NCBI RefSeq assembly: GCF_021044565.1
Contig: NZ_CP087997.1
Location: forward strand, 1,798,001-1,862,000
Length of the DNA: 64,000 nucleotides
Direction: 5' to 3'
From: Subtercola endophyticus
GTDB lineage: Bacteria; Actinomycetota; Actinomycetes; Actinomycetales; Microbacteriaceae
The notes under the pieces are model-generated. The model was given only the letters and a program-made list of their open reading frames with translations, was not told the DNA's origin and did no database searches. The translations under genes and the position numbers were made by a program. Shown here one piece after another: positions 1 through 64,000 of this stretch (positions are counted from its first letter, which is position 1; each line of letters opens with the position of its first letter).

Positions 1-296
1 GTGAAGTCGACGTGACCCGGAGTGTCGATCATGTTCAGCGCGTAGGTCTGGCCGTCGAGGGCCCACGGCATGCGCACGGCTTGGCTCTTGATGGTGATGC
101 CGCGCTCGCGCTCGATATCCATTCGGTCGAGATACTGGGCGCGCATGTCGCGATCGCTCACCACGCCGGTGATCTGCAGCATGCGGTCGGCCAGCGTCGA
201 CTTGCCGTGGTCGATGTGCGCGATAATGCAGAAGTTGCGGATGAACGCGGGGTCGGTCGACGCCGGCTGGAGTTCCTGTACTGCTCTGGGGCTCAC
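1..296 (-). CDS. lepA: Elongation factor 4 (LepA), N-terminal part, cut by the window edge
   Basis: Translational GTPase that back-translocates stalled ribosomes. Only about 98 N-terminal residues lie in the window. The visible reading shows the G1 loop in the context [10 protein letters not shown], the switch I stretch around [10 protein letters not shown] and the G3 motif DTPGHVDF, all characteristic of LepA rather than EF-Tu or EF-G. I chose the GTG at 296 because GAGGA lies a few bases upstream; the frame stays open further upstream, so a longer N-terminus is possible. It is divergent from the gene starting at 405. In actinobacteria lepA commonly lies near rpsT, holA and leuS, as here. 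Confidence 0.95.
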
Positions 297-404
297 GCGT
301 TCCTCGTAGTTTTCGGCAATGGTGCCCTCAAGTTTACGAGACTTGTCGCTGACAACGCGCTCGCCGAGGGAATCATGGGCGCGCGGCAGGGGTTTACTGG
401 GGTC

Positions 405-1301
405 ATGAGCATCTTTCTGACCGGCGCGACCGGATTTGTCGGATCATCCATTCTTCGTACGCTGCGCGCGCAGGGGCGGGAGGTCACCGCGCTGGTGCGC
501 AACGACGCCAAGGCCGCGGAGGTTTCAGCGCTGGGTGCCAGTGCTGTCATCGGCGAGCTCAGCGACAGCGAACTCATCACGACGCAGGCGCTCGCCAGCG
601 ACGGCGTCATTCACGTCGCTTCGCCTGGCGACGCCTCCAGTGCCAGCCTCGACGACGCGTTCGTGACCGCCGTGTTCGCGGGGCTCGAGGGCAGCGACAA
701 GCCGTTCGTGCACACGGGCGGCATCTGGGTGTTCGGCGACGGGGCCGCGATCACCGAAGAGTCACCACAGAACCCGCCCGCGATCACCGCGTGGCGCGCC
801 GAAATCGAGAAGCGTGTGCTGTCTGCTCAGGGGGTGAAGACCACGGTGATCATGCCCGGGATTGTGTACGGGTACGGCAGCGGGATTCCGAACTCAGTGG
901 TCGACGCTCCGCGGGTGGCCGGCGTCGGCGGTGAGGCGCTGAAACTCATCGGATCGGGCGACGAGCACTGGACCACGGTGTACGTCGACGACCTGGCCGC
1001 GTTGTACGTGCTGGCGTTCGACCTCGCTCCGGCCGGTTCGGTCTACCTCGGTGTCAACGGGCAGAACCCGACGACGCGTGAACTCGGTTCGGCCGCCTCG
1101 TACGCCGCGGGGCTCGACGGGCGCGTGGCGCCGTCGACCGCCGAGGAGGTGCACGCGGTGCTGGGCGTTGCTTTCGGTGACGCGCTGCTACTCGACCAGC
1201 AGGCCACGGGCGAGGCAGCACGCGCGGCACTCGGCTGGTCGCCGACCGGGCCGTCGCTCGTCGACGAGCTGCGTACCGGCTCGTACGCGCCGGGGCACTA
1301 G
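405..1301 (+). CDS. NAD-dependent epimerase/dehydratase family protein
   Basis: An extended SDR/NmrA-like Rossmann protein of 298 residues. TGATGFVG at residues 6-13 is the dinucleotide-binding glycine motif, and a [16 protein letters not shown] segment near residue 190 is typical of epimerase-like proteins. The canonical YxxxK is not obvious, so the reaction is unknown. The frame is open far upstream, but that part overlaps lepA antisense; ATG at 405 is preceded by TTTACT (393-398) with 6 nt between, a spacing seen before many starts here. The end overlaps the convergent aminotransferase by 4 bases. Substrate cannot be told from sequence. Confidence 0.85.
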
Positions 1302-2449
1302 CTCTTCGGGGGAGGCGCGGGCAGACGACGGATGCCCGTTTCGATGTCGCGCGGATCGGCGGCGACGCACAGGCGAATCCAGCCCTCGCCATGGCGGCCG
1401 AACGCGCTTCCGGGCGCCACGGCCACCCGTTGCTCCAGAAGGAACCGCTCGGCCCACTCGCCGACGTCGCCGTTGGTCGCGTAAGACACATCGACCCACA
1501 AGTAGAAGGCGCCAGACGGTTCGAGGTAGTCGATGCCACGCTCTCTCAGGAGCTCTGTCGCAAACGAGAGGTTCTCGCGGTAATGCGCGGCGGCGGCAGC
1601 TACGTGCTCTTGCGGGCCGGTGATCGCCGCGACGGCAGCGAGCTGGGTGGGCGTGTTGATGCAGCTCACGATGGCCTCTTGCACCGTGCGCATCAGCGGC
1701 GCCATGCCGGGCGGGGTGACCAGGTAGCCGATGCGGGCTCCGGTGAGGGCGTAGGTCTTCGACAGGGAGAACACCGAAAACACGCGGTCGTCGGTGTCGA
1801 GCGAGGCGACGCTGGTGTGCAGCGCGCCGTAGGTGAAGCGTTCGTAGACTTCGTCGCTGAGCATCCACAGGTCGTGCTTCTTGGCGAAGGCGAGCAGGCT
1901 CTCGATGACGGGTTGGGGAAAGATGGCCCCGAGCGGGTTCGACGGCGAGTTGATGATGATGAGGCGGGTTCGGCTGGTGACGAGGCGTTCGAGTTCGTCG
2001 AGATCGGGTAAGAAGTCGGCGGATGCCCGCAAGGTGTACGGAACCGGAACGGCGTTGATCATGCGGGCGTTCATGGCGAACGTGGAATAGCCGGGATCGG
2101 GGATGAGCACCTCGTCGCCCGGGCTGAGGGTGAGCGTCATGGCGAGGAACAGGGCGTGCATGCCGCCGCTGGTGACCCACACCTGTTCGGTGTCGACCTC
2201 GATGCCGTTCTCGGTGGCGAGTTTGTCGACGATGGCGGCTCGGAGTTCGGGGATGCCGCCGTTCGGGGTGTAGTCGGTCTGGTCGGCCTGCCAGGCGGCG
2301 GCCGCGACCTCGAGGATGTGCGGCGCGACCGGCACGTCGGGCTCACCGACGGCCAGGAACACGACGTCGTCGAGCGACTGCGCCAACTCGAAGATGCGCC
2401 GGATGCCCGACGGGGGAACCGAATCCATGTGGGCTGCGAGGCTGGGCAT
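1298..2449 (-). CDS. Pyridoxal-phosphate aminotransferase, class I/II
   Basis: Fold-type I PLP enzyme of 383 residues, size typical for AspC-like aminotransferases. Visible landmarks are the N-terminal FLAVGEPDVP, the tyrosine region YTPNGGIPELR, NSPSNPLG (cofactor-binding Asn), SDEVYERF (Asp for the pyridine nitrogen), SLSKTYALTGARIGY (Schiff-base Lys and phosphate-binding Arg) and a C-terminal Arg in GWIRLCVA that would bind the substrate carboxylate. Amino-acid specificity cannot be assigned. ATG at 2449 is preferred: a longer open frame back to 2569 would run into the rpsT promoter region. No strong ribosome site is visible. Divergent from rpsT. Confidence 0.88.
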   Translation of the reverse strand: MPSLAAHMDSVPPSGIRRIFELAQSLDDVVFLAVGEPDVPVAPHILEVAAAAWQADQTDYTPNGGIPELRAAIVDKLATENGIEVDTEQVWVTSGGMHALFLAMTLTLSPGDEVLIPDPGYSTFAMNARMINAVPVPYTLRASADFLPDLDELERLVTSRTRLIIINSPSNPLGAIFPQPVIESLLAFAKKHDLWMLSDEVYERFTYGALHTSVASLDTDDRVFSVFSLSKTYALTGARIGYLVTPPGMAPLMRTVQEAIVSCINTPTQLAAVAAITGPQEHVAAAAAHYRENLSFATELLRERGIDYLEPSGAFYLWVDVSYATNGDVGEWAERFLLEQRVAVAPGSAFGRHGEGWIRLCVAADPRDIETGIRRLPAPPPKS

Positions 2450-2479
2450 ACGATTAACGCTAGTTGACCCATCGTGAGA

Positions 2480-2508
2480 TTGTCGTTCGGCCCGGCAACT
2501 GGTAATGT
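2480..2508 (+). promoter_or_regulatory. Candidate sigma-70-type promoter for rpsT
   Basis: TTGTCG at 2480-2485 and TAATGT at 2503-2508 are separated by 17 bp, close to the housekeeping actinobacterial consensus. It would give a leader of roughly 125 nt before the rpsT GTG, room for autoregulation by S20. Read by eye only. Confidence 0.4.
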
Positions 2509-2641
2509 TGTCTGTTGGCTTGCGTGCTCTGCACAGTTGCCTGGCTTTTCGGCCGCAACGGCAGACCACGACTCATTACACACTTCAATCAGGGTGCCCG
2601 TGCGGGTGCTTCGAACAGACCAGACACAGAAGGTATTTTCA

Positions 2642-2902
2642 GTGGCAAACATCAAGTCCCAGATCAAGCGCATCGGCACCAACAAGAAGGCGCAAGAGCG
2701 CAACAAGGCCGTCAAGAGCGAGCTCAAGACCGCCATCCGCGCCGTGCGCGCGAGCGTTCTCGCGGGCGACAAAGAGAAGGCCACCGCTGCTCTGGCGCTC
2801 GCCGGCAAGAAGCTCGATAAGGCTGCCAGCAAGGGTGTCATCCACAAGAACCAGGCCGCGAACCGCAAGTCGGCTATCGCGAAGAGCGTCGCCGCCCTGT
2901 AG
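2642..2902 (+). CDS. rpsT: 30S ribosomal protein S20
   Basis: Primary 16S rRNA-binding protein of the small subunit, 86 residues, normal length. The sequence is almost entirely helical and Lys/Arg/Ala rich; [10 protein letters not shown] at the N-terminus and the [10 protein letters not shown] segment near residue 67 are diagnostic. GTG start at 2642, with AAGG about 10 nt upstream. It stands alone on the plus strand between two minus-strand genes and is followed by three successive hairpins, the last a clear intrinsic terminator. Confidence 0.97.
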
Positions 2903-2908
2903 CCGATT

Positions 2909-2934
2909 GTCGTGTGAGCCCCGGCTCGCACGAC
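2909..2934 (+). terminator. Hairpin directly after rpsT
   Basis: Arms GTCGTGTGAGCC (2909-2920) and GGCTCGCACGAC (2923-2934) pair over 12 bp with one G-U. It begins 6 nt after the stop codon. No T-run follows, so it may protect the mRNA end rather than terminate. Confidence 0.45.
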
Positions 2935-2954
2935 GTATCAGGCTTTGTGCTGGT

Positions 2955-2984
2955 GACGCTCGAAGCCGACCGGCTTCGAGCGTC
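2955..2984. terminator. 30-nt palindrome after rpsT
   Basis: GACGCTCGAAGCCG (2955-2968) and its exact reverse complement (2971-2984) are separated by only 2 nt, followed by GTTTGAATCT. The tight loop means the top of the stem must open. It could serve as a weak terminator for either strand. Confidence 0.45.
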
Positions 2985-3004
2985 GTTTGAATCTCTGCAG
3001 ATCT

Positions 3005-3025
3005 GCCCCGTGCGCGGGGCTTTTC
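3005..3025 (+). terminator. Intrinsic terminator downstream of rpsT
   Basis: GCCCCG (3005-3010), loop TGCG, CGGGGC (3015-3020), then TTTTC. This is the classical stem plus T-run arrangement and is the likely end of the rpsT transcript. Confidence 0.7.
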
Positions 3026-3096
3026 TGCGTTAACGTGCCGCCGCGAATCCTGCGTGGGGGCACGCTCTTCGGCGCGGGCGTGCGGCGTCGTCGGTT

Positions 3097-3174
3097 GACG
3101 ACGAGAGCGAGGGTTTCGGACGAGAGAGGGCGTTTAGGCGGCATCTCTCGTCCGAAGTAGTCGCTCTCGTCGTC
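3097..3174. repeat. Two-tier palindromic element with 19-bp half-unit spacing
   Basis: Outer arms 3097-3110 and 3161-3174 (14 bp) and inner arms 3115-3127 and 3144-3156 (13 bp) are perfectly complementary, with a 4/4 internal loop and a 16-nt apical loop. The half-unit GACGAGAG starts at 3100 and 3119, and its inverse CTCTCGTC at 3145 and 3164: 19-bp steps on both arms. It lies 22 bp past the holA stop and 72 bp after the rpsT terminator. The same geometry recurs at 42897 and 61576 with another half-unit. Confidence 0.75.
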
Positions 3175-3196
3175 GCGGGGTGCGAGCGCGGGGGCG

Positions 3197-4255
3197 TCAG
3201 CGCTCGCCGCGGGAGGCGACGGTGGCGATCATGCGCTCGAGGGAGTAGACGGGGTCACGGGTGGCGCCTTTGATGTTCTCGTCGGTCTCGGCGAGCATCT
3301 GGATGCTGCGGCCGAGGCCCTCACCCGTCCAGCCTTGCAGATCGCGACGTGCTCGGTCGATCTGCCAGGGCGCTAGACCCAGCTGGCCGGCCAACTGGCC
3401 CGAACCGCCGCGTGTGCCGAGCACTTTGGCCATCGTTCGCAACTTCATCGCGAACGCGGCGACCATCGGCACGGGGTCTGCACCTGTCGCCAGCGCGTGC
3501 CGTAAGAGGGCGAGTGCTTCGCCGTACCGCCCCGCAATGGCGCTGTCGGCAACGGCGAACGCGTTCGTCTCGACCCTGCCCGAGTAGTACTTTGCGACGG
3601 TTGCTTCAGTGATCTCGTCGCTCGTGTCGGCAATCAGCTGCGTGCAGGCGCTCGACAACTCAGCGAGATCGTCGGCGAAAGCAGAGACCAGCGCTCGAAT
3701 CGCGCTCGGCGACACCCTGCGCCCGGCGGCCTTGAATTCGGCGACAGCGAAGTCGTAACGATCGGAGTCTTTCTTCAGCTCGGCGCAGACGACCTCGATG
3801 ACGTCGCCCGAACTCGCGCGCACGGCGTCGAGCAGCCGCTTGCCCCGCACTCCCCCGGCGTGACGCAACACGACATACGTGTCGTCGGCGGGGTAGGCCA
3901 GGTAGTCGATGGCTTCGAGAATGAAGTCGTCTGTACTCTTCTCGACCGACGAAACACGAATGAGACGCGGCTCGCCGAAGAGCGACGGGCTGGCCATGGT
4001 GAGCAATTCGCCCGGCGCATAACTCGAGGCGTCGATGTCGCTGATCTCGAGGCTCGGGTCTTCTGCCTTGAGCAGGTCGCGCAACTGCCTGATGGACCGT
4101 TCGGCGAGAAACGACTCGGTACCCGACACCAGAACGACCGCGGCCGGCCTGATCTGGTGCCATTCGAGCTGCGGAATGACAGGCGGCGGCGACTTCGACG
4201 ACGCCTTGGCGCCGCCGCGACCCGCCGCCGGGCGCGACCCTCGTACTGCTGCCAT
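3197..4255 (-). CDS. holA: DNA polymerase III delta subunit
   Basis: Clamp-loader subunit that opens the beta sliding clamp, 352 residues (usual 320-350). The N-terminal P-loop-like fold lacks a working Walker A, as is normal for delta; LVSGTESFLAERSI near residue 45 and the C-terminal helical segments around LGLAPWQIDRARRDLQGW match HolA. A low-complexity Ala/Gly/Lys/Pro stretch of about 30 residues precedes the conserved part. ATG at 4255 has AGGTGG upstream and lies 7 nt after the comEC stop, so the two are probably co-transcribed. comEA-comEC-holA is a standard actinobacterial order. Confidence 0.93.
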   Translation of the reverse strand: MAAVRGSRPAAGRGGAKASSKSPPPVIPQLEWHQIRPAAVVLVSGTESFLAERSIRQLRDLLKAEDPSLEISDIDASSYAPGELLTMASPSLFGEPRLIRVSSVEKSTDDFILEAIDYLAYPADDTYVVLRHAGGVRGKRLLDAVRASSGDVIEVVCAELKKDSDRYDFAVAEFKAAGRRVSPSAIRALVSAFADDLAELSSACTQLIADTSDEITEATVAKYYSGRVETNAFAVADSAIAGRYGEALALLRHALATGADPVPMVAAFAMKLRTMAKVLGTRGGSGQLAGQLGLAPWQIDRARRDLQGWTGEGLGRSIQMLAETDENIKGATRDPVYSLERMIATVASRGER

Positions 4256-4262
4256 CACCACC

Positions 4263-7013
4263 TCATTTCTTCTTCTCAACCCTAGCCGCACCGTCTGACC
4301 ACACGTCGATTCCCGCCGCCGTCGGCGTGAGCACGATCATGCCGAGAAGGTCGGTTCGATAGGCGATGGTCTGTGCGCGCGCGAGTATTCCCAGCAGCCG
4401 GTCGGTCGGATGCCCGTACCGATTGTTCATTCCGACGGAGATGATTCCGACCGTCGCCGAGATCGCCTGATAGAGCGCCTCACTCTGGTCTGCGCTGCCA
4501 TGGTGTGCGACCTTGACCACGTCCACGTGGTGGAGGGCGTTCGCGGCCATGACCATACCCTGCGAGTCTTCGCCGAGATCACCGAGGAACAGCGAGGTGA
4601 TGGCCCCGGTGAACTCGACCGTGACGCACGCGTCGTTGCCGCGTAACTCTGTTCCGGCCTCGGGCCAGAGCACGTGCCAGGCCACCGTGCCGAGGGTGCC
4701 GGAATCGCCACGGGTCGGGTGCCGAACATCCGCACCCCGAGTGCTGAGCGAGCTGGCCATGGCGGCGTCTTTGCCGTCCTCGGGAGGGCCGAGCATGGCC
4801 GTGACGACGTGGCCGAGCACCGCGCTCAGCCCACCGACGTGGTCGAGGTCGTAATGGGTGAGGATGAGCAGGTCGATGGTTGTGATGGCGAGCCGGTGCA
4901 GGCAGGTCGTGAGCAACGCGGGGTCGGGGCCGACGTCGATCAAGGCGATCTTGCCGGTCGCCGGGTCGCGCAGCACGACGGCGTCACCCTGGCCGATGTC
5001 GCAGGCGGCGATGTGCCAGTCGGGCGGCCACGCAGCCTGACCGTGCAGTACGGAGCCGAGGCCGGCACCGGCATAGACCGTGATGGTGAGGGCGACCACG
5101 CCGCCCGAGGCGAGTCGAATCCACTGCACAGGGCTCAGCCGCGCCCGCTCGGCAGAGCCGCTGCGCGGACGACGGCGAACGCGGGTGCCGAGCCAGCGCC
5201 GGAGCCGATCGACCACCGCTAGGGCTCTTCCCCCTCGTGGCCGCAAACGCAACGGTCGCGTCTGCCGCATACGACGCGCTCGGCTCGCCGAACTCTCTCG
5301 CAGAAAAACGGCAAGGAGCGCCGAAACGGTGAGTACGACAATCAACGCGACGCCGAGAGCGCCTCCCGGCCACGGGATGCTCGCCGCGGGCGCCGCCTCG
5401 AAGAAGGTGGCCACCCCGGCGATCCACGACGCGGGCGCCCAGGTCAGCCACGCTCCGATGGGCGCCAACGGAGGCGCAACGGCACCTGCAAGGCAGCTGA
5501 TGAGCCCGATGACGGTGGCAACGGGAGCGGCTGGCTCGGCCAGCAGGTTTGCCACCACGCTGTAGGTCGAAATCGACGGAGCCAGCAGCACGAGAACCGG
5601 TTGGCAGGCGAGTTGCGCAGCCAGAGGAACCGCGACGACCAGCGCCAGCCGTGCCGGAAGCCAGCGTGCGAGACCGCGCTGGAGGGGGCGGGTGAGCAGG
5701 AGCAGGCCACCGGTGGCCAGCACCGAAAGGGCGAGCCCGTAGCTGCGCGACAGCCAGGGGTCGGCAATGAGCATCACCATCGTGGCGAGTGCGAGAGCGG
5801 GAAGACCGCGCGGCGCTCGGCCGGAACCGAGAGTTATGAGCACGATCGCTGCCATAATCGCCGCCCGCAACACGCTCGGCGTGGGGGTGACCAGCACGAC
5901 GAACGCCGTCATGACGGCGATGGATACCACGATTCGCCAACGCCGTGAGAGACCGATCGCGCCGCCGCAGAGCATGATCGCCGCGACCACGACAGCGCAG
6001 TTCGCGCCGGAGACCGCAGTCAAGTGACTCAGCCCGCTGCTGATCATGGCCGCATTCAGATCATCGCTCACCAGGCTCACGTCGCCGATGGCCAGACCTG
6101 GCGCCAACTCTGCGCCATCACCCGGCAGGCCCGCGAGGCTATCGCGAAAGTGCGTGCGCAACCCATTCGCCCAATCGAGATACCACGGCGCACGGTCGAG
6201 CACCTGCGGTGCCCCAGACGCGAAGAGCAGGTAAACGACACTCTCGCCGGGGTCGGTGGCCTTCAGGGTTCCTGTCAGGCGCAGCTGGCTGCCGATCTGG
6301 AGCGGTTGGGCGGTACCGGGAGATGTGGCGGCGGCGGCGGTCGACGGAGTTCGGGCGAGAAAGACGAGCACGGGCATCCGCAGCTCTGTTTCTCGGCCGG
6401 CCGCCGTGACGCGCGTGACAGTGGCCGTGAATCGCACAGAGGATTCAGGCCCGGAGAACCCTTCGGCATCAACCTCCACCGGGGCAGACCCGACGATGAG
6501 CTCGGTCGTGACCGAGTGACCGTCGAGGGCGCGTAAAGCTGGTGGCTCACGGGCCGGAACCTGGCTGACGATCGAAGCCAACGCGACGGCCGCCGCAGCC
6601 ATCGATACCGCGAGTGACCCTGCAATCGTCACCGCCGCGGCGCGTGCGGAGTCACGACGAAGCACCCGATGCCGGTGCCGGGGCCGCCCGCGCCGCAAGC
6701 ACAGGTCGCCCCGTAACTCCCGCCAGCGCCGCGAGCACACGCTGCCCCGCGACTGCCGTTGGCGGAGCAGACCCGGGTCACCCCGCGGCTCCCGTTCGCG
6801 GAGCAAACCCAGGTCGCCCCGTGGCTGCCGGTCACGGCGACGCCGCACCACGATCACGCAAGCGGCCGCTGCGACGAGCGTGAAGATCAGCACTGTGGCG
6901 GCTGCGATGATGGGGCCCCACCGCTGCAGCCAATCGGCCGGTTGCCCGACGAGCAGCGCTGCGGCGCACCAGCAGCTCACGGCCGGTATGACGAGTCTGA
7001 GATCTGGATTCAT
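4263..7013 (-). CDS. comEC: ComEC/Rec2 family competence membrane protein with C-terminal metallo-beta-lactamase domain
   Basis: Predicted DNA-uptake channel, 916 residues, somewhat long for the family. Two N-terminal membrane helices are followed by a basic insert of four 12-residue repeats (about residues 62-109), an OB-like region, the ComEC core (LTAVSGANCAVVVAA near residue 330) with many membrane helices, and a C-terminal beta-lactamase-fold domain with THYDLDHVGG and KVAHHGSAD, which in related proteins degrades the non-transforming strand. No clear ribosome site precedes the ATG at 7013; a near-palindrome centred on GACGACGTCGTC lies just upstream. Natural competence cannot be concluded from this pair alone. 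Confidence 0.9.
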   Translation of the reverse strand: MNPDLRLVIPAVSCWCAAALLVGQPADWLQRWGPIIAAATVLIFTLVAAAACVIVVRRRRDRQPRGDLGLLREREPRGDPGLLRQRQSRGSVCSRRWRELRGDLCLRRGRPRHRHRVLRRDSARAAAVTIAGSLAVSMAAAAVALASIVSQVPAREPPALRALDGHSVTTELIVGSAPVEVDAEGFSGPESSVRFTATVTRVTAAGRETELRMPVLVFLARTPSTAAAATSPGTAQPLQIGSQLRLTGTLKATDPGESVVYLLFASGAPQVLDRAPWYLDWANGLRTHFRDSLAGLPGDGAELAPGLAIGDVSLVSDDLNAAMISSGLSHLTAVSGANCAVVVAAIMLCGGAIGLSRRWRIVVSIAVMTAFVVLVTPTPSVLRAAIMAAIVLITLGSGRAPRGLPALALATMVMLIADPWLSRSYGLALSVLATGGLLLLTRPLQRGLARWLPARLALVVAVPLAAQLACQPVLVLLAPSISTYSVVANLLAEPAAPVATVIGLISCLAGAVAPPLAPIGAWLTWAPASWIAGVATFFEAAPAASIPWPGGALGVALIVVLTVSALLAVFLRESSASRARRMRQTRPLRLRPRGGRALAVVDRLRRWLGTRVRRRPRSGSAERARLSPVQWIRLASGGVVALTITVYAGAGLGSVLHGQAAWPPDWHIAACDIGQGDAVVLRDPATGKIALIDVGPDPALLTTCLHRLAITTIDLLILTHYDLDHVGGLSAVLGHVVTAMLGPPEDGKDAAMASSLSTRGADVRHPTRGDSGTLGTVAWHVLWPEAGTELRGNDACVTVEFTGAITSLFLGDLGEDSQGMVMAANALHHVDVVKVAHHGSADQSEALYQAISATVGIISVGMNNRYGHPTDRLLGILARAQTIAYRTDLLGMIVLTPTAAGIDVWSDGAARVEKKK
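6687..6830 (-). repeat. 36-nt tandem repeat, four copies, inside comEC
   Basis: The encoded 12-residue units read RQPRGDLGLLRE, REPRGDPGLLRQ, RQSRGSVCSRRW and RELRGDLCLRRG. The first two DNA units are most alike and the last two have drifted. It adds a strongly basic cytoplasmic segment between the second membrane helix and the next hydrophobic segment. Confidence 0.75.
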
Positions 7014-7061
7014 ATCGACGACGTCGTGTATCCGCGTATGCCTGCGCCTGTGCCCGCCCCG

Positions 7062-8033
7062 CTACACCGTCACCAGCGGCTCGAGCTCGGCGAACGTCTT
7101 GTCACCGATGCCGGAGACGTTCTTCAGGTCGTCGATCTGGGTGAACGGCCCGTTTTCGGTACGCCAGGCGATGATCTTCGCGGCCATAGCCGGCCCGACG
7201 TGCGGAAGCGTCTCGAGCGTGGGCTCGTCAGCCGAATTCAGGTTGACCGGGGTGCTCGCAGAGGCAGACCCTGCGCTCGAGGGGGCTCCGGATGCTCCGC
7301 TGGCGCCGCTCGCAGAGGATGCAGCCGATGCGACCGAACCCGGCGGCGGCGCAGCGCCAACCTCGGGGATCACAACCTGCTCGCCGTCTTTGAGGGCCCG
7401 AGCCAGATTCAGCTGGGACTGGTCGGCCGTCGGCGCGAACCCACCCGCCGCGGTCACCGCGTCGATCACCCGGTCGCCCTGATGCAGCTCGTACACTCCA
7501 GGCCGCTGTACGTAGCCCGTCACGTGCACCATGATGACGGCGCCCGTCGCCCCCTGAGGCTGCGCGCTCGAAGCACCAGAAGCGACGGGAGCCGTGCCAG
7601 GAGCGACCGCCGCTGGGCTGCCGGAGCCCGACACCGGCCGCGGCGCCGGCGAGGCCGACGCATTCGCCGAACCGGACGCCGCAGCGTCGCCTTCGGGAGC
7701 CGGTGCCGACGCAGACGTTGACGTTGACGTTGACGCAGACGCAGACGTTGACATCGATGCCGCGACGCTCGATCGCGTTCCCGCCGCAGCCAACGCGATG
7801 GTGTCGGTGCGGCCGCGCGGAGCCATCAGCGAGATGAGCACCGCACACACGAGCGCAACCAGCACCACCACGAGCGCAGCCCCCACCCCGATTCGCACGC
7901 GCGATCGCGGCGTCGGAGGGCCTTCGGCTGCGGCACCGGCCGCATCGTTGGCCGATCGACGGGTTCGAGACGTGTCGGCTGAGTGTGAATTCGGGTGGGA
8001 GGAGTCGCGCGGACGTGAAGAGATCTGAGCCAT
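7062..8033 (-). CDS. comEA: ComEA-like DNA-binding protein with SLBB and helix-hairpin-helix domains
   Basis: Predicted membrane-anchored double-stranded DNA receptor for uptake, 323 residues. Order: cytoplasmic Arg/Ser-rich tail, one membrane helix (about residues 48-70), a long Ser/Thr/Ala linker partly encoded by hexanucleotide repeats, an SLBB domain (VHVTGYVQRPGVYEL), a second Ala/Ser linker, and two C-terminal HhH motifs (VNLNSADEPTLETLPHVGPAMAAKII and FTQIDDLKNVSGIG). The ATG lies within one copy of a 63-bp direct repeat that flanks the hicAB cassette, and no Shine-Dalgarno is visible. comEC follows after 48 nt. Confidence 0.9.
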   Translation of the reverse strand: MAQISSRPRDSSHPNSHSADTSRTRRSANDAAGAAAEGPPTPRSRVRIGVGAALVVVLVALVCAVLISLMAPRGRTDTIALAAAGTRSSVAASMSTSASASTSTSTSASAPAPEGDAAASGSANASASPAPRPVSGSGSPAAVAPGTAPVASGASSAQPQGATGAVIMVHVTGYVQRPGVYELHQGDRVIDAVTAAGGFAPTADQSQLNLARALKDGEQVVIPEVGAAPPPGSVASAASSASGASGASGAPSSAGSASASTPVNLNSADEPTLETLPHVGPAMAAKIIAWRTENGPFTQIDDLKNVSGIGDKTFAELEPLVTV

Positions 8034-8093
8034 GCCCCGACGCTACGAAACAGATGAGGGCCGAGCATCCGCCCGGCCCCGATCTGTGGAGAA
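8031..8093. repeat. Direct repeat copy A, comEA side of the hicAB cassette
   Basis: 63 bp, about 60 identical to copy B at 8790-8852. It includes the comEA ATG (complement of 8031-8033) and a GC-rich hairpin. Compared with copy B the 12-bp stem has two mismatches, so this copy looks decayed. Confidence 0.85.
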
Positions 8094-8120
8094 CCCCGGT
8101 TGCTAGGCGCTGTGGATAGT

Positions 8121-8513
8121 TCAGCGCATTTCTTTGCGAGCCAGCAGTTGATGCGCTCGCTGGTATGAAATACCGAGCACAACACCGATGTCGCGTACGG
8201 TGAACCCGCGACGGTCGAGTGTCTGCGCGACGCCCGAGCGTAGCGCCGTCGCCCTGGCCTGCTTCTCAGCTGCCTCTGACCTCAGGTTCTCTGCTTCTGC
8301 GAGTTCCGCATCGATGTGCTCATCGATACTCACCCGCACCGAAACATCGACAGAATCGATCGGAACACCCGCAACGAAAGCTATCGCTTCGCGTTGATAT
8401 TCCTCGGCTTGATCGAGTCGGTGCGGCTGCGAGATCGCACCCGGAAATTGTTCGTTCTGCACGAACCATAGTCGCCCGTCGCGTCGAGCTACTGAGGTGT
8501 AGTTCACCGCCAC
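8121..8513 (-). CDS. HicB-like antitoxin with C-terminal helix-turn-helix
   Basis: 130 residues. The N-terminal half (YTSVARRDGRLWFVQNEQFPG ... RLDQAEEYQREAIAFVAGVP) resembles the partial RNase-H fold of HicB antitoxins. The middle is an acidic/Ala helix, and the C-terminus (FTVRDIGVVLGISYQRAHQLLA) is a helix-turn-helix. Expected role: bind and neutralise the toxin encoded just upstream and repress their shared promoter. Its start overlaps the toxin stop by 10 bases, implying coupled translation. The toxin-first order is usual for hicAB. Family assignment is by eye; another RNase-H-fold antitoxin clade is possible. Confidence 0.75.
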   Translation of the reverse strand: MAVNYTSVARRDGRLWFVQNEQFPGAISQPHRLDQAEEYQREAIAFVAGVPIDSVDVSVRVSIDEHIDAELAEAENLRSEAAEKQARATALRSGVAQTLDRRGFTVRDIGVVLGISYQRAHQLLARKEMR

Positions 8514-8713
8514 CAGTCCTTTCCCAGCACTATCTCGAATTGCCTGAAAAACGCGCGGGCCGTCGGGTCGGAGAGCTCCGAATGCCGCCCGATCGTTCGT
8601 GTGATCGGTCCGACACCTACTCCTGTGTGATTCGTCAGTTCGATGATGCTGAATTCCAAGCCGTTCTTTCGAGCGGCAGATTTGATTTTCTTGAGCACCG
8701 CTCGTCGCTTCAC
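8504..8713 (-). CDS. HicA-like toxin (putative mRNA interferase)
   Basis: 69 residues, GTG start. KRRAVLKKIKSAARKNGLEFSI, a histidine in ELTNHTG, and RTIGRHSEL followed by a C-terminal helix ending in GKDWWR follow the small double-stranded-RNA-binding-like fold of actinobacterial HicA proteins. The catalytic His would be the one in TNHTG. Such toxins cleave mRNA when the antitoxin is lost. No obvious Shine-Dalgarno precedes it; an AT-rich promoter/operator with repeated TATAGACA lies immediately upstream. The local AT content is well above that of the neighbours, consistent with acquisition. Confidence 0.72.
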   Translation of the reverse strand: MKRRAVLKKIKSAARKNGLEFSIIELTNHTGVGVGPITRTIGRHSELSDPTARAFFRQFEIVLGKDWWR

Positions 8714-8729
8714 GGTGCTAGTCCAATAC

Positions 8730-8760
8730 TATAGACAATGGGTGTCTAGTGGTATAGACA
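8730..8760 (-). promoter_or_regulatory. Putative hicAB operator/promoter
   Basis: TAGACA (8732-8737), spacer ATGGG, TGTCTA (8743-8748) form an inverted repeat. A second TATAGACA at 8753-8760 repeats the one at 8730-8737 with a 23-bp period. On the minus strand a TATAGT -10-like hexamer overlaps the site (8728-8733), as expected for an autorepressed toxin-antitoxin promoter. Confidence 0.55.
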
Positions 8761-8789
8761 GTTTGGCCGCGTCGAATGGAAATGTCAGT

Positions 8790-8852
8790 CATGACCCGAC
8801 GCTACGAAACAGATCGGGGCCGAGCATCCGCCCGGCCCCGATCTGTGGAGAA
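8790..8852. repeat. Direct repeat copy B, leuS side; includes the leuS terminator
   Basis: Near-identical to 8031-8093. Its 12-bp stem (8810-8821 with 8834-8845) is perfect and, read on the minus strand, is followed by TTTCG, so it is probably the leuS terminator. The left end also holds an ATG on the minus strand opening a 24-codon frame (8718-8792) whose first codons loosely resemble the comEA start, suggesting a relic of the original junction. Confidence 0.8.
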
Positions 8853-8881
8853 CTTCGCGCACACAGCGCGGTGCAGAACCC

Positions 8882-11479
8882 CTAGGAGGCGGGCCTCGTT
8901 GCGATGTTGACGATCTTGGGGGCACGCACGATGACGTTCACGATCTCGCGGTCGCCGAGAAAGCGCACGACAGCGGCCGACGAACGGGCCAGCGCTTCGA
9001 GGTCGCTCGAGGAGATCTTCGGTGAGACCTCGAGGCGGTCGCGCACCTTGCCGTCGACCTGTACGACGGCCGTCACCGATTCTTCGGTGAGCAACGCGGG
9101 GTCGGCCCCGCGCCAGCCGTAGCTGGAGATCGAGGGCGGGTAGCCGAGGCGTTCCCACATGTCTTCGGCCGTGTACGGCGCGAACAGCGAGAGCCCGAGC
9201 GCAATGGTCTCGACGGCCTCGCGCACAGCAGGGTCGCCGCCGCCGGGGCCGCTGTCGATGGCCTTGCGGGCGGCGTTGACGAGCTCCATGATGCGCGCGA
9301 CGACGACGTTGAACTTGAAGGCCTCGATGAGGCCGGGAGCCTCGGCCAGGAACCGGTGCGTCACTCGGCGCAAAGCGACGTCGCCGGCGCGCCAGTTCAC
9401 TTCAGGCGCGCTGGTCACGTCGCCGGCGAGCCGCCAGGCGCGCGCCAAGAACTTGGCGGATGCCGCGGGCGAGACGTCGGCCCAGTCGATGTCGTCTTCG
9501 GGCGGACCCGCAAACGCCATCGTGAGACGCACCGCATCGACTCCGTGCTCGTCGAGCTGGTCGCTCAAGCGAACCAGGTTGCCTTTCGACTTCGACATGG
9601 CCGAACCGTCCATGAGCACCATGCCCTGGTTCAGCAGCGCGCTGAAGGGCTCGGTGAACGAGACGTAGCCGAGATCGAACAGCACCTTGGTGATGAAGCG
9701 CGCGTAAAGCAGGTGCAGGATCGCGTGCGTGACTCCACCGACGTACTGGTCGACGGGAGCCCACTTGTCGACCTCGCGGGGGTCGAACGCCTTCGTCTCG
9801 TCGTTGGGCGAGAGAAAACGCAAGAAGTACCACGAGCTGTCGACGAAGGTATCCATCGTGTCGGCGTCGCGCAGGGCCGGCGAGCCGTCACGAGGGTCGG
9901 GAACGTTGACCCAGTCGGCCGCGGCGCCGAGCGGCGACGTGCCTTTGGGCTGCAGGTTCAGGCCCTCGGTGGGCGGCAGCAGCACAGGCAGCTGGTCTTC
10001 GGGCACGGGAATCTCGGCACCATCGGCCCCGTGGATGATCGGAATCGGCGTACCCCAATAACGCTGGCGTGAAATCAGCCAATCCCGCAACCGGTAGTTC
10101 TTCGCAGCACGACCCGTGCCCGCGGCCGAGAGCATCTCGATGACGCGCGTGATCGCCTTGTTCTTCGAGAGCCCGTCGAGCGAACCCGAGTTGATGAGGC
10201 GGCCGTCGCCGGTCAGCGCCTTACCGGTCGACGCCGGATCGAGCGGCGGCAGATCATCTGGCAGCTCGCCATTGACGAGCACCGGAATGACGCCGGTGAC
10301 CGGCTGGTTCGTGTCGAGTACAACGCGCACGGGCAGGTTGAACGCGCGTGCGAAGTCGAGGTCGCGCTGGTCGTGTGCGGGCACAGCCATGACCGCGCCG
10401 GTGCCGTAATCGGCCAGCACGTAGTCGGCCGCCCAGATGGGCAGCCGCTCGCCGCTGAGTGGATTGACCGCGTAGCGTTCCATGAACACGCCGGTCTTCG
10501 GGCGGTCGGTCGACTGCCGCTCGAGTTCGGTGCTCTTCTGCACCTCGGTGAGGTAGTCGGAGAAACGCGTGCGCGCTTCATCAGAGACCGACGGGTCGGC
10601 GATCAGTTCGGCGGCGAGCTCGCTCTCGGGTGCGATCACCATGAAGGTGGCACCGAAGAGCGTGTCGGGGCGGGTCGTGAAGACGGTGACGGGCAGCTCC
10701 CGGCCTTCGATCACGAAGTCGACATCGGCGCCGATGGAGCGGCCGATCCAGTTGCGCTGCATCGAGATCACCTTGGCCGGCCACGTGCCCTCGAGCTGCT
10801 TGAGGTCGTCGAGCAGCCGGTCGGCGTAGTCGGTGATCTTGAAGTACCACTGCGTGAGCTTCTTCTTCACGACGACAGCGCCACTGCGCTCAGAGGTGCC
10901 GTCGGCCAGCACCTGCTCGTTGGCGAGCACGGTCTGGTCTACCGGATCCCAGTTGACCCAGCTCGACTTGCGGTACGCCAGGCCCTTCTCATAGAGCTTC
11001 AGGAAAAGCCACTGGTTCCACTTGTAGTACTCGGGGTCTGACGTGTGCAGCTCGCGAGACCAGTCGAACGAGCCTGCGTAACGCCTAAAGCTCGCCTTCT
11101 GCTGGTCGATGTTGTCGTAGGTCCACTCGCGCGGGTCGATCTGACGCTTGATGGCGGCGTTCTCGGCGGGCAGGCCGAACGAGTCCCAGCCGATCGGGTG
11201 CAAGACGTTGAAGCCCTGGTGGCGCCAATAGCGCGAGATGACATCGCCGAGCGCGTACGCCTCGGCGTGACCCATGTGCAGGTCGCCAGAGGGGTACGGA
11301 AACATGTCGAGCACGTATTTGCGAGGCCGTTTGTCGCCTTCGAGGTCGGTCTTGAACGGCTGGAGCTCATCCCAGCGGGGCAGCCATTTGTTCTGAATGG
11401 CGGTGAAGTCGTACCGCTGGGCGGCGTCGCCGTCATCGGTTTCCGCGGCAGGCACGGCAAAATCGCGTTCGATAGTCAC
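8882..11479 (-). CDS. leuS: Leucyl-tRNA synthetase
   Basis: Class I synthetase charging tRNA-Leu, 865 residues, standard length. HIGH signature as HMGH at residues 68-71 after MFPYPSGDL; the CP1 editing domain includes [10 protein letters not shown]; the KMSKS loop appears as AMSKSKGN in the last third; C-terminal anticodon-binding and LeuRS-specific domains are present. GTG start at 11479; only a weak GA-rich stretch lies upstream. I looked for a T-box in the roughly 80 bp before it and saw none. Its terminator hairpin lies in the direct repeat at 8790-8852. Confidence 0.97.
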
Positions 11480-11558
11480 GTAAGTCTCAATTCGTCAGAA
11501 AGGAGTCGCTGCGTGCGGGCAGAGTGTGAACCACGCAAAGCTCCAACACTCAAGAGTA

Positions 11559-12986
11559 CTAAACGATGCTCGCGCTCGTGTCAGGCCGGAGTTCGCCCTC
11601 AGCAGACAGCACGCCGAGCGCCTGAAGCAGCGGCGCCGCCTTCACCCACGTTTCGGCCACCTCTTCGGCGGGCACAGAGAGCGCTGTGATACCGCCGCCC
11701 GCGCCAATGCTCGCGCCAGCCGGCGTCAGCATCATGCTCCGGATGACCATGGCGAGGTCGACGCGGCCGTCGAGCCCGAGGTATCCGAATGCCCCGGCGT
11801 AAACGCCGCGCGGGCCGGCCTCGAGCGAACTGAGTATCGACATTGCGCTGATCTTGGGGGCTCCCGTCATCGATCCCGCCGGAAAACACGCCTCGATGAC
11901 GTCGATCGCCGTGGATTCGGGAGCCAGCCGAGCCGTCACCGTGCTCACGAGCTGATGCACGCTTGCGTAGCTCTCGACGTCGAACAGCTTCTCGACATGA
12001 ACGCTGCCGGTGGTGGCGACGCGGGCGAGATCGTTGCGCATGAGGTCGACGATCATCACGTTTTCCGCCCGTTCTTTCACGCTGCTGCGAAGCTCAGCTG
12101 CCCGTTCGGCATCACGCTGAGGGCTTTCACCGCGAGGTCGTGTGCCCTTGATCGGGCGCGTCGTCACGGTGCCCTGGGGCGTGATCTCGAGAAATCGCTC
12201 GGGCGAGGCGCTCAGCAGGGCGACATCGCCGAAGCGGATGAACGCGCCGTGGTGACTCGGGTTCAGCTCCCGCAGCCGCACATACGTCTCGAACGGATCG
12301 GGATGCACGTCGACATCGATGTGATTCGTCAGGCACAGCTGGTAGGCCTCGCCGGCCGCGATGAGTTGTTGGCACTGCCCGATGAGCTCGAGGTATTCCC
12401 TCTCGCTGTGTCGCCACCGCACCCTCCCGGCGCCTGCCTCGCTCACCGCACCCTCCGCAACAGAATCGAGAGGGCGATTCTGCTCCGAAAAAGACGGATA
12501 AGCGGGAGATTTCGCCCTATCGAATTCGGGAAGGGCCGTCAGGTCTGCTGCGGTCGAGGAGAACCAGCGGGCAGAGGTGGGCGAGGAGAGAGCGAGCAGA
12601 GTGACGGTTCGGGCGGTGTGGTCGAAGGCGATCATCCGGTCGACGAACATGAACCGCGAGTCGGCGCCGTCGTAGGCGAGCCAGCCGACCCAGCCGAGCC
12701 GAAAGGCGGGCAGCGCACCATCGCCGGGCACGTTCGGCGCGGCGAAACGCCGGTAAGCCGCGCGCAGCTGCTCGAGCACGCCGGCACCGGCCAGCACCGG
12801 AGCAGCACCGAGCACGGCAGCAGACTCGGTCGATGCAGCGCCGACGTAGCTCGTGCCGATGCCGTCGCCGAGGCCGTTGCCCGAGTCGAGCCAGAATGCC
12901 GTCTCGGCGTCGGCGTAGAGCGCGTCGAACACCACGGCCGGATCGATCCACCGGCCGAGCGTCTGACTGATCACGCTGCGCCGCAC
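11559..12986 (-). CDS. pabB: Aminodeoxychorismate synthase component I-like (chorismate-binding enzyme)
   Basis: 475 residues. Makes 4-amino-4-deoxychorismate from chorismate for folate synthesis. PIKGTRPRG, which distinguishes PabB from TrpE-type enzymes by carrying the catalytic Lys, is present, with ENVMIVDLMRNDL and the C-terminal GSMTGAPK block. The N-terminal glutamine-amidotransferase-interacting region carries a Ser/Pro-rich insert. GTG start; TACGCT (12993-12998) lies exactly 6 nt upstream, predicting a leaderless mRNA. A second GTG four codons in is an alternative. Divergent from the pabC-like gene with only 20 bp between starts. Confidence 0.9.
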   Translation of the reverse strand: MRRSVISQTLGRWIDPAVVFDALYADAETAFWLDSGNGLGDGIGTSYVGAASTESAAVLGAAPVLAGAGVLEQLRAAYRRFAAPNVPGDGALPAFRLGWVGWLAYDGADSRFMFVDRMIAFDHTARTVTLLALSSPTSARWFSSTAADLTALPEFDRAKSPAYPSFSEQNRPLDSVAEGAVSEAGAGRVRWRHSEREYLELIGQCQQLIAAGEAYQLCLTNHIDVDVHPDPFETYVRLRELNPSHHGAFIRFGDVALLSASPERFLEITPQGTVTTRPIKGTRPRGESPQRDAERAAELRSSVKERAENVMIVDLMRNDLARVATTGSVHVEKLFDVESYASVHQLVSTVTARLAPESTAIDVIEACFPAGSMTGAPKISAMSILSSLEAGPRGVYAGAFGYLGLDGRVDLAMVIRSMMLTPAGASIGAGGGITALSVPAEEVAETWVKAAPLLQALGVLSAEGELRPDTSASIV

Positions 12987-12991
12987 TGTAA

Positions 12992-12998
12992 TAGCGTA
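12992..12998. promoter_or_regulatory. Overlapping divergent -10 hexamers of pabB and the pabC-like gene
   Basis: TAGCGTA is near-symmetric: read on the minus strand it gives TACGCT, 6 nt before the pabB GTG; on the plus strand it gives TAGCGT, 9 nt before the ATG at 13007. One polymerase would exclude the other, linking the two genes. Confidence 0.45.
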
Positions 12999-13006
12999 GG
13001 GGTGCC

Positions 13007-13813
13007 ATGACTGACGATGCCCCCGAGATTCCCACTGAGCGGCGATTTGTGTTCCGCGACGGGGCGTTTCAGCAGCTCGCCGCGGTTCCGGATGCCCGGC
13101 AGCGCCTACTCGCAGCGGATTCGTGGCTCGTCGACGAGGGCCGCGTGCGCGCGATCGACCTGCACCGCGACCGCTTCGTGGGGTCGGCTCTCGTCAGCGG
13201 ATTCGGTGATCGCGCCCAGCTCGACCTCTTCTGGCAGGCGACGCTCGACGCCATTCCGCCGATCCACCGCTGGTTTCCCCGGGTCGAGCTGAGTTCCCGG
13301 CACGAGCTGTCGCTGCTGATGCGGCTCGCTCCGGCCCCTGCGGCGACAGCTGTGCTGGCCACTCATCTCGGCGAAGAGCCGCGCGGCATCCCGAGCGTGA
13401 AGGGGCCCGACCTCGAGCGGCTGACGGCGCTGCGTAACACCGCACGGGCATCCGGAGTCGACGACCTCGTGCTGCTCACCACCGACGGACGCGTCATCGA
13501 CGGAACCACCACCGCCATCGTCTGGTGGCGCGACGGGGCGCTGCGGATGCCCTCGGCCGACCTCGCGCGCGTCGACAGCGTGACGGCGCGCACGATTCGG
13601 GTTCTGGCGCTGGCGTCGGGCGTCGAGGTCGCCGAAGAGCGCGCGACGCCCACCGATCTGCGCGGCTGCGAGGTGTGGGCGGTGAATGCGCTGTACGGCA
13701 TCCGGCTGGTCACCGAATGGCGCGGGGGCCCGCCGCTATCGACCGACCCGGCGCGATCGCGGGCCTGGCGGCGGCGGCTCGACGCTCTGGCCAAGCCCCT
13801 CGCCGGCAGCTGA
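13007..13813 (+). CDS. pabC: Class IV aminotransferase fold, probable 4-amino-4-deoxychorismate lyase
   Basis: 268 residues. Fold-type IV PLP enzyme: an Arg-rich N-terminal segment, VKGPDLERLTALRN carrying the likely Schiff-base Lys, LLTTDGRVIDGTTTAIVWW as the conserved E/T-SNI-like strand, and a C-terminal WAVNALYGIRLV. Together with the divergent pabB it would give p-aminobenzoate plus pyruvate. Branched-chain or D-amino-acid transaminases share the fold, but location favours PabC. AGGGG lies 5 nt before the ATG. The first 50 residues diverge from typical PabC, so specificity is less sure than fold. Confidence 0.78.
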   Translation: MTDDAPEIPTERRFVFRDGAFQQLAAVPDARQRLLAADSWLVDEGRVRAIDLHRDRFVGSALVSGFGDRAQLDLFWQATLDAIPPIHRWFPRVELSSRHELSLLMRLAPAPAATAVLATHLGEEPRGIPSVKGPDLERLTALRNTARASGVDDLVLLTTDGRVIDGTTTAIVWWRDGALRMPSADLARVDSVTARTIRVLALASGVEVAEERATPTDLRGCEVWAVNALYGIRLVTEWRGGPPLSTDPARSRAWRRRLDALAKPLAGS

Positions 13814-13847
13814 GGGCTCTGCAGCACTGACGCAGCGCCGCGCGGCC

Positions 13848-15659
13848 TCAGGGCAGGCGCAGGTGCTGCGTGACCAGTCCGGGCGGAACCTCGGCGTGCG
13901 AGATGAGCAGCACCGAACGCTCGGGCCCGGCGGCCGCGAGCAGTTCGACGAGAAGCCGATCGGCCCGGTCGGAGTCGACGTTGGCCGTGGGTTCGTCGAA
14001 AACGACGACCGCGAAGTCGGTCAGCAGCACGCGGGCCAGCGCGATGCGCTGCGCCTGCCCGCCAGAAACAAGGGCGCCGTGCTCACCGAGTGCCGCGCCG
14101 AGCCCGCCGCGCTGCTCGGCCCAGTCGAGCAGGCCGACCCGGTCGAGCACGGCGAGGAGCTCGTCGTCGGTGGCGGTGTCACGAGCGAACAGCAGGTTCT
14201 GGCGCAGGTTCGCGTCGAAGAGGTAGGGCTGTTGTTCGCACAATCCGATCATTCGACGAACCTCCGCCTGGGGCAGCGAACGTGCCTCGACTCCGTCGAC
14301 CGTGTAGCTGCCGCCGTACTCGAGAAACCGCACGAGGGCGTGCGCGAGCGTGGTCTTGCCCGCGCCGCTGACTCCGGTGACGAGAACTCGCTCCCCCGGG
14401 CGGATGCTCAGCGACACCCGCTCGACCGCCTCCCCGGCAGCACCCGGCCACCGCGCCGAGAGGTCGCGCAGCTCGATGGCAGGCGCGTGGCGCGTGGAGT
14501 CGCCAGAAACGGATGGCACGGTGGCACCGGTCGGGAGAGGGGGCGCGGCAGGCACGAGCGACGCGGCGCCCAGAGCCGAGGCGAACGGCGCCCGACGGTC
14601 GGCCGGGAGCGCGACCGGAACCCGACCGTCGACGGGAATCTCGAGCGGCACCTCGGCGGGCACGGCATCGGCGACACGAGCCGCGCTCACCCGCACCTGG
14701 CGCCAGGCTCCCACCGCGAGCGGCACCATTCCGAAGACCTCGAACACGGCGATCGGCACCAACGCGAGCATCGCCAGAACCGGGCCGTCGATCGTGCCGA
14801 AGGCGCTGGCAGAAGCGGCCGCACCAGCGCCTGCAGCGCCCGACGCACCAGCGGTCGCCAACCCGAGCGCCGGAATGCCCACCAGAAGAGCAGCGAGGGT
14901 CGCGAGCCCGGCGAGCAGCGACACCACGGCGGCCACCGCGCCCGATCCTGACGCCTTACCGAGCGCAGCGGCGGTGAGCCGGGCCTCGGTGTCGCGCAAG
15001 GAGTCGAGCCGGGCATCCACTGCGTCGAACGCGACGAGCACGTCGAGGTTGCTCACCACGTCGAGCGTGCGTTCGGCGAAATCGGCCCGCAGCGGAGCGA
15101 GATCCCGCTCGGCACGCCCGGCGAGCCGCGAGTTGACGACGGTGCCGAGCACAAAGGCCACGATCAGCGCCACCGCGAGCGCGATGCCGGCGGCCGGCAG
15201 CAGGATGAACGTTCCGACCACCGCCGCAACCGCCACAATCACCGAGGTGAGCACAGGCTGCACGACCCGCAACGGAAGGTTCTGCAGCTCGTCGACATCG
15301 CCCACGAGCCGAGCCAGCAGGTCACCGCGCTTCGTGCCGCGCACTCCGTCGGGGGCGAGCGGAACGAGCCGCTCGTAGATGCCAACACGGAGCCCGGTGA
15401 GACCGCGGAAGGCGGCATCGTGGCTGCTCAGCCGTTCGAGGTACCGAAAGCATGCCCGGCCGAGCGCTGCGGCCCGAACGCCGACGATCGCGGCAGACAA
15501 GAACAAAATCGGCGGCTCGTCGGCCGCGCGCGTGATCAGCCAGGCCGAGGTCGCGAGCAGCGCGACCGCGGCGGCGGCGCTGAACACGCCGAAGAGAACT
15601 CCGGGGGCGAAAATGCGCCAGCGCGGCTGGGCGAGCCGCAGCACCTCTGAGGTGAGCAT
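13848..15659 (-). CDS. cydC: Thiol reductant ABC exporter subunit CydC
   Basis: Half of the CydDC exporter that sends cysteine/glutathione-type thiols across the membrane and is needed to assemble cytochrome bd. 603 residues: six membrane helices (residues about 1-340), an Ala/Gly-rich loop near 265-285, a Pro/Ala linker near 340-400, then an ATPase domain with Walker A GVSGAGKTT, signature VSGGQAQR and Walker B VVVFDEPTANVD. The start overlaps the cydD stop in TGATG, so translation is probably coupled. Last gene of cydABDC. Confidence 0.93.
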   Translation of the reverse strand: MLTSEVLRLAQPRWRIFAPGVLFGVFSAAAAVALLATSAWLITRAADEPPILFLSAAIVGVRAAALGRACFRYLERLSSHDAAFRGLTGLRVGIYERLVPLAPDGVRGTKRGDLLARLVGDVDELQNLPLRVVQPVLTSVIVAVAAVVGTFILLPAAGIALAVALIVAFVLGTVVNSRLAGRAERDLAPLRADFAERTLDVVSNLDVLVAFDAVDARLDSLRDTEARLTAAALGKASGSGAVAAVVSLLAGLATLAALLVGIPALGLATAGASGAAGAGAAASASAFGTIDGPVLAMLALVPIAVFEVFGMVPLAVGAWRQVRVSAARVADAVPAEVPLEIPVDGRVPVALPADRRAPFASALGAASLVPAAPPLPTGATVPSVSGDSTRHAPAIELRDLSARWPGAAGEAVERVSLSIRPGERVLVTGVSGAGKTTLAHALVRFLEYGGSYTVDGVEARSLPQAEVRRMIGLCEQQPYLFDANLRQNLLFARDTATDDELLAVLDRVGLLDWAEQRGGLGAALGEHGALVSGGQAQRIALARVLLTDFAVVVFDEPTANVDSDRADRLLVELLAAAGPERSVLLISHAEVPPGLVTQHLRLP

Positions 15660-17737
15660 CAGCGCACCTCAGCTGCTGCGCGGGCCGGCGCGGTGCCGGC
15701 CTCAGTGCCGGGAGCAGCAGCGGCGGGAGCGTTGGTGATATCGGACGCGCGTGCTCCGGTGGCGGCGGAAGCGGCACGTGCCCCGGCGGCGGCGACAAGC
15801 GTGGGCGTGTCGGCGAGTGAAGCCGCGGGCACTGACGAGGCGAGGGCGGCGGCGGGCGTGGGCGCAGCGAGCGCGGCGGCGGGCGTGGGCGCAGCGGGCG
15901 TGTCGGCGGGTGCGGCGACCGGCGACATCACGACGACCTGGTCGGCCGCCTCCTGGAATGCGCGGCGGTGCGACACTACGATCACGATGACGCCGCTCGC
16001 CGCCACCTCGCGCAGACCGTCGATCAGAGCGGCCTCCGAACCAGCGTCGAGCGCAGAGCTCGGCTCGTCGAGCAGCAGCAGCGGAGTGCTGAGCTCCCCC
16101 GCGCGGTACAGCGCCCGTGCCACCGCGACGCGCTGCGCCTGGCCGCCCGAGAGCCCCGCGCCGTTCACTCCGAGCACGGTCGAGGCGTCGAGTTCAGCCG
16201 CTCCTGCCCGCCGCAGCGCGCCGGCGACGTGCGCAGCGACATGCGCAGCGACGTGCGGGGCGTCGGCCTCATGTGCGTCGGCCACGTGCGCGTCGTTGAC
16301 ATGCGCAGCGTGGAGGGCGCTCGAGCCCAGTGTCACATTGGCCGCGACGGTTCCCGCCATCAGGCCCGGACGCTGCCCCGCCCAAGCGACATCATCCCGC
16401 GACAGCGCGACCGGATGCCCGGAGCCGACCAGCTCGATACGACCGTCGAACTCCACGAACCCCAGCATCGCCGCGAGAAGACTCGACTTTCCCGCACCGC
16501 TCGGCCCGGCGATGACCGAGAGCGTGCCGCGCGCGAACGCGGCCGAGAACTCCCGCACAACAGGATCGTCGCCGTACCTCACGCTCAGCCGATCGACCAG
16601 CAACCCGCTCACGGAGTCATCGCGAACGACCTCACTGCGGTCATGCACGCCGGCCGCGGGGTCACCGCCGCTGGCACCTGCTCTGACCGAAGCGCCACCC
16701 CGAGCATCCACCGCCGCCAACGCCGTCAGTGCACCAGCCGCCGCCGCTGCCTTCGACCCAGCCCCAGCCACCCCCGCCACGCCTGCCGCCGCATCGAGAA
16801 TCTCGAACACATCGTCGGTCGCCGCCACCCCGTCGGCCGCCGCATGAAACTGCGCCCCGACCTGCCGCAGCGGCAGAAACACCTCGGGCGCCAGCATGAG
16901 CACGAACAGCCCGACACCGAGCCCGAGCGAGCCGTCGACCAACCGCAGACCGATCGATACCGCCACCAGGGCCACGGCGAGGCTCGCCGCCAGCTCGAGG
17001 GCGAACCCGCTGACGAACGACATTCGCAGCACCTTCATCGTGGTCACGCGGTAGTCGTCTGTAACCGACCGGATGCGCTCCGCCTGCCTCTTTTCGCGCC
17101 CGAACACCTTCAGCGTCGACAGGCCCTCGACCACATCGAGAAATCCGCTCGACAGCCGGCCGAGCTGCTTCCACTGCTGCGCCTGCGCCTTCTGCGTCGC
17201 CCAGCCGATGAGCACCATGAACACGGGAATCACGGGCAGAGTGAGCAGTACTGTCAGCCCGCTGAGCCAGTCGGAGGAGAACAGCACCACGACGAGAATC
17301 GGGGTCGCCAAGGCCGTCAGGATGAGCTGGGGAAGGTACTTCGAGAAATAGGTGTCGAGGGCATCCAGCCCGCTGGTCGCCACGGTCGACACCGCGACGC
17401 TGTTGCGCGTCGACAACCACGACGGACCGAGCCGGGGCAGCGCCGTCAGCACCTCACGTCGAAGCTGACTCTTCACCACGGTGGCTCCGCGCGCCGAGTT
17501 GTACTCCATCAGCCAGACGAGCCCCGAGCGCACCAGCACCACGAGAGCCAGCGCGGCGAGCCGAAGACCCAGCGCCGAAAGCGGCGCGCCCCCAATCGCA
17601 TCGACCACGATCGAACTCACCAGCCACGCAAAAGCGACGATGCAGGCCACCTGCGCGAGCCCGAGCACCGCCCCCAGCCCGAAGAACGAACGGGCGGCAG
17701 AGGCGTACTGAAGCAGGCGCTTGTCGACGGGCTTCAT
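15659..17737 (-). CDS. cydD: Thiol reductant ABC exporter subunit CydD
   Basis: Partner of CydC. 692 residues, clearly longer than the usual 550-590. Six membrane helices to about residue 300, an Ala/Gly linker (315-365), and an ATPase with Walker A GPSGAGKSS (411-419), signature LSGGQAQR (529-536) and Walker B LLLLDEPSSALD. Two oddities: a His/Ala-rich insert at residues 476-503 with seven histidines between Walker A and the signature, and an Ala/Pro-rich tail of about 90 residues after the last core strand. The start overlaps the cydB stop (TGATG). A long open frame upstream is only a shadow of cydB. Confidence 0.92.
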   Translation of the reverse strand: MKPVDKRLLQYASAARSFFGLGAVLGLAQVACIVAFAWLVSSIVVDAIGGAPLSALGLRLAALALVVLVRSGLVWLMEYNSARGATVVKSQLRREVLTALPRLGPSWLSTRNSVAVSTVATSGLDALDTYFSKYLPQLILTALATPILVVVLFSSDWLSGLTVLLTLPVIPVFMVLIGWATQKAQAQQWKQLGRLSSGFLDVVEGLSTLKVFGREKRQAERIRSVTDDYRVTTMKVLRMSFVSGFALELAASLAVALVAVSIGLRLVDGSLGLGVGLFVLMLAPEVFLPLRQVGAQFHAAADGVAATDDVFEILDAAAGVAGVAGAGSKAAAAAGALTALAAVDARGGASVRAGASGGDPAAGVHDRSEVVRDDSVSGLLVDRLSVRYGDDPVVREFSAAFARGTLSVIAGPSGAGKSSLLAAMLGFVEFDGRIELVGSGHPVALSRDDVAWAGQRPGLMAGTVAANVTLGSSALHAAHVNDAHVADAHEADAPHVAAHVAAHVAGALRRAGAAELDASTVLGVNGAGLSGGQAQRVAVARALYRAGELSTPLLLLDEPSSALDAGSEAALIDGLREVAASGVIVIVVSHRRAFQEAADQVVVMSPVAAPADTPAAPTPAAALAAPTPAAALASSVPAASLADTPTLVAAAGARAASAATGARASDITNAPAAAAPGTEAGTAPARAAAEVR

Positions 17738-18783
17738 CAGGCGCCTGCCGCCAACTTGCCCGCCCCGGAGCCGGCTTCGTCTGCACCCTCGCCAGTGATC
17801 GTCGACCGGCTCAGCCGCTTGCGGAACACCCAGTACGTGAACCCTTGATAGAGCAGAATCAGCGGCACGAAGATCAGCGCCACCCAGCTCATGATGGTGA
17901 GCGTGTACGACGATGACGACGCGTTGGCGATGGTCAGACTGTTCGCCGGGTCGTTCGTGGCGGGCATCACGTCGGGCATGAGCGACACGAACAGGCTCAG
18001 CACGGCGACCGCGATGGTGACGGCCATCAGCGCGAACGACCACCGCTCCGCGCCGCGCAGGTTCGCGAGGTACGCCCCGATCAGTGCCACGGCGGCCAGG
18101 GCCGACAGGATGCCCGACCACACGGTGCCGTACGACACAGTGGTCCACACCAAGAAGCCGGCGGCCACCACGATCGTGACGAGTCCCGACTTCACGGCGA
18201 GCGCTCGTGCGCGCACCCGGATGTCGCCCTCGGTCTTGAGCGAGACGAAGATGACGCCGTGCGTGAAGAAGAGCAGCAGGAGGGTGAGACCGCCGACCAC
18301 CGCGTACGGGTTGAAGAGGTCGAACACGCTGCCGGTGAAGTTGTACCCCGCGTCGAGCGGAACCCCCCGCACGACGTTGGCGAACACCAGACCCCACAAG
18401 AAGGCGGGCACGGCAGAGCCGATCACGATCATGCGGTCGAAGCGGCGTTTCCAGGCCGCCTCGGGGCGCTGGTGCCGGTATTCGAACGACACCCCGCGCA
18501 AGATCAGCGCCAGCAGAATCGCCAGCATCACCAGGTAGAAGCCACTGAACAAGGTGGCGTACCACTCGGGGAAGGCGGCGAACATCGCGGCCCCGGCCAC
18601 GATGACCCAGGTCTCGTTGAGATCCCAGATCGGGCCGATGGTATTGATCAGCACACGGCGATCGGTGTCGTCTTTACCTAAGAAGGGCAACGTCATGCCG
18701 ACGCCGAAGTCGAATCCGTCGAGCACGAAGTAGCCGATGAAGAAGAAACCGAGAACGAAGAACCAGATGGTAGGAAGATCCAT
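17737..18783 (-). CDS. cydB: Cytochrome bd ubiquinol/menaquinol oxidase subunit II
   Basis: Membrane subunit of the high-affinity terminal oxidase, 348 residues with 8-9 hydrophobic helices. The N-terminal MDLPTIWFFVLGFFFIGYF followed by VLDGFDFGVG is the CydB hallmark; GPIWDLNETW and the C-terminal PANSLTIANASSSSYTL with helix IMSWVALIFVPLILLYQGFTYW fit too. It begins 2 nt after the cydA stop and ends overlapping the cydD start, so all four cyd genes form one tight operon. Confidence 0.96.
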   Translation of the reverse strand: MDLPTIWFFVLGFFFIGYFVLDGFDFGVGMTLPFLGKDDTDRRVLINTIGPIWDLNETWVIVAGAAMFAAFPEWYATLFSGFYLVMLAILLALILRGVSFEYRHQRPEAAWKRRFDRMIVIGSAVPAFLWGLVFANVVRGVPLDAGYNFTGSVFDLFNPYAVVGGLTLLLLFFTHGVIFVSLKTEGDIRVRARALAVKSGLVTIVVAAGFLVWTTVSYGTVWSGILSALAAVALIGAYLANLRGAERWSFALMAVTIAVAVLSLFVSLMPDVMPATNDPANSLTIANASSSSYTLTIMSWVALIFVPLILLYQGFTYWVFRKRLSRSTITGEGADEAGSGAGKLAAGA

Positions 18784-18785
18784 GA

Positions 18786-20195
18786 TCAGTACACCGTCGC
18801 TTCGTGCTTGATTTCGCCGGTCAGTTCGTCGGGTTTCTCCGGTTCTTCGGGGCCCTTCTGAATGGCCTTCTTGATGAGTTTGAACTCGACCACCGCCAGA
18901 GCGCCGTAGATCAGCGTGAATGCCACAAGCGAGATGAGCACGTCGAGCCCGGTGGTGTTCGGCGAGACGGCGTCGCTGGTCTTCAGCAGGCTGAACACGA
19001 TCCAGGGCTGCCGGCCCATCTCGGTGAAGATCCAGCCGACGATCATGGCTGCCAGCGGAAGCGAGACGGCCCAGATGGCCACCGTCCACATCCAGCGCTT
19101 GGGCTCACGGCCCTTGCGGGTGAAGAACAGGCCGGCGACCGAGATGGCGATCGACACGATGCCGAACAGAATCATGTAGCGGAATGCCCAGTACGTGACC
19201 CAGATGATGGGCGTGTAGTCGCCGGGCCCGTACAACTGCGTGTACTGAGCCTGTAGGTCGTTGATGCCCTCGACCGTTCCATCGAGCGTGTGCGTCGACA
19301 AGAACGACAGCAGATACGGAATACGAATCGAGAACAGCTCGCTCACCCCGTCTGGCGTGCCGAGGGTGAACAGCGAGAACGACGCGTTCGCCCCGGTCGC
19401 GGTGTTGTAGAGCGCCTCCGCCGCCGCCATCTTCATGGGCTGGGTCTGAACCATGGCGAGGCCGAGCTGGTCGCCCGACACGATGGTCAGGATGCCCGCA
19501 ATGATCATCATCCAGAACCCGAACTTCAGCGCCGGGCGCATGGTGTCGACATGCTGTTTTCTCTTCAGATGCCAGGCCGCGGCGCAGATGATCAGCGCGG
19601 CGGACACCATGAAGCACGCGAAGATGGTGTGCGGAAACGCCGCCAGCGCCACCTTGTTCGTCAACAGTGCCCAGATGTCGGTGAGCTCGGCCCGGCCCTT
19701 GGCCTGGTTGATCTCGTACCCGACGGGGTTCTGCATGAACGCGTTCGCGGCGATGATGAAGTACGCCGAAAGGATGCTCGCGACCGCGGTTACCCAAATG
19801 GTGGCGAGATGCAGCTTCTTCGGCAGACGATCCCAGCCGAAGATCCACAACCCGATGAACGTGGCCTCCAAGAAGAAGGCCAGCAGGCCTTCGAGGGCGA
19901 GCGGGGCGCCGAACACGTCTCCGACGAACCGCGAGTAGTCCGACCAGTTCATGCCGAACTGAAACTCCTGCACGATTCCGGTCACGACGCCCATGGCGAA
20001 GTTGATCAGAAAGATCTTTCCGAAGAACTTGGTGAGCTGCAGATACTTTGCCTTGTTCGTGCGCACCCAGGCCGTCTGAAAGATGGCCACCGAGACGGCC
20101 AGACCGATCGTGAGAGGCACGAACAGAAAGTGATAGATGGTTGTCAGGCCGAATTGCCAGCGTGACAACAGCAGGGGGTCTAGCCAGTCGTTCAC
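18786..20195 (-). CDS. cydA: Cytochrome bd oxidase subunit I
   Basis: Heme-bearing catalytic subunit, 469 residues. RWQFGLTTIYHFLFVPLTIG contains the first axial His (residue 22); the second is in AALAAFPHTIFACF; GMNWSDYSRF and GRQPWIVF are conserved. The Q-loop region is of the short type. GTG at 20195 is chosen because GGAGG lies 6 nt upstream; the frame opens earlier at a TTG but that would bury the ribosome site. The promoter lies in the operator-rich region shared with the BlaI-like gene. First gene of cydABDC. Confidence 0.96.
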   Translation of the reverse strand: MNDWLDPLLLSRWQFGLTTIYHFLFVPLTIGLAVSVAIFQTAWVRTNKAKYLQLTKFFGKIFLINFAMGVVTGIVQEFQFGMNWSDYSRFVGDVFGAPLALEGLLAFFLEATFIGLWIFGWDRLPKKLHLATIWVTAVASILSAYFIIAANAFMQNPVGYEINQAKGRAELTDIWALLTNKVALAAFPHTIFACFMVSAALIICAAAWHLKRKQHVDTMRPALKFGFWMMIIAGILTIVSGDQLGLAMVQTQPMKMAAAEALYNTATGANASFSLFTLGTPDGVSELFSIRIPYLLSFLSTHTLDGTVEGINDLQAQYTQLYGPGDYTPIIWVTYWAFRYMILFGIVSIAISVAGLFFTRKGREPKRWMWTVAIWAVSLPLAAMIVGWIFTEMGRQPWIVFSLLKTSDAVSPNTTGLDVLISLVAFTLIYGALAVVEFKLIKKAIQKGPEEPEKPDELTGEIKHEATVY

Positions 20196-20237
20196 AACGC
20201 CTCCGCGTGTCAACCGCTCAGGAGTTTCTGAGCTACC

Positions 20238-20243
20238 ATTATG
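20238..20243 (-). promoter_or_regulatory. Candidate -10 element of the cyd operon
   Basis: CATAAT on the minus strand, 42 nt upstream of the cydA GTG. No convincing -35 is visible at the proper distance, as is common for regulated actinobacterial promoters. The nearest palindromic operator starts 25 bp upstream of it. Confidence 0.35.
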
Positions 20244-20267
20244 CGATTTCCCGGGTGAATCCGGTAG

Positions 20268-20331
20268 TTCTACATTGTGTAGAAATTCGTTCTTCTACCG
20301 AGTGTAGAACACATTTCTACCGGATGTAGAA
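20268..20331. promoter_or_regulatory. Three tandem BlaI-type operators between cydA and the blaI-like gene
   Basis: Three 17-bp palindromes at 20268-20284, 20293-20309 and 20315-20331: TTCTACATTGTGTAGAA, TTCTACCGAGTGTAGAA and TTCTACCGGATGTAGAA. Consensus TTCTAC(A/C)NNNTGTAGAA; start-to-start spacing 25 and 22 bp. BlaI/MecI/CopY repressors bind TACA-N-TGTA-type palindromes, so the adjacent repressor is the obvious ligand. Site 3 overlaps the -35 region of the repressor gene. Confidence 0.85.
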
Positions 20332-20349
20332 CAATCTAGGAAAAGGCGG

Positions 20350-20355
20350 TAATCT
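20350..20355 (+). promoter_or_regulatory. -10 element of the blaI-like gene, leaderless configuration
   Basis: TAATCT followed by exactly 6 nt and the ATG at 20362. The -35 region falls on operator 3, which predicts autorepression. Confidence 0.55.
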
Positions 20356-20361
20356 AAAGCA

Positions 20362-20757
20362 ATGGCAACCCTGGGTGATCTCGAACGCTCCATCATGGAG
20401 CGGCTCTGGTCGAACGACGAGCCGGTCTCTGCGGCCGAGTTGCGCGACGAACTCGCTCACAAGACCAGCGCGGGCAACGAGCTCGCTCTGACCACCATGC
20501 TCACGGTGCTGTCTCGGCTCGAGCGCAAGGGCTTCGTCGACCGCGATCGTAAAGTTCGGCCGCACGTGTATTACGCCGTGACCACCCGCGCCGACCACAC
20601 CTCAGAGCTGCTGCAGCAGGCGCTCGGCGCCGAGCCCGACCGCGCCGCAGCCCTCGCCCACTTCGTCGGCACCGTCACCCCGCAAGAGGCCGAAACGCTG
20701 CGCCAGCTGCTCGACCAGCGCGCCCGCCAGACCTCCGCAGACTCGGCCGACGACTGA
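20362..20757 (+). CDS. BlaI/MecI/CopY family transcriptional repressor
   Basis: 131 residues. Winged-helix protein: LGDLERSIMERLWSNDEPVSAAELRDEL, then ELALTTMLTVLSRLERKGFVDRDRKVRPHVYYAV, the standard recognition helix and wing, followed by a C-terminal dimerisation helix (LAHFVGTVTPQEAETLRQLLD). In this family the partner BlaR1/MecR1 metalloprotease triggers cleavage of the repressor. Here the next gene is such an M56 protease, and the only matching operators in the window lie in front of this gene and of cydABDC. I infer that it controls the bd oxidase and itself. No beta-lactamase gene is in the window. Confidence 0.9.
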   Translation: MATLGDLERSIMERLWSNDEPVSAAELRDELAHKTSAGNELALTTMLTVLSRLERKGFVDRDRKVRPHVYYAVTTRADHTSELLQQALGAEPDRAAALAHFVGTVTPQEAETLRQLLDQRARQTSADSADD

Positions 20758-20892
20758 CCCTTCGCCGGCTCCTCCCGTGCAATTCGACTCGAGTGAGGTC
20801 GCTGTGACCACGTTGAGGCTGGTACAACAACCTCACTGCGGGCGTAACGGCCTCACGAGACCAGCACGCAGGAGCCTCACGAGGCGCGAGGG

Positions 20893-20898
20893 TACGCT
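20893..20898 (+). promoter_or_regulatory. -10 element of the M56 protease gene, leaderless configuration
   Basis: TACGCT, then 6 nt, then GTG at 20905. The protease may therefore be transcribed separately from the repressor. Upstream, CCTCAC occurs three times (20831, 20851, 20875). Confidence 0.5.
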
Positions 20899-20904
20899 GG
20901 GCGC

Positions 20905-21972
20905 GTGCTTCTCGCGATGACGGCCCCGGTGAGTGCGGCGCCGATGAACTCGATGCTCGTCGCATCGGTGTGCCTCGCGGTGCTCGCGGTACTGCTGGCG
21001 TGGCCGATTCCTGTGGCGCTGGCGAAGGCGCACTGGCCGAGCCGCTCCCCCGGCGTAGCACTTGTGGTGTGGTCGGCCATTGCCCTCGCCGGTGGTTTTT
21101 CGATGATCGGCTCGCTCGTCACGTTCGGCCTCGCCCCGTTCAGCTCGAGCCTCATCCGCGGCCTGCTCGAACTGCCGCCGCTCGTTTTCGGCGGGCCACT
21201 GCCGCCCGATGTCGGGCTGATTCAGATCTTCGCCCTCAGCAGCGCGCTGCTGCTCGCAGCGCATCTCGTGCTCAACCTCATCGTGACCACGACGCGCACC
21301 GAGCGCCAGCGTCGCCGGCATCGTGCACTCGTCGAGCTCTTGAGCACGCCGCTGCTCGGCCGGCCGGGCACTCACATCATCGACTCCCCCGCTCCCGTGG
21401 CCTACTGTCTCCCCGGGGCGCGCACGGTCACGGTGCTTTCGGAGGGGCTGGTCAGCCTGCTCAGCACCGACCAACTCGAAGCCGTCATCGCGCACGAGCG
21501 CGGGCATCTGCGCCAGCAGCACCACGTTGTGCTCGTTGCCTTCGAGTCATGGCGTAGCGCCCTGCCCTGGTTTCCCATCGCAACCCGCGCACAGGTCGCC
21601 GTTTCGCTGCTGGTCGAGATTCTCGCGGACGATCAGAGCCGCCGCAGCACCGACGACCTCACCCTGGCCGAGGCGATCTCCCTCGTCGGTTCGGCCGAGA
21701 CCGAGGCCATCGTTCGACGCAGCAACGGATCCGTCGCCGCCGTGGCGCTGGCCGAGCGCGGCCGTGGCACGGGCGGTTCGGGCGGTGGGGGCGGTGGGGG
21801 CGGTGGGATGCCCGGATCGGCGCGCACCGACGCACAGCTCGATCCCGTCTCGACCCGGGTGCGCCGCCTGCTGAACCCCGAACCCCAGCTGCCTGTACCG
21901 ACTCGCACGGTCATCCTCGCCGCCGCCGTGGTTCTGCTCGCGATTCCCACCGTGCTGTTGCTCTCCTCCTGA
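20905..21972 (+). CDS. M56 family membrane metalloprotease (BlaR1/MecR1-like, no sensor domain)
   Basis: 355 residues. Three to four N-terminal membrane helices, a cytosolic zincin domain with HERGH at residues 197-201, a Gly-only hinge (about residues 290-305) and a C-terminal membrane helix. BlaR1 proper carries an extracellular penicillin-binding domain; none is present here, so the signal is unknown and may be membrane or redox based. Paired with the BlaI-like repressor, it would release the operators upstream of cydA. Mycobacterium tuberculosis has a comparable pair (Rv1846c/Rv1845c). GTG start without a ribosome site. Confidence 0.87.
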   Translation: MLLAMTAPVSAAPMNSMLVASVCLAVLAVLLAWPIPVALAKAHWPSRSPGVALVVWSAIALAGGFSMIGSLVTFGLAPFSSSLIRGLLELPPLVFGGPLPPDVGLIQIFALSSALLLAAHLVLNLIVTTTRTERQRRRHRALVELLSTPLLGRPGTHIIDSPAPVAYCLPGARTVTVLSEGLVSLLSTDQLEAVIAHERGHLRQQHHVVLVAFESWRSALPWFPIATRAQVAVSLLVEILADDQSRRSTDDLTLAEAISLVGSAETEAIVRRSNGSVAAVALAERGRGTGGSGGGGGGGGGMPGSARTDAQLDPVSTRVRRLLNPEPQLPVPTRTVILAAAVVLLAIPTVLLLSS

Positions 21973-22069
21973 CCCCGAATCGCCCACAGCGAGTAAATCG
22001 GGCCGCCTCCCGAGGGAGACGACCCGACAATTCCGGCGCAATGAGCTCTGCGCCCTCCGTTCTGCCAGC

Positions 22070-22094
22070 ATGCGCCGCACAGGCGGCGGCGCAT
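22070..22094. terminator. Hairpin between convergent M56 and proX-like genes
   Basis: ATGCGCCGC (22070-22078), 7-nt loop, GCGGCGCAT (22086-22094): a perfect 9-bp stem, 8 bp from the stop codon of the minus-strand gene. No T-run. A weaker hairpin lies at 21998-22027. Confidence 0.45.
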
Positions 22095-22102
22095 CACTCA
22101 AC

Positions 22103-23041
22103 TCAGAACAGTTTCTCTTTCGCCAGCCACGCCTTCGCGATGTCAGCCGACGACTTCTGGTCGACGGTGCTCTGATCGTTCAGGGCGGCGAGCTCGGATG
22201 ACGTGAGTGCGGCATCCACCTTGTTGATCACCGAAGTGACCTCGGGTGTCGCGGCCGACTTGTTGATGATCGGTACCACGTTCGAGGCGAGAATGAGCCC
22301 CTTCGGGTCACCCAGCACCACGAGATTGTCGGTCGTGATGGCCGACGACGACGTGTAGATGTCGGCGACCTGCACCGTGTTGTCGGTCAGCGCCTTCACG
22401 GTCAGCGGGCCGCCAGAGTCGCCGATCGGCGTGAAGGCGAGCGTCACGCCATAGGTGCTCAGCGCGCCGGGAGGGCCGTAGGGCCGGGTTGCGAACTCCT
22501 GGTTCGCGCCCATGGTGACGTTCGGAACCTTCGACAGATCGGCGATGGTCTTCAGACCGTACTGGTCGGCCAGAGCCTTCGTCACGACATAGGCGTCTTG
22601 GTCGGCGGCAGGAGCCTGGTCGAGCACCTCGAGATCGGCCGGAACGGCCTTCTGCAGCGCGGCGTAGACATCGGCCGACGTGGTCGCCGTCGCCTTCGGG
22701 TCGAGGTACTGCAGCAGATTGCCGGTGTACTCGGGGAACAGTGTGACGGTGCCGTCTTCGACCGACGGCATGTAGGCGTCGCGCTGGCCGATATTGAACT
22801 GGCGGGTCACGGTCTGGCCGTTGGCCTCGAGAGCCTGAGCGTAGATCTCGGCGATGATCTCGTTGGAGTAGTACGCCTGCGAACCGATGACGATGGTGCC
22901 TGCGGCGGCGCTGCCCGAGGCGCTCGAGCCGCCACCCAGGGGCGTGCTGCTACTCGACGAACACCCTGCCAGTGCCATGGCGGCACTGACCGCGAGAGCG
23001 CCGATGACGGCGATCCGGCCTTTCTTCCCTGCTGTGAACAT
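22103..23041 (-). CDS. Glycine betaine/osmoprotectant ABC transporter substrate-binding lipoprotein
   Basis: 312 residues. Signal peptide with lipobox ALAGC at about residues 21-25, then a Ser/Gly linker and the OpuAC-type fold: GTIVIGSQAYYSNEIIAEIYAQALEANG, DGTVTLFPEYTGNLLQYL, and a C-terminal ASNVVPIINK. The YTGNLLQYL segment is characteristic of the OpuC/ProX branch for betaine, choline or carnitine. AAGGAGA precedes the ATG. Last gene of the operon (ATPase, two permeases, binding protein), 2 nt after the second permease. Confidence 0.92.
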   Translation of the reverse strand: MFTAGKKGRIAVIGALAVSAAMALAGCSSSSSTPLGGGSSASGSAAAGTIVIGSQAYYSNEIIAEIYAQALEANGQTVTRQFNIGQRDAYMPSVEDGTVTLFPEYTGNLLQYLDPKATATTSADVYAALQKAVPADLEVLDQAPAADQDAYVVTKALADQYGLKTIADLSKVPNVTMGANQEFATRPYGPPGALSTYGVTLAFTPIGDSGGPLTVKALTDNTVQVADIYTSSSAITTDNLVVLGDPKGLILASNVVPIINKSAATPEVTSVINKVDAALTSSELAALNDQSTVDQKSSADIAKAWLAKEKLF

Positions 23042-23043
23042 TG

Positions 23044-23781
23044 TTATTCTCCTTCTTGGATGGGGGATCCCACCGTCGACCGCGACCTGACTGGCCTCGA
23101 TCGAACGTCTGCAACCTGCCCCGCGGTGACACCGCGTGGCACGATCAACCTCTGGAGGAGGGCGAATATGCCCTCCAAGATGAGCGCAAGCGCAGTGACC
23201 ACGATCGACGCGCCCAGCAACTCGATGTAATTGCGGGTGACGAGCCCGTCGTTGATGAACACGCCGAGCGCACCGCCGCTCGCGAAATAGGCAAGAGTGG
23301 CCGTCGCCACCACCTGCAGAATGCCCGAACGGATGCCCGCCACGATGAGCGGCGCCCCGAGTGGCACCTCTACCTTCGTCAGCACCTGCCATTCGGTCAT
23401 GCCCATGGCGCGGGCCGCGTCGATCGTGCGCCGGTCGACCGCTTCGATTCCGGCGTAGGCGCCCGAGAGAACGGGCGGAATAGCGAGGATCACGAACGCC
23501 AGCAGCGGCGCCTTGAAGCCGATACCGATGAGCAGCGCGAAGATGATGAGCAGGCCGAGGCTAGGCAGCGCCCGAAGTCCACCCGACAGCGACACGGCGA
23601 CGTCTCGCCCCTTGCCGGTGTGCCCGATGAGCAGGCCGAGCGGAATCGCGATGACCGAAGCGATGGCGACCGCGCCGAACGTGTACGCCAATTGCTCGAG
23701 GATGCGGCTCTGCATGTCGCCGGGGCCGCTCCACCGTGCCGGATCGAAGATCCACGCGATGCCCTGCAGAAGAAAGTTCAT
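23044..23781 (-). CDS. Osmoprotectant ABC transporter permease (second)
   Basis: 245 residues with 5-6 membrane helices and a BPD-type EAA loop (EAVDRRTIDAARAMGMTEWQVLTKVEVPLGAP), the ATPase contact. The C-terminal 25 residues are Arg/Ser/Val-rich and hydrophilic. Its ATG overlaps the preceding permease stop by 4 bases (ATGA). Typical of the OpuCB/OpuCD type, where two small permeases form the channel. Confidence 0.92.
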   Translation of the reverse strand: MNFLLQGIAWIFDPARWSGPGDMQSRILEQLAYTFGAVAIASVIAIPLGLLIGHTGKGRDVAVSLSGGLRALPSLGLLIIFALLIGIGFKAPLLAFVILAIPPVLSGAYAGIEAVDRRTIDAARAMGMTEWQVLTKVEVPLGAPLIVAGIRSGILQVVATATLAYFASGGALGVFINDGLVTRNYIELLGASIVVTALALILEGIFALLQRLIVPRGVTAGQVADVRSRPVRSRSTVGSPIQEGE

Positions 23782-24485
23782 TCGACCACCACCGGAACCC
23801 GGCTCTCGGCTAGCTGCCTGCCCGAACCTCGCCGAGGCGATCGCCTGCTGCGATCAGCGCGGGTCCACGGCATCAGCAGGCGCCCGATGCCGACGAGAAT
23901 GAAGTCGAACACGATGGCGATCACCAGGGTGGCGACGATGCCGCTGATCACTTCACCCGGAATGTCGCGCTGCAGCCCGTTGAGAAAGAGATAACCGAGG
24001 CTCGTGACGCCGATCACCGACCCGATGCTCACCAGGCTCACGGTGCTCACCGAGACGACCCGCAAGCCCGCGAGCAACACCGGCCCGGCGAGCGGAAATT
24101 CGACCTTCCAGAACCGGCTCCAGCCCGAGAAGCCCATGGCCGTGGCGGCCTGCTTGGTATCGGGGTCGACCGAGGCCAGGGCATCTGCCGTCTGTCGCAC
24201 CATGAGGGCGACCGCGTAGATCGTGAGGCCGACAACCACGTTGATGGGGTCGAGGATGCCCGTTCCGATGATGGCGGGAAGCGCAATGAACAGCGGCAGC
24301 GACGGAATCGTGTAGAGCAGACCGCTGATGGTGAGCAGGGCGCCGCGGGTGAGACGAAAACGGTTCGCCAGCCAGCCGAGCGGCAGCGAGATGACGAAGC
24401 CCAGAATGATCGGGGGGATGGCCAGGGTGACCTGAACGAGCGTCAGGCTCCAGATGAGGCCGAAGTTGTTGACGACCCAGTTCAC
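23778..24485 (-). CDS. Osmoprotectant ABC transporter permease (first)
   Basis: 235 residues, six hydrophobic segments. The EAA-type loop reads ASVDPDTKQAATAMGFSGWSRFWKVEFPLAGP. GTG at 24485 is the first start in the frame, yet no ribosome site is seen, and 85 bp separate it from the ATPase gene; a separate start signal or upstream rare start is possible. The C-terminus is Arg-rich (ADRSRRSPRRGSGRQ). Confidence 0.9.
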   Translation of the reverse strand: MNWVVNNFGLIWSLTLVQVTLAIPPIILGFVISLPLGWLANRFRLTRGALLTISGLLYTIPSLPLFIALPAIIGTGILDPINVVVGLTIYAVALMVRQTADALASVDPDTKQAATAMGFSGWSRFWKVEFPLAGPVLLAGLRVVSVSTVSLVSIGSVIGVTSLGYLFLNGLQRDIPGEVISGIVATLVIAIVFDFILVGIGRLLMPWTRADRSRRSPRRGSGRQLAESRVPVVVE

Positions 24486-24570
24486 GAGAGGGCTCGTTTC
24501 AGCGCGGCCCAGCAGTTGACAAGACCGACAGAACGCCGGCGACTGAGACGGTCTGCAGCGACGCGGCTTC

Positions 24571-25383
24571 TCATGCCTGCAACACCCCCGTGGGGCGGCC
24601 GTCGGCGTCTACGACTACATTTCGCCCGTTGACGACCTCGACGCGCAGCGCTCGCCGCCCGCGGTCGGCCCCGATGAACGTGGCGACGAAATCGTTGGCC
24701 GGCTTCGACAGGATCTCGGCGGGAGTGCCCTGCTGCGCGATACGACCACCCTTTTCGAGCAGCACGACCTGGTCGCCGAGGAGAAACGCCTCGTCGATAT
24801 CGTGGGTGACGAACACGATGGTCTTGCCGAGTTCGCGCTGCAGACGCACGAGCTCTTGCTGCAGTTCGGCGCGCACGATGGGGTCGACGGCGCCGAAGGG
24901 TTCGTCCATCAGCAAGATGTTCGGGTCGGCGGCGAGCCCGCGTGCCACACCGACGCGCTGCTGCTGCCCGCCCGAGAGCTGGCTGGGGTAGCGGTCGGCC
25001 AGCGCGCGGTCGAGCCCGACCGTGTCGAGCAGATCGAGGGCGCCCCGGCGGGCATCCGCCTTCTTCACGCCGTTGAGCAATGGCACCGTTGCGACGTTGT
25101 CGACGACTTTGCGGTGCGGCAGCAGACCGGAGTTCTGCATGACATACCCGATGCTGCGGCGGAGCTTGACGGGATTGAGTTTGTAGATGCTCTCGCCGTC
25201 GATCTCGATTTCGCCGCTGGTCTTCTCGACCATGCGGTTGATCATGCGCAAGATGGTGGTCTTGCCCGACCCCGACGAACCCACGAGAACCGTGGTCTGG
25301 CGCGCAGGAATGACCAGGCTGAACTCGTCGACCGCCACCGTTCCGTCAGGGAACTGTTTGGTGACCGTGCGGAATTCGATCAT
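24571..25383 (-). CDS. Osmoprotectant ABC transporter ATP-binding protein
   Basis: 270 residues. Walker A GSSGSGKTT, signature LSGGQQQR, Walker B ILLMDEPFGAVD, switch His in VFVTHDIDEA. It lacks the CBS pair seen in longer OpuCA proteins and ends soon after the core. ATG at 25383 is preferred to an earlier one at 25428, because GGATGG sits just upstream and the family starts at IEFRTVTKQFPDG. The promoter region with palindrome TTGGCAAAGCCAA lies upstream, next to the TetR-type gene. Confidence 0.92.
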   Translation of the reverse strand: MIEFRTVTKQFPDGTVAVDEFSLVIPARQTTVLVGSSGSGKTTILRMINRMVEKTSGEIEIDGESIYKLNPVKLRRSIGYVMQNSGLLPHRKVVDNVATVPLLNGVKKADARRGALDLLDTVGLDRALADRYPSQLSGGQQQRVGVARGLAADPNILLMDEPFGAVDPIVRAELQQELVRLQRELGKTIVFVTHDIDEAFLLGDQVVLLEKGGRIAQQGTPAEILSKPANDFVATFIGADRGRRALRVEVVNGRNVVVDADGRPTGVLQA

Positions 25384-25440
25384 GTCGCCATCCATTCGTC
25401 GCGTGCGGGCGTGCGCCAAGCCAAACATCTCTGGTCAGGA

Positions 25441-25453
25441 TTGGCAAAGCCAA
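25441..25453. promoter_or_regulatory. Palindrome TTGGCAAAGCCAA upstream of the osmoprotectant operon
   Basis: Perfect 13-bp palindrome about 60 bp upstream of the ATPase start; a second GCCAAGCCAA half-site lies at about 25416-25425. Candidate operator for the TetR-type regulator encoded immediately upstream. Confidence 0.4.
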
Positions 25454-25508
25454 AACCGACCCTTGACGAATTGTTGCGCACCCCACCGACATTCGGGGGC
25501 GAGAAGAA

Positions 25509-26153
25509 CTATTCGCTGGCGGTGGTGAGGTACCCGTGCACGATCTTGCGGGCTTCGGCGATGATCGCCTCGTCGCCCTTCTTGTCGGTGACGAACGCAC
25601 GGGTGAGCAGAGCGTCGGTCATGTTCACACTCATCTCGATGCGCAGGGTCAGTTCGTCGGTCTCGGCCAGACCGAAGTCTTCGCTGATGATGGCGGCGAA
25701 CGCCTTCGCGATGCGGGCCGAGCGGATGCCCGACGGCTCCACCTCGGGATACGACACGAGGTCGCCCAGCCGAATCGACGTGAAGCCGACCTCGGTGCGG
25801 TGCATCTCGACGCCGGTGTCGAACGAGACCATCAGCAGGTCGATCCAGGTCTCGGGCTTCTCACGCAGAATGTTCTCGCGGGTCTGGCGCAGAAAGCGAT
25901 CCATGCTGCGCAGGCTCAGCGCGGAGAGCACCGCGATACGGTCGGGAAAGTAGCGATAGACCGTGCCGATGGAGGCGCCGGCGCGCTCAGCGACCATCGC
26001 CGTGGTCATGCGCTCGACGCCGACCTCTTCGACGACCTCGGCCGCCGCGTCGACCAGAGCAGAGATGCGGGTCGAGCTGCGAACCTGCACGGGCTCGTTG
26101 CGAACGTTGACCATCTCGAGCAGGGTTTCGTCGATGAGCTTACTGAGCGACAC
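25509..26153 (-). CDS. TetR family transcriptional regulator
   Basis: 214 residues. About 28 residues precede the HTH domain; then TRISALVDAAAEVVEEVGVERMTTAMVAERAGASIGTVYRYFPDRIAVLSAL is the textbook TetR N-domain. The C-terminal ligand-binding half is all-helical without a recognisable ligand class. GTG start with AAGGGG upstream. It lies 125 bp upstream of, and on the same strand as, the osmoprotectant transporter, so it probably regulates it; read-through is possible. Confidence 0.88.
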   Translation of the reverse strand: MSLSKLIDETLLEMVNVRNEPVQVRSSTRISALVDAAAEVVEEVGVERMTTAMVAERAGASIGTVYRYFPDRIAVLSALSLRSMDRFLRQTRENILREKPETWIDLLMVSFDTGVEMHRTEVGFTSIRLGDLVSYPEVEPSGIRSARIAKAFAAIISEDFGLAETDELTLRIEMSVNMTDALLTRAFVTDKKGDEAIIAEARKIVHGYLTTASE

Positions 26154-26179
26154 TTTTCGCCATCCCCTTCGTTGTTACA

Positions 26180-26197
26180 AGTAATCTTCATGTTACT
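26180..26197. promoter_or_regulatory. Inverted repeat upstream of the TetR-type gene
   Basis: AGTAA (26180-26184), 8-bp spacer, TTACT (26193-26197), 27 bp before the GTG. It is AT-rich against a GC-rich background. Candidate autoregulatory operator; its half-sites differ from the TTGGC palindrome at 25441. Confidence 0.4.
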
Positions 26198-26356
26198 CCG
26201 CGTGAGCGAAGTGCGGTCAAAACAGGCGTTGTGTCTGAGGAAATTCCCTATCGTTTGACAGGAAATCGCACCCAATATTTTCTCGTACTCAGAAATCACG
26301 AGCCCGCAGGGCCGTCGCCGAGTACCGTACTCAGACTGATCTGACAGACTGAGCGG

Positions 26357-27427
26357 GTGCTAAACGAGCCGGAACAGTCCTTCACCGGGTCGAAAGTGAC
26401 CCCCGAACTGATCCTGCACCGGGCCGCGCGCATCGAAGACGCGTTCCACGAACTGCGCGAGAACCGGGCGCGTAAACGCGGCTACCACACCACGGTCATC
26501 CCTTATACCGGGTACGGCTCGACCACGTGGATCCGGGTGTTGAGCCGGGTTCTGCTGACCCGCGACGAGAAGCGACGCCGGCGTCTGCCCCTCATCGGGC
26601 GGCGCGACGAGACGGTGCGCGGCTGGCGCAGTTTCACCAGTGTGCCGGTGAACGAAGTCGAGGTCACCGTCACGGTCGACGGCGTCGTGCACCGGGTCAA
26701 GGCAGACCGCGGCGGCGTTGTCGACGCCGAACTCGCCGTCACCCTCGAACCGGGCTGGCACACCATCACGTTGCAGGCCGAAGACTCGCAGATCGTCGAG
26801 GCCCCCGTGCACGTCATCGACCCGAGCGCGACCTTCGGGGTGGTCAGCGACATCGACGACACGGTCATGGTCACGACCCTGCCGCGTCCGCTGCTTGCGG
26901 CGTGGAACACGTTCGTGCTCGACGAGCACGCGCGCCGGCCCACCCCCGGCATGGCCGTGTTGCTCGACCGGCTGGCCGCCGGGCATCCGGGTTCGCCCAC
27001 CATCTATCTCTCGACCGGGGCCTGGAACGTGGCCCCGACATTGACGCGGTTCTTGTCGCGCAACCTCTACCCCTCTGGCGCCTTGTTGCTCACCGACTGG
27101 GGGCCCACGCACGACCGGCTGTTCCGCAGCGGGCCGGAGCACAAGCGCGACAACCTGCGCCGCCTCGCCGAAGAGTTTCCGCAGATCAAGTGGATGCTCG
27201 TCGGTGACGACGGCCAGCACGACGAAGAAATCTATGGCGAGTTCGAAGAGCAGCACCCCGAGAACGTCTCCGCCATCGCCATTCGGCAGCTCTCCCCCAG
27301 CGAGGCGGTTCTCGCCGGCGGGCGCTCGAAGTCCGAAGACATGTCAGAGAAGTCGCAGGCGTTGTGGATGTACGCGCCCGACGGTTCCGGCCTCGCCAAG
27401 CAGATGCGGGCCGCGGGCCTGCTGTAG
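26357..27427 (+). CDS. App1-like phosphatidate phosphatase domain protein (DUF2183)
   Basis: 356 residues. The HAD-type motif DIDDTV at about residues 165-170 and the later MLVGDDGQHDEEIY segment define the DUF2183/App1 catalytic domain, known in yeast as a phosphatidic acid phosphatase. The first 160 residues form a beta-rich domain (VEVTVTVDGVVHRVKADRGG) of unknown role. No signal peptide or membrane helix, so probably cytosolic. GTG start with CAGACT 6 nt upstream. The bacterial substrate is not established. Confidence 0.85.
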   Translation: MLNEPEQSFTGSKVTPELILHRAARIEDAFHELRENRARKRGYHTTVIPYTGYGSTTWIRVLSRVLLTRDEKRRRRLPLIGRRDETVRGWRSFTSVPVNEVEVTVTVDGVVHRVKADRGGVVDAELAVTLEPGWHTITLQAEDSQIVEAPVHVIDPSATFGVVSDIDDTVMVTTLPRPLLAAWNTFVLDEHARRPTPGMAVLLDRLAAGHPGSPTIYLSTGAWNVAPTLTRFLSRNLYPSGALLLTDWGPTHDRLFRSGPEHKRDNLRRLAEEFPQIKWMLVGDDGQHDEEIYGEFEEQHPENVSAIAIRQLSPSEAVLAGGRSKSEDMSEKSQALWMYAPDGSGLAKQMRAAGLL

Positions 27428-27453
27428 CGACGGGTCTGCTGTAGCGTTCTGCC

Positions 27454-28620
27454 ATGAAAGCCGCCGAACGCAGCACGCTCGCCCGCATTCGGCTGGCGAG
27501 CCAACTCATCAGTTCGGCTGACTCACGCTCGGCGGTCGACGTCGTGCGCTGGATGACGGCCATGCAGGCGCAAGACTTGCCCGGTGCGCTCTGGGCCGTG
27601 GCACTGCGGATGCCCGGCGGCACGCGCGACCAGGTCACCGCCGCCTTCGACCACGGTGAGGTGGTGCGTTCGTGGCCGTTCCGCGGCACCCTGCACCTCG
27701 TGCCAGGCGAAGACCTCGGGTGGATGCTCGATCTGACGGCCGCTCGTACCCTCACCGGCGCGGCGACACGCCATCGCGGCCTCGGGCTCGACGCGCACAC
27801 GTTCGCGCATGCTCGCGATCTCGCAGAGCGCGCGCTCGCGGGCCGCAAGAGCCTCACCCGAGACGAACTCTTCGCCGCCTTCGATGCCGACGGCGTCTCG
27901 ACACAGGGCCAGCGCGGAGTGCACCTGCTCTGGTATCTCGCCCACACCAAAACGATCTGTTTCGGGCCGATGGTGGGCCCGAACGGCACGAATCAGGCCC
28001 TCGTGCTGCTGGATGAGTGGATCGGGCATCCACGCGCCCTCGATCGTGACCAGAGCCTCGGCGAACTCGTGTTGCGCTACGTCACGAGTCACGGGCCTGC
28101 CACGCTGAAAGATTTTCTGTGGTGGTCGAAAGTGCTGGTCAAAGAGGCGAAGATCGGTCTGGAACTGGCGCGCCCGGGGCTCGAATCGATCGAGGTCGAC
28201 GGTGTCGAGTACTGGATGGCGGCCGGAACGCTCGACGCCGACAGCGCGGCGCGGGCGGGCGGCGGCAGCAGCGGCAGCGGCGGCGGCGGCGGCGGCGGCG
28301 CTGTTTACCTGCTGCCCGGCTTCGACGAATACATCCTCGGCTACACCGATCGCAGCGTACCTCTCGATGAGGGGCACTTCGAGCGCATCGTGCCCGGCGG
28401 CAACGGCATGTTCCTGCCCACGATCGTCGCGGGCGGGCGCGTCATTGGCTCGTGGTCGCGCAAAGCCACGACGAAGCAGGTGGCGGTCACTCCCGACCCC
28501 TTCGTCACGCTCACGCCCGCAGTGCAGCGCGGCATCCATCGCACCGCCGAGGTCTACGCCCACTATTCTGGGCTGCCGCTCGCGGCGACGAAAAAAGCCG
28601 CCGACCTCACCCGAAAGTGA
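27454..28620 (+). CDS. Winged-helix DNA-binding protein, AlkZ-like (HTH_42) family
   Basis: 388 residues. Repeated winged-helix folds and the QxQ motif in MQAQD (Q38, Q40) match AlkZ-type DNA glycosylases, where the two glutamines act on crosslinked or alkylated bases; VRSWPFRGTLHLV and VYLLPGFDEYILGY are family blocks. A poly-Gly/Ser run from a GGC microsatellite (28258-28303, residues about 269-284) interrupts just before the LLPGFDEYILGY block. TAGCGT lies 6 nt before the ATG, predicting a leaderless mRNA. Glycosylase activity is an inference; many homologues are untested. Confidence 0.82.
   Translation: MKAAERSTLARIRLASQLISSADSRSAVDVVRWMTAMQAQDLPGALWAVALRMPGGTRDQVTAAFDHGEVVRSWPFRGTLHLVPGEDLGWMLDLTAARTLTGAATRHRGLGLDAHTFAHARDLAERALAGRKSLTRDELFAAFDADGVSTQGQRGVHLLWYLAHTKTICFGPMVGPNGTNQALVLLDEWIGHPRALDRDQSLGELVLRYVTSHGPATLKDFLWWSKVLVKEAKIGLELARPGLESIEVDGVEYWMAAGTLDADSAARAGGGSSGSGGGGGGGAVYLLPGFDEYILGYTDRSVPLDEGHFERIVPGGNGMFLPTIVAGGRVIGSWSRKATTKQVAVTPDPFVTLTPAVQRGIHRTAEVYAHYSGLPLAATKKAADLTRK
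28258..28303 (+). repeat. GGC-rich microsatellite inside the AlkZ-like gene
   Basis: Imperfect (GGC)n tract, with AGC interruptions, coding for Gly and Ser. Uninterrupted GGC units form its right half. Slippage in multiples of three would change loop length without breaking the frame. Confidence 0.8.
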
Positions 28621-28647
28621 GGCCGACGGCCGATTCGTTATACCCAA

Positions 28648-28696
28648 CGGAATCAGAAGAAAGCGGCGGCGTGTACGTCGCTTTCTTCGTCTTCCG
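28648..28696. terminator. Bidirectional terminator between convergent AlkZ-like and yceI genes
   Basis: GAAGAAAGCG (28656-28665), 13-nt loop, CGCTTTCTTC (28679-28688), extended by CGGAA/TTCCG outside a small internal loop. The A-rich left and T-rich right flanks provide a T-tract on both strands. Confidence 0.65.
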
Positions 28697-28704
28697 GCGC
28701 CTAA

Positions 28705-29259
28705 TTAGGCCTGCAGGCTGGCCTGCAGGTCGATGTTGATCGTCACGTCGTCGCCGACCAGCACGCCGCCGGCCTCGAGCGGAGCGTTCCAGTTCACACC
28801 GAAGTCGTTGCGGTTGATGACGGCCTTGGCGGTCAGACCGAGCTTGTAGTTGCCGTACAGGTCGCTGCCGAAGCCACCGAATTCGACGGTGAAGGTGACC
28901 TCTTTGCTGACGCCCTTGATGGTCAGCGTGCCGGTGACGAGCAGGTCGTCTTTCTCGGCCACGACGCCGTCGGAGACGAACGTGATGGTCGGGAACTCGG
29001 GAGCGTTGAAGAAGTCGTTCGTACGCAGGTGGCCGTCGCGGTTGGCGTCACCGGTGTTGATCGACTCGACCTCGGCCGACGCCGTCAGCTTGGTGTCGAG
29101 GGGGCTCTCGCCGGTTACGAAGGTGGCGTCGAACTTCTCGAACTTGCCCTTGACCTTGCTGATGAGCAGGTGGCGAACGCTGAAGGAGACCTCGCTGTGC
29201 GAGGGGTCGATGGTCCACGTGCCCGCTTTGTGGCCCGGGATCTGGTAGGTGTCAGTCAT
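28705..29259 (-). CDS. yceI: YceI family lipid-binding-like protein
   Basis: 184 residues, all beta. GTWTIDPSHSEVSFSVRHLLISKVKG at the N-terminus and NRDGHLRTNDFFNAPEFPTITFVSD in the middle are the YceI signature; members bind isoprenoids in a lipocalin-like barrel. No signal peptide, so cytoplasmic here, as in many actinobacterial homologues. The last residues LQASLQA come from two direct copies of GGCCTGCAGG-like sequence. ATG at 29259 has a GAAGAGAAA ribosome site. Physiological role unknown. Confidence 0.92.
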   Translation of the reverse strand: MTDTYQIPGHKAGTWTIDPSHSEVSFSVRHLLISKVKGKFEKFDATFVTGESPLDTKLTASAEVESINTGDANRDGHLRTNDFFNAPEFPTITFVSDGVVAEKDDLLVTGTLTIKGVSKEVTFTVEFGGFGSDLYGNYKLGLTAKAVINRNDFGVNWNAPLEAGGVLVGDDVTINIDLQASLQA

Positions 29260-29369
29260 GGTTTCTCTTCTCTTCAATTGCTTCAAAGGGATGAAGGCAT
29301 AAGGCTGCCCGCGTCTATACAAATGTATCGAATGGAGTTTTTATTCCCACGAGTGAGAGAGTTTGTTAC

Positions 29370-29996
29370 ATGACAGATTCGACACGCGTTGACTTTTGGT
29401 TCGACCCCTCGTGCCCGTGGGCATGGATGACCAGCAGATGGGTCGACGAAGTGGCGCCTCATCGTGACCTCGATGTGTCGTGGCACATCATGAGCCTCGC
29501 GATTCTCAACGAGAACAACGACGTGTCGGAGTCGTACCGCGCCTTCTTTCCCCGCGCCCTGCGGTACGCGCAGCTCGTGGCTGCAGCCAAGGAGCTGCAC
29601 GGCGATGCGGTGGTCAAGCCGCTGTACGACGCACTCGGAACGCGCATCCACCTCGGCCAGCGCACCGATGTGGATGCCGTGATGAGCGAGTCGCTCGAAG
29701 AAGTGGGCCTTCCGGCCGACCTCGTCGCGTACGCCCCGGCCGACCCCGCCGACAAGCCCTTCGAGTTCGAGCAGCAGTTGCGCGCCTCGCACAACAGCGG
29801 CATCGAGCTGGTCGGGCAAGACGTGGGAACGCCCATCCTGAGCCTGAACGGCGTCGCTTTCTTCGGCCCGGTCATTTCGCCGGCACCGAAGGGCGAGCAG
29901 GCGCTGACCCTGTGGGACGGCGTCGTGGCGGCCGCGAGTTACGACGGATTCTTCGAGCTCAAGCGCAGCCGCACCCGCGATCCCATCTTCAGCTGA
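29370..29996 (+). CDS. DsbA-like thioredoxin-fold protein, mycothiol-dependent reductase family (Rv2466c-like)
   Basis: 208 residues. DFWFDPSCPWAWMTSRW near the N-terminus, HIMSLAILNEN, GTPILSLNGVAFFGPV and SYDGFFELKRSRTRDP follow the Rv2466c-type mycothiol-dependent reductase family. The active site here is CPWA: Cys15 is kept but the resolving Cys (position 18) is Ala, suggesting a monothiol mechanism relying on mycothiol. No signal peptide; cytosolic. The region upstream is unusually AT-rich and contains TTTGTTAC; no ribosome site is clear. Confidence 0.85.
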   Translation: MTDSTRVDFWFDPSCPWAWMTSRWVDEVAPHRDLDVSWHIMSLAILNENNDVSESYRAFFPRALRYAQLVAAAKELHGDAVVKPLYDALGTRIHLGQRTDVDAVMSESLEEVGLPADLVAYAPADPADKPFEFEQQLRASHNSGIELVGQDVGTPILSLNGVAFFGPVISPAPKGEQALTLWDGVVAAASYDGFFELKRSRTRDPIFS

Positions 29997-30046
29997 TTAG
30001 CAGAGTCGTGCCGGGGATTTACGAATGAGTCGCTTAGCGTAGAAGG

Positions 30047-31267
30047 ATGTCTCGTTCTGCGCGCGTTCTGACGGCGGCGGTGCTCGCCGTACTGGCCGCC
30101 GTTGCAACGCCGCTGACGGCGAACGCCGCCGCGCCTTTGGCCGCCGCCGCCGGGCCCCTGGCGGCCCCCGTCGTGCTCACGGACTACCCGAGCTGGGACG
30201 ACGTGAACGCGGCCAAGCAGAACGAGGCGGCCAAGGCGGCCGAGGTCGACAACATCAACAGCCTGCTCACCGGGCTCGAGGCCCAAGCCGCCCAGCTCGG
30301 CGACGAGGCGGTCAAGAAGGGCAACGAGTATCTGGCTGCCCAGTCGGCGCTGCAGTCGGCGACGCAGGTGGCCGACACCGCCACCCAGCGGGCGAACGAC
30401 GCCGAGTCGAAGGCGACGGCGGCGAAACAACAGGTCGGCGAACTGGCCGCGTCGTTGTACCGCTCAGGCGGCAGCAGCAGTGCATCGCTGCTCCTGAACA
30501 GCGGCAATGCGGAGTCGCTGCTCTACCAGCTCGGCACCATGAGCAAGCTCACTCAGCAGTCGGCCCAGCTGAACGCGCTCGCCACATCGGCGCAGAACCT
30601 CGCGACAAGCCTGAAAGACCAGGCCGCGGTCGCCGAGACGGCGCGGCAGGCGCTCGCCGCTGCCGCGCAGAAGGCGGCAGACGACGCTAAGGCCGCACAA
30701 GAAGCGGCGGATGCTCAAGTCGCCGATCAGCAGGCCAAGAGCACCGTGCTCTACGCTCAGCTCGCCTCCCTGCAGAACTCGACGGCGCAGGTCGAGGAAC
30801 AATACCGGCAGGGCCAGATCGAAGCCGCCAACATCGCCGCTCAGCAGGCCGCCGCTGCCGCTGCAGCCGCGGCGGCAGCCGATTCTGGCTCCGACTCGGG
30901 TTCAGATTCAGGATCGGGCTCGAGCGCCGGACTGCCGCCGGGTTCCGTCGTGGTCGACGTGGGTGCCGCCCAGTCGTACGCTTCGGGCCAGGTGTCGGCG
31001 ATGGGCTGGGGCAGCGATCAGTTCTCGTGCCTGGTCAGTCTCTGGAACCGCGAGTCGGGCTGGCGCGTGAACGCCTACAACGAAGACGGTGGTGCCTACG
31101 GTATTCCGCAGTCGCTGCCCGGCGACAAGATGGCCACGGCCGGCTCCGACTGGCGCACCAACTACCAGACGCAGATCAACTGGGGTCTGTCGTACATCGA
31201 GCGCGCCTACGGCTCCCCCTGCGGCGCCTGGGCCCACTCCCAGAACACCGACCCGCACTGGTACTGA
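30047..31267 (+). CDS. Secreted coiled-coil protein with C-terminal transglycosylase-like domain
   Basis: 406 residues. Sec signal peptide (1-28, cleaved near ANA-A), a long Ala/Gln/Lys coiled coil (50-270) like the regulatory coils of RipA/PcsB-type wall hydrolases, a poly-Ala then (SGSD)n spacer, and a lysozyme-fold C-terminal domain with putative catalytic Glu in SLWNRESGWRVNAYN (about residue 336) and GAYGIPQSLPGDKM. Expected to cut peptidoglycan glycan strands. TAGCGT sits 6 nt before ATG. A long hairpin follows the gene. Confidence 0.87.
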   Translation: MSRSARVLTAAVLAVLAAVATPLTANAAAPLAAAAGPLAAPVVLTDYPSWDDVNAAKQNEAAKAAEVDNINSLLTGLEAQAAQLGDEAVKKGNEYLAAQSALQSATQVADTATQRANDAESKATAAKQQVGELAASLYRSGGSSSASLLLNSGNAESLLYQLGTMSKLTQQSAQLNALATSAQNLATSLKDQAAVAETARQALAAAAQKAADDAKAAQEAADAQVADQQAKSTVLYAQLASLQNSTAQVEEQYRQGQIEAANIAAQQAAAAAAAAAAADSGSDSGSDSGSGSSAGLPPGSVVVDVGAAQSYASGQVSAMGWGSDQFSCLVSLWNRESGWRVNAYNEDGGAYGIPQSLPGDKMATAGSDWRTNYQTQINWGLSYIERAYGSPCGAWAHSQNTDPHWY

Positions 31268-31287
31268 GCGGGCGTTTGGCGTACGTA

Positions 31288-31337
31288 GGTTGCGCCAAGG
31301 CACCTCGGGGCGCGTTCCACGGTGCTTTTGCGCAACC
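31288..31337. terminator. Long hairpin after the transglycosylase-like gene
   Basis: GGTTGCGC (31288-31295) pairs with GCGCAACC (31330-31337); inside, GGCACC pairs with GGTGC next to TTTT opposite CAAG. It begins 20 nt after the stop codon. No T-run beyond it. Confidence 0.4.
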
Positions 31338-31369
31338 CCGACGCCCCTGAACACGGCCGCCGAAAGCCG

Positions 31370-31515
31370 TCAGCCGAAGGTGACGGTGCCGGCGGCGGAG
31401 ACGCTCCAACCGGGGTTGTGGGCGATCTCTCAGATCACACCGTTCGGATCGGTGACGTGGCCGTGGAACACTCCCCCGAGGGCACCCTCCTGCTTCATCG
31501 CTCCAGCCTCGCACC
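31370..31515 (-). pseudogene. Remnant of a VOC/glyoxalase family protein
   Basis: Reading the minus strand from about 31515 gives LASRCEAGAMKQEGALGG, VFHGHVTDPNGVI, stop, EIAHNPGWSVSAAGTVTFG, stop. This matches the C-terminal part of VOC proteins (GYFADPDGxxWEIAHNPGW). The internal TGA replaces the conserved Trp codon TGG of the DPDGxxWE block. The upstream two thirds are absent; the deacetylase gene ends 6 bp away. A dead 3' fragment, not a functional gene. Confidence 0.75.
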
Positions 31516-31521
31516 GGGAGG

Positions 31522-32361
31522 CTAGGAGCTGAAGACATCGTTCAGCGTCACCGGCTGCAGCCCGCGGCTCTGGATGATCTGCACCAGCTGGTCGAAGACC
31601 TCCGTCACCGGCAGGTAGTTGAGGTGCCCGATGACCACGTGCTGCGGCAGAAACCACTGCGTAGCGAAGTCGACCACCTGCTGATCGGTGATCAGCCCGG
31701 AATCGGAGAGCGACCCGTACCAGAGCACCGGCGTCGTGTAGCCGATGCTCGCGGCCAGCCGGTCGGTGTGGTGGTTGCGGTAGCCGTAGGGCGGCCGGTA
31801 GTAGGGCCGAGCATCCACTCCGTAGGTGCTCATGATGAAGTCGTGGTTCTTCTGCAGCTCGTCGATGACGTCGTCGTCGCTGATGGAGGTGAGGTCGGCG
31901 TGATCGAAGGTGTGGTTGCCGAGCTGGATCTGCCCGCTTGCGACGAGCGGACGCAAGAGATCGGCGTTCTCGCTCCAGCCCGAGTAGGTGCCGTTCACGA
32001 AGAAGGTGAGCCGCACGCCAGTCGCTTTCGCGAACTCGACGTACTTGCGAATCACCTCGCTGTTCGAGCCGTCGTCGACCGTCCAGGCGAGCAGAGTGCC
32101 GTCGCCGGGCAGGTCGGTCATGACGCCGTCGGGTATCGGCACCTTCGCCAGGGCGGGGGCGCTGAAGAGCTGAGTCGGCGTCGGGGTGGGTGTGGGGGTC
32201 GGAGTCGGAGTAAAGGTCGGCGTCGGCGTCGCCGTGGGCACCGCCCGGGCCACGGGTGTTCCCGCGACGGTAGGGATGTCCGGGGCTCGCAGCGCGCAGG
32301 CCGAAAGAGCTGCTGAGACGACCCCCGCAGCCCCCGCAGCGAGAAACAGTCGCCGATCCAC
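31522..32361 (-). CDS. Polysaccharide deacetylase (NodB-type) lipoprotein
   Basis: 279 residues. Signal peptide with lipobox LSAC near residue 21, then a Thr/Pro repeat spacer, then a CE4 fold: TVDDG (motif 1; the family metal-binding Asp), GNHTFDH (motif 2 HxxxH), RPPYG (motif 3). Likely removes acetyl groups from cell-wall or exopolysaccharide at the outer face of the membrane. GTG at 32361 is preceded by TAGGGT with 7 nt between, predicting a leaderless mRNA. It stands alone between a VOC remnant and modC. Confidence 0.9.
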   Translation of the reverse strand: MDRRLFLAAGAAGVVSAALSACALRAPDIPTVAGTPVARAVPTATPTPTFTPTPTPTPTPTPTQLFSAPALAKVPIPDGVMTDLPGDGTLLAWTVDDGSNSEVIRKYVEFAKATGVRLTFFVNGTYSGWSENADLLRPLVASGQIQLGNHTFDHADLTSISDDDVIDELQKNHDFIMSTYGVDARPYYRPPYGYRNHHTDRLAASIGYTTPVLWYGSLSDSGLITDQQVVDFATQWFLPQHVVIGHLNYLPVTEVFDQLVQIIQSRGLQPVTLNDVFSS

Positions 32362-32449
32362 GTGCCATACCCTATCGGCGAAGTCGCCTGCCCTGCTGCA
32401 ACAGAAACACCCCCACTTCGGGTCTACCCTTCGCTTACCACCGTTTGCG

Positions 32450-32514
32450 TTTCAGAGGAGAATTCGGCAGGGTGAGCCCGCATTGGGCGCACCCCCTCGA
32501 AATCTCCTCCGAAA
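32450..32514. repeat. 65-bp imperfect palindrome just past the modC stop
   Basis: TTTC-A-GAGGAGA-A-TTCG-GCA-GGGTG-A-GCCC on the left pairs with GGGC-G-CACCC-CCT-CGAA-A-TCTCCTC-C-GAAA on the right around a 5-nt loop. Mismatches sit at the same depth on both arms. It ends one base before the modC stop codon. No T-tract; it may act as a 3' stabilising or termination structure. Confidence 0.6.
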
Positions 32515-33429
32515 TCACGCTCGACCGCGGGAGAGGCGGCGCACGGCGCGGGCGCGATGCGACGCGGCGGCGGTGGTGGAAGCGGAAGCGGCGGCAGCCG
32601 CAGTTCCGCTGCGCGACGCTCCCGGGGAGCTGCCCGCGACCACGTTGGTCGCCAGCAGTTGCTGGGCGAACGAGCTGCGCGGATGCTCGAGCACACGTTT
32701 GGTGGGACCGTTCTCAACGACGCGGCCGCCGTCAATGACGATCACGCGGTCGGCGAGTTCGTAGGCGTCGATGACGTCGTGCGTCACGATGAGGGCGCTG
32801 CGGTGGGCGAGCACGCGCCGCAGCATGGTGCGAATGGCGGGGGCGACCTCGATGTCCAGCGCCGAAAGGGGCTCGTCGAGCAACAGCAGCGCGGGCTCTG
32901 CGGCGAGGGCTCGGGCCACGGCGATGCGCTGCGCCTGGCCTCCGCTGAGCTGGGCGGGTTTGCGCGCGGCGAATTCGCGGGCATCCACTTCGTCGAGCCA
33001 GTCGAGAGCGATGCTGCGCGAATCGCGACGGGAACGCCCGGAGCTACGCGGCCCGAAGCCGACGTTGTCGAGCACGCTGAGGTGCGGAAAAAGCAGCGGC
33101 TCTTGGGCCAGAAGTGACACGCTGCGGGCGTGCGGCGGTTTGAACGACTCGCGTCGGCGAACGGATGCCCGTGCATCCGCCTGCGCGTCGACCGCGGTTG
33201 CTCCCCCGAGCCCGGCTCCCGCGCTGGTTGCTCCACCGAGGTCGAAGAGAATCACATCGTCGAGCACGGCTCGGCCGCGATCGGGCGCCAGCATTCCCGC
33301 GATGAGGCCGAGCAGGGTGGATTTACCGGCACCGTTGGGCCCGAGAACCGCAACGGTCTCGCCGTCGGCGACCGACACTTCGAGGTCGAAGTCGCGGGCA
33401 TCCAGCGCGGCCTGCAGCACGAAGCTCAC
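32515..33429 (-). CDS. modC: Molybdate ABC transporter ATP-binding protein
   Basis: 304 residues. Walker [10 protein letters not shown], signature LSGGQAQR, Walker [13 protein letters not shown], switch region [15 protein letters not shown] variable Ala/Arg-rich insert (residues about 68-100) lies between Walker A and the Q-loop, and a 40-residue Ser/Ala/Arg tail replaces the usual C-terminal molybdate-binding (Mop) domain; the Mop function may be supplied by the separate regulator at 35199. GTG overlaps the modB stop (GTGA). Assignment as molybdate rather than sulfate rests on modA. Confidence 0.88.
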
Positions 33430-34367
33430 AGAGTGCCCTGCTGAAGGCTCAACTGCGAGCGACTGCCGATCTGGTGCGCCAGCGCGACGATCACCACGGC
33501 GACGACCACAAGCACGAGCGACAACGCGACCGCCGCATCGGGGTCGGTCTCGCGCTGCAGGTAGATCTCGAGCGGAAGAGTGCGCGTCACACCCTGCAGG
33601 CTTCCGGCGAAGGTGAGCGTAGCCCCGAACTCGCCCAGCGCTCGGGCGAACGAGAGCACCGCGCCCGAGATGACCGCGGGCAGCACCAGCGGAAGAGTGA
33701 CCCGCCAGAGCACACCGGTGGGCTTTGCGCCGAGCGTCGCCGCAACGGCCTCATATCGCGAGCCCACCGTGCGCAGCGCACCCTCGAGGCTCAGCACGAG
33801 AAACGGCAGCGCCACGAAGGCCTGCGCAATGATCACGGCCGTCGTCGAGAAGGCGATCTGGATGCCCAGCACCTGCATTCCGCCCGACAAGAGGCCTTTG
33901 CGCCCGAACGTGTAGAGCAGCGCGATCCCGCCGACCACCGGCGGCAGAACAAGGGGCAGAAGCACGAGCGAACGCAGAATCTTCTGCCCCGGAAAGGTCG
34001 TTCGCGCCAGCACCAGCGCCATCGGCACACCGAGCACGATGCAGATCAGCGTGGCCGCCGATGAAGTGCGCAGGCTGAGCAGCAGCGCGTCGATCGACGA
34101 TTGCGAGGTGACGAGCGGCCAGAACTGCTGCCAGTTGACGCGGGTGATCAGCGCGACCAGCGGCAGCAGCACGAAGATTCCGCCGACGATCGCAATGCCG
34201 ACCACCCAGCGCGGCACGCTGACAAACGCGCGACGGGCTGCCGACGCCGAGCGCCTCGGCGGGCTGCCGCGCCGACGAGTGGCGTCTGATGGCACGGGAT
34301 GCAACGCCGACGAGGAAGGTCGCACTTCACGTGCGGCCGACGAGGAGATCGCCTCAGGCCGAGCCAT
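33426..34367 (-). CDS. modB: Molybdate ABC transporter permease
   Basis: 313 residues. About 45 hydrophilic N-terminal residues precede 5-6 membrane helices. [40 protein letters not shown] and the EAA-like loop [28 protein letters not shown] are typical ModB/CysT sequences. It follows modA after 13 nt and overlaps modC by 4 bases. Confidence 0.92.
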
Positions 34368-34380
34368 CAGACGCCGTTCG

Positions 34381-35196
34381 TCACGGTGCGCCGAAGCCGG
34401 CGGCCTTGAGCACGGCCTGGCCGTCGGTGCCGGTCACGTAAGCGATGAACGCCTCAGCCAGAGCCGGGTTCTTCGACGAGCTGACCTCGCCGATCGGATA
34501 AGTGTTCACGGCGCTCGAGGACTCCGGGAACGTCACACCCTGCACCGACGTGCCGGCGCCGGTGACGTCGGTGACGTAGACCAGCCCGGCATCGGCTTCA
34601 CCCGACGAGACCTTGCCCAGAACATCCGTCACCGACGACTCTTCGCTCACCGCGGGAATCGTGACGCCCGTGGACTTCTCGATCTTGGCGGTCGCCGCGC
34701 CACAGGGCACGGCGGGTGCGCAGATGACGGTCTTGATGCTGCTGTTACCGAGGTCTTGGAAGGTCTTGACATTGGCCGGGTTTCCCGGCGGAACGGCGAT
34801 CTCGAGCACGTTGGTGGCGAAGTTGACGGGCGTGCCGGTGATGAGGCTGGGGGCCGCGCCGGTGAGCTTGGTCATGTTGGCGGTATCGGCCGAGGCGAAC
34901 ACGTCGGCCGGGGCTCCCCCGGTGATCTGCGTCACGAGGTCGGACGAGCCGGCGAAGTTCGTGGTGATGGTCGTGCCGGGGTTCGCGGCCTCGAACGAGG
35001 TCGCGAGCGAGGTGAAGGTGGCCTTCAGCGACGCGGCCGCGAAGACCACGATGGTTCCGGTCGGAGCCGGGGTCGACGACGCCGACGCGGTCGCAGCCGT
35101 AGTGGCGGCGGGGGTGCTCGACGAGCAGGCCGCGGCACCGGTCAGTACAGCGGCTGCGACCAGCGCGACACCGAGTTTTCGAAAGGACAGTTTCAC
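34381..35196 (-). CDS. modA: Molybdate-binding lipoprotein
   Basis: 271 residues. Lipoprotein signal with GAAAC box near residue 25, then a Ser/Thr/Ala linker, then the ModA fold: [51 protein letters not shown] and [22 protein letters not shown], where the Ser and Val/Asp contacts for the oxyanion lie. Two GTG codons compete: 35202 overlaps the regulator stop (GTGA), while 35196 has AAGG at ideal distance; I chose 35196. Confidence 0.9.
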
Positions 35197-35198
35197 TT

Positions 35199-35603
35199 TC
35201 ACACCTTCCCCAGGGGGGTTTCGACGATCACCGTCGTGGCCTTCACGACGGCTACAGCAATAGAGCCGAGTTCGAGATTCAATTCGCGTACAGCCTCGCT
35301 CGACATCAGCGACACGACACGATGCGGCCCGCACTGCAGTTCGACCTGTGCCATGACCGTGTCCATGGTGATGGCGGTGACCAGCCCCACGAAGCGGTTG
35401 CGGGCCGAGCGGCCGATGCCCGAGGGATCGTCGGGCAGCACGGCGTTTTTCTTCGCCAACGCCGCCAGTTCGACGCCGTCGACCACGGTCTTGCCCGACT
35501 CGTCATTCGACGCGGTCAGCAGGTCGTGCTCGATCCACCGACGAACAGTGTCGTCGCTCACCCCGAGGTAGAGGGCGGCTTCCTTGATCCGAATCTGCGG
35601 CAC
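35199..35603 (-). CDS. HTH plus TOBE/Mop-domain molybdate-responsive regulator
   Basis: 134 residues. N-terminal MerR/excisionase-like HTH (PQIRIKEAALYLGVSDDTVRRWIEHDLL) and a C-terminal Mop domain (RNRFVGLVTAITMDTVMAQVELQCGPHRVVSLMSSEAV) that binds molybdate or tungstate in related proteins. First gene of the mod run, 2 nt from modA, so very likely its regulator. GTG start with TAGTAT (35611-35616) exactly 7 nt upstream, predicting a leaderless mRNA and a promoter inside the 38-bp gap after the helicase gene. Confidence 0.85.
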   Translation of the reverse strand: MPQIRIKEAALYLGVSDDTVRRWIEHDLLTASNDESGKTVVDGVELAALAKKNAVLPDDPSGIGRSARNRFVGLVTAITMDTVMAQVELQCGPHRVVSLMSSEAVRELNLELGSIAVAVVKATTVIVETPLGKV

Positions 35604-35641
35604 AAAACTAATACTATTGCCGCAGGTGCGGAGCCGAGTTT

Positions 35642-38251
35642 CTACAGGCTGTTCACACCCACGACGCGGATGATCGCCACACCCTGCTCGGCCGACTCCG
35701 CCAGATCGACCTCGGCGTCGATGCCCCAGGCGTGATCGCCTTCGGGGTCGTCGAAGGTCTGCCGCACGGCCCAGACGGTGGGGCCCTCGGTGATGCTGAT
35801 CATCGATGCGGCTCGGGCCGCCGCTGACGTGCCCACGAAGTCGTATTCGTCGAAGTACGCGTCGAGGGCATCCGCCCACATCTCGCGGGTGAAGCCCGAG
35901 CCGGTCGCCGCCTCGAGCTCGCCGAGTTCGTCGACCTTGTCGAGCGCCGCCAACTGCACGCGGCGAAAGAGCTCGTTGCGCACGAGAATGCGGAACGCGC
36001 GGATGTTCGACACGACGCTGCGCGGAGCGGGAGGCAGCACGGCGGTGACTCCGCGGCCGACACCCGTCACCAGATCGGCCTCGCCCTGCACCTCCGCGGG
36101 GTTGGTCAGCTCCTCCCACTCGTCGAGCAGGCTGGAGTCGACCTGGCGCACGAGTTCGCCGAGCCATTCGATGAGGTCAGTCAGGTCGTCGGTCTTCGCT
36201 TCGTCGGGAATCGTCGCCCGGGCCGCCTTGAACGCATCGGAGAAGTAGCGCAGCACGAGCCCTTCCGACCGGTTCAGCTTGTAGAAGCCGATGTAGTCGT
36301 TGAACGTCATGGCGCGTTCGTACATGTCGCGCACGACGGTCTTCGGGCTGAGCTCGAAGTCGCCCACCCAGGGCTGCGAGCGCTTGTAGACGTCGAACGC
36401 CTCGCCCAGCAGCCCTTCGAGGGGCTTGGGGTGGGTGATCTGCTCGAGCAGCTCCATGCGCTGGTCGTACTCGATGCCCTCGGCCTTCATCGCGGCCACG
36501 GCCTCGCCCTTGGCCTGGAACTGCTGGGCCGAGAGCACCGGCCGCGGGTCGTCGAGCGTCGCTTCGAGCACCGAGATCATGTCGAGGGCGTAGGTGGGGC
36601 TCTCGGGCTCGAGCAGCTCGAAAACCGCGAGCGCGAGAGGTGAGAGCGGCTGGTTGAGAGCGAAGTTGGGCTGCAAGTCGACGGTCAACCGGATGCTCGC
36701 GAATCCGTTCGCGTCGGGCTCGCCCTGCTCCACAATTGCCGCGGTGCGCAGCGTGCGGTAGATGGCCAGCGCCTGGCGCTCGAGTTCGAGCTGGCGGATT
36801 CGGGGCTCGTGGTTGTCTTCGAGCAGCGAACGCACGTTGTTGAAGACGTCTCCCCCGCGGCCGATGATGTTCAGCAGCATCGCGTGGTTGATCTGCATGC
36901 TGCTGGTGAGCGTTTCGGGTTCGGCGGAGATGAGCCGGTTGAAGCTCGGCTCGCCCCACGACACGAATCCCTCGGGGGCGCGCTTCTTCACGATGCGCTT
37001 GATCTTCTTCAGGTCGTCGCCGGCTCTCGCTACGAGCCGCGCATTCTCGGTCTCGTGCTCGGGTGCCTGGCAGACGACCGTTCCGGCGGTGTCGTAGCCG
37101 GCCCGGCCGGCGCGGCCCGCCACCTGGTGGAATTCGCGCGCCGTGAGCTGGCGCATCCGAGTGCCGTCGAACTTCGTGAGCGCGGTGAGCAGCACTGTTC
37201 TGATGGGCACGTTGATGCCGACGCCGAGCGTGTCAGTACCGCAGATCACCCGCAGCAGGCCGCGCTGGGCGAGCTGCTCGACCAGTCGGCGATACTTCGG
37301 CAGCATGCCGGCGTGGTGCACTCCGATGCCGGCTCGAATGAGGCGCGAGAGGGTGCGGCCGAAGTTCGTGGTGAAGCGAAAGTCGCCGATGGCGTCGGCG
37401 ATCTCGTCGCGTTGCTCGCGGCTCACGATCTTCACGCTCGACAGCGCCTGTGCCCGCTCGAGAGCCGCGAGCTGGGAGAAGTGCACCACGTAGATGGGCG
37501 CCTGCCCCGTCTTCAGCAGGTCTTCGACGGTCTCGTGCACGGGCGTGAGCGCGTAGTAGTAGTTGAGCGGAACAGGCCGTTCGACCCCGGTGACGACAGC
37601 CGTCTCGCGGTTCGTGCGCCGGGTGAGGTCTTTGCTCAGCCAGGTGACGTCGCCGAGGGTGGCCGACATCAGGATGAACTGCACCTTCGGCAGCGTGAGC
37701 AACGGCACCTGCCACGCCCAGCCGCGTTCGGGGTCACTGTAGAAGTGGAACTCGTCCATCACGACTTGGTCGACCGGAGCATCCGCCCCGTGCCGCAGCG
37801 CGATGTTCGCCAGAATCTCGGCGGTGCAGCAGATGATGGGCGCGTCGGCGTTGACGCTGGAGTCGCCCGTGACCATGCCGACGTTGGTGGGGCCGAAGAT
37901 CTCGACCAGGGCGAAGAACTTCTCGCTGACGAGCGCCTTGATCGGCGCGGTGTAGAAGGTGCGGCGACCGTCGGCGAGGGCCGCGAAGTGCGCCGCGACG
38001 GCGACGAGAGACTTTCCGGTGCCGGTCGGCGTGCTCAAGATGACGTTGGCACCCGAGACGATCTCGATGATCGCCTCTTCTTGCGCCGGGTAGAGGGTGA
38101 GGCCCCGGCTCGCGGTGTACTCGCTGAAGCGCTCGAAGAGCACGTCGGGGTCTGCGGGTTCGCGGGCTGCGCCGGCACCGGATGCCCGGCCTTCGCTCTC
38201 GGGCAGATAGTTGACCAGCGAAACCAGCGAGTCGAGTTGCGCGTCGGTCAT
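35642..38251 (-). CDS. DEAD/DEAH box RNA helicase with C-terminal DUF3516 region
   Basis: 869 residues. Superfamily 2 helicase: LTLYPAQEEAI (Q-like region), STPTGTGKS (Walker A), VMDEFHFY (motif II DEFH), LMSATLGD (motif III), GTDTLGVGINVPIR and HQVAGRAGRAGYD (motifs V and VI). The remaining 400 residues are the DUF3516 extension found in actinobacterial Ski2-like helicases of unproven RNA substrate. ATG is preceded by TAGGGT with 7 nt between; that hexamer includes the stop codon of the upstream CDF gene. Probably involved in RNA processing or decay. Confidence 0.9.
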   Translation of the reverse strand: MTDAQLDSLVSLVNYLPESEGRASGAGAAREPADPDVLFERFSEYTASRGLTLYPAQEEAIIEIVSGANVILSTPTGTGKSLVAVAAHFAALADGRRTFYTAPIKALVSEKFFALVEIFGPTNVGMVTGDSSVNADAPIICCTAEILANIALRHGADAPVDQVVMDEFHFYSDPERGWAWQVPLLTLPKVQFILMSATLGDVTWLSKDLTRRTNRETAVVTGVERPVPLNYYYALTPVHETVEDLLKTGQAPIYVVHFSQLAALERAQALSSVKIVSREQRDEIADAIGDFRFTTNFGRTLSRLIRAGIGVHHAGMLPKYRRLVEQLAQRGLLRVICGTDTLGVGINVPIRTVLLTALTKFDGTRMRQLTAREFHQVAGRAGRAGYDTAGTVVCQAPEHETENARLVARAGDDLKKIKRIVKKRAPEGFVSWGEPSFNRLISAEPETLTSSMQINHAMLLNIIGRGGDVFNNVRSLLEDNHEPRIRQLELERQALAIYRTLRTAAIVEQGEPDANGFASIRLTVDLQPNFALNQPLSPLALAVFELLEPESPTYALDMISVLEATLDDPRPVLSAQQFQAKGEAVAAMKAEGIEYDQRMELLEQITHPKPLEGLLGEAFDVYKRSQPWVGDFELSPKTVVRDMYERAMTFNDYIGFYKLNRSEGLVLRYFSDAFKAARATIPDEAKTDDLTDLIEWLGELVRQVDSSLLDEWEELTNPAEVQGEADLVTGVGRGVTAVLPPAPRSVVSNIRAFRILVRNELFRRVQLAALDKVDELGELEAATGSGFTREMWADALDAYFDEYDFVGTSAAARAASMISITEGPTVWAVRQTFDDPEGDHAWGIDAEVDLAESAEQGVAIIRVVGVNSL

Positions 38252-38261
38252 GGTAGCAACC

Positions 38262-39475
<1,214 letters not shown>

Positions 39476-39479
<4 letters not shown>

Positions 39480-39835
39480 TCCGCGGCCGCCGGGTGGTGG
39501 TGGCGGGGTGTGCCGCCGAGGGAGTGCTCGGCCTGAAAGATCGCGTCGCTGACCAGCTGCGACGCGTGCTCGTTCTCGAGCCGGTAGAACACCTTCTGGC
39601 CGTGCTGACGGGTGGCGACGATGCGGGCGAGCCGCAGTTTGGCCAGGTGCTGCGACACTGCGGCCGGGCTCTTGTCGACGAGCTCGGCGAGCGTGTTCAC
39701 CGACTGCTCTCCGTCTCGTAACGCCAGAATCACTCGCACCCGGGTAGCGTCAGCGAGCATCGCGAAGATCTCGACCGCCAGTTCGACGAATTGGCTGTCG
39801 GGCTTTCGCCCGCAGACCTGCTTATCTGCATCCAT
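39476..39835 (-). CDS. ArsR/SmtB family metal-responsive repressor
   Basis: 119 residues. Winged helix with EIFAMLADATRVRVILALRDGEQSVNTLAELVDKSPAAVSQHLAKLRLARIVATRQHGQKVFYRL; the C-terminus EHASQLVSDAIFQAEHSLGG...RHHH carries histidines spaced like the alpha-5 metal site of CzrA/NmtR-type zinc or nickel/cobalt sensors. A Cys lies near the N-terminus. TAGTAT is 6 nt before the ATG. Expected to release the promoter of itself and the CDF exporter when metal is in excess. Confidence 0.92.
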
Positions 39836-39850
39836 ACGCAGATACTAAGC
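39820..39850. promoter_or_regulatory. Imperfect inverted repeat over the arsR-type start and -10
   Basis: GCTTATCTGC (39820-39829) against GCAGATACTAAGC (39838-39850) around the start codon. TCTGC/GCAGA and GCTTA/TAAGC pair with a 3-nt offset on one arm. Binding here would block both the -10 (39842-39847) and the leaderless start. Candidate autoregulatory operator. Confidence 0.5.
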
Positions 39851-39903
39851 CATCGGTCGCACCGGCCGGAACCGCAGACCGCTCCCGTAAGATAGACCGG
39901 CTC

Positions 39904-41415
39904 ATGGAACAGACGAACAGCACATCAGCGCCCGACGGCATCGACGCGGGCGGCATCGACGCGGCCGACCTCGAGGTCGCGCTGCGCGTCTTGGCGAGCC
40001 TGCACGAGCTCGACGACGAGCATCCGGATTTCGTCGCCGTGCGGCAGGCAACGGCGAAGATGTTCAAGGCCGTCAAGAAGAGCCGTCGCGACGAGAAACG
40101 TGAGGCCATCCAGGCCGCCGATCGCAGCGTTGTCGCCGCCACCGCCACCGGCGCGCCCGACCGCATCGACGACGAAGCGCGCGGCATTCCGCTGGCCCTC
40201 ACAACGAGCGCCCCCACCGCCGGCACCCTCATCAAGTCGCGGCCCTGTTACGTCTGCAAGCAGCACTACACGCAGGTCGACGCGTTCTACCACCAGCTCT
40301 GCCCCGACTGCGCGGCGATGAGCCACCAGAAACGGGATGCCCGAACCGACCTCACCGGCAGGCGCGCCCTGCTCACCGGAGGCCGCGCCAAGATCGGCAT
40401 GTACATCGCCCTGCGGCTGCTGCGCGACGGCGCGCACACCACCATCACCACCCGGTTTCCGCGCGACGCGGTGCGCCGGTTCTCGAGCCTGCCCGACGCG
40501 GGCGACTGGATGCACCGGCTGCGCATCGTGGGCATCGACCTCCGCGACCCTGCTCAGGTGATCGGGCTGGCCGAGACGGTGGCCGAGGCCGGTCCCCTCG
40601 ACATTCTCATCAACAATGCGGCGCAGACCGTGAAGCGATCGCCGGGGTCGTATGCGCCGCTGGCCGAAGCCGAACTGGCGCCGCTGCCCGACGGCCCGCT
40701 GCCGGAGATGATCACGTTCGGGCACACGAACGACGCGCATCCGCAGGCCCTGGCGGCGTCGGTGGCCGCGCATCCGCTGCTCCAGCGCGCTGCGCTCGGC
40801 GGTGAAGTGCTCACCGGAGAACAGTTGGCCACCCTCGCGATGACGGCCGGGTCGTCGTCGCTCGAGCGGCTCGCGGCCGGCACTGCGATCGACGCGGGCG
40901 GGCTCGTACCCGACCTGCACCACGAGAACAGCTGGACGCAAGCGGTGCAAGACGTCGACCCGCTCGAGATGCTCGAGGTGCAGCTGTGCAACACGACGGC
41001 TCCGTTCTTGCTCGTGTCCAGGCTGCGCCCGGCGATGGCCGTTGCGGCCTCGGCGGCACCCTCTGGCCGCAGTTACATCGTGAACGTGTCAGCCATGGAA
41101 GGCGTGTTCGCTCGCGGATACAAGGGCCCCGGGCATCCGCACACCAACATGGCCAAGGCCGCACTCAACATGCTGACCCGCACCAGTGCCAAAGAGATGC
41201 TGAGCGACGGCATTCTGATGACGAGCGTCGACACGGGCTGGATCACGGACGAGCGGCCCCACCCCACCAAAGTGCGGCTGGCCGAAGAAGGCTTTCACGC
41301 TCCCCTCGACCTCGTCGACGGTGCCGCCCGCGTTTACGACCCCATCGTGCGCGGCGAATCAGGCGAAGACATCGCCGGCGTCTTCCTCAAGGACTACAAA
41401 CCCGCTGCGTGGTAG
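39904..41415 (+). CDS. SDR oxidoreductase with N-terminal zinc ribbon
   Basis: 503 residues. Residues 1-100 are helical and variable; C115-x2-C118 and C133-x2-C136 form a zinc ribbon (RPCYVCKQ ... QLCPDC); an SDR fold follows with TGGRAKIGMYIA (158-169), IDLRDP, ILINNAAQT and SYIVNVSAMEG. The catalytic YxxxK is replaced by TNMAK in HPHTNMAKAALNML, so the Lys is kept and the Tyr lost. A roughly 95-residue insert lies between NNAAQT and the active site. Substrate unknown; the zinc ribbon suggests a partner macromolecule or regulatory metal. Confidence 0.85.
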   Translation: MEQTNSTSAPDGIDAGGIDAADLEVALRVLASLHELDDEHPDFVAVRQATAKMFKAVKKSRRDEKREAIQAADRSVVAATATGAPDRIDDEARGIPLALTTSAPTAGTLIKSRPCYVCKQHYTQVDAFYHQLCPDCAAMSHQKRDARTDLTGRRALLTGGRAKIGMYIALRLLRDGAHTTITTRFPRDAVRRFSSLPDAGDWMHRLRIVGIDLRDPAQVIGLAETVAEAGPLDILINNAAQTVKRSPGSYAPLAEAELAPLPDGPLPEMITFGHTNDAHPQALAASVAAHPLLQRAALGGEVLTGEQLATLAMTAGSSSLERLAAGTAIDAGGLVPDLHHENSWTQAVQDVDPLEMLEVQLCNTTAPFLLVSRLRPAMAVAASAAPSGRSYIVNVSAMEGVFARGYKGPGHPHTNMAKAALNMLTRTSAKEMLSDGILMTSVDTGWITDERPHPTKVRLAEEGFHAPLDLVDGAARVYDPIVRGESGEDIAGVFLKDYKPAAW

Positions 41416-41433
41416 GGCGAGCAGGATGCCCGG

Positions 41434-42279
41434 CTACTGCGGTGCGGATGCAACGCCCACTGCGCTGCTCTCGACCCGGCGGATGGCCAGGTCGGCGTCG
41501 GCCTGGGCGAAGTCTGCGGTGAGAAACTCGGGCGTCTGCGGCAGGCGCAGGGTGATGCTCGAGAGAGCCTGCATCGTGAGCGTGGCCGACGAGATGGAGT
41601 AGTCGAGGCAGTGTCCGCCGACGGCGCGTGCGTCGTCGAGGTAGTGGAAGTGGAAGCCCGCGACCGTCACGCCCTGGTAGATCTGCGGGGCCCAGAAGCC
41701 GATCATCGACCCGGTGGTGGGGCCGAGCTCGCTCTCGTTCTGGGTCTGCATCACTTCGACGAGGGGGCGGAACGGATGGTGCTGGCGAATCGGCTCGCGC
41801 ACGAGCATCCGATCGAAGGCCCCGTCGATGCGGAGGGCGAAGAAGAGGTTGGGGCTCGGAAAGAAGCTGCTGACGAGTGCTTCGAGGTCGTCGCGGCCGA
41901 GCGGGCCGTCACGCGTTCCGTCGATCGGCACGGAGACGGTGGGGGCGAACTTCGCGACCTCGGCGAACGGAATCAGCTCGCTGTCGTCGGCGAGGGTGAC
42001 CGACCCGTCGGAGGTGCAGCGGTAGATCTCTCCGTCGACGAACACGAGTTCACCGTTGAGCGCGTGCCCGCAGCCGATGCCGAAATCGCCCTTCTCGAGC
42101 ACCTGTGGTGCCGGGAATACTCCGTCGTAGAGGCCCGCCATGAGCGCGTGGATCACCGAGAACTGGGTGATGTTGACCGCGATGGTGGGTTTGAGCGCCG
42201 CCGTGACCGCGGCGCGGTCGGTCGCCGAGACCTCACTGACATGCGGTGCGCCGACGCGCCGCTGCCAGGCCGGGGTCAC
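41434..42279 (-). CDS. budA: Alpha-acetolactate decarboxylase
   Basis: 281 residues (usual 240-260). Converts 2-acetolactate to acetoin. TQFSVIHALMAGLYDGVFP, GDFGIGCGHALNGELVFVDGEIY and GFHFHYLDDARAVGGHCLD are the family blocks; the HFHYL...GGH histidines bind zinc. GTG at 42279 overlaps the stop of the DUF3054 gene (GTGA). A TrpMet-type C-terminal extension of about 20 residues is variable. No acetolactate synthase or butanediol dehydrogenase is in the window. Confidence 0.9.
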   Translation of the reverse strand: MTPAWQRRVGAPHVSEVSATDRAAVTAALKPTIAVNITQFSVIHALMAGLYDGVFPAPQVLEKGDFGIGCGHALNGELVFVDGEIYRCTSDGSVTLADDSELIPFAEVAKFAPTVSVPIDGTRDGPLGRDDLEALVSSFFPSPNLFFALRIDGAFDRMLVREPIRQHHPFRPLVEVMQTQNESELGPTTGSMIGFWAPQIYQGVTVAGFHFHYLDDARAVGGHCLDYSISSATLTMQALSSITLRLPQTPEFLTADFAQADADLAIRRVESSAVGVASAPQ

Positions 42280-42725
42280 TGCCAGCCGTTCCGGGCGGCC
42301 GTTCTCGAAGCCGTGTCGTTCCGAGCGGCAACCCGGCGCGCTACGAATCCAGCAATCAGACGCCAGCCGAGCAAGAACACCCCGAGCACGATCAGCGCCA
42401 CGATCACGAAACTCACCTCGACGCCCTGCCCGCTGAGCACGCGCAAGAACATTCCGACCGCCACCGTGAAGAGCCAGATCGGGATGCCCGGCAGCACGAG
42501 CCGCAGCGGATACCGCCAGGCGCGCGTCGCCACCCAGCCCACCACGAGCCCCACCACGAATGGCCAGAACGTGACGAGAGTACCGCCGAGGCTGAACCCT
42601 TCGCTGTGGCTGCTGCGCCCGATCAGCACGAACACGAGCACCAGTACCACGTCGACCACCGCCGCGATCACGATGGTGCGGGTCGAAGCGGGGCGCCGCA
42701 CGGGCGTCGGCGTGGTCTGGGTCAT
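42276..42725 (-). CDS. DUF3054 family membrane protein
   Basis: 149 residues with four hydrophobic helices: about 20-40, 48-68, 78-98 and 105-125. SSHSEGFSLGGTLVTFWPFVVGLVVGW and LPGIPIWLFTVAVGMFLR are typical of the actinobacterial DUF3054 family, function unknown. TAGGAT (42732-42737) is exactly 6 nt before the ATG, predicting a leaderless mRNA with budA as second gene. The C-terminus is Arg/Ala-rich. Confidence 0.85.
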   Translation of the reverse strand: MTQTTPTPVRRPASTRTIVIAAVVDVVLVLVFVLIGRSSHSEGFSLGGTLVTFWPFVVGLVVGWVATRAWRYPLRLVLPGIPIWLFTVAVGMFLRVLSGQGVEVSFVIVALIVLGVFLLGWRLIAGFVARRVAARNDTASRTAARNGWQ

Positions 42726-42737
42726 GACACAATCCTA

Positions 42738-42877
42738 TTTCGTGGCTTCGCCCGTCCCCGCCGGGCGAACGCGGATGACCGACCGAGCGCGGTCGCTCGG
42801 TCACGCACCGATTTCCTGGCTTCGCCCGTCCCCGCCGGGCGAACGCGGATGACCGACCGAGCGCGTTCGCTCGGTCA
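42738..42877. repeat. Two tandem 66-bp repeats, each with two hairpins
   Basis: Units 42738-42803 and 42812-42877 (74-bp period) differ at two positions. Each contains CGCCCG...CGGGCG and GACCGAGCG-N4-CGCTCGGTC; the loop of the second hairpin differs (CGGT versus CGTT) while the stems are conserved. They lie between the flavoprotein gene stop and the DUF3054 start. Confidence 0.85.
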
Positions 42878-42896
42878 TCCTGGCACCTGAGCACAC

Positions 42897-42977
42897 GCGC
42901 GGTGGTTTGGCGAAGGCGCGGTGGTTTGGCGCACGCGCGGTGGTTCGAACTACCGCGGATGCGCCGAACTACCGCGC
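42897..42977. repeat. 19-bp-periodic palindromic element, copy 1
   Basis: Half-unit GCGGTGGTT in three direct copies whose GCGC starts lie at 42897, 42916 and 42935, then two inverted copies with AACTACCGC at 42948 and 42967: 19-bp steps on both sides of a TTCGAA centre (42944-42949). Spacer GGCGCA pairs with TGCGCC. The element ends 10 bp from the stop codon of the minus-strand flavoprotein gene. Confidence 0.85.
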
Positions 42978-42987
42978 GGAGAGGGGC

Positions 42988-44442
42988 TCAGCGCCCGGGG
43001 CGCAGGTCGGGGGCGCGGCGGATGCCGAACGAGGTGGCGAGCGCACGCCGGGCCGCGTGCCAGCCGCCGAGGCCGTGCACGCCCGGACCGGGCGGCGTCG
43101 ACGACGAGCACAGGTACACCCCGCGCATGGGCGTCTGCCACGGGTACGGCGACAGCGTCGGCCTCCGCACGAGCTGGCGGAACGTCGCCGCCCCGGCCGA
43201 GATGTCGCCCCCCACGTAATTCGGGTTGCCCTGCTCTTCTTCGACCGCGGTGCGCCCCGACGTCGCGACGATGGTGTCGCGAAAACCCGGCGCGAACCGT
43301 TCGATCTGCGCGATGATCGTCTCCGACTGATCGACGTCGCTTCCGCTCGGCACGTGCGTGTAGGCCCACAGAACGTGCGCCCCCTCCGGCGCCCGCGACG
43401 AGTCGATGATGCTCGGCTGCGCCACCAGCACGTACGGCCGCTGGGCGTGCCGGCCCGACGCCACCATCGCCTCACTTCGGGCGATCTGGGCGTGCGTGCC
43501 GCCGACGTGCACGGTTCCCGCCGACCGCAGCGCCTCGTTCGCCCAGGGCACCGGGTCGCTGAGCGCGAGGTCGAGCTTGGCGACGGCGTTGCCGTACCGA
43601 AACCGGCCGAGGCTGCGGGCGTACCCGCGCGGAATGCGATCCCCGCCGAGAGCGAGCAGCGCCTTCGGGGTCACGTCGAGTAGTACGACACGCGCGGGTG
43701 GCAGCTCGTCGAGAGAGGTTATCTCGGTCTGAGTGACAATTTCGCCGCCGTGGGCGAGCAGATCATCCGCCATCGCGTCGACGATCGCCTGACTGCCCCC
43801 CACCGGAACCGGCCAGCCCACCGCGTGCGCCAGGCTGCCCAGAAGAAGCCCGGCGGCGGCCGGGGCGAGCCCGGGCAACGGAAGAATCGAGTGCGCCTGC
43901 ACGCCGCTCAGCAGGGAGGGCGCGATGTCGCTCTCGAACCGCAGACTCCAGAGCGGGCTGCCCTGCTCGAACGCTCGCAGCCCGAACCGGGCGGCGAGCC
44001 CGGGATGCCGCGGCACCCGCAACAGCGAGGTTCCGGTGAACTGCGCGAGCTCTTTCCAGTGCGAGACGAGGGGCTCGAACAGGCGCTTCCACGCGGGGCC
44101 GTCGACCCCGAGCATCCGTGCGGTCTCGTCGATGCTCTGGTAGGCCAGGCCGGCGCGGCCGCCGTCGAGTGGATGCCCGTAGGCGAGTTCGGGCGTACGC
44201 AGCTCGATGCGCGACTCGAGGTCGAAGCGGCGAAAGAACTCCGACGCGAGGGCCATCGGATGCACGGCAGAACACACATCGTGCAGATAGCCCGGCAGCG
44301 TGAGTTCCGCGGTGCGCGCTCCCCCGCCGATGGTGTCGGCGCGCTCGTACACGCGCACTGCGAGACCGGCCCGGGCCATGGTGACGGCGGCCGCCAGCCC
44401 GTTAGGCCCGGCTCCGACCACGACGACATCCACTGAGTCCAT
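42988..44442 (-). CDS. Phytoene dehydrogenase-like FAD-dependent oxidoreductase
   Basis: 484 residues. VDVVVVGAGPNGLAAAVTMARAGLAVRVYERADTIGGGARTAEL is the FAD Rossmann motif of the amine oxidase/CrtI superfamily; VPVGGSQAIVDAMADDL and the C-terminal GVYLCSSSTPPGPGVHGLGGWHAARRAL complete the cofactor site. No carotenoid genes are nearby, so a carotenoid role is not supported; many actinobacteria carry this NAD(P)/FAD paralogue with unknown substrate. ATG at 44442 has CATACT 6 nt upstream. Confidence 0.88.
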   Translation of the reverse strand: MDSVDVVVVGAGPNGLAAAVTMARAGLAVRVYERADTIGGGARTAELTLPGYLHDVCSAVHPMALASEFFRRFDLESRIELRTPELAYGHPLDGGRAGLAYQSIDETARMLGVDGPAWKRLFEPLVSHWKELAQFTGTSLLRVPRHPGLAARFGLRAFEQGSPLWSLRFESDIAPSLLSGVQAHSILPLPGLAPAAAGLLLGSLAHAVGWPVPVGGSQAIVDAMADDLLAHGGEIVTQTEITSLDELPPARVVLLDVTPKALLALGGDRIPRGYARSLGRFRYGNAVAKLDLALSDPVPWANEALRSAGTVHVGGTHAQIARSEAMVASGRHAQRPYVLVAQPSIIDSSRAPEGAHVLWAYTHVPSGSDVDQSETIIAQIERFAPGFRDTIVATSGRTAVEEEQGNPNYVGGDISAGAATFRQLVRRPTLSPYPWQTPMRGVYLCSSSTPPGPGVHGLGGWHAARRALATSFGIRRAPDLRPGR

Positions 44443-44552
44443 ACGTTCAGTATGCTCTGCCCACGGCACCCCTCCGAGGGGTTGTCAAGCCCTAGTCGAA
44501 GCAGCACAGAGGTGGTTGTCTGACACTAAGCACCTAACCGAAGGAGGTTGAT

Positions 44553-44894
44553 GTGACTATCGAACTGACTCCGCGGGCCGCAGCCCCGATCACCGATCTC
44601 ACCGGGCTCATCGCGAGCCCGTCTGCACGTACGGCACGCCGGGGCAACGACGCCCCGCACGCCGCAGACATTCGCATTTCGATTCTCTCCGACCACGAAT
44701 GGCGCATCTGCGACCGTCGTATTCCCGAAAACAACGCCGAGTGTGTTCTCGGCTACATCGATAAGACCGCCGGGCTCTACGAAGTCATGAAGCTCTCCTC
44801 GACCCATAACCTGCTGTATTACTCGGACTTCGAGCAGGCGATCAGCAGTTTCACGTCGCAGGTCAAGCCCGCTGCCGTCGGGCGCGTCTTCTAG
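44553..44894 (+). CDS. Hypothetical 113-residue protein
   Basis: No family recognised. 113 residues, soluble, no signal or membrane helix. The N-terminal 35 residues look disordered; the core (IRISILSDHEWRICDRRIPENNAECVLGYIDKTAGLYEVMKLSS ... LYYSDFEQAISSF) is mixed alpha/beta with aromatic residues, two Cys and a DHEWRICD segment. AAGGAGG stands at optimal distance before the GTG, the best ribosome site in the window, suggesting strong translation. It is divergent from the flavoprotein and convergent with a membrane protein gene. Confidence 0.8.
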   Translation: MTIELTPRAAAPITDLTGLIASPSARTARRGNDAPHAADIRISILSDHEWRICDRRIPENNAECVLGYIDKTAGLYEVMKLSSTHNLLYYSDFEQAISSFTSQVKPAAVGRVF

Positions 44895-44905
44895 GCGGTA
44901 GCTCG

Positions 44906-46258
44906 CTAACCGTAGAGCGGGCCGTTGTTCGCGAAGCGCGGTTCTATCGGCGCTGGGGCTCCCGCCCCCGGGTCGGTCGTCGCCTGGCCCGGGTTGAGAA
45001 TCACCCGCTGGCCTTCACCCGTGTGCAACAACATGCTGAGGTAGGGGTTGGTGTACGTCCAGCCGTAGATGTGGGTGCGCTCCACGGGCAGCGTTGTGGA
45101 GTCGAGGGCTGTCAGGCCGCCCTGTTGCACGGTGACGGCATCGAACTGGGCGAGCCAGTGCGTGAACGCTTCTGTTCGGTACGCGAACGGAATGCTCAAG
45201 GCCACGAGCAGCGCGAGGGCCGCGATCGAGAGCGACCGGGAATCGGGTTTCGCACGCGGCCGGACTTCGCGAAATCCGACGCAGAGCAACACCACGAAGA
45301 GGGCTACACCGGCGAGGGCTCGAGACGCGTAGTGCATCCACGGTTCCGGCCACGGCACGGCGACAACGATGAACAGGCATCCTGCGACCATCAGAACCGT
45401 GCCGATGCGCTGCACCAGTGGCGGCGCGAACAGCCAGAGCACCACGAAAAGACCCGCGACGAGCAGCGAGTAGCCGAAGGCCTGGTCGTAGTGAAGCGGA
45501 TACAGAACATCTGCGGCGCTGCCGAAATTGCTCGCGTCGCGCGGGAACAGAATCCAGTAGGTGCTGTACACCACGGCGAGCCCGTAGGTGCCCACGAGCA
45601 TCCAGAACCAGGGTCGACCGAGCGCCCGGCGGTGGATGATCGCCAGCACGATGAGCGCCGGACCGAGATACACGAGCGATTCGTACGAGGCGATCAGCAC
45701 GACCGCAGAGAGCAAAAGCGCCACGCGGGCAACCGGATGCCCGGGGGCGGCGATGATCAGCGCGGCACTCAAGGCGACCAGCCCGTAGGCGAGGTTGTAT
45801 TCGCCGACCGAGATGAAGCCGGAGTTGAGAAAGGTGACGGCGAAGGCGACCACGAACATCCAGAACGACCGTTTTCGCCGCAGAACGAGCAAGGCCACCG
45901 CCCATAAGAGCACAGGAAGAGCGCCGGTTCCGAAACTCTCGATGCGCGCCAGGGTCGGAACGTCTCGCACGCCGGCCGTGATAGCGCCCAGCAGCGGCGC
46001 TTGCGTCACCAGCTGTGCGAGAAACCTCGACGGATAGAGAAAGAAGGAGCCGGAGCTGAGCACCGACCAGAGGTAGAAGCTGCCGTCGGCGACGAGCCCG
46101 CGCGCCGCCCACACGCTCTGCGCGGCGAGAACGACGAGAACGGCCACCGCGCCGAAACGTGCCGATCGCTCGATTCGTGTCGACAACCGCTGCTCGTTCT
46201 CGCCGCGGTCGCCGCGAGTTCGAGTCATCGGCGAGTCGTCGAACGTCACGCTGGTCAT
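44906..46258 (-). CDS. Multi-pass membrane protein of unknown function
   Basis: 450 residues. About 40 hydrophilic residues, then some 10-11 hydrophobic helices up to residue 355, then a soluble tail (FAYRTEAFTHWLAQFDAVTVQQGG ... LHTGEGQRVILNPGQATT). The layout resembles membrane glycosyltransferase-type or Gtr-like proteins with a C-terminal external domain, but I see no catalytic motif. Divergent from the beta-helix exoprotein gene with 72 bp between, so a common surface-polymer role is possible though unproven. Confidence 0.8.
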   Translation of the reverse strand: MTSVTFDDSPMTRTRGDRGENEQRLSTRIERSARFGAVAVLVVLAAQSVWAARGLVADGSFYLWSVLSSGSFFLYPSRFLAQLVTQAPLLGAITAGVRDVPTLARIESFGTGALPVLLWAVALLVLRRKRSFWMFVVAFAVTFLNSGFISVGEYNLAYGLVALSAALIIAAPGHPVARVALLLSAVVLIASYESLVYLGPALIVLAIIHRRALGRPWFWMLVGTYGLAVVYSTYWILFPRDASNFGSAADVLYPLHYDQAFGYSLLVAGLFVVLWLFAPPLVQRIGTVLMVAGCLFIVVAVPWPEPWMHYASRALAGVALFVVLLCVGFREVRPRAKPDSRSLSIAALALLVALSIPFAYRTEAFTHWLAQFDAVTVQQGGLTALDSTTLPVERTHIYGWTYTNPYLSMLLHTGEGQRVILNPGQATTDPGAGAPAPIEPRFANNGPLYG

Positions 46259-46330
46259 CTGATCCCCACAGTCAGGTATCTGAATACTCTACTGAGGGGA
46301 ACGCCCTCCGAACGCCCTAGGCTCGAAGCC

Positions 46331-47656
46331 ATGGACGATGACCGGGCCGCCCGCAAACAGTCGCGTCGCGGCATGCTGGCCGGACTCGTGGGGCTGGCCG
46401 TCGGGGTGGTCGCAATTCCTCAGGCGGCCGACGCAGCAGCCGGGTCTGCCGCGGCCGGGCCGTCGCGCTCGTCGGCCCTCGGCTGGGACGTGACTGACGC
46501 AGCCTTTGGAGCCGTCGCCGACGGAGTCGCCGACGACACGTCTTCTATTCGTAGCGCACTGAAGGCGGCTGGCATCGCCGGGGGTGGAACCGTCACTCTG
46601 CCCGCCGGAACCTACCGAGTGTCGTCGAAGCTCATCGTGCCCCCGGGCGTCACCGTCTCGGGCGCAAGCAAGTACGGCAGTACCGTCGCCACCTCCAGCC
46701 CCAGCTCCGGCGTGTTCGTTCTGCAGAACGCATCGGGCATCACGAATCTGCAGATCACCTCGTCGGTCGCCCAGACCTCGGGCGTCACGATCGACATTCG
46801 AGGCAGCTCAGCCTTCGTCGACAACTGCCAGATCACCCAATACTTCGTTGCCATCTCGGTCGGCACTCCCGAGGCCGGCCGTGTGGTGGGCTCTCGTATC
46901 TCTGACGTCAATCTCTATGGTCCGAGCATCCGCAGCGGGGCGGGAGCCATTCAGTTTCTGCACTACTCGAGCTTTCAAGTGACGGGTTGTGTGGTCGCCG
47001 GGCCGGATGCCGGAACCCAGCCGTCGTTCGGAATCCGGATTCGCAACGGCGACACCGGAACCATCTCTGACACGAACATCACCAAGCACGGGCGTGCGCT
47101 GCAGATCGACACTCCCGCGGGCGAGAAGAGTTTCGCCATTCACGCGTCGAACTCGCTCTTCGACTCGGCGGGCCGAACAGCCGACGGGGTGACCGTCAGC
47201 TCGGCCGAGATCTCTCCCGCGGGAGAGGTCTACGACACGAAATTCTCGAATTGCTGGTTCGGTCTGTCGACCGATCAATCGGGATGCACGGTAGCCCCTA
47301 CCTCGGCCGGACTCGTCGACGGGCTCACGTTCACCGGCTGCGAGTTCGTCGGCAACGCCGACTCGGGGCTCCGTTGTGTCGGAACAGGCGTGCGCAACTG
47401 GCTGGTCACGGGCGGGTACTCGTCGGGTAACCGCAGTGCGGGCATCCACTCTGCCGACGCCTGCGGCAGCTTCACGATCAGCGGGCACCGCGCCGGCCCG
47501 AGCGGCAACTTCGGCCCGAACCGCTGGGGAATGGTGATCGATTCGGGTGCCGACCAGTACGTCGTGGTGGGCAACAACCTCATCGGCAACACCGCAGGGT
47601 CGCTGTTCGACGGCGGCAGCGGGCCCGCGACAGTGATCGCCAACAACCTCGTCTGA
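46331..47656 (+). CDS. Secreted right-handed beta-helix (pectate-lyase-like) protein
   Basis: 441 residues. Twin-arginine-like signal (SRRGMLAGLVGLAVGVVAIPQAADA), then DVTDAAFGAVADGVADDTSSIRSALKAAG, the N-terminal motif of pectate-lyase-3/phage-tailspike beta helices, then repeated strands rich in Gly/Asn/Ser (ISDTNITKHG, FSNCWFGLS, FTGCEFVGN, VVGNNLIGN). Probably a polysaccharide-binding or -cleaving exoprotein; catalytic residues cannot be pinned. TAGGCT lies 7 nt before the ATG. Confidence 0.83.
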   Translation: MDDDRAARKQSRRGMLAGLVGLAVGVVAIPQAADAAAGSAAAGPSRSSALGWDVTDAAFGAVADGVADDTSSIRSALKAAGIAGGGTVTLPAGTYRVSSKLIVPPGVTVSGASKYGSTVATSSPSSGVFVLQNASGITNLQITSSVAQTSGVTIDIRGSSAFVDNCQITQYFVAISVGTPEAGRVVGSRISDVNLYGPSIRSGAGAIQFLHYSSFQVTGCVVAGPDAGTQPSFGIRIRNGDTGTISDTNITKHGRALQIDTPAGEKSFAIHASNSLFDSAGRTADGVTVSSAEISPAGEVYDTKFSNCWFGLSTDQSGCTVAPTSAGLVDGLTFTGCEFVGNADSGLRCVGTGVRNWLVTGGYSSGNRSAGIHSADACGSFTISGHRAGPSGNFGPNRWGMVIDSGADQYVVVGNNLIGNTAGSLFDGGSGPATVIANNLV

Positions 47657-47697
47657 GCGCTTTTCGATGCGGCGCCCACACCCGCTACATTGTGTCT

Positions 47698-48654
47698 ATG
47701 GATGACCAGACGTGGGCACGCACGCCGATCGAACCGCAGAGCGTCAACGCTCCCCTCTCGACTGCCGCGATCTTTCTCGTGGTCACGATCAACGAGGGCG
47801 ACGAAGCCGCTGCGACGGCTCGCGATGTGATCTCCGACATCGGCGGACTGGTGCGCGCCGTCGGCTTTCGCGACCTGGGCGGGCACCTGTCGTGCAACGT
47901 GGGAATCGGGGCATCCGCCTGGTCACGCTTCGGCCAGACCTCGAAGCCGGGCCAGCTCGACCGGTTTCATGCGATTCCGGGGTTCAAGCACACGGCGCCG
48001 GCGACCCCGGGTGATCTGCTCTTTCACATCAGGGGCGAGCGGCCCGACCAGTGCTTCGAACTCGAACGGCTGCTGCTGGGCAAGCTCGGCTCCGCAGTGA
48101 CAGTCGAAGACGAGGTGCAAGGCTTCCGTTACTTCGACTCGCGCGACCTGCTGGGTTTTGTCGACGGAACAGAGAACCCCACGGGCGCCTCGATGATGCA
48201 GGCCTCGCTCATCGGCGACGAAGACCCCGACTTCGCCGGCGGCAGCTACGTGGTGGTGCAGAAATACCTGCACGATCTCACAGCCTGGGGCGCGCTCAGC
48301 ACCGAGCAGCAAGAGGCCATCATCGGCCGCACCAAGGCCGACAACGTCGAGCTCGATGACGACGCCGCGCCGCGCAAGTCGCACAAGTCGCTGAATACGA
48401 TCGTCGACGAGCAGGGCGTCGAGCATGACATTCTGCGTGACAACATGCCGTTCGGCCGGCCGGGTCAAGGCGAATTCGGCACCTACTTCATCGGATACGC
48501 CAAGAATCTCTGGGTGATCGACCACATGCTGCGGCGCATGTTCATCGGCGACCCGGTGGGCGACTACGATCGCATTCTCGATTTCTCGACCGCGGTGACG
48601 GGGTCGACGTACTTCGTTCCGTCGAACGACGTGCTCGAGGGCCTGGCCCCGTGA
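47698..48654 (+). CDS. Dye-decolorizing (DyP-type) heme peroxidase
   Basis: 318 residues. GFVDGTENP near residue 152 is the GxxDG motif holding the distal Asp; SHKSLNTIVDEQGVEHDILRDNMPFG supplies the proximal heme His and the distal Arg. No Tat signal, so cytoplasmic, and it may be an encapsulin cargo, though no encapsulin gene is near and the C-terminus (DVLEGLAP) is not an obvious targeting tail. TACATT lies 6 nt before the ATG at 47698; a GTG two codons earlier is less likely. Confidence 0.93.
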   Translation: MDDQTWARTPIEPQSVNAPLSTAAIFLVVTINEGDEAAATARDVISDIGGLVRAVGFRDLGGHLSCNVGIGASAWSRFGQTSKPGQLDRFHAIPGFKHTAPATPGDLLFHIRGERPDQCFELERLLLGKLGSAVTVEDEVQGFRYFDSRDLLGFVDGTENPTGASMMQASLIGDEDPDFAGGSYVVVQKYLHDLTAWGALSTEQQEAIIGRTKADNVELDDDAAPRKSHKSLNTIVDEQGVEHDILRDNMPFGRPGQGEFGTYFIGYAKNLWVIDHMLRRMFIGDPVGDYDRILDFSTAVTGSTYFVPSNDVLEGLAP

Positions 48655-48722
48655 TCGGGCGGCACTCGGCGCTTGCCGAACGTCGAGCTTAGCGTCAGCT
48701 TCAGCGCACTAAACTCCTCAAC

Positions 48723-50162
48723 ATGGATGAGCCCGCAACCTCGCCGCAGCACGACCCGCTCATCGGTTCGCTGCGCCGCGCGGTCGAGGCCTCGCCCGGC
48801 GACATCCATCTGCGTCTGCTGCTCGGCCAGTTGCTGCTGAAGGCGGGGTCGGCGGGTGATGCCATCGCGCAGGCCGCGAGCATCCTGCAGCTGGCGCCCG
48901 GCAACGCGGATGCCCGGCAGCTCATGACCGAAGCGTTCGCCGCCCCGGCCGTCGCCGTCGCGGCAGAGCCCGTAACCGCTGAGCCCATCACGTCTTCTGA
49001 ACTCGTAGGCCCGCTTGCCACCAGCGTGCCGACTGCGGCCGAACCGGTCTCGCCCGACCCCGCCGAGCAGGCTGCTCCCAGCCCCGAAGCCCTCGAAACC
49101 CCCACCTCGCCCGACCCCGCCGAGCACGCGGCACCAGGCCCAGAAGCCCCCGAAACCCCCACCGCCCCCGAGCCGCCGGCCAGTGCCGAGCCCGACTTCG
49201 ACTGGAGCGCCGCCGAGAACGACGTGCACGAACTGGCCCAGCCGATGTTCGTCGACTCCGCCCCCACCGTGGCGCCCGGATCCTCGTTCGACATTGAGCG
49301 TTTTGTCATCACCCTGGCCGATGTCGGCGGCATGAAGGCCGTCAAAGACCGGCTCAACGCCGCCTTTCTCGCTCCGCTGAAAAATCCCGAACTGCGAAAG
49401 CTCTACTCGAAGAGCCTCAAGGGCGGCCTGCTCATGTACGGCCCTCCCGGCTGCGGCAAGACGTTCATCGCCCGCGCCATCGCCGGCGAACTCGGCGCCC
49501 ACTTCTTGAACATCGGCCTGGCCGACATACTCGACCCCATGCTCGGCAACAGCGAGCAGAACGTGCACGAAGCGTTCGAGCTGGCCCGGCGCGAGGCCCC
49601 GTGCGTGATCTTCTTCGACGAGATCGACGCCCTCGGCCAGCGCCGCAGCCAGACCCGCAACAGCGCGCTGCGCGGCACCGTGAACCAGCTGCTCACCGAG
49701 CTCGACGGCGTGGCCGACCAGAACGAAGGCGTCTTCGTGCTCGCGGCCACGAACCAGCCGTGGGACGTCGACCCGGCCCTCCGCCGCCCCGGCCGGTTCG
49801 ACCGCACCGTGCTGGTGCTGCCGCCCGACGAAGAGGCGCGCGAGTCGATCTTTCGCTACCACCTGCAGCACCGGCCCGTCGAAGGCATCGAGCTGCAGGC
49901 TCTCGCCCGGGCATCCGCGGGACTCTCAGGCGCCGATATCGCCTACGTGTGCGAGGTGGCGGCGGAGCACGCGCTCATCGACAGCGCGAGCACGGGCGTG
50001 CTGCGCATGATCGGCATGAAAGACGTGACCGATGCGCTCTCTGAAGTCACCGCGTCGACCTCGAGCTGGCTCGACAGTGCTCGCAATGTGGTGCTCTTCG
50101 GCGACGACGACGGCACCTACGCCGAGCTGAAGGCGTACCTCAAGAAGGCCAAGCGGCTGTGA
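48723..50162 (+). CDS. AAA+ ATPase with N-terminal TPR segment
   Basis: 479 residues. Residues 8-70 form two TPR-like helix pairs (LIGSLRRAVEASPGDIHLRLLLGQLLLKAG); 75-160 are Pro/Ala/Glu repeats, partly tandem (SPDPAEQAAP, SPDPAEHAAP); then a Cdc48/FtsH-type AAA+ domain: GPPGCGKT (about 240), CVIFFDEIDAL, sensor ATNQPWDVD, arginine fingers RRPGRFDR, and a C-terminal lid. It has no peptidase domain. TAAACT is 7 nt before the ATG. The next gene, 43 bp on, is a TPR membrane protein, so the two probably form one module. Confidence 0.88.
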   Translation: MDEPATSPQHDPLIGSLRRAVEASPGDIHLRLLLGQLLLKAGSAGDAIAQAASILQLAPGNADARQLMTEAFAAPAVAVAAEPVTAEPITSSELVGPLATSVPTAAEPVSPDPAEQAAPSPEALETPTSPDPAEHAAPGPEAPETPTAPEPPASAEPDFDWSAAENDVHELAQPMFVDSAPTVAPGSSFDIERFVITLADVGGMKAVKDRLNAAFLAPLKNPELRKLYSKSLKGGLLMYGPPGCGKTFIARAIAGELGAHFLNIGLADILDPMLGNSEQNVHEAFELARREAPCVIFFDEIDALGQRRSQTRNSALRGTVNQLLTELDGVADQNEGVFVLAATNQPWDVDPALRRPGRFDRTVLVLPPDEEARESIFRYHLQHRPVEGIELQALARASAGLSGADIAYVCEVAAEHALIDSASTGVLRMIGMKDVTDALSEVTASTSSWLDSARNVVLFGDDDGTYAELKAYLKKAKRL

Positions 50163-50205
50163 CACGCGCGCGGCCGGCAGCAGCACTCCCGAGCGGGGGT
50201 GCACG

Positions 50206-51291
50206 ATGACGAGCGAGAACCCGGCACAAGCCTCCGATTCCGCCCTGCTGCACGCGCGCACCTACCTCTCGCTCGGCAAGCCGGCGGATGCCCTGCGAGC
50301 GCTCGCGGCCCATCTCGCCACGCATCCCGACGACGAACGGGGCCTGTGCCTCGCCAGCCAGGCCCATCTGGTGTCGGGCGAGCCCGCTCGCGCCCTGGAG
50401 GCCGCCCAGCGTGCCGCCGCCCTCACTCCCGAAAACGAGTGGGCCTGGCGACTCGTGGCGCTGTCGTACTCCAAACTCGGGCGGCACGCCGAAGCGCGAG
50501 CCGCCGCTGCGACGGCGCTGGCGATCGCTCCGCAGCTCTGGGTCACCCATGCGCAGGTGGCGCAAGTCGATATCGCCGCCAAGCGCATCACGGCCGAATC
50601 CCGCCTCGCTGCACGCGAAGCGACACGGCTGGCGCCGATGGAGCCGGATGCCCATCTCACGGCAGGCAACGTGGCCCTGGCCTCACACGACTGGAGCACG
50701 GCCGAAAGCGCGTTCCGCTCGGCGCTGAAGCTCGAGCCCGGCCATGCCGCGGCGCGCAACAACCTCTCGCTCGTGCTGCTTCGGCAGGGCAAGGCCGGCA
50801 GTGCTGCTGCCGGGTTTGTCGACATTCTCGCCACCGACCCCGACTCCGAGGTCGCGGTGCGCAACCTGAGGGCGGTCGCCGCCGTGGCACTGCGGCACCT
50901 GCACTTCGTGCTCTGGGTGGCTTTCGCCATCGTCACCGTGGCGTTCTCGAGCGCGAGCCAATCCGACGGCTCGCCGATGTACGGCATCGTCTGGTCGGAC
51001 TTTCTGGCTCTCGTCGCGGCCGTGTCGGGCATCGTGGTGCTCGTGTATGTGCTGCGTCTGAGGCGATCGGCGGGCGCCAGGTTCGGGCAGTTCATCCGCA
51101 GCGTGCCCCGGCTCGACCGGCTGCTCACCGTGTGGGCGGGGCTGCTGGCGGTCGACTACCTGCTGATGGTTGCGGCCTGCTTCACCTCGGTGCATTTCGC
51201 TCAGCTGCTCTACCTGCTGGCCGGCGGCATACTCGTGGCCGGCTCTGTCGTCGTGATTGTGCGGCGCAACCGCGGTCGCGTTCGAATCTGA
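50206..51291 (+). CDS. TPR-repeat membrane protein, partner of the AAA+ ATPase
   Basis: 361 residues. Five to six TPR units (residues 10-215: LLHARTYLSLGKPADALRALAAHL, RGLCLASQAHLVSGEPARALEAA, WRLVALSYSKLGRHAEARAAA and so on), then four membrane helices (about 230-250, 262-285, 308-328, 335-352). The N-terminal TPR domain should face the cytosol. GGGGGTG precedes the ATG. Role unknown; the adjoining ATPase also carries TPR, suggesting a membrane-docked remodelling complex. Confidence 0.82.
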   Translation: MTSENPAQASDSALLHARTYLSLGKPADALRALAAHLATHPDDERGLCLASQAHLVSGEPARALEAAQRAAALTPENEWAWRLVALSYSKLGRHAEARAAAATALAIAPQLWVTHAQVAQVDIAAKRITAESRLAAREATRLAPMEPDAHLTAGNVALASHDWSTAESAFRSALKLEPGHAAARNNLSLVLLRQGKAGSAAAGFVDILATDPDSEVAVRNLRAVAAVALRHLHFVLWVAFAIVTVAFSSASQSDGSPMYGIVWSDFLALVAAVSGIVVLVYVLRLRRSAGARFGQFIRSVPRLDRLLTVWAGLLAVDYLLMVAACFTSVHFAQLLYLLAGGILVAGSVVVIVRRNRGRVRI

Positions 51292-51436
51292 GTTTCTCAG
51301 TTTCTGAACAGCTGAAGAGCTGAAGAGCCGAGCATCCGCCCGGCGCGGCGCAGCTTATTCATAGACTTGCCCTCTACGGTCGGGGGTTGTACCGAAACGG
51401 CCGCGCAGCGGCGGCCGCGATAAACGAGGAGTTTTC

Positions 51437-52372
51437 GTGCCGCCAACCGACTACGAAGCCGAACTGCGTGGCCTGCCGAAAAAGGAGCGCAAGGCGCTAC
51501 AGCGGGAGTTCTTGCGCATTCAGCGCGAAGACGAGCGCAAACGTCGCCGGCGCAACAAGATCATTCTGCGCACGAGTCTCATCACCGTCGGAGTTGCCGC
51601 CATCGCCATCGCCGCCCTCGTCATCGTGAACAACGTACGTGCGGGGCTCGCGGGCCCCGCCAACATGGCCAGCGACGGCGTAGCGTTCACCGGCAGCAGC
51701 AGCGACGGAACGGCTGCCAACGCGACCATCACGGCTGCGACCTCGTCGGCCTTGCAGGTCGGCCAGACTCCCACCCCGACAGTTCTCGATACGAGCACCG
51801 GCGTGCTCAGGATTGTTCTCTACGTCGACTACGCGAGCGCCGACGCGGCGAGCTTCGAGAAGACGAATGCCTCGAACGTACAAGGCTGGGTGGGTCAGGG
51901 CTACGCCTCGCTCGAGATCCATCCCGTCGCGCTGAACAGCACCGACGGCAATGATCCATCGACCCGGGCGGCGAATGCCGTCGCCTGCGTCGCGAACACC
52001 ACACCCGACGCCGTCATCGCGGTGCACAACGCCCTCATCGCCGACCAGGCGACCATTGCGAGCGCCGGACTGACCGACGCCGATCTGGTCACCCTCGTCA
52101 CAAAGGCCGGAGCGACAGATGCGGCCATCTCGAAGTGCATCACCGACAACGAGTTCGACAACTGGGTGAGCGACGCCACGGCTCGCGCCAAGGCGAGCGT
52201 GCCGAACTCCGACGTGCCCGCCCTCACGAAGGTTCCCCTGGTCTTGATCGACGGCACGAGCTACACCGGCTCCCTCACCGACGCCACCGCCTTCGAGACC
52301 TTCGTGAGCGACACCTACGCGAAGAACACTCCCGCCAGCACCGCCACACCCACTCCCACACCGACCCCCTAG
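51437..52372 (+). CDS. Membrane-anchored DsbA-like protein lacking the CxxC motif
   Basis: 311 residues. Basic cytosolic head (KKERKALQREFLRIQREDERKRRRRNK), one membrane helix (45-65), then an extracytoplasmic thioredoxin-fold domain: LRIVLYVDYASADAASFEKTNA, NAVACVANTTPDAV, AISKCITDNEF, VPLVLIDGTSYTGSL. In DsbA_4 proteins the first segment is DYxCPxC; here it reads DYASADA with no cysteine, so oxidoreductase activity is unlikely. A Pro/Thr tail ends the chain. GTG start with GAGGAG upstream. Probably a structural or chaperone derivative. Confidence 0.83.
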   Translation: MPPTDYEAELRGLPKKERKALQREFLRIQREDERKRRRRNKIILRTSLITVGVAAIAIAALVIVNNVRAGLAGPANMASDGVAFTGSSSDGTAANATITAATSSALQVGQTPTPTVLDTSTGVLRIVLYVDYASADAASFEKTNASNVQGWVGQGYASLEIHPVALNSTDGNDPSTRAANAVACVANTTPDAVIAVHNALIADQATIASAGLTDADLVTLVTKAGATDAAISKCITDNEFDNWVSDATARAKASVPNSDVPALTKVPLVLIDGTSYTGSLTDATAFETFVSDTYAKNTPASTATPTPTPTP

Positions 52373-52449
52373 CCCGGGCTCCTAGCTCCGAAGGGCGGCG
52401 CACAGCGCGCTTTCACCCAACGACAAGCGAGATGCGGCACAGTGGAGGC

Positions 52450-52899
52450 ATGTTCCGACGCCACCCGCTGCTGAGCGCCTTCACCATCGCCTACCTCGGC
52501 GTGGTGGCGTGGGTGACGCTCGGCCCGCAGCCGCTCGACAACAAAGCCGAGGGGCTGCTCTTTCAGGTGCTGCGCTTCTTCGGCCGGCACGCCTCGACCG
52601 ACTGGATCACCTACGACCGAGTGGAGTTCACGGCGAACATCGCCATGTTCTTTCCCATCGGGCTGTTTTTTCTGCTGCTGTTCGGCCGGCGGCAGTGGTG
52701 GCTCGCGATACTCGTCGGTTTTCTCATGACGGTGAGCATCGAAACGGCCCAGCTGTTCTTGCCGGGCCGTGTCTCTGATCTGCGCGACGTGGTGTCGAAC
52801 ACCGTCGGCGCGACGATCGGCGTGCTCACCGGCCTGGTGCTGACGGCCGCGAAAGCGCGGCGACTGCGCAAGCAGCGATCGCTCGCGGCGCCTGCCTAG
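52450..52899 (+). CDS. VanZ family membrane protein
   Basis: 149 residues, four membrane helices. NIAMFFPIGLFFLLLFG and MTVSIETAQLFLPGRVSDLRDVVSNTVGATIGVLTGL match the VanZ core, with the conserved E-x2-Q and R-x-xD-x2-D segment. VanZ proteins give low-level teicoplanin resistance in some bacteria, but most chromosomal members have unknown roles in the cell envelope. GGAGG precedes the ATG. It follows the DsbA-like gene by 77 bp. Confidence 0.9.
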   Translation: MFRRHPLLSAFTIAYLGVVAWVTLGPQPLDNKAEGLLFQVLRFFGRHASTDWITYDRVEFTANIAMFFPIGLFFLLLFGRRQWWLAILVGFLMTVSIETAQLFLPGRVSDLRDVVSNTVGATIGVLTGLVLTAAKARRLRKQRSLAAPA

Positions 52900-52937
52900 G
52901 GGTCACCGAGGGTCGCTGGCGGCCCGCCTCAGCGAGG

Positions 52938-54515
52938 TCAGACCAGCCCGTATCGGGCGGCGGCAGCTTCCGCTTCTTCGCGATTCGCGACGCCCAGCTT
53001 GCGGTAGACACTGCGCAGCTGCGACTTGATGGTGTTGTGGCTCACCTGAAGTGTGGCGGCGATGTCGGCGACGGATGCGCCGCGGCGCAGTTCCGCCAGC
53101 ACCGACCTCTCACGGGGTGAGAGCGGCGCGATCGTGATCGGCGCCGGCGCGAAAATACCGCGCTCCAGCGCCTGCTCGACGACCTCACGACCGCCCGGAA
53201 TCGTATCGAAGTCGATCAACGACGCGAGCCGCGCGAGATCACCCCGAGAGATCACCGTCAACACCGTGAGCAGTCCGTCACGCACGACGGAGTGCACGAC
53301 GCGTTCGAACACCTGAACGGCCCGCTCGTCGTCGCCGGCGTGCATCGCGCACACGGCATTCACCAGCAGCGCGGAAGCCAGTGGCGCGAGTCGAGCGTCG
53401 TCGAGGGCGATCAGCGCGGCGGCGAACCGACCGGCGGCCGCGTCATCTGCCGCGACGAGTTCGATGGCCGCCTGCTCCACGAGCATCGATTGTGAGAAGC
53501 GCTTCTGCGAGGTCAGGTACCCGGTCACGATCTGCCGCGCCCGATCAGGGTGCTGCAGTGCCAGATGCGCCTGCACGCGGGCTCGAGTGAGCACTTGGGC
53601 GTTGAGCCCCGACTCGCTCAGTGCCGGCGGGTTTCGCTGCACTGCGCTCGCGATCGAGCTGAGCAGCTCTCGCGCCTGCCAGGCGTCGCCCACCAGCCGG
53701 CTGCGCAGAAACAGTTCCACCGCCCAGTACTCCGGCGACAGAGTGACGTCGACATCGGAATCCAGAATCTCGGTCGCCTCGGCATAACGAAGCTCGCCGT
53801 AAAGCAGTAACACTCGGGCGAAGTGCGCCGTCGTGGCGTTGCGCGTTCCCTGCCAGCTCTCCGCGGCGGGCATGCGGCCCAGCCACGACCGTGCTTCGTC
53901 GAAATAGCCCGACAACGCCGAAAGCCACGCGAGTGCGCCGGCGGCCTTGGCCGTCACGAGCTCGTCACCGGCCACCACCGCGAGGTCGTAGGCGTCGCGG
54001 TATTCCCGATACGCCGCAGGACCTTGGGCTGCGAACTCTCGCGCCTTTCCCCAGTGGAAGACGAGTTCGGGCAGCGCCGGCTGCAGTTGCTTCAGCACGT
54101 CTTCGGTGGCGTCGGTCAACACCTCGCGCGCTTCATCCACGCTCTCGGCGGCAAGCACGAACTGGCCCGCCGAGCGCCGGGCGCCGCTACGGCTGGTCAG
54201 GCGGGCGAGCACATCGAGCAGGGCTTCCGGATGCCCTGCCGCGGCCTGATCTCGAAATTGCACCGGGCGCGGTGCGTCACCCGAGGGAATGAACTCGACG
54301 TAGCTGCGAGCGGCCGCAAGCCGCGGATTCTCGGCGATCACCACGGGCGGCAGGGCCGCGAGCGCCGTGCGCAGCACGGCGATGTCGGCCGCCATGATGC
54401 TCGACCAGTGCTGCTCGATCAGGTCGACCGCGTCGGCCCATCGCCCGGCGTCGACGGCTGAAGCCAATTGCTCGGCCCGATCGTCTTGCGGTCGACCCAC
54501 ACCGTCATTCCCCAC
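52938..54515 (-). CDS. LuxR family transcriptional regulator with long helical sensor region
   Basis: 525 residues. The C-terminal HTH (LSPRERSVLAELRRGASVADIAATLQVSHNTIKSQLRSVYRKLGVANREEA) is a LuxR/NarL motif. The preceding 450 residues are all-helical and TPR/MalT-like but without a P-loop, so this is not a full LAL/MalT ATPase regulator. GTG at 54515 is chosen because CATAAT lies 6 nt upstream, predicting a leaderless mRNA; the frame continues open to 54650. Target genes unknown; VanZ is convergent and the SGNH hydrolase gene lies directly upstream on the same strand. Confidence 0.85.
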   Translation of the reverse strand: MGNDGVGRPQDDRAEQLASAVDAGRWADAVDLIEQHWSSIMAADIAVLRTALAALPPVVIAENPRLAAARSYVEFIPSGDAPRPVQFRDQAAAGHPEALLDVLARLTSRSGARRSAGQFVLAAESVDEAREVLTDATEDVLKQLQPALPELVFHWGKAREFAAQGPAAYREYRDAYDLAVVAGDELVTAKAAGALAWLSALSGYFDEARSWLGRMPAAESWQGTRNATTAHFARVLLLYGELRYAEATEILDSDVDVTLSPEYWAVELFLRSRLVGDAWQARELLSSIASAVQRNPPALSESGLNAQVLTRARVQAHLALQHPDRARQIVTGYLTSQKRFSQSMLVEQAAIELVAADDAAAGRFAAALIALDDARLAPLASALLVNAVCAMHAGDDERAVQVFERVVHSVVRDGLLTVLTVISRGDLARLASLIDFDTIPGGREVVEQALERGIFAPAPITIAPLSPRERSVLAELRRGASVADIAATLQVSHNTIKSQLRSVYRKLGVANREEAEAAAARYGLV

Positions 54516-54570
54516 GACCTCATTATGGTACGAGAGCCGAGCCCTAGGCGCACAAACGCGAGAATCGGGT

Positions 54571-55842
54571 TCAGCGACGCTGCGCCCGCTGCTTTCTCTG
54601 CACGACGAGAACGCTGAGGCCGGCACCGAGGAACAGCAGTGCCAGAACACCCGTGCCCGCGAGGAACGGCTCGGAGAGACCGGTCGCGGCGAGCGAGGTC
54701 GAAGCCGCGAGGGCCGTCGTTGTGGGCGTCGTCACCGGAACGACGATCGCCGGGTCGGTGACGGTCGGGGTGGGAGTAGGAGTGAGGGTGGGTGTGGGAG
54801 GCGTCACCGTGGCGGGAAACGCGGCCGCGATGATCGGCTCGGTGGTTGCAGCCATGAAATCCACACCGGCGGCGTTCGGGTGCAGTGACTTCTCGTCGAT
54901 GACGGGCGATCCGGTGGCGAACGACACATCGACGCCGTTGACGTACGGCGTGCTGTCGCAGGCGCTGTGGCCGGTCGAGTCTTCGAACGTCGGAACGTAG
55001 GTGAAACCCGACGCGGTCGAGAGCGACTTCACGAGGGCGGCGAGGTTGGTCTCGATAGTGTGCAAGAAGGGCGTCGGCGGCGTGGTGTCGTCACCGACCA
55101 CATCGGCGTCGGTGAACGGAAAGCTGTTCAGCTGGGTGATCGGCGAGAAGCAGTTGGAGGCGCCGAAGGCCGGCGCGATGGTCGGGTAGCCCAGCACGAA
55201 GATCTTGGCGTTGGGGGCGGAGGCCTTGACCGCCTCGTATGTCTGCGCGAGCGCCGTTTGGATGTCGGCGAAGCTCGCGGTGATCTGCGGGCCGAGGAAC
55301 GACTTGCAGTTGTTCTGCGCCGGCTCGAGCAGAAGCGGCCCTGCCGCCGTGGCCGCCGCACAGGCGCCAGCCACTTGGGTGAACTTCAGGTTGTTACCAC
55401 CGACGGTCAGCGTCACGATGTCGGTGCTGGCGCTCAGCGCCGTTATCTGCGGCGGAACACTCGTGGTCCTCGTTCCGTCCGTGACTGTCTGATTCTGGGT
55501 GGTGATGTTGTTGGCTGTTGCACCCGCGCACGTCACGTCGGTGAGGTTCAGGTCGAGGGCCGCAGCGAGCTGATGCGGATAGTTGTTCGACGACTGCCCG
55601 CAGCCGGCCGCGGGCTGGTCGGTCTGCGGGTCGACGCCGAGCCCCGACGAGTAGGAGTCCCCGAGCGCCACGTAGTTCAGCCCGGCGGTCGGCAGCGCGG
55701 CCGGGTCGACTGCGGCCGCGGTGCTCGCGCTGGCAGCGGCGGCAGGCACAACGATGAGCCCCGCGACAGCGACGGCCGAGACCACTATTCCCCACCGTTT
55801 CGCCCGGCCCATGCGGATTCGACTCGCCTGTGATGAAGTCAT
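54571..55842 (-). CDS. Secreted SGNH/GDSL hydrolase with LAATG cell-wall sorting signal
   Basis: 423 residues. Signal peptide (AVAVAGLIVVPAAAASAS), then block I GDSYSSG (catalytic Ser), block III GGNN, and a C-terminal EKSLHPN with the catalytic His; the Cys pattern (CGQSSNNYP, CAGATANN) follows Streptomyces-type esterases. A Thr/Pro linker leads to LAATG, a hydrophobic helix and a basic tail RKQRAQRR, matching class E sortase substrates (LAxTG). AGGAAC precedes the ATG. Likely a wall-anchored lipase or acetyl-esterase. Confidence 0.9.
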   Translation of the reverse strand: MTSSQASRIRMGRAKRWGIVVSAVAVAGLIVVPAAAASASTAAAVDPAALPTAGLNYVALGDSYSSGLGVDPQTDQPAAGCGQSSNNYPHQLAAALDLNLTDVTCAGATANNITTQNQTVTDGTRTTSVPPQITALSASTDIVTLTVGGNNLKFTQVAGACAAATAAGPLLLEPAQNNCKSFLGPQITASFADIQTALAQTYEAVKASAPNAKIFVLGYPTIAPAFGASNCFSPITQLNSFPFTDADVVGDDTTPPTPFLHTIETNLAALVKSLSTASGFTYVPTFEDSTGHSACDSTPYVNGVDVSFATGSPVIDEKSLHPNAAGVDFMAATTEPIIAAAFPATVTPPTPTLTPTPTPTVTDPAIVVPVTTPTTTALAASTSLAATGLSEPFLAGTGVLALLFLGAGLSVLVVQRKQRAQRR

Positions 55843-55919
55843 GGTGTTCCTCGTCTGAAAAGGAGCGGGTGCTCGTGGCAGGGCTGTCGCCTGCCGGTAC
55901 ATCTCGGGGTGCCCAAACA

Positions 55920-57281
55920 CTACCAGCGAAAGGCCCGGCCGTGGTGGCTTTCGGGGAGGTGCGCACCGGCCCCGAACATCCGTTCGCGAAGCGTTTGACC
56001 GGAATGTTCGGCAGGTGCCAAGCCGCGTGCACGGAGCACCGGCAGAATCAAGTCGATGAAGTCGTCATACGTTGCAGGTGTCAAATGCGGCTGAATCAAG
56101 AATCCGTCGGCGCCCGTTGCCAAAACGAACGCTTCGATCTGGTCGACCACGTCGTCCGGCGTGCCGACGAAGACGCTGCCGTTGATGCCCGTGGTACGAA
56201 AGTTCTCCAGAATGTCGCGCACCAGAGGTGCAGGGGTGCCGTCTTTGGCGAGATAACGTTCGAGGTTGCTCTGCCCCATTTCGGTGCTGGTCTGCGCGAG
56301 CGGCTTGTCGGGGTCGAGGGCCAGCAGGTCGACGCCCGTGTTGCCCGCATAGATCGCCGCCGCGCCCTCCTTGGTCGACATCGACAGCATTTCGTCGTAC
56401 TTCGCCACCGCCTCGGCGTGTGTCGGTGCGGTGATGAACAGGGCGCCGACGAGCAACTTGATCGAATCCGCGTCGCGACCCTGCGCGACGGCGCTCTCGC
56501 GAATGCCGGCGACATTCTTCGCCACCACCACCGGGTCGCCGCCGGCCAAGAAGACGGCTTCGGCATTGCGCCCGGCGAACTGCCGGCCCCGGCCCGAAGC
56601 ACCCGCCTGCACGAGCAGCGGCGTGCGTTGCGGCGAGGGCGGAACGTTCAGCAGCCCGTCCGTGCGAAAGTACTCACCCTCGTAGTGCACCACCCGCACC
56701 TTGTCGGGGTCGGCGTAGAGGGCGGCCGCCTTGTCGAGCACGAGGGCGTCGTCTTTCCACGAGCCCTCCCACAGGGCGAGGTTCACGTCGACGTATTCGT
56801 CGGCCATGTCGTACCGCAGGTCGTGCGAGATGAGATCTTTTCCCATCAGCGCGGCCGCGGTCGCTCCCGACGAGCCGGTCACAATGTTCCACCCGATGCG
56901 GCCGTCGGTGAAGTGGTCGAGCGTGGCGAAGCGTCGGGCGTTCGCGGCGGGAGGCTCCACCGTGGTCGAGGTGGTGAGAATGAACCCGAGATCGCTCGTC
57001 ACGGCCGCCATGGCGGTGATGATCGGCATCGGATCGCCGTGCGGTATGCCGCGCCCCTCGCGCACCGAGGCATCGATCAGCTCACCGTCGAGGGCGGGGT
57101 AGCCGTAGCTGTCGGCGAGAAACAGAAAATCGAAGTTCGCTGCTTCGAACTTCTGCGCCAACTCGGTCCAGTGGCGGATGCTCAGAAACTCAGCCGAGGT
57201 GTCGGAGGGGTGTTGCCAGGCCGAGCCGATGGTTCCGTTGGGGCCGATGTACTGAAAGATGCCGAGAATGAGCGGGTTCAT
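55920..57281 (-). CDS. LLM-class flavin-dependent monooxygenase (NtaA/SnaA/DszA family)
   Basis: 453 residues. TIM-barrel flavoprotein: SAWQHPSDTSAEFLSIRHWTELAQKFEAANFDFLFLAD, FATLDHFTDGRIGWNIVTGSSGATAAALMG, RTPLLVQAGASGRGRQFAGRNAEAVFLAG. These are the NtaA-type signatures; members oxidise chelators, sulfones or pristinamycin using reduced FMN from a partner reductase not seen here. ATG at 57281 fits the family start. Upstream are four 8-bp CGACAG repeats in the gap to the divergent ABC exporter. Confidence 0.9.
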   Translation of the reverse strand: MNPLILGIFQYIGPNGTIGSAWQHPSDTSAEFLSIRHWTELAQKFEAANFDFLFLADSYGYPALDGELIDASVREGRGIPHGDPMPIITAMAAVTSDLGFILTTSTTVEPPAANARRFATLDHFTDGRIGWNIVTGSSGATAAALMGKDLISHDLRYDMADEYVDVNLALWEGSWKDDALVLDKAAALYADPDKVRVVHYEGEYFRTDGLLNVPPSPQRTPLLVQAGASGRGRQFAGRNAEAVFLAGGDPVVVAKNVAGIRESAVAQGRDADSIKLLVGALFITAPTHAEAVAKYDEMLSMSTKEGAAAIYAGNTGVDLLALDPDKPLAQTSTEMGQSNLERYLAKDGTPAPLVRDILENFRTTGINGSVFVGTPDDVVDQIEAFVLATGADGFLIQPHLTPATYDDFIDLILPVLRARGLAPAEHSGQTLRERMFGAGAHLPESHHGRAFRW

Positions 57282-57326
57282 GCATCCATCTACCCACACA
57301 GACATTTCGGGCAGGTGTCGACGGAT

Positions 57327-57358
57327 CGACAGCTCGACAGTTCGACAGTTCGACAGCG
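57327..57358. repeat. Four tandem 8-bp CGACAGNN units between divergent genes
   Basis: CGACAGCT, CGACAGTT, CGACAGTT, CGACAGCG. They lie 46 bp upstream of the monooxygenase start and 78 bp upstream of the ABC exporter start. Candidate binding array for a shared regulator or a slippage tract. Confidence 0.6.
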
Positions 57359-57435
57359 AATCGATCACCGTCACGCGTCACGCGCAATTGGGCCCGAATA
57401 GTTCGCAAGGCTAACGACCGACGTACAATCGAGTG

Positions 57436-60400
57436 ATGTCTGCCGAGCCCGAATCCCCCGCACCTCTGGGCTGGTTGCGCCGCCTCTGGCAGTACATGAC
57501 GCGTCATCGCCGCAGTCTGTACCTGTCGCTTGCAGCAGCTCTGCTGGGCAGCGCCTGTCAGGTGGTTGTGCCGCTCGTGGCCCGGCAGATCGTCGACAAC
57601 GTCATTCTGGTTCAGGATGCCCCTCTGCTGCCCTGGCTCGGGTTGCTGCTCGCGTTGTCGGCCGCCGTCTTCTTCTTCGCCTACGTTCGCCGTTACCGCG
57701 GTGGTGAGGTCGCCCTCGAGGTGCAGAACGACCTGCGCAATGACATGCACGACCACCTGCAGTCGATGGACTTCGCGAGCCTCGACCGCATGTCGACCGG
57801 CCAGCTGGTGTCGCGCGCGAACTCCGACTCCACTCTCGTGCAGAGCCTGCTGAACATGCTGCCGCTGATGAGCGGCAACGTGATTCTGATGGTGCTGTCG
57901 CTCGTGGTGATGTTCATCTTGTCGTGGCCGCTGGCGCTCGTGGCGCTGGTGGTCACTCCCCTGCTCGTGCTCATCTCGTACCGCATGCGCAATCGGGTTT
58001 TTCCGGCCACGTGGGATGCCCAGCAGCGCGAGGGCGAGGTCGCCGAGATCGTCGACGAAGACGTCAACGGCGTGCGCGTGGTGAAGGCGTTCGGGCGCGA
58101 GAAGCTCGAGGTCGAGCGCATGGTGGAGGTGTCGAGCACCCTCTACGGTTCGCAGATGCGAGCGGTGCGCATCCAGTCGCGGTACCAGCCACTGCTCGAG
58201 GCGGTGCCGGTGCTCGCGCAGGTGGCAGTGCTGGCGTTCGGCGGCTGGCTGGCGCTGAACAATCAACTCACGCTCGGTACGTTTCTGGCGTTCTCTGCCT
58301 ATGTGGCGCAGCTCATGGCGCCGGCACGCATGCTGGCCGGCGTGCTGACCATCGGCCAGCAGGCGCGAGTGGGCATCGAGCGCATCTTTCAGCTGCTCGA
58401 TCGGCCGCCCGCAATTGTGGATGCGCCCGACGCTGTTGCGTTGCCGGCCGCAGCCGGGGGCCGCATCGATTTCGACGGGGTGACGTTCGGGTACGACCCC
58501 GGGCATCCGGTGCTCGACGGCTTCGACCTGCACATCGAGCCGGGCGAGCGCGTCGCGCTGGTCGGGGCCAGCGGAAGCGGAAAATCGACCGTCGCCGCCC
58601 TCATCTCGCGCTTCTACGACCCACTCGCCGGCTCGGTGAGCGTCGAAGGGGTCGACGTTCGGCATGCGACCCTGTCTTCGCTGCGCGGCTCGGTCGGCGT
58701 GGTCTTCGAAGAGAGCTTTCTGTTCTCCGACTCGGTGCGCTCGAACATCGCCTACGGCCGGCCTGATGCGAGCGACGACGAGGTGATCGCCGCGGCGCGC
58801 ATCGCTCAGGCCGACGGGTTCATCGATCGGCTCCCCCGCGGTTACGACACCGTGGTCGGCGAGCGCGGGCTCAGCCTCTCGGGGGGCCAGCGACAGCGCA
58901 TCGCGCTCGCCCGCGCGATTCTGTGCGACCCGCGAATTCTGATTCTCGACGACGCCACCAGCGCCATCGACGCGAAAACCGAAGAGCTCATCCACGATGG
59001 CTTGAGCCACACGCTCTCGAACCGCACCGTGCTGCTCATCGCGCACCGCGAGTCCACGCTGCACCTGGCCGACCGCATCGTGCTGGTCGAGCACGGGCGC
59101 GTCGCCGACCACGGCACGCACGACGAGCTGCGCGAGCGCAACGCGACCTACCGCGGGCTGCTCTCGGGCCTCGACGACGAGACGCGCGCGGCTGTTGCAG
59201 ATGGCCGCATCGAGGTTCTGGCCGACCTCACGGCCGATGGCACCTCTCTGGCCGAAGCGGAGTGGGAGCTCGCGAACGGCGAGTTCGACGCGCCGGCGGA
59301 TGCCCGGGCATCCACTTCGGCCGCGGCTACCTCGCCGAGCCGCAACCGCTCTGGCTTCAGTGGCGCGGCCTCGGGCGGCGCAAGCGGCGGCGGCGGCGAG
59401 GGCGAAGCAGGCGGCGCAGGCGGTGGCGCCGCGACATCGAGCGCCGGCACTCCCCGCCCGCGCACCGTCACCGGCCGGGCCAGTCTCGGCGCCGGACTCG
59501 GCGGGCGCGGGGGCGGCCGCGGCGGCGGCGCGGGCATGGCCTCGTTCCTCGCGCCCACGCCCGAGCTGCTCGCCAACGTGGCGAAGCTGCCGCCCGTGCG
59601 TGACATTGCCACCCTCGACGTCGAGCACGAGACCACGCACGACAAGCGGTTCAGTCTGCTGCGGCTGCTGAGCGAATTCCGTCGCCCGCTCGCGCTCGGG
59701 CTCGTGCTGGTGGTCATCGATGCGGTCGCCGGGCTGCTCGGCCCGGTACTCGTGAAGACCGGCATCGACGACGGTGTGCAGGCGGGCTCTGCGGCGGTGC
59801 TCTTCGCGGCATCCGGGCTCTACCTGCTCGTGACCCTCGCCGACTTGCTCGACGAGGTGGCTTCGACATTCGTCACCGGGCGTATCGCCCAGCGCGTGAT
59901 GCTCTCGCTGCGCATTCGCATCTGGTCGCAACTGCAGCGGCTGTCGCTCGACTACTACGAGCGCGAGATGGCCGGGCGAGTGATGACCCGCATGACCACC
60001 GACGTCGACCAGTTCGAGTCGCTCATTCAGAACGGTCTGCTCTCGGCGCTCGTCTCGGTCGTGACCTTCGTGGGCGTCGGCATCGCGTTGCTGACGGTGA
60101 ACTTCGAGCTCGGGTTGTGCACGCTCTCGGTGGTGATTCCGCTGGCGATCGCCACCGTGTGGTTCAGGCAGCGCTCGTCGAAGCTCTACGACGTATCGCG
60201 CGAGCGCATCGCCATCGTCAACGCCGACTTTCAAGAGAGCCTCTCGGGCGTTCGCGAGTCGCAGGCGTTCACGCACGAGGCCGCGACCATGGCACGCTTT
60301 CACGGGCTCGGCCGCAACTACCTGCAGTCGCGCATCGCGGCGCAGAAGCTGGTGGCGACGTACTTTCCGTTCGTGCAGTTCTTGTCGGGCGTGGCCGACG

Positions 60401-61464
60401 TCATCGTGCTCGGCGTGGGCGCCGGGCTCATCGCGTCGGGTGAGCTGAGTTCGGGCGCGCTGATCGCGTTCATCCTCTACATCGACATGTTCTTCTCCCC
60501 CATTCAGCAGCTGTCGCAGGTGTTCGATTCGTGGCAGCAGACGCGCGTGTCGGTGGGGCGCATCTCCGACCTGATGGCACTCGAGACGCTGACACCCGAG
60601 GCCGAGCATCCGGTTGTTCCCGGGCGGCTGTCGGGCGCGCTCACGCTCTCGAACGTGCGGTTCGCCTACCCCTCGGCGCCACTCGTGCGCGCGGGCGGTT
60701 CGTCTGCCCCGCTGCTCGGGCCGTCGGATGCCCGGCCGATCATCAGCGAAGATGCCACCTTCACGAAGCCTCCCGAGGCGCTGCGCGGCATCGACCTGCA
60801 CGTTGCCCCTCGCGAGACGCTCGCGCTCGTCGGCGAGACCGGTGCCGGAAAGTCGACCGTGATGAAGCTGCTGGCGCGCTTCTACGACGTGGATTCGGGC
60901 CAGGTGCTGGTCGACGGAATGGATGTTCGCAGCCTCGACCTCGTGGCCTTCCGCCGCCAGCTCGGTTACGTGCCGCAGGAGGCGTTCTTGTTCACCGGAA
61001 CCGTGCGCGAGAACATCGCCTACGGACGGCCCACCGCCTCGCTCGCGGAGGTGCAGGCCGCCGCGCGCGCGGTCGGCGCGGACGAGTTCGTCGCGCAGCT
61101 GACCGATGGCTACGAGCACGAGCTCACCGAGCGCGGGCGCTCGCTCTCGGCGGGGCAACGTCAGCTGATCGCACTCGCGCGTGCGCAGCTGGTCGACCCG
61201 GCCATCCTGCTGCTCGACGAGGCGACCTCGAACCTCGACCTCGCCACCGAATCCCGCGTGACTGCTGCGATGCAGCGCGTGTCGGAGGGGCGAACCACCA
61301 TCGTGATCGCGCACCGCCTGCAGACCGCACGGGCGGCCGACCGCATCGCCGTGCTGCACGACGGACGCATCGCCGAGGTCGGTTCGCACGACGAACTCCT
61401 GGCCGCCGGTGGCCGCTATGCCACCATGTGGCAGGCCTTCGAGGTCGCCGAGCGCCCCGCCTGA
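57436..61464 (+). CDS. Single-chain ABC exporter (two TMD-NBD halves fused)
   Basis: 1342 residues, twice a normal half-transporter. Half 1: six membrane helices, Walker A GASGSGKST (about 377), signature LSGGQRQR (about 480), Walker B ILILDDATSAID, where Asp replaces the catalytic Glu. A Gly/Ser/Arg linker of about 100 residues follows. Half 2: six helices, GETGAGKST (about 1133), LSAGQRQL (about 1236), LLLDEATSNLD with Glu intact. The degenerate Walker B and the degenerate signature belong to the same composite ATP site, as in heterodimeric exporters such as TM287/288. TACAAT lies 6 nt before ATG. Likely a drug or lipid exporter. Confidence 0.93.
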   Translation: MSAEPESPAPLGWLRRLWQYMTRHRRSLYLSLAAALLGSACQVVVPLVARQIVDNVILVQDAPLLPWLGLLLALSAAVFFFAYVRRYRGGEVALEVQNDLRNDMHDHLQSMDFASLDRMSTGQLVSRANSDSTLVQSLLNMLPLMSGNVILMVLSLVVMFILSWPLALVALVVTPLLVLISYRMRNRVFPATWDAQQREGEVAEIVDEDVNGVRVVKAFGREKLEVERMVEVSSTLYGSQMRAVRIQSRYQPLLEAVPVLAQVAVLAFGGWLALNNQLTLGTFLAFSAYVAQLMAPARMLAGVLTIGQQARVGIERIFQLLDRPPAIVDAPDAVALPAAAGGRIDFDGVTFGYDPGHPVLDGFDLHIEPGERVALVGASGSGKSTVAALISRFYDPLAGSVSVEGVDVRHATLSSLRGSVGVVFEESFLFSDSVRSNIAYGRPDASDDEVIAAARIAQADGFIDRLPRGYDTVVGERGLSLSGGQRQRIALARAILCDPRILILDDATSAIDAKTEELIHDGLSHTLSNRTVLLIAHRESTLHLADRIVLVEHGRVADHGTHDELRERNATYRGLLSGLDDETRAAVADGRIEVLADLTADGTSLAEAEWELANGEFDAPADARASTSAAATSPSRNRSGFSGAASGGASGGGGEGEAGGAGGGAATSSAGTPRPRTVTGRASLGAGLGGRGGGRGGGAGMASFLAPTPELLANVAKLPPVRDIATLDVEHETTHDKRFSLLRLLSEFRRPLALGLVLVVIDAVAGLLGPVLVKTGIDDGVQAGSAAVLFAASGLYLLVTLADLLDEVASTFVTGRIAQRVMLSLRIRIWSQLQRLSLDYYEREMAGRVMTRMTTDVDQFESLIQNGLLSALVSVVTFVGVGIALLTVNFELGLCTLSVVIPLAIATVWFRQRSSKLYDVSRERIAIVNADFQESLSGVRESQAFTHEAATMARFHGLGRNYLQSRIAAQKLVATYFPFVQFLSGVADVIVLGVGAGLIASGELSSGALIAFILYIDMFFSPIQQLSQVFDSWQQTRVSVGRISDLMALETLTPEAEHPVVPGRLSGALTLSNVRFAYPSAPLVRAGGSSAPLLGPSDARPIISEDATFTKPPEALRGIDLHVAPRETLALVGETGAGKSTVMKLLARFYDVDSGQVLVDGMDVRSLDLVAFRRQLGYVPQEAFLFTGTVRENIAYGRPTASLAEVQAAARAVGADEFVAQLTDGYEHELTERGRSLSAGQRQLIALARAQLVDPAILLLDEATSNLDLATESRVTAAMQRVSEGRTTIVIAHRLQTARAADRIAVLHDGRIAEVGSHDELLAAGGRYATMWQAFEVAERPA

Positions 61465-61575
61465 CCCGCGCTTCCCTCGCCCTCCCCTTTCGCGCCCCGC
61501 CTGACCCGCGCGTCCCGAAGCCCTCGCCCTCCGAGCCCCGCCCTTCCCTCCCGCGCGTCGCCCGCGACCAGTTCT

Positions 61576-61652
61576 GCGGTGGTCTGGCGCACGTGCGGTG
61601 GTTCGGCTCTTCCGCGGTGGTTCGAACTACCGCGGAAGAGCCAAACTACCGC
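61576..61652. repeat. 19-bp-periodic palindromic element, copy 2
   Basis: Half-unit GCGGTGGT at 61576, 61595 and 61614, then inverted AACTACCGC at 61625 and 61644 around TTCGAA (61621-61626). Spacer GGCTCTTCC pairs with GGAAGAGCC. Sequence and geometry match copy 1 at 42897 while spacers differ. It overlaps the stop codon (TAG, complement of 61646-61648) of the amidohydrolase. Confidence 0.85.
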
Positions 61653-63463
61653 GGGCGCCCGAACGAGGCGCGGGGAACGAGGCTGCCGGCGAAGTAGGTG
61701 GCGAGCACGCGGGTGGCGGCGAGTTCTTCGGGAGTGACGGCATAGGGGTCGCGATCGATCACGATGAGGTCGGCGTACTTGCCGGGCTCGATGCTGCCGA
61801 CGATTTCTTCGGCGAAGAGCTGTTTCGCCGCGGCAGTGGTGTGGGCCCGCAGCGCGTCGTCGATTCCGATGCCGACGAGTGCGCCGTCATTGGTCGCCCC
61901 CGCACCGCCCGCCGCCAGACCGCCCACACCCGCAGCGCCCGCGCCCGCGCCCGCGCCGGCCACGCTGCCACCCACGCGGTTGCCCGTGGCGCCCGCGCCC
62001 TCCGCGTCGCCCGCGCCCGCCGCCGCGCTTGCCGCGCCGCCGAAACCCCCAGCGGAGGTCAGCAGCCGCCCACTGCGCGTGCGCCGCGTCATCGCGGTCG
62101 CCATGTTGCGGAACGGCTCCAGCGGCGTAACCGTTCCGTCGTTGTGAAAGGTCGGCGCGAGCCCCGCCGCGATCGCCGCCGCGCTGTCGGCCCAGCGTCC
62201 GCCGTGTTCCGGCCCGAACAGGTCGTCGACAAGCACATCACCCCAGTAGTACAGGTGGTCCGAGAAGATGCTCACGACAACGCCGAGCGCGGCAGCCCGC
62301 GCGAACTGCGAAGCCGTCATGGCACCGACATGCTCGAGCCGAAAACGATGGTCGGTCAGGGAGTTCTCTTCGATGACCTGCTGCCAGGCATCCAGTGTCG
62401 CGTCGATCGCCAGATCGCCGTGGGCGTGACAGGCCAATTGCCAGCCTGCCGCCGCGTACTGCCGTGAGATCGCCAGAATCTGAGCGCTGTCGAAGTTGAG
62501 CGCGCCGTGGTGGCCCGGCTCGAGCCCCATCGCCCGCGTCGCGGCGGTGTCGAGATAGGGGTACGACGTAGCGATGTTGCCGATCCACGGCGATCCGTCT
62601 GCCCAGGTCTTGACGCCGATCTGCCGCACGACGTCGTCGCCGTTCTCGAGCGCGACACTGGCGCGAGCCCCCGGGGCCGACATCTCGTACAACCGCAAGC
62701 GCACGGTGAGTGGATGCTCGGCCCGCACCGCCTCGAGCCCCGCCTGTGTCGACGCCTCCCACGACAGGTCGGCGATCGTCGTCACTCCCGCCGCATTCGT
62801 GCGGGCGACCTCGTCACGGAACACCCGCACGAAATCGCCCCGCGCTTGCAGCAGAACCGGGCTGCACACCTGAAACACCGCGCCGGCCTCGTATCCCACG
62901 CCGGTCAGGTGCCCCTGCGCATCACGCCCGAAGCTCGACCCGGCAGGATCCGGCGTGCTGTCGTCGAGACCCGCGGCTCGCGCCGCCGCACTGTTGAAAA
63001 ACACCGAGTGCCCCGAGTTGTGCAGAATCACCAGCGGAATCGCTCCCGCCAGGGCGTCCAGGCTCTGTATCGTCGGGTTGACGAGGCCCTTCTGCAGCAA
63101 CGGATCCCACCCGTTCGCAAACACGCCGACCGGTCGCTCGGCGAGCGCCGCCGTCAGTGCCGCCGTCACCTCATCGGCCGTCGCCAGCGTCACCGGCCTG
63201 ATGTCGAGCACATAGTCGCTCAGCAGCACAGCCGCCGACGACGGATGCCCGTGGGGCTCGATGAGCCCCGGCATCAGGCAGCTCTGCCCCAGCTCCACGA
63301 CCTCGGTGTCGCCGTCGGCGAGCCCACGCAGCTCAGCCTCGCTGCCCACAGCACGAATGCGATCATCCACCACCAGCACCGCCTCGGCGGGCGCACCCGC
63401 CGCCGGGTCGTGCCCGCCTTCGGCCATGGTGACGATGCGGCCGACGAAAAGAAGGGAGGTCAT
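61646..63463 (-). CDS. Amidohydrolase, YtcJ-like (amidohydrolase_3)
   Basis: 605 residues. CLMPGLIEPHGHP (metal-binding HGH in place of HxH), the carboxylated-Lys region replaced by GVKTWADGSPW, HAHGDLAIDATLDAW and RLEHVGAM, then a C-terminal PGKYADLIVIDRDP typical of the YtcJ branch. A Gly/Ala-only insert of about 60 residues (coded by 61876-62070) breaks the barrel's C-terminal part. The last residues and stop codon lie in a palindromic repeat. TAGGCT is 7 nt before the ATG. Substrate unknown. Confidence 0.88.
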   Translation of the reverse strand: MTSLLFVGRIVTMAEGGHDPAAGAPAEAVLVVDDRIRAVGSEAELRGLADGDTEVVELGQSCLMPGLIEPHGHPSSAAVLLSDYVLDIRPVTLATADEVTAALTAALAERPVGVFANGWDPLLQKGLVNPTIQSLDALAGAIPLVILHNSGHSVFFNSAAARAAGLDDSTPDPAGSSFGRDAQGHLTGVGYEAGAVFQVCSPVLLQARGDFVRVFRDEVARTNAAGVTTIADLSWEASTQAGLEAVRAEHPLTVRLRLYEMSAPGARASVALENGDDVVRQIGVKTWADGSPWIGNIATSYPYLDTAATRAMGLEPGHHGALNFDSAQILAISRQYAAAGWQLACHAHGDLAIDATLDAWQQVIEENSLTDHRFRLEHVGAMTASQFARAAALGVVVSIFSDHLYYWGDVLVDDLFGPEHGGRWADSAAAIAAGLAPTFHNDGTVTPLEPFRNMATAMTRRTRSGRLLTSAGGFGGAASAAAGAGDAEGAGATGNRVGGSVAGAGAGAGAAGVGGLAAGGAGATNDGALVGIGIDDALRAHTTAAAKQLFAEEIVGSIEPGKYADLIVIDRDPYAVTPEELAATRVLATYFAGSLVPRASFGRPR

Positions 63464-63576
63464 GGTCGTCAGCCTAGCCAGGTGACGAACGCCGGATGCG
63501 GTGGGCGACCTCTCACGAATAAGATGCTGATGAGCCTGCCTCAGCGGCCGGCCTCGACACTGCTCGAAAGGTTCTC

Positions 63577-64000
63577 ATGACTGACCCCGCCCAGTATCCC
63601 GAGCAGCCGCAGCAATATCCCGCCGGCGCGCAGCCGACGGCACCGTATCCTCCGGCACAGTATCCCGGCCAGCCTCCCTACCAGGGTCCGTACCCCGGGC
63701 AGCAGTACCCGGGCCAACCGTATGAAGGCCAAGGCCAGCCGCCGTACCCGGGCCAGCAGTACGTGCCGCCCACCTACCCGCCGGTGCAGTACGCCCCGAA
63801 CCCGAATCCGGCACCGCCGACCAACGTGTTCGCCATCATCGCGCTCGTGGCGTCGTTCATCTTTCCCATCGCCGGCATCGTGCTCGGCCACATCGCTCTC
63901 AGCCAGATCAAGCGCACCCACGAGCAGGGCCACGGCCTGGCGCTCGCCGGCACCATCATCGGCTATGTGCTGACCAGCCTCGCGATTCTGGCGGTGGTGG
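63577..64000 (+). CDS. DUF4190 family membrane protein with Pro/Tyr/Gln-rich head, cut by the window edge
   Basis: 141 residues visible, frame open at the edge. Residues 1-82 are low-complexity QYPGQP-type repeats; NVFAIIALVASFIFPIAGIVLGHIALSQIKRTHEQGHGLALAGTIIGYVLTSL is the two-helix DUF4190 domain. AAAGG precedes the ATG. Such proteins are common in actinobacteria and of unknown function; the Pro/Tyr head may be cytoplasmic and phase-separating or scaffold-like. Confidence 0.85.
   Translation, partial: MTDPAQYPEQPQQYPAGAQPTAPYPPAQYPGQPPYQGPYPGQQYPGQPYEGQGQPPYPGQQYVPPTYPPVQYAPNPNPAPPTNVFAIIALVASFIFPIAGIVLGHIALSQIKRTHEQGHGLALAGTIIGYVLTSLAILAVV

Follow-up and report, generated by a model that had tools for sequence, protein, structure and literature searches.

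The window, a 64,000-nucleotide stretch of the Subtercola endophyticus genome, contains two elements built as stepped palindromes (Table 1), an observation that is confirmed as real. In element 1, half-units GCGGTGGTT start at 42899, 42918 and 42937 and are followed by the axis TTCGAA and by inverted half-units AACTACCGC at 42948 and 42967. Element 2 carries GCGGTGGTC at 61576, belonging to a third, outermost left unit which differs from the other units by one base, then GCGGTGGTT at 61595 and 61614, and inverted AACTACCGC at 61625 and 61644. The inverted halves of both elements are the complement of GCGGTAGTT, not of GCGGTGGTT, resulting in a G/A asymmetry. The first-pass annotation had described the facing spacers as complementary inside each copy, which holds for the whole of the spacers in element 2 but in element 1 only for GGCGCA/TGCGCC. 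It had also placed both elements at the 3' ends of minus-strand genes, and this is where they lie. Both fold strongly (z -4.1 to -8.1), and the window has no Rfam match at gathering score.

Table 1. Position and composition of the two elements and of their flanking genes (window coordinates)
Feature	Coordinates	Strand	Remarks
Element 1	42899..42975	.	3 left + 2 right half-units (centre pair included) about TTCGAA
Element 1, left 19-bp unit L2	42899..42917	+	GCGGTGGTTTGGCGAAGGC
Element 1, left 19-bp unit L1	42918..42936	+	GCGGTGGTTTGGCGCACGC
Element 1, centre L0 + R0	42937..42956	.	GCGGTGGTTCGAACTACCGC
Element 1, right 19-bp unit R1	42957..42975	-	complement of GCGGTAGTTCGGCGCATCC
Element 2	61576..61652	.	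3 left + 2 right half-units (centre pair included) about TTCGAA
Element 2, left unit L2	61576..61594	+	GCGGTGGTCTGGCGCACGT
Element 2, left unit L1	61595..61613	+	GCGGTGGTTCGGCTCTTCC
Element 2, centre L0 + R0	61614..61633	.	
Element 2, right unit R1	61634..61652	-	complement of GCGGTAGTTTGGCTCTTCC; neighbour gene's TAG within last half-unit
FAD-dependent oxidoreductase (flanking gene)	42988..44442	-	start from own gene caller; stop 12 bp from element 1
Amidohydrolase (flanking gene)	61646..63463	-	TAG stop 61646-61648 inside last half-unit of element 2
ABC transporter (flanking gene)	57475..61464	+	convergent with amidohydrolase

The 4.32 Mb genome (G000) harbours at least 40 dispersed elements of one family, the two of the window included, 38 with a whole axis and two split by an insertion sequence. 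Half-units GCGGTNNTT lie in 19-bp units (GCGGTNNTTYGGCGCNNNC) oriented toward the TTCGAA axis, with inverted half-units beyond it. The recurrence and rigid geometry proposed from two copies are thereby borne out, as 116 of 130 same-strand half-unit spacings below 40 bp equal 19 bp. Allowing up to two mismatches, a 30-base unit-dimer pattern matched the genome 56 + 61 times (0 + 0 for the reversed control), and the centre pattern found 37 places (0 in controls), 31 of them within the element list. Elements usually have at least two half-sites per arm and measure about 58–70 bp, while one-sided arrays reach up to seven flanking units. All are intergenic or just overlap a stop, and they are not clustered along the chromosome (KS P=0.26).

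Within the unit, positions 1–2 (GC), 8–9 (TT) and 11–12 (GG) are conserved in 124–127 of 127 units, partly by construction since the acceptance score for units included those positions, and positions 16–18 are free, a pattern as expected for sequence recognition. Tandem neighbours resemble each other, their three free bases agreeing in 82 of 156 comparisons as opposed to 56.9 ± 5.5 (0 of 20000 shuffles as high). The centre is polar in 20 of 38 elements (GTGG/CTACC, in either direction); in '--' gene pairs 9/9 such centres point one way and '++' pairs show no mirror image (2 vs. 1), from which no claim is drawn. Two elements contain an IS3-family element exactly at the axis, flanked by a 3-bp CGA duplication. 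Both copies are identical (1437/1437 bases), and their OrfB matches NF033516 with 191.3 bits (cut-off 160) and includes rve, OrfA being recognized weakly (30.7 bits).

The first-pass annotation had named as the case against itself the existence of just two copies, neither recurring in relatives; a covariance model instead detects the plan in 45 of 349 genomes of Microbacteriaceae and 21 of 85 genera, six of the 45 having contributed sequences to the model. In the 19 genomes that were read, G000 included, the layout is kept and the letters are mostly genus-specific, although the elements of other genomes were picked by the model, which in part builds in the conservation of their columns. The 19-bp step also holds outside the model, where the eight nucleotides flanking the 58 that it covers agree with those lying 19 bp further in at a rate of 0.58/0.57, compared to 0.20–0.44 at 19 other offsets between 10 and 29 (81 elements, 19 other genomes). 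That the layout stays constant under changing letters suggests that it is read as DNA by some component of the cell. In the order sample, 285 of 297 genomes lack a model match; of the ten that match from outside the family, the plan is recognizable by eye in G421, G377, G393, G526, G440 and G051 and partially in G447. Inspection by eye did not find the plan in weaker model matches in G480, G559 and G400 (L269–L271) or, within the family and among the 45, in G112 (L146). Perfect matches to the centre in Cupriavidus, Agromyces and Streptomyces and a one-mismatch match in G049 were likewise set aside by eye, having no 19-bp units.

At orthologous sites in a sister species, the plan is often present in different letters or absent, and several copies are orthologous in place. 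In the sister genome G006, 12 of 20 resolved orthologous sites have no element by model R1, and 11 of its empty sites show by eye neither a shared target-site duplication nor a constant end, with as much as roughly 320 bp of the flanks being non-homologous as well. Between species the letters of both arms change together, indicating that the palindrome is maintained or copied. Conserved columns diverge less in ten G000/G006 orthologues (24/240 vs. 125/340), a comparison that is biased because eight of the ten G006 copies were found by similarity. Pairing within elements exceeds pairing across the two species (426 vs. 406), resting mainly on two loci; the low counts (13) of two among nine G006 copies are meaningless, because these copies had been split one base away from the centre.

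Elements lie preferentially behind genes. The 40 elements of G000 fall between 20 convergent, 19 tandem and 1 divergent gene pairs, whereas intergenic bases are 22% convergent, 51% tandem and 26% divergent (in the window); 81 elements of other genomes lie in 43 convergent, 34 tandem, 3 divergent and 1 unresolved contexts. The nearest stop is at a median of 39 bp in G000 (37 measured) and 19 bp elsewhere (78 measured), and elements of g98 genomes are often 8–30 bp from both stops. A scan of 22 neighbour proteins, in which one gene appears twice, assigned 16 to ordinary Pfam families and left six without a match, and none of them presents itself as a cognate protein for the elements. After neighbours had been grouped by similarity, a scan of one representative per group for the three largest (9, 7 and 5 members) gave an MFS protein, an ABC transporter and a DNA methylase and nothing general; the methylase neighbour is a locus common to five g98 genomes. 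Leads toward tRNAs and plasmids yielded nothing, one neighbouring gene being tested in one of these checks.

The first-pass annotation took covarying spacers as a sign of selection on, or copying of, a hairpin. Element-by-element compensation, tested in three ways, was not found in the 36–37 elements of G000. The three free bases of facing spacers match in 42 of 111 cases (37 elements that have at least one unit to each side of the centre) compared to 36.9 ± 4.8 after shuffling (P=0.17, or 0.27 after removal of the element in the window that had inspired the idea), and spacer complementarity is therefore not above chance within this genome, the outcome that the annotation itself had set against its reading. 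Whole arms of 36 elements pair at 736 of 972 positions, as often as swapped arms (742.9 ± 8.1, P=0.82; spacers P 0.14), and for the inner half-units pairing falls below that of swapped ones (P 0.007). Among ten other genomes tested singly, eight show no excess (G110, G370, G172, G341, G223, G009, G117 and G070, P 0.42–0.87), the exceptions being G157 (P 0.04) and G310 (P 0.09). Pooling 73 elements from 13 other genomes gives 1544 pairs against 1514 ± 16 for arms swapped within genomes (P=0.04; columns 10–15 P 0.005, outer half P 0.07, spacer P 0.12), a result compatible with a degree of pairing within individual elements. Rows of mixed species pair well above shuffled expectation, both in 49 rows (on four of five measures none of 500 shuffles reached the observed value) and in 13 other-species rows (265 vs. 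240.8, P<0.001; spacer columns 16–19 P 0.0016). These contrary signals may stem from the mixing of species and from subfamilies (G157, G310).

What may be selected could still be a transcribed 3' hairpin, acting as a bidirectional U-less terminator or as an mRNA 3'-end stabilizer for convergent genes. The excess of convergent contexts, the short distances to stops, the strong folding of the window elements and the slight pooled excess of arm pairing elsewhere speak for such a role, and 3'-end location and folding also fit an RNA function. However, five or more T in eight occur in 1% of 110 downstream tracts in other genomes and in 0 of 42 in G000, and mispairs on the transcript strand of 51 elements between tandem genes (69 G-U, 96 A-C) show no preference for G-U, an observation that speaks against selection acting on an RNA hairpin. 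A hairpin needs no palindromic loop, yet the four would-be-loop bases are palindromic in 38/38 copies of G000 (partly by construction) and 54/81 elsewhere. Element-wise pairing is not kept in G000 nor in most genomes taken singly, and some 40 sites are too few for the general terminator of the genome. DNA-level recognition fits these data better, and we consider the hairpin unlikely.

We give a similarly low probability to a MITE- or REPIN-type miniature mobile element bound at its half-sites by a non-RAYT transposase, the location at 3' ends being what selection tolerates. Empty and filled sites between sister species, species-specific letters and high copy number agree with it; against it stand the several copies orthologous in place, the G006 empty sites, where neither target duplication nor fixed ends are apparent by eye, and the lack of an autonomous partner with such ends among the matches listed. 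RAYT (Y1 transposase, PF01797) has no match in G000 and occurs in three of the 349 family genomes (G021, G263, G293), none among the 45 bearing elements, the same search matching 5 of 14 control genomes. Convergent GC-rich hairpins of high-GC genomes that merely resemble a family are very improbable and already refuted for G000: the variation of letters between genera and the weaker matches without the plan (L146, L269–L271) would suit them, but the zero reversed-pattern controls, the rarity of matches in the order sample and the periodicity beyond the model do not.

Our preferred reading, held at somewhat less than even confidence, is a dispersed REP-like extragenic DNA repeat read through fixed-step half-sites by a putative protein; a cognate protein, reading at the DNA level and mobility are what we infer. 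The functional unit would consist of half-sites spaced regularly by 19 bp and facing opposite ways in the two arms that flank a TCGA axis, recognized at 19-bp helical phase, as double-stranded or extruded DNA, by a candidate trans-acting DNA-binding protein such as a transposase or chromosome-binding protein. Element letters would track the specificity of this protein in each species. Elements would turn over rapidly by gain and loss, persist mainly behind genes and lengthen, for the most part on one side, through tandem duplication of 19-bp units. A further-reaching version is possible but doubtful, in which the geometry (19-bp step, two half-sites per arm, TCGA inversion) is inherited across Microbacteriaceae and beyond and the letters are rewritten genome-wide, orthologous sites included, in step with a fast-changing putative non-RAYT DNA-binding protein, constituting a new class of extragenic palindromes under in-place concerted evolution.

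The first-pass annotation knew no named family with this geometry, and the Rfam and literature searches found no name for it either, elements L006 and L087 giving only sub-threshold microRNA-hairpin matches in Rfam. As in intrinsic terminators, a GC hairpin lies just 3' of the stop, but no U-tract follows the stem. Plasmid iteron arrays with an inverted operator combine inverted halves with direct half-sites repeated in constant phase, about every 18–22 bp, whereas the Subtercola elements are scattered over the chromosome behind unrelated genes. REP-type repeats are described mostly in proteobacteria and explained via RAYT transposases. A high-GC actinobacterial REP-like family with no RAYT detected thus offers a comparative system for asking who reads and spreads such palindromes and why they lie behind genes, and constant geometry with species-specific letters would make a co-varying protein findable. 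Like REP and REPIN sequences with RAYT (GTAG repeats), which lie between convergent and same-direction genes and form hairpins as doublets (PMC3116915, PMC2817692, PMC3733652), the elements are short, extragenic, multi-copy and species-specific palindromes. They differ in the rigid 19-bp direct stepping of half-units in each arm, in the TCGA axis and one-sided arrays, and in the absence, by eye, of an unpaired terminal GTAG or CGTC tag, GGTAG lying inside the paired arm in Subtercola and most other genera having units without GTAG. CGTC-tagged REPs, which also appear to lack a dedicated transposase, are predominantly alphaproteobacterial and 20–40 bp long, and the portion of that source consulted mentions no 19-bp half-unit arrays (PMC3733652). 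REP palindromes are likewise targets of IS elements, IS1397, ISKpn1 and ISPsy8 inserting into them (PMC1525189). The insertions described here parallel these in that an IS3-family element sits in a repeated palindrome, in this case exactly at its axis; they differ in comprising just two identical copies in one genome with a 3-bp CGA duplication, and in using a new target family. The elements are best regarded as a REP-like family in a new variant, with a putative cognate protein.

The two palindromes that the first-pass annotation placed in the window lie where it put them, with only minor corrections on re-reading, and its proposal of a recurrent family is borne out by a search of the whole Subtercola endophyticus genome (a single contig of 4,318,731 bases, of which the window is 1,798,001-1,862,000). 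Each element is built of half-units in 19-bp units pointing at a TTCGAA axis, followed by inverted ones. The centre pattern, with up to two mismatches, occurs at 37 places, 31 of which are in the element list, and a unit-dimer pattern has 117 matches; the reversed controls gave 0. At least 38 elements with a whole axis were taken from the centre and unit-dimer matches listed. Not counting the two centre half-units, they carry 1–7 flanking units on the left and 0–5 on the right, with a unit on both sides in all except one; the commonest left:right numbers are 1:1 (n = 11), 1:2 (n = 9) and 2:1 (n = 7). Of the 130 spacings below 40 bp between half-units on one strand, 116 are 19 bp.

Coordinates and letters of the palindromes and neighbouring features (bare ranges refer to the window; L numbers are excerpted loci, G numbers other genomes)
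Feature	Location	Description
Element 1	42899-42975	
Element 2	61576-61652	
Amidohydrolase stop codon	61646-61648	TAG within half-unit GCGGTAGTT of element 2
Separate dispersed repeat	42734-42877	70 bp, in two copies 74 bp apart at 96% identity, each with two small hairpins; relatives at 903925 of the own genome and at three places in G006
IS copy	L064:2735-4171	1437 bp
IS copy	L065:2935-4371	1437 bp, opposite orientation to the other copy
Element cluster, G157	L183:1220-1658	three elements in ~440 bp, flanked by SpoIIM-like and DUF58 genes
One-armed array, G006	L225 (C65:38600-41100), ~1250-1340	direct half-units at 19-bp step, no inverted partner
Letters, genus-level group g98		GCATCC-GCGCCCGTTCGGC
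Letters, G164		GCGAGC-GCGGTGTGTTGCT
Letters, G310		GTGACG-GCTGTGGTTTGTC

Among the 127 own flanking units, accepted by a score that includes the conserved positions themselves, G1 C2, T8 T9 and G11 G12 are conserved in 124–127; positions 6, 7 and 10 are variable and 16–18 nearly free. Since tandem neighbours are alike beyond shuffling (0 of 20,000 shuffles as high) and facing units no more alike than shuffled ones (P = 0.17 at the three free bases, P = 0.47 over all 19), units appear to be copied next to one another, and complementarity between the arms is not maintained pair by pair. The covariation of spacers proposed by the first-pass annotation is thus not sustained in this genome, where true arms also pair no better than swapped whole arms (736 against 742.9). 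Arm swapping in 10 other genomes singly gave no excess in eight (P = 0.42–0.87), with P = 0.04 in G157 and 0.09 in G310. Pooling within 13 genomes (73 elements) points the opposite way, true arms pairing slightly better than swapped ones (1544 against 1514 ± 16) (P = 0.04; P = 0.005 for columns 10–15).

The plan recurs in relatives, where the first-pass annotation had asked for a search. A loose geometry pattern finds it in 6 of 299 family genomes (reversed control, 0). A covariance model built on 49 gap-free 58-mers (36 own, 13 from other genomes) matches 45 of 349 genomes of the Microbacteriaceae, spread over 21 of 85 genera, six of the 45 being sources of model sequences; at most 15 candidates were scored per genome, both strands were counted and E-values are rough. 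Matches were read in 19 of the 45 genomes (own included), in the sister species G006 and in G112, where the match is doubtful; letters are mostly genus-specific among the genomes read. The step also shows in the flanks beyond the modelled 58 bases, whose agreement with the inner spacer is highest at offset 19 (0.58/0.57), followed by offset 25 (0.44/0.43) and the remainder (0.20–0.35). In an order sample, 12 of 297 genomes have a model match, and outside the family the plan is visible by eye in six. One locus common to g98 genomes (L153, L156, L164, L178, L092) has an element between an MFS gene and a DNA-methylase-group gene, labelled N6/N4 DNA methylase by a Pfam scan of L153 and by grouping in the others.

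The flanks of G006 are ~90% identical to the own genome and served to locate 28 own loci; for the remaining 12, G006 matches were already available. Twenty were resolved (19 via both flanks, 2234992 via one flank and the model), with a model match in place at eight and none at 12, including the site of element 2. A sub-threshold match at L275 (15 bits, E 0.33), overlapping adjacent coding sequence, was left uncounted. At 53740, 402267, 566554, 686914, 1337474, 1567782 and 3237419, G006 has 0–46 bp and the own genome the element plus up to ~120 bp. Element 1 has a G006 counterpart in other letters (GCACACTTCGG...CCGAAGTGTGC), with an identical one-base shortening in both arms; its site in ten other congeners has no model match, the one 22-bit match, in L218, lying away from it. 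G006 also has other letters at 496933, 1220230, 2234992, 2899624, 4118289 and 2182222, with most pairs retained (19–24 of 26–27). In G005 (~80%), 13 loci were resolved, and at none of them does the model match in the corresponding position. From these site comparisons, element positions are often common to species, letters often differ and presence turns over. Two G005 loci (L249, L251) whose own-genome counterparts carry the stepped palindrome hold a different hairpin repeat (GAGCCCGTTACGCCG...GGGCTCA-like).

Frequent G-T pairing in REPs was taken to support RNA function (PMC3733652). Here, G-U is not in excess over A-C: transcript-strand mispairs in 51 elements between tandem genes are 69 G-U against 96 A-C (own 28 against 39, P = 0.22; elsewhere 41 against 57, P = 0.13), and no U-tract was found downstream of the elements. 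Because of both results, recognition as DNA is the favoured reading of these sequences. As partner protein, a REP-associated Y1 transposase (RAYT, PF01797) is unlikely, in agreement with Actinobacteridae having TnpA subclass 1.1 only, as stated in PMC6006769.

Two more own copies of the palindrome are each broken at the axis by one and the same IS3-family element, identical at 1437 of 1437 bases. The CGA of TTCGAA flanks it on both sides, an apparent 3-bp duplication at junctions read by eye. The genome holds no further copies of the IS, and 11 congeners have none, one 39-base match aside. This resembles IS1397, ISKpn1 and ISPsy8, IS3-family elements for which REP palindromes are insertion targets (PMC1525189).

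With our own gene caller, the 40 own elements lie between convergent (20), tandem (19) and divergent (1) genes; intergenic bases of the window are 22% convergent, 51% tandem and 26% divergent. The 81 elements elsewhere, some of them orthologous copies, are distributed as 43, 34 and 3, with one unresolved. No literature on such a family in Microbacteriaceae was found, most subscription journals lying outside coverage. The location of the elements resembles that of REPs, reported in PMC3733652 as predominantly between same-direction and convergent genes. The dispersed extragenic palindrome as a kind is already known; the variant described here is new in stepping its half-sites, in ranging over actinobacteria without a detected RAYT and in being re-spelled in place.
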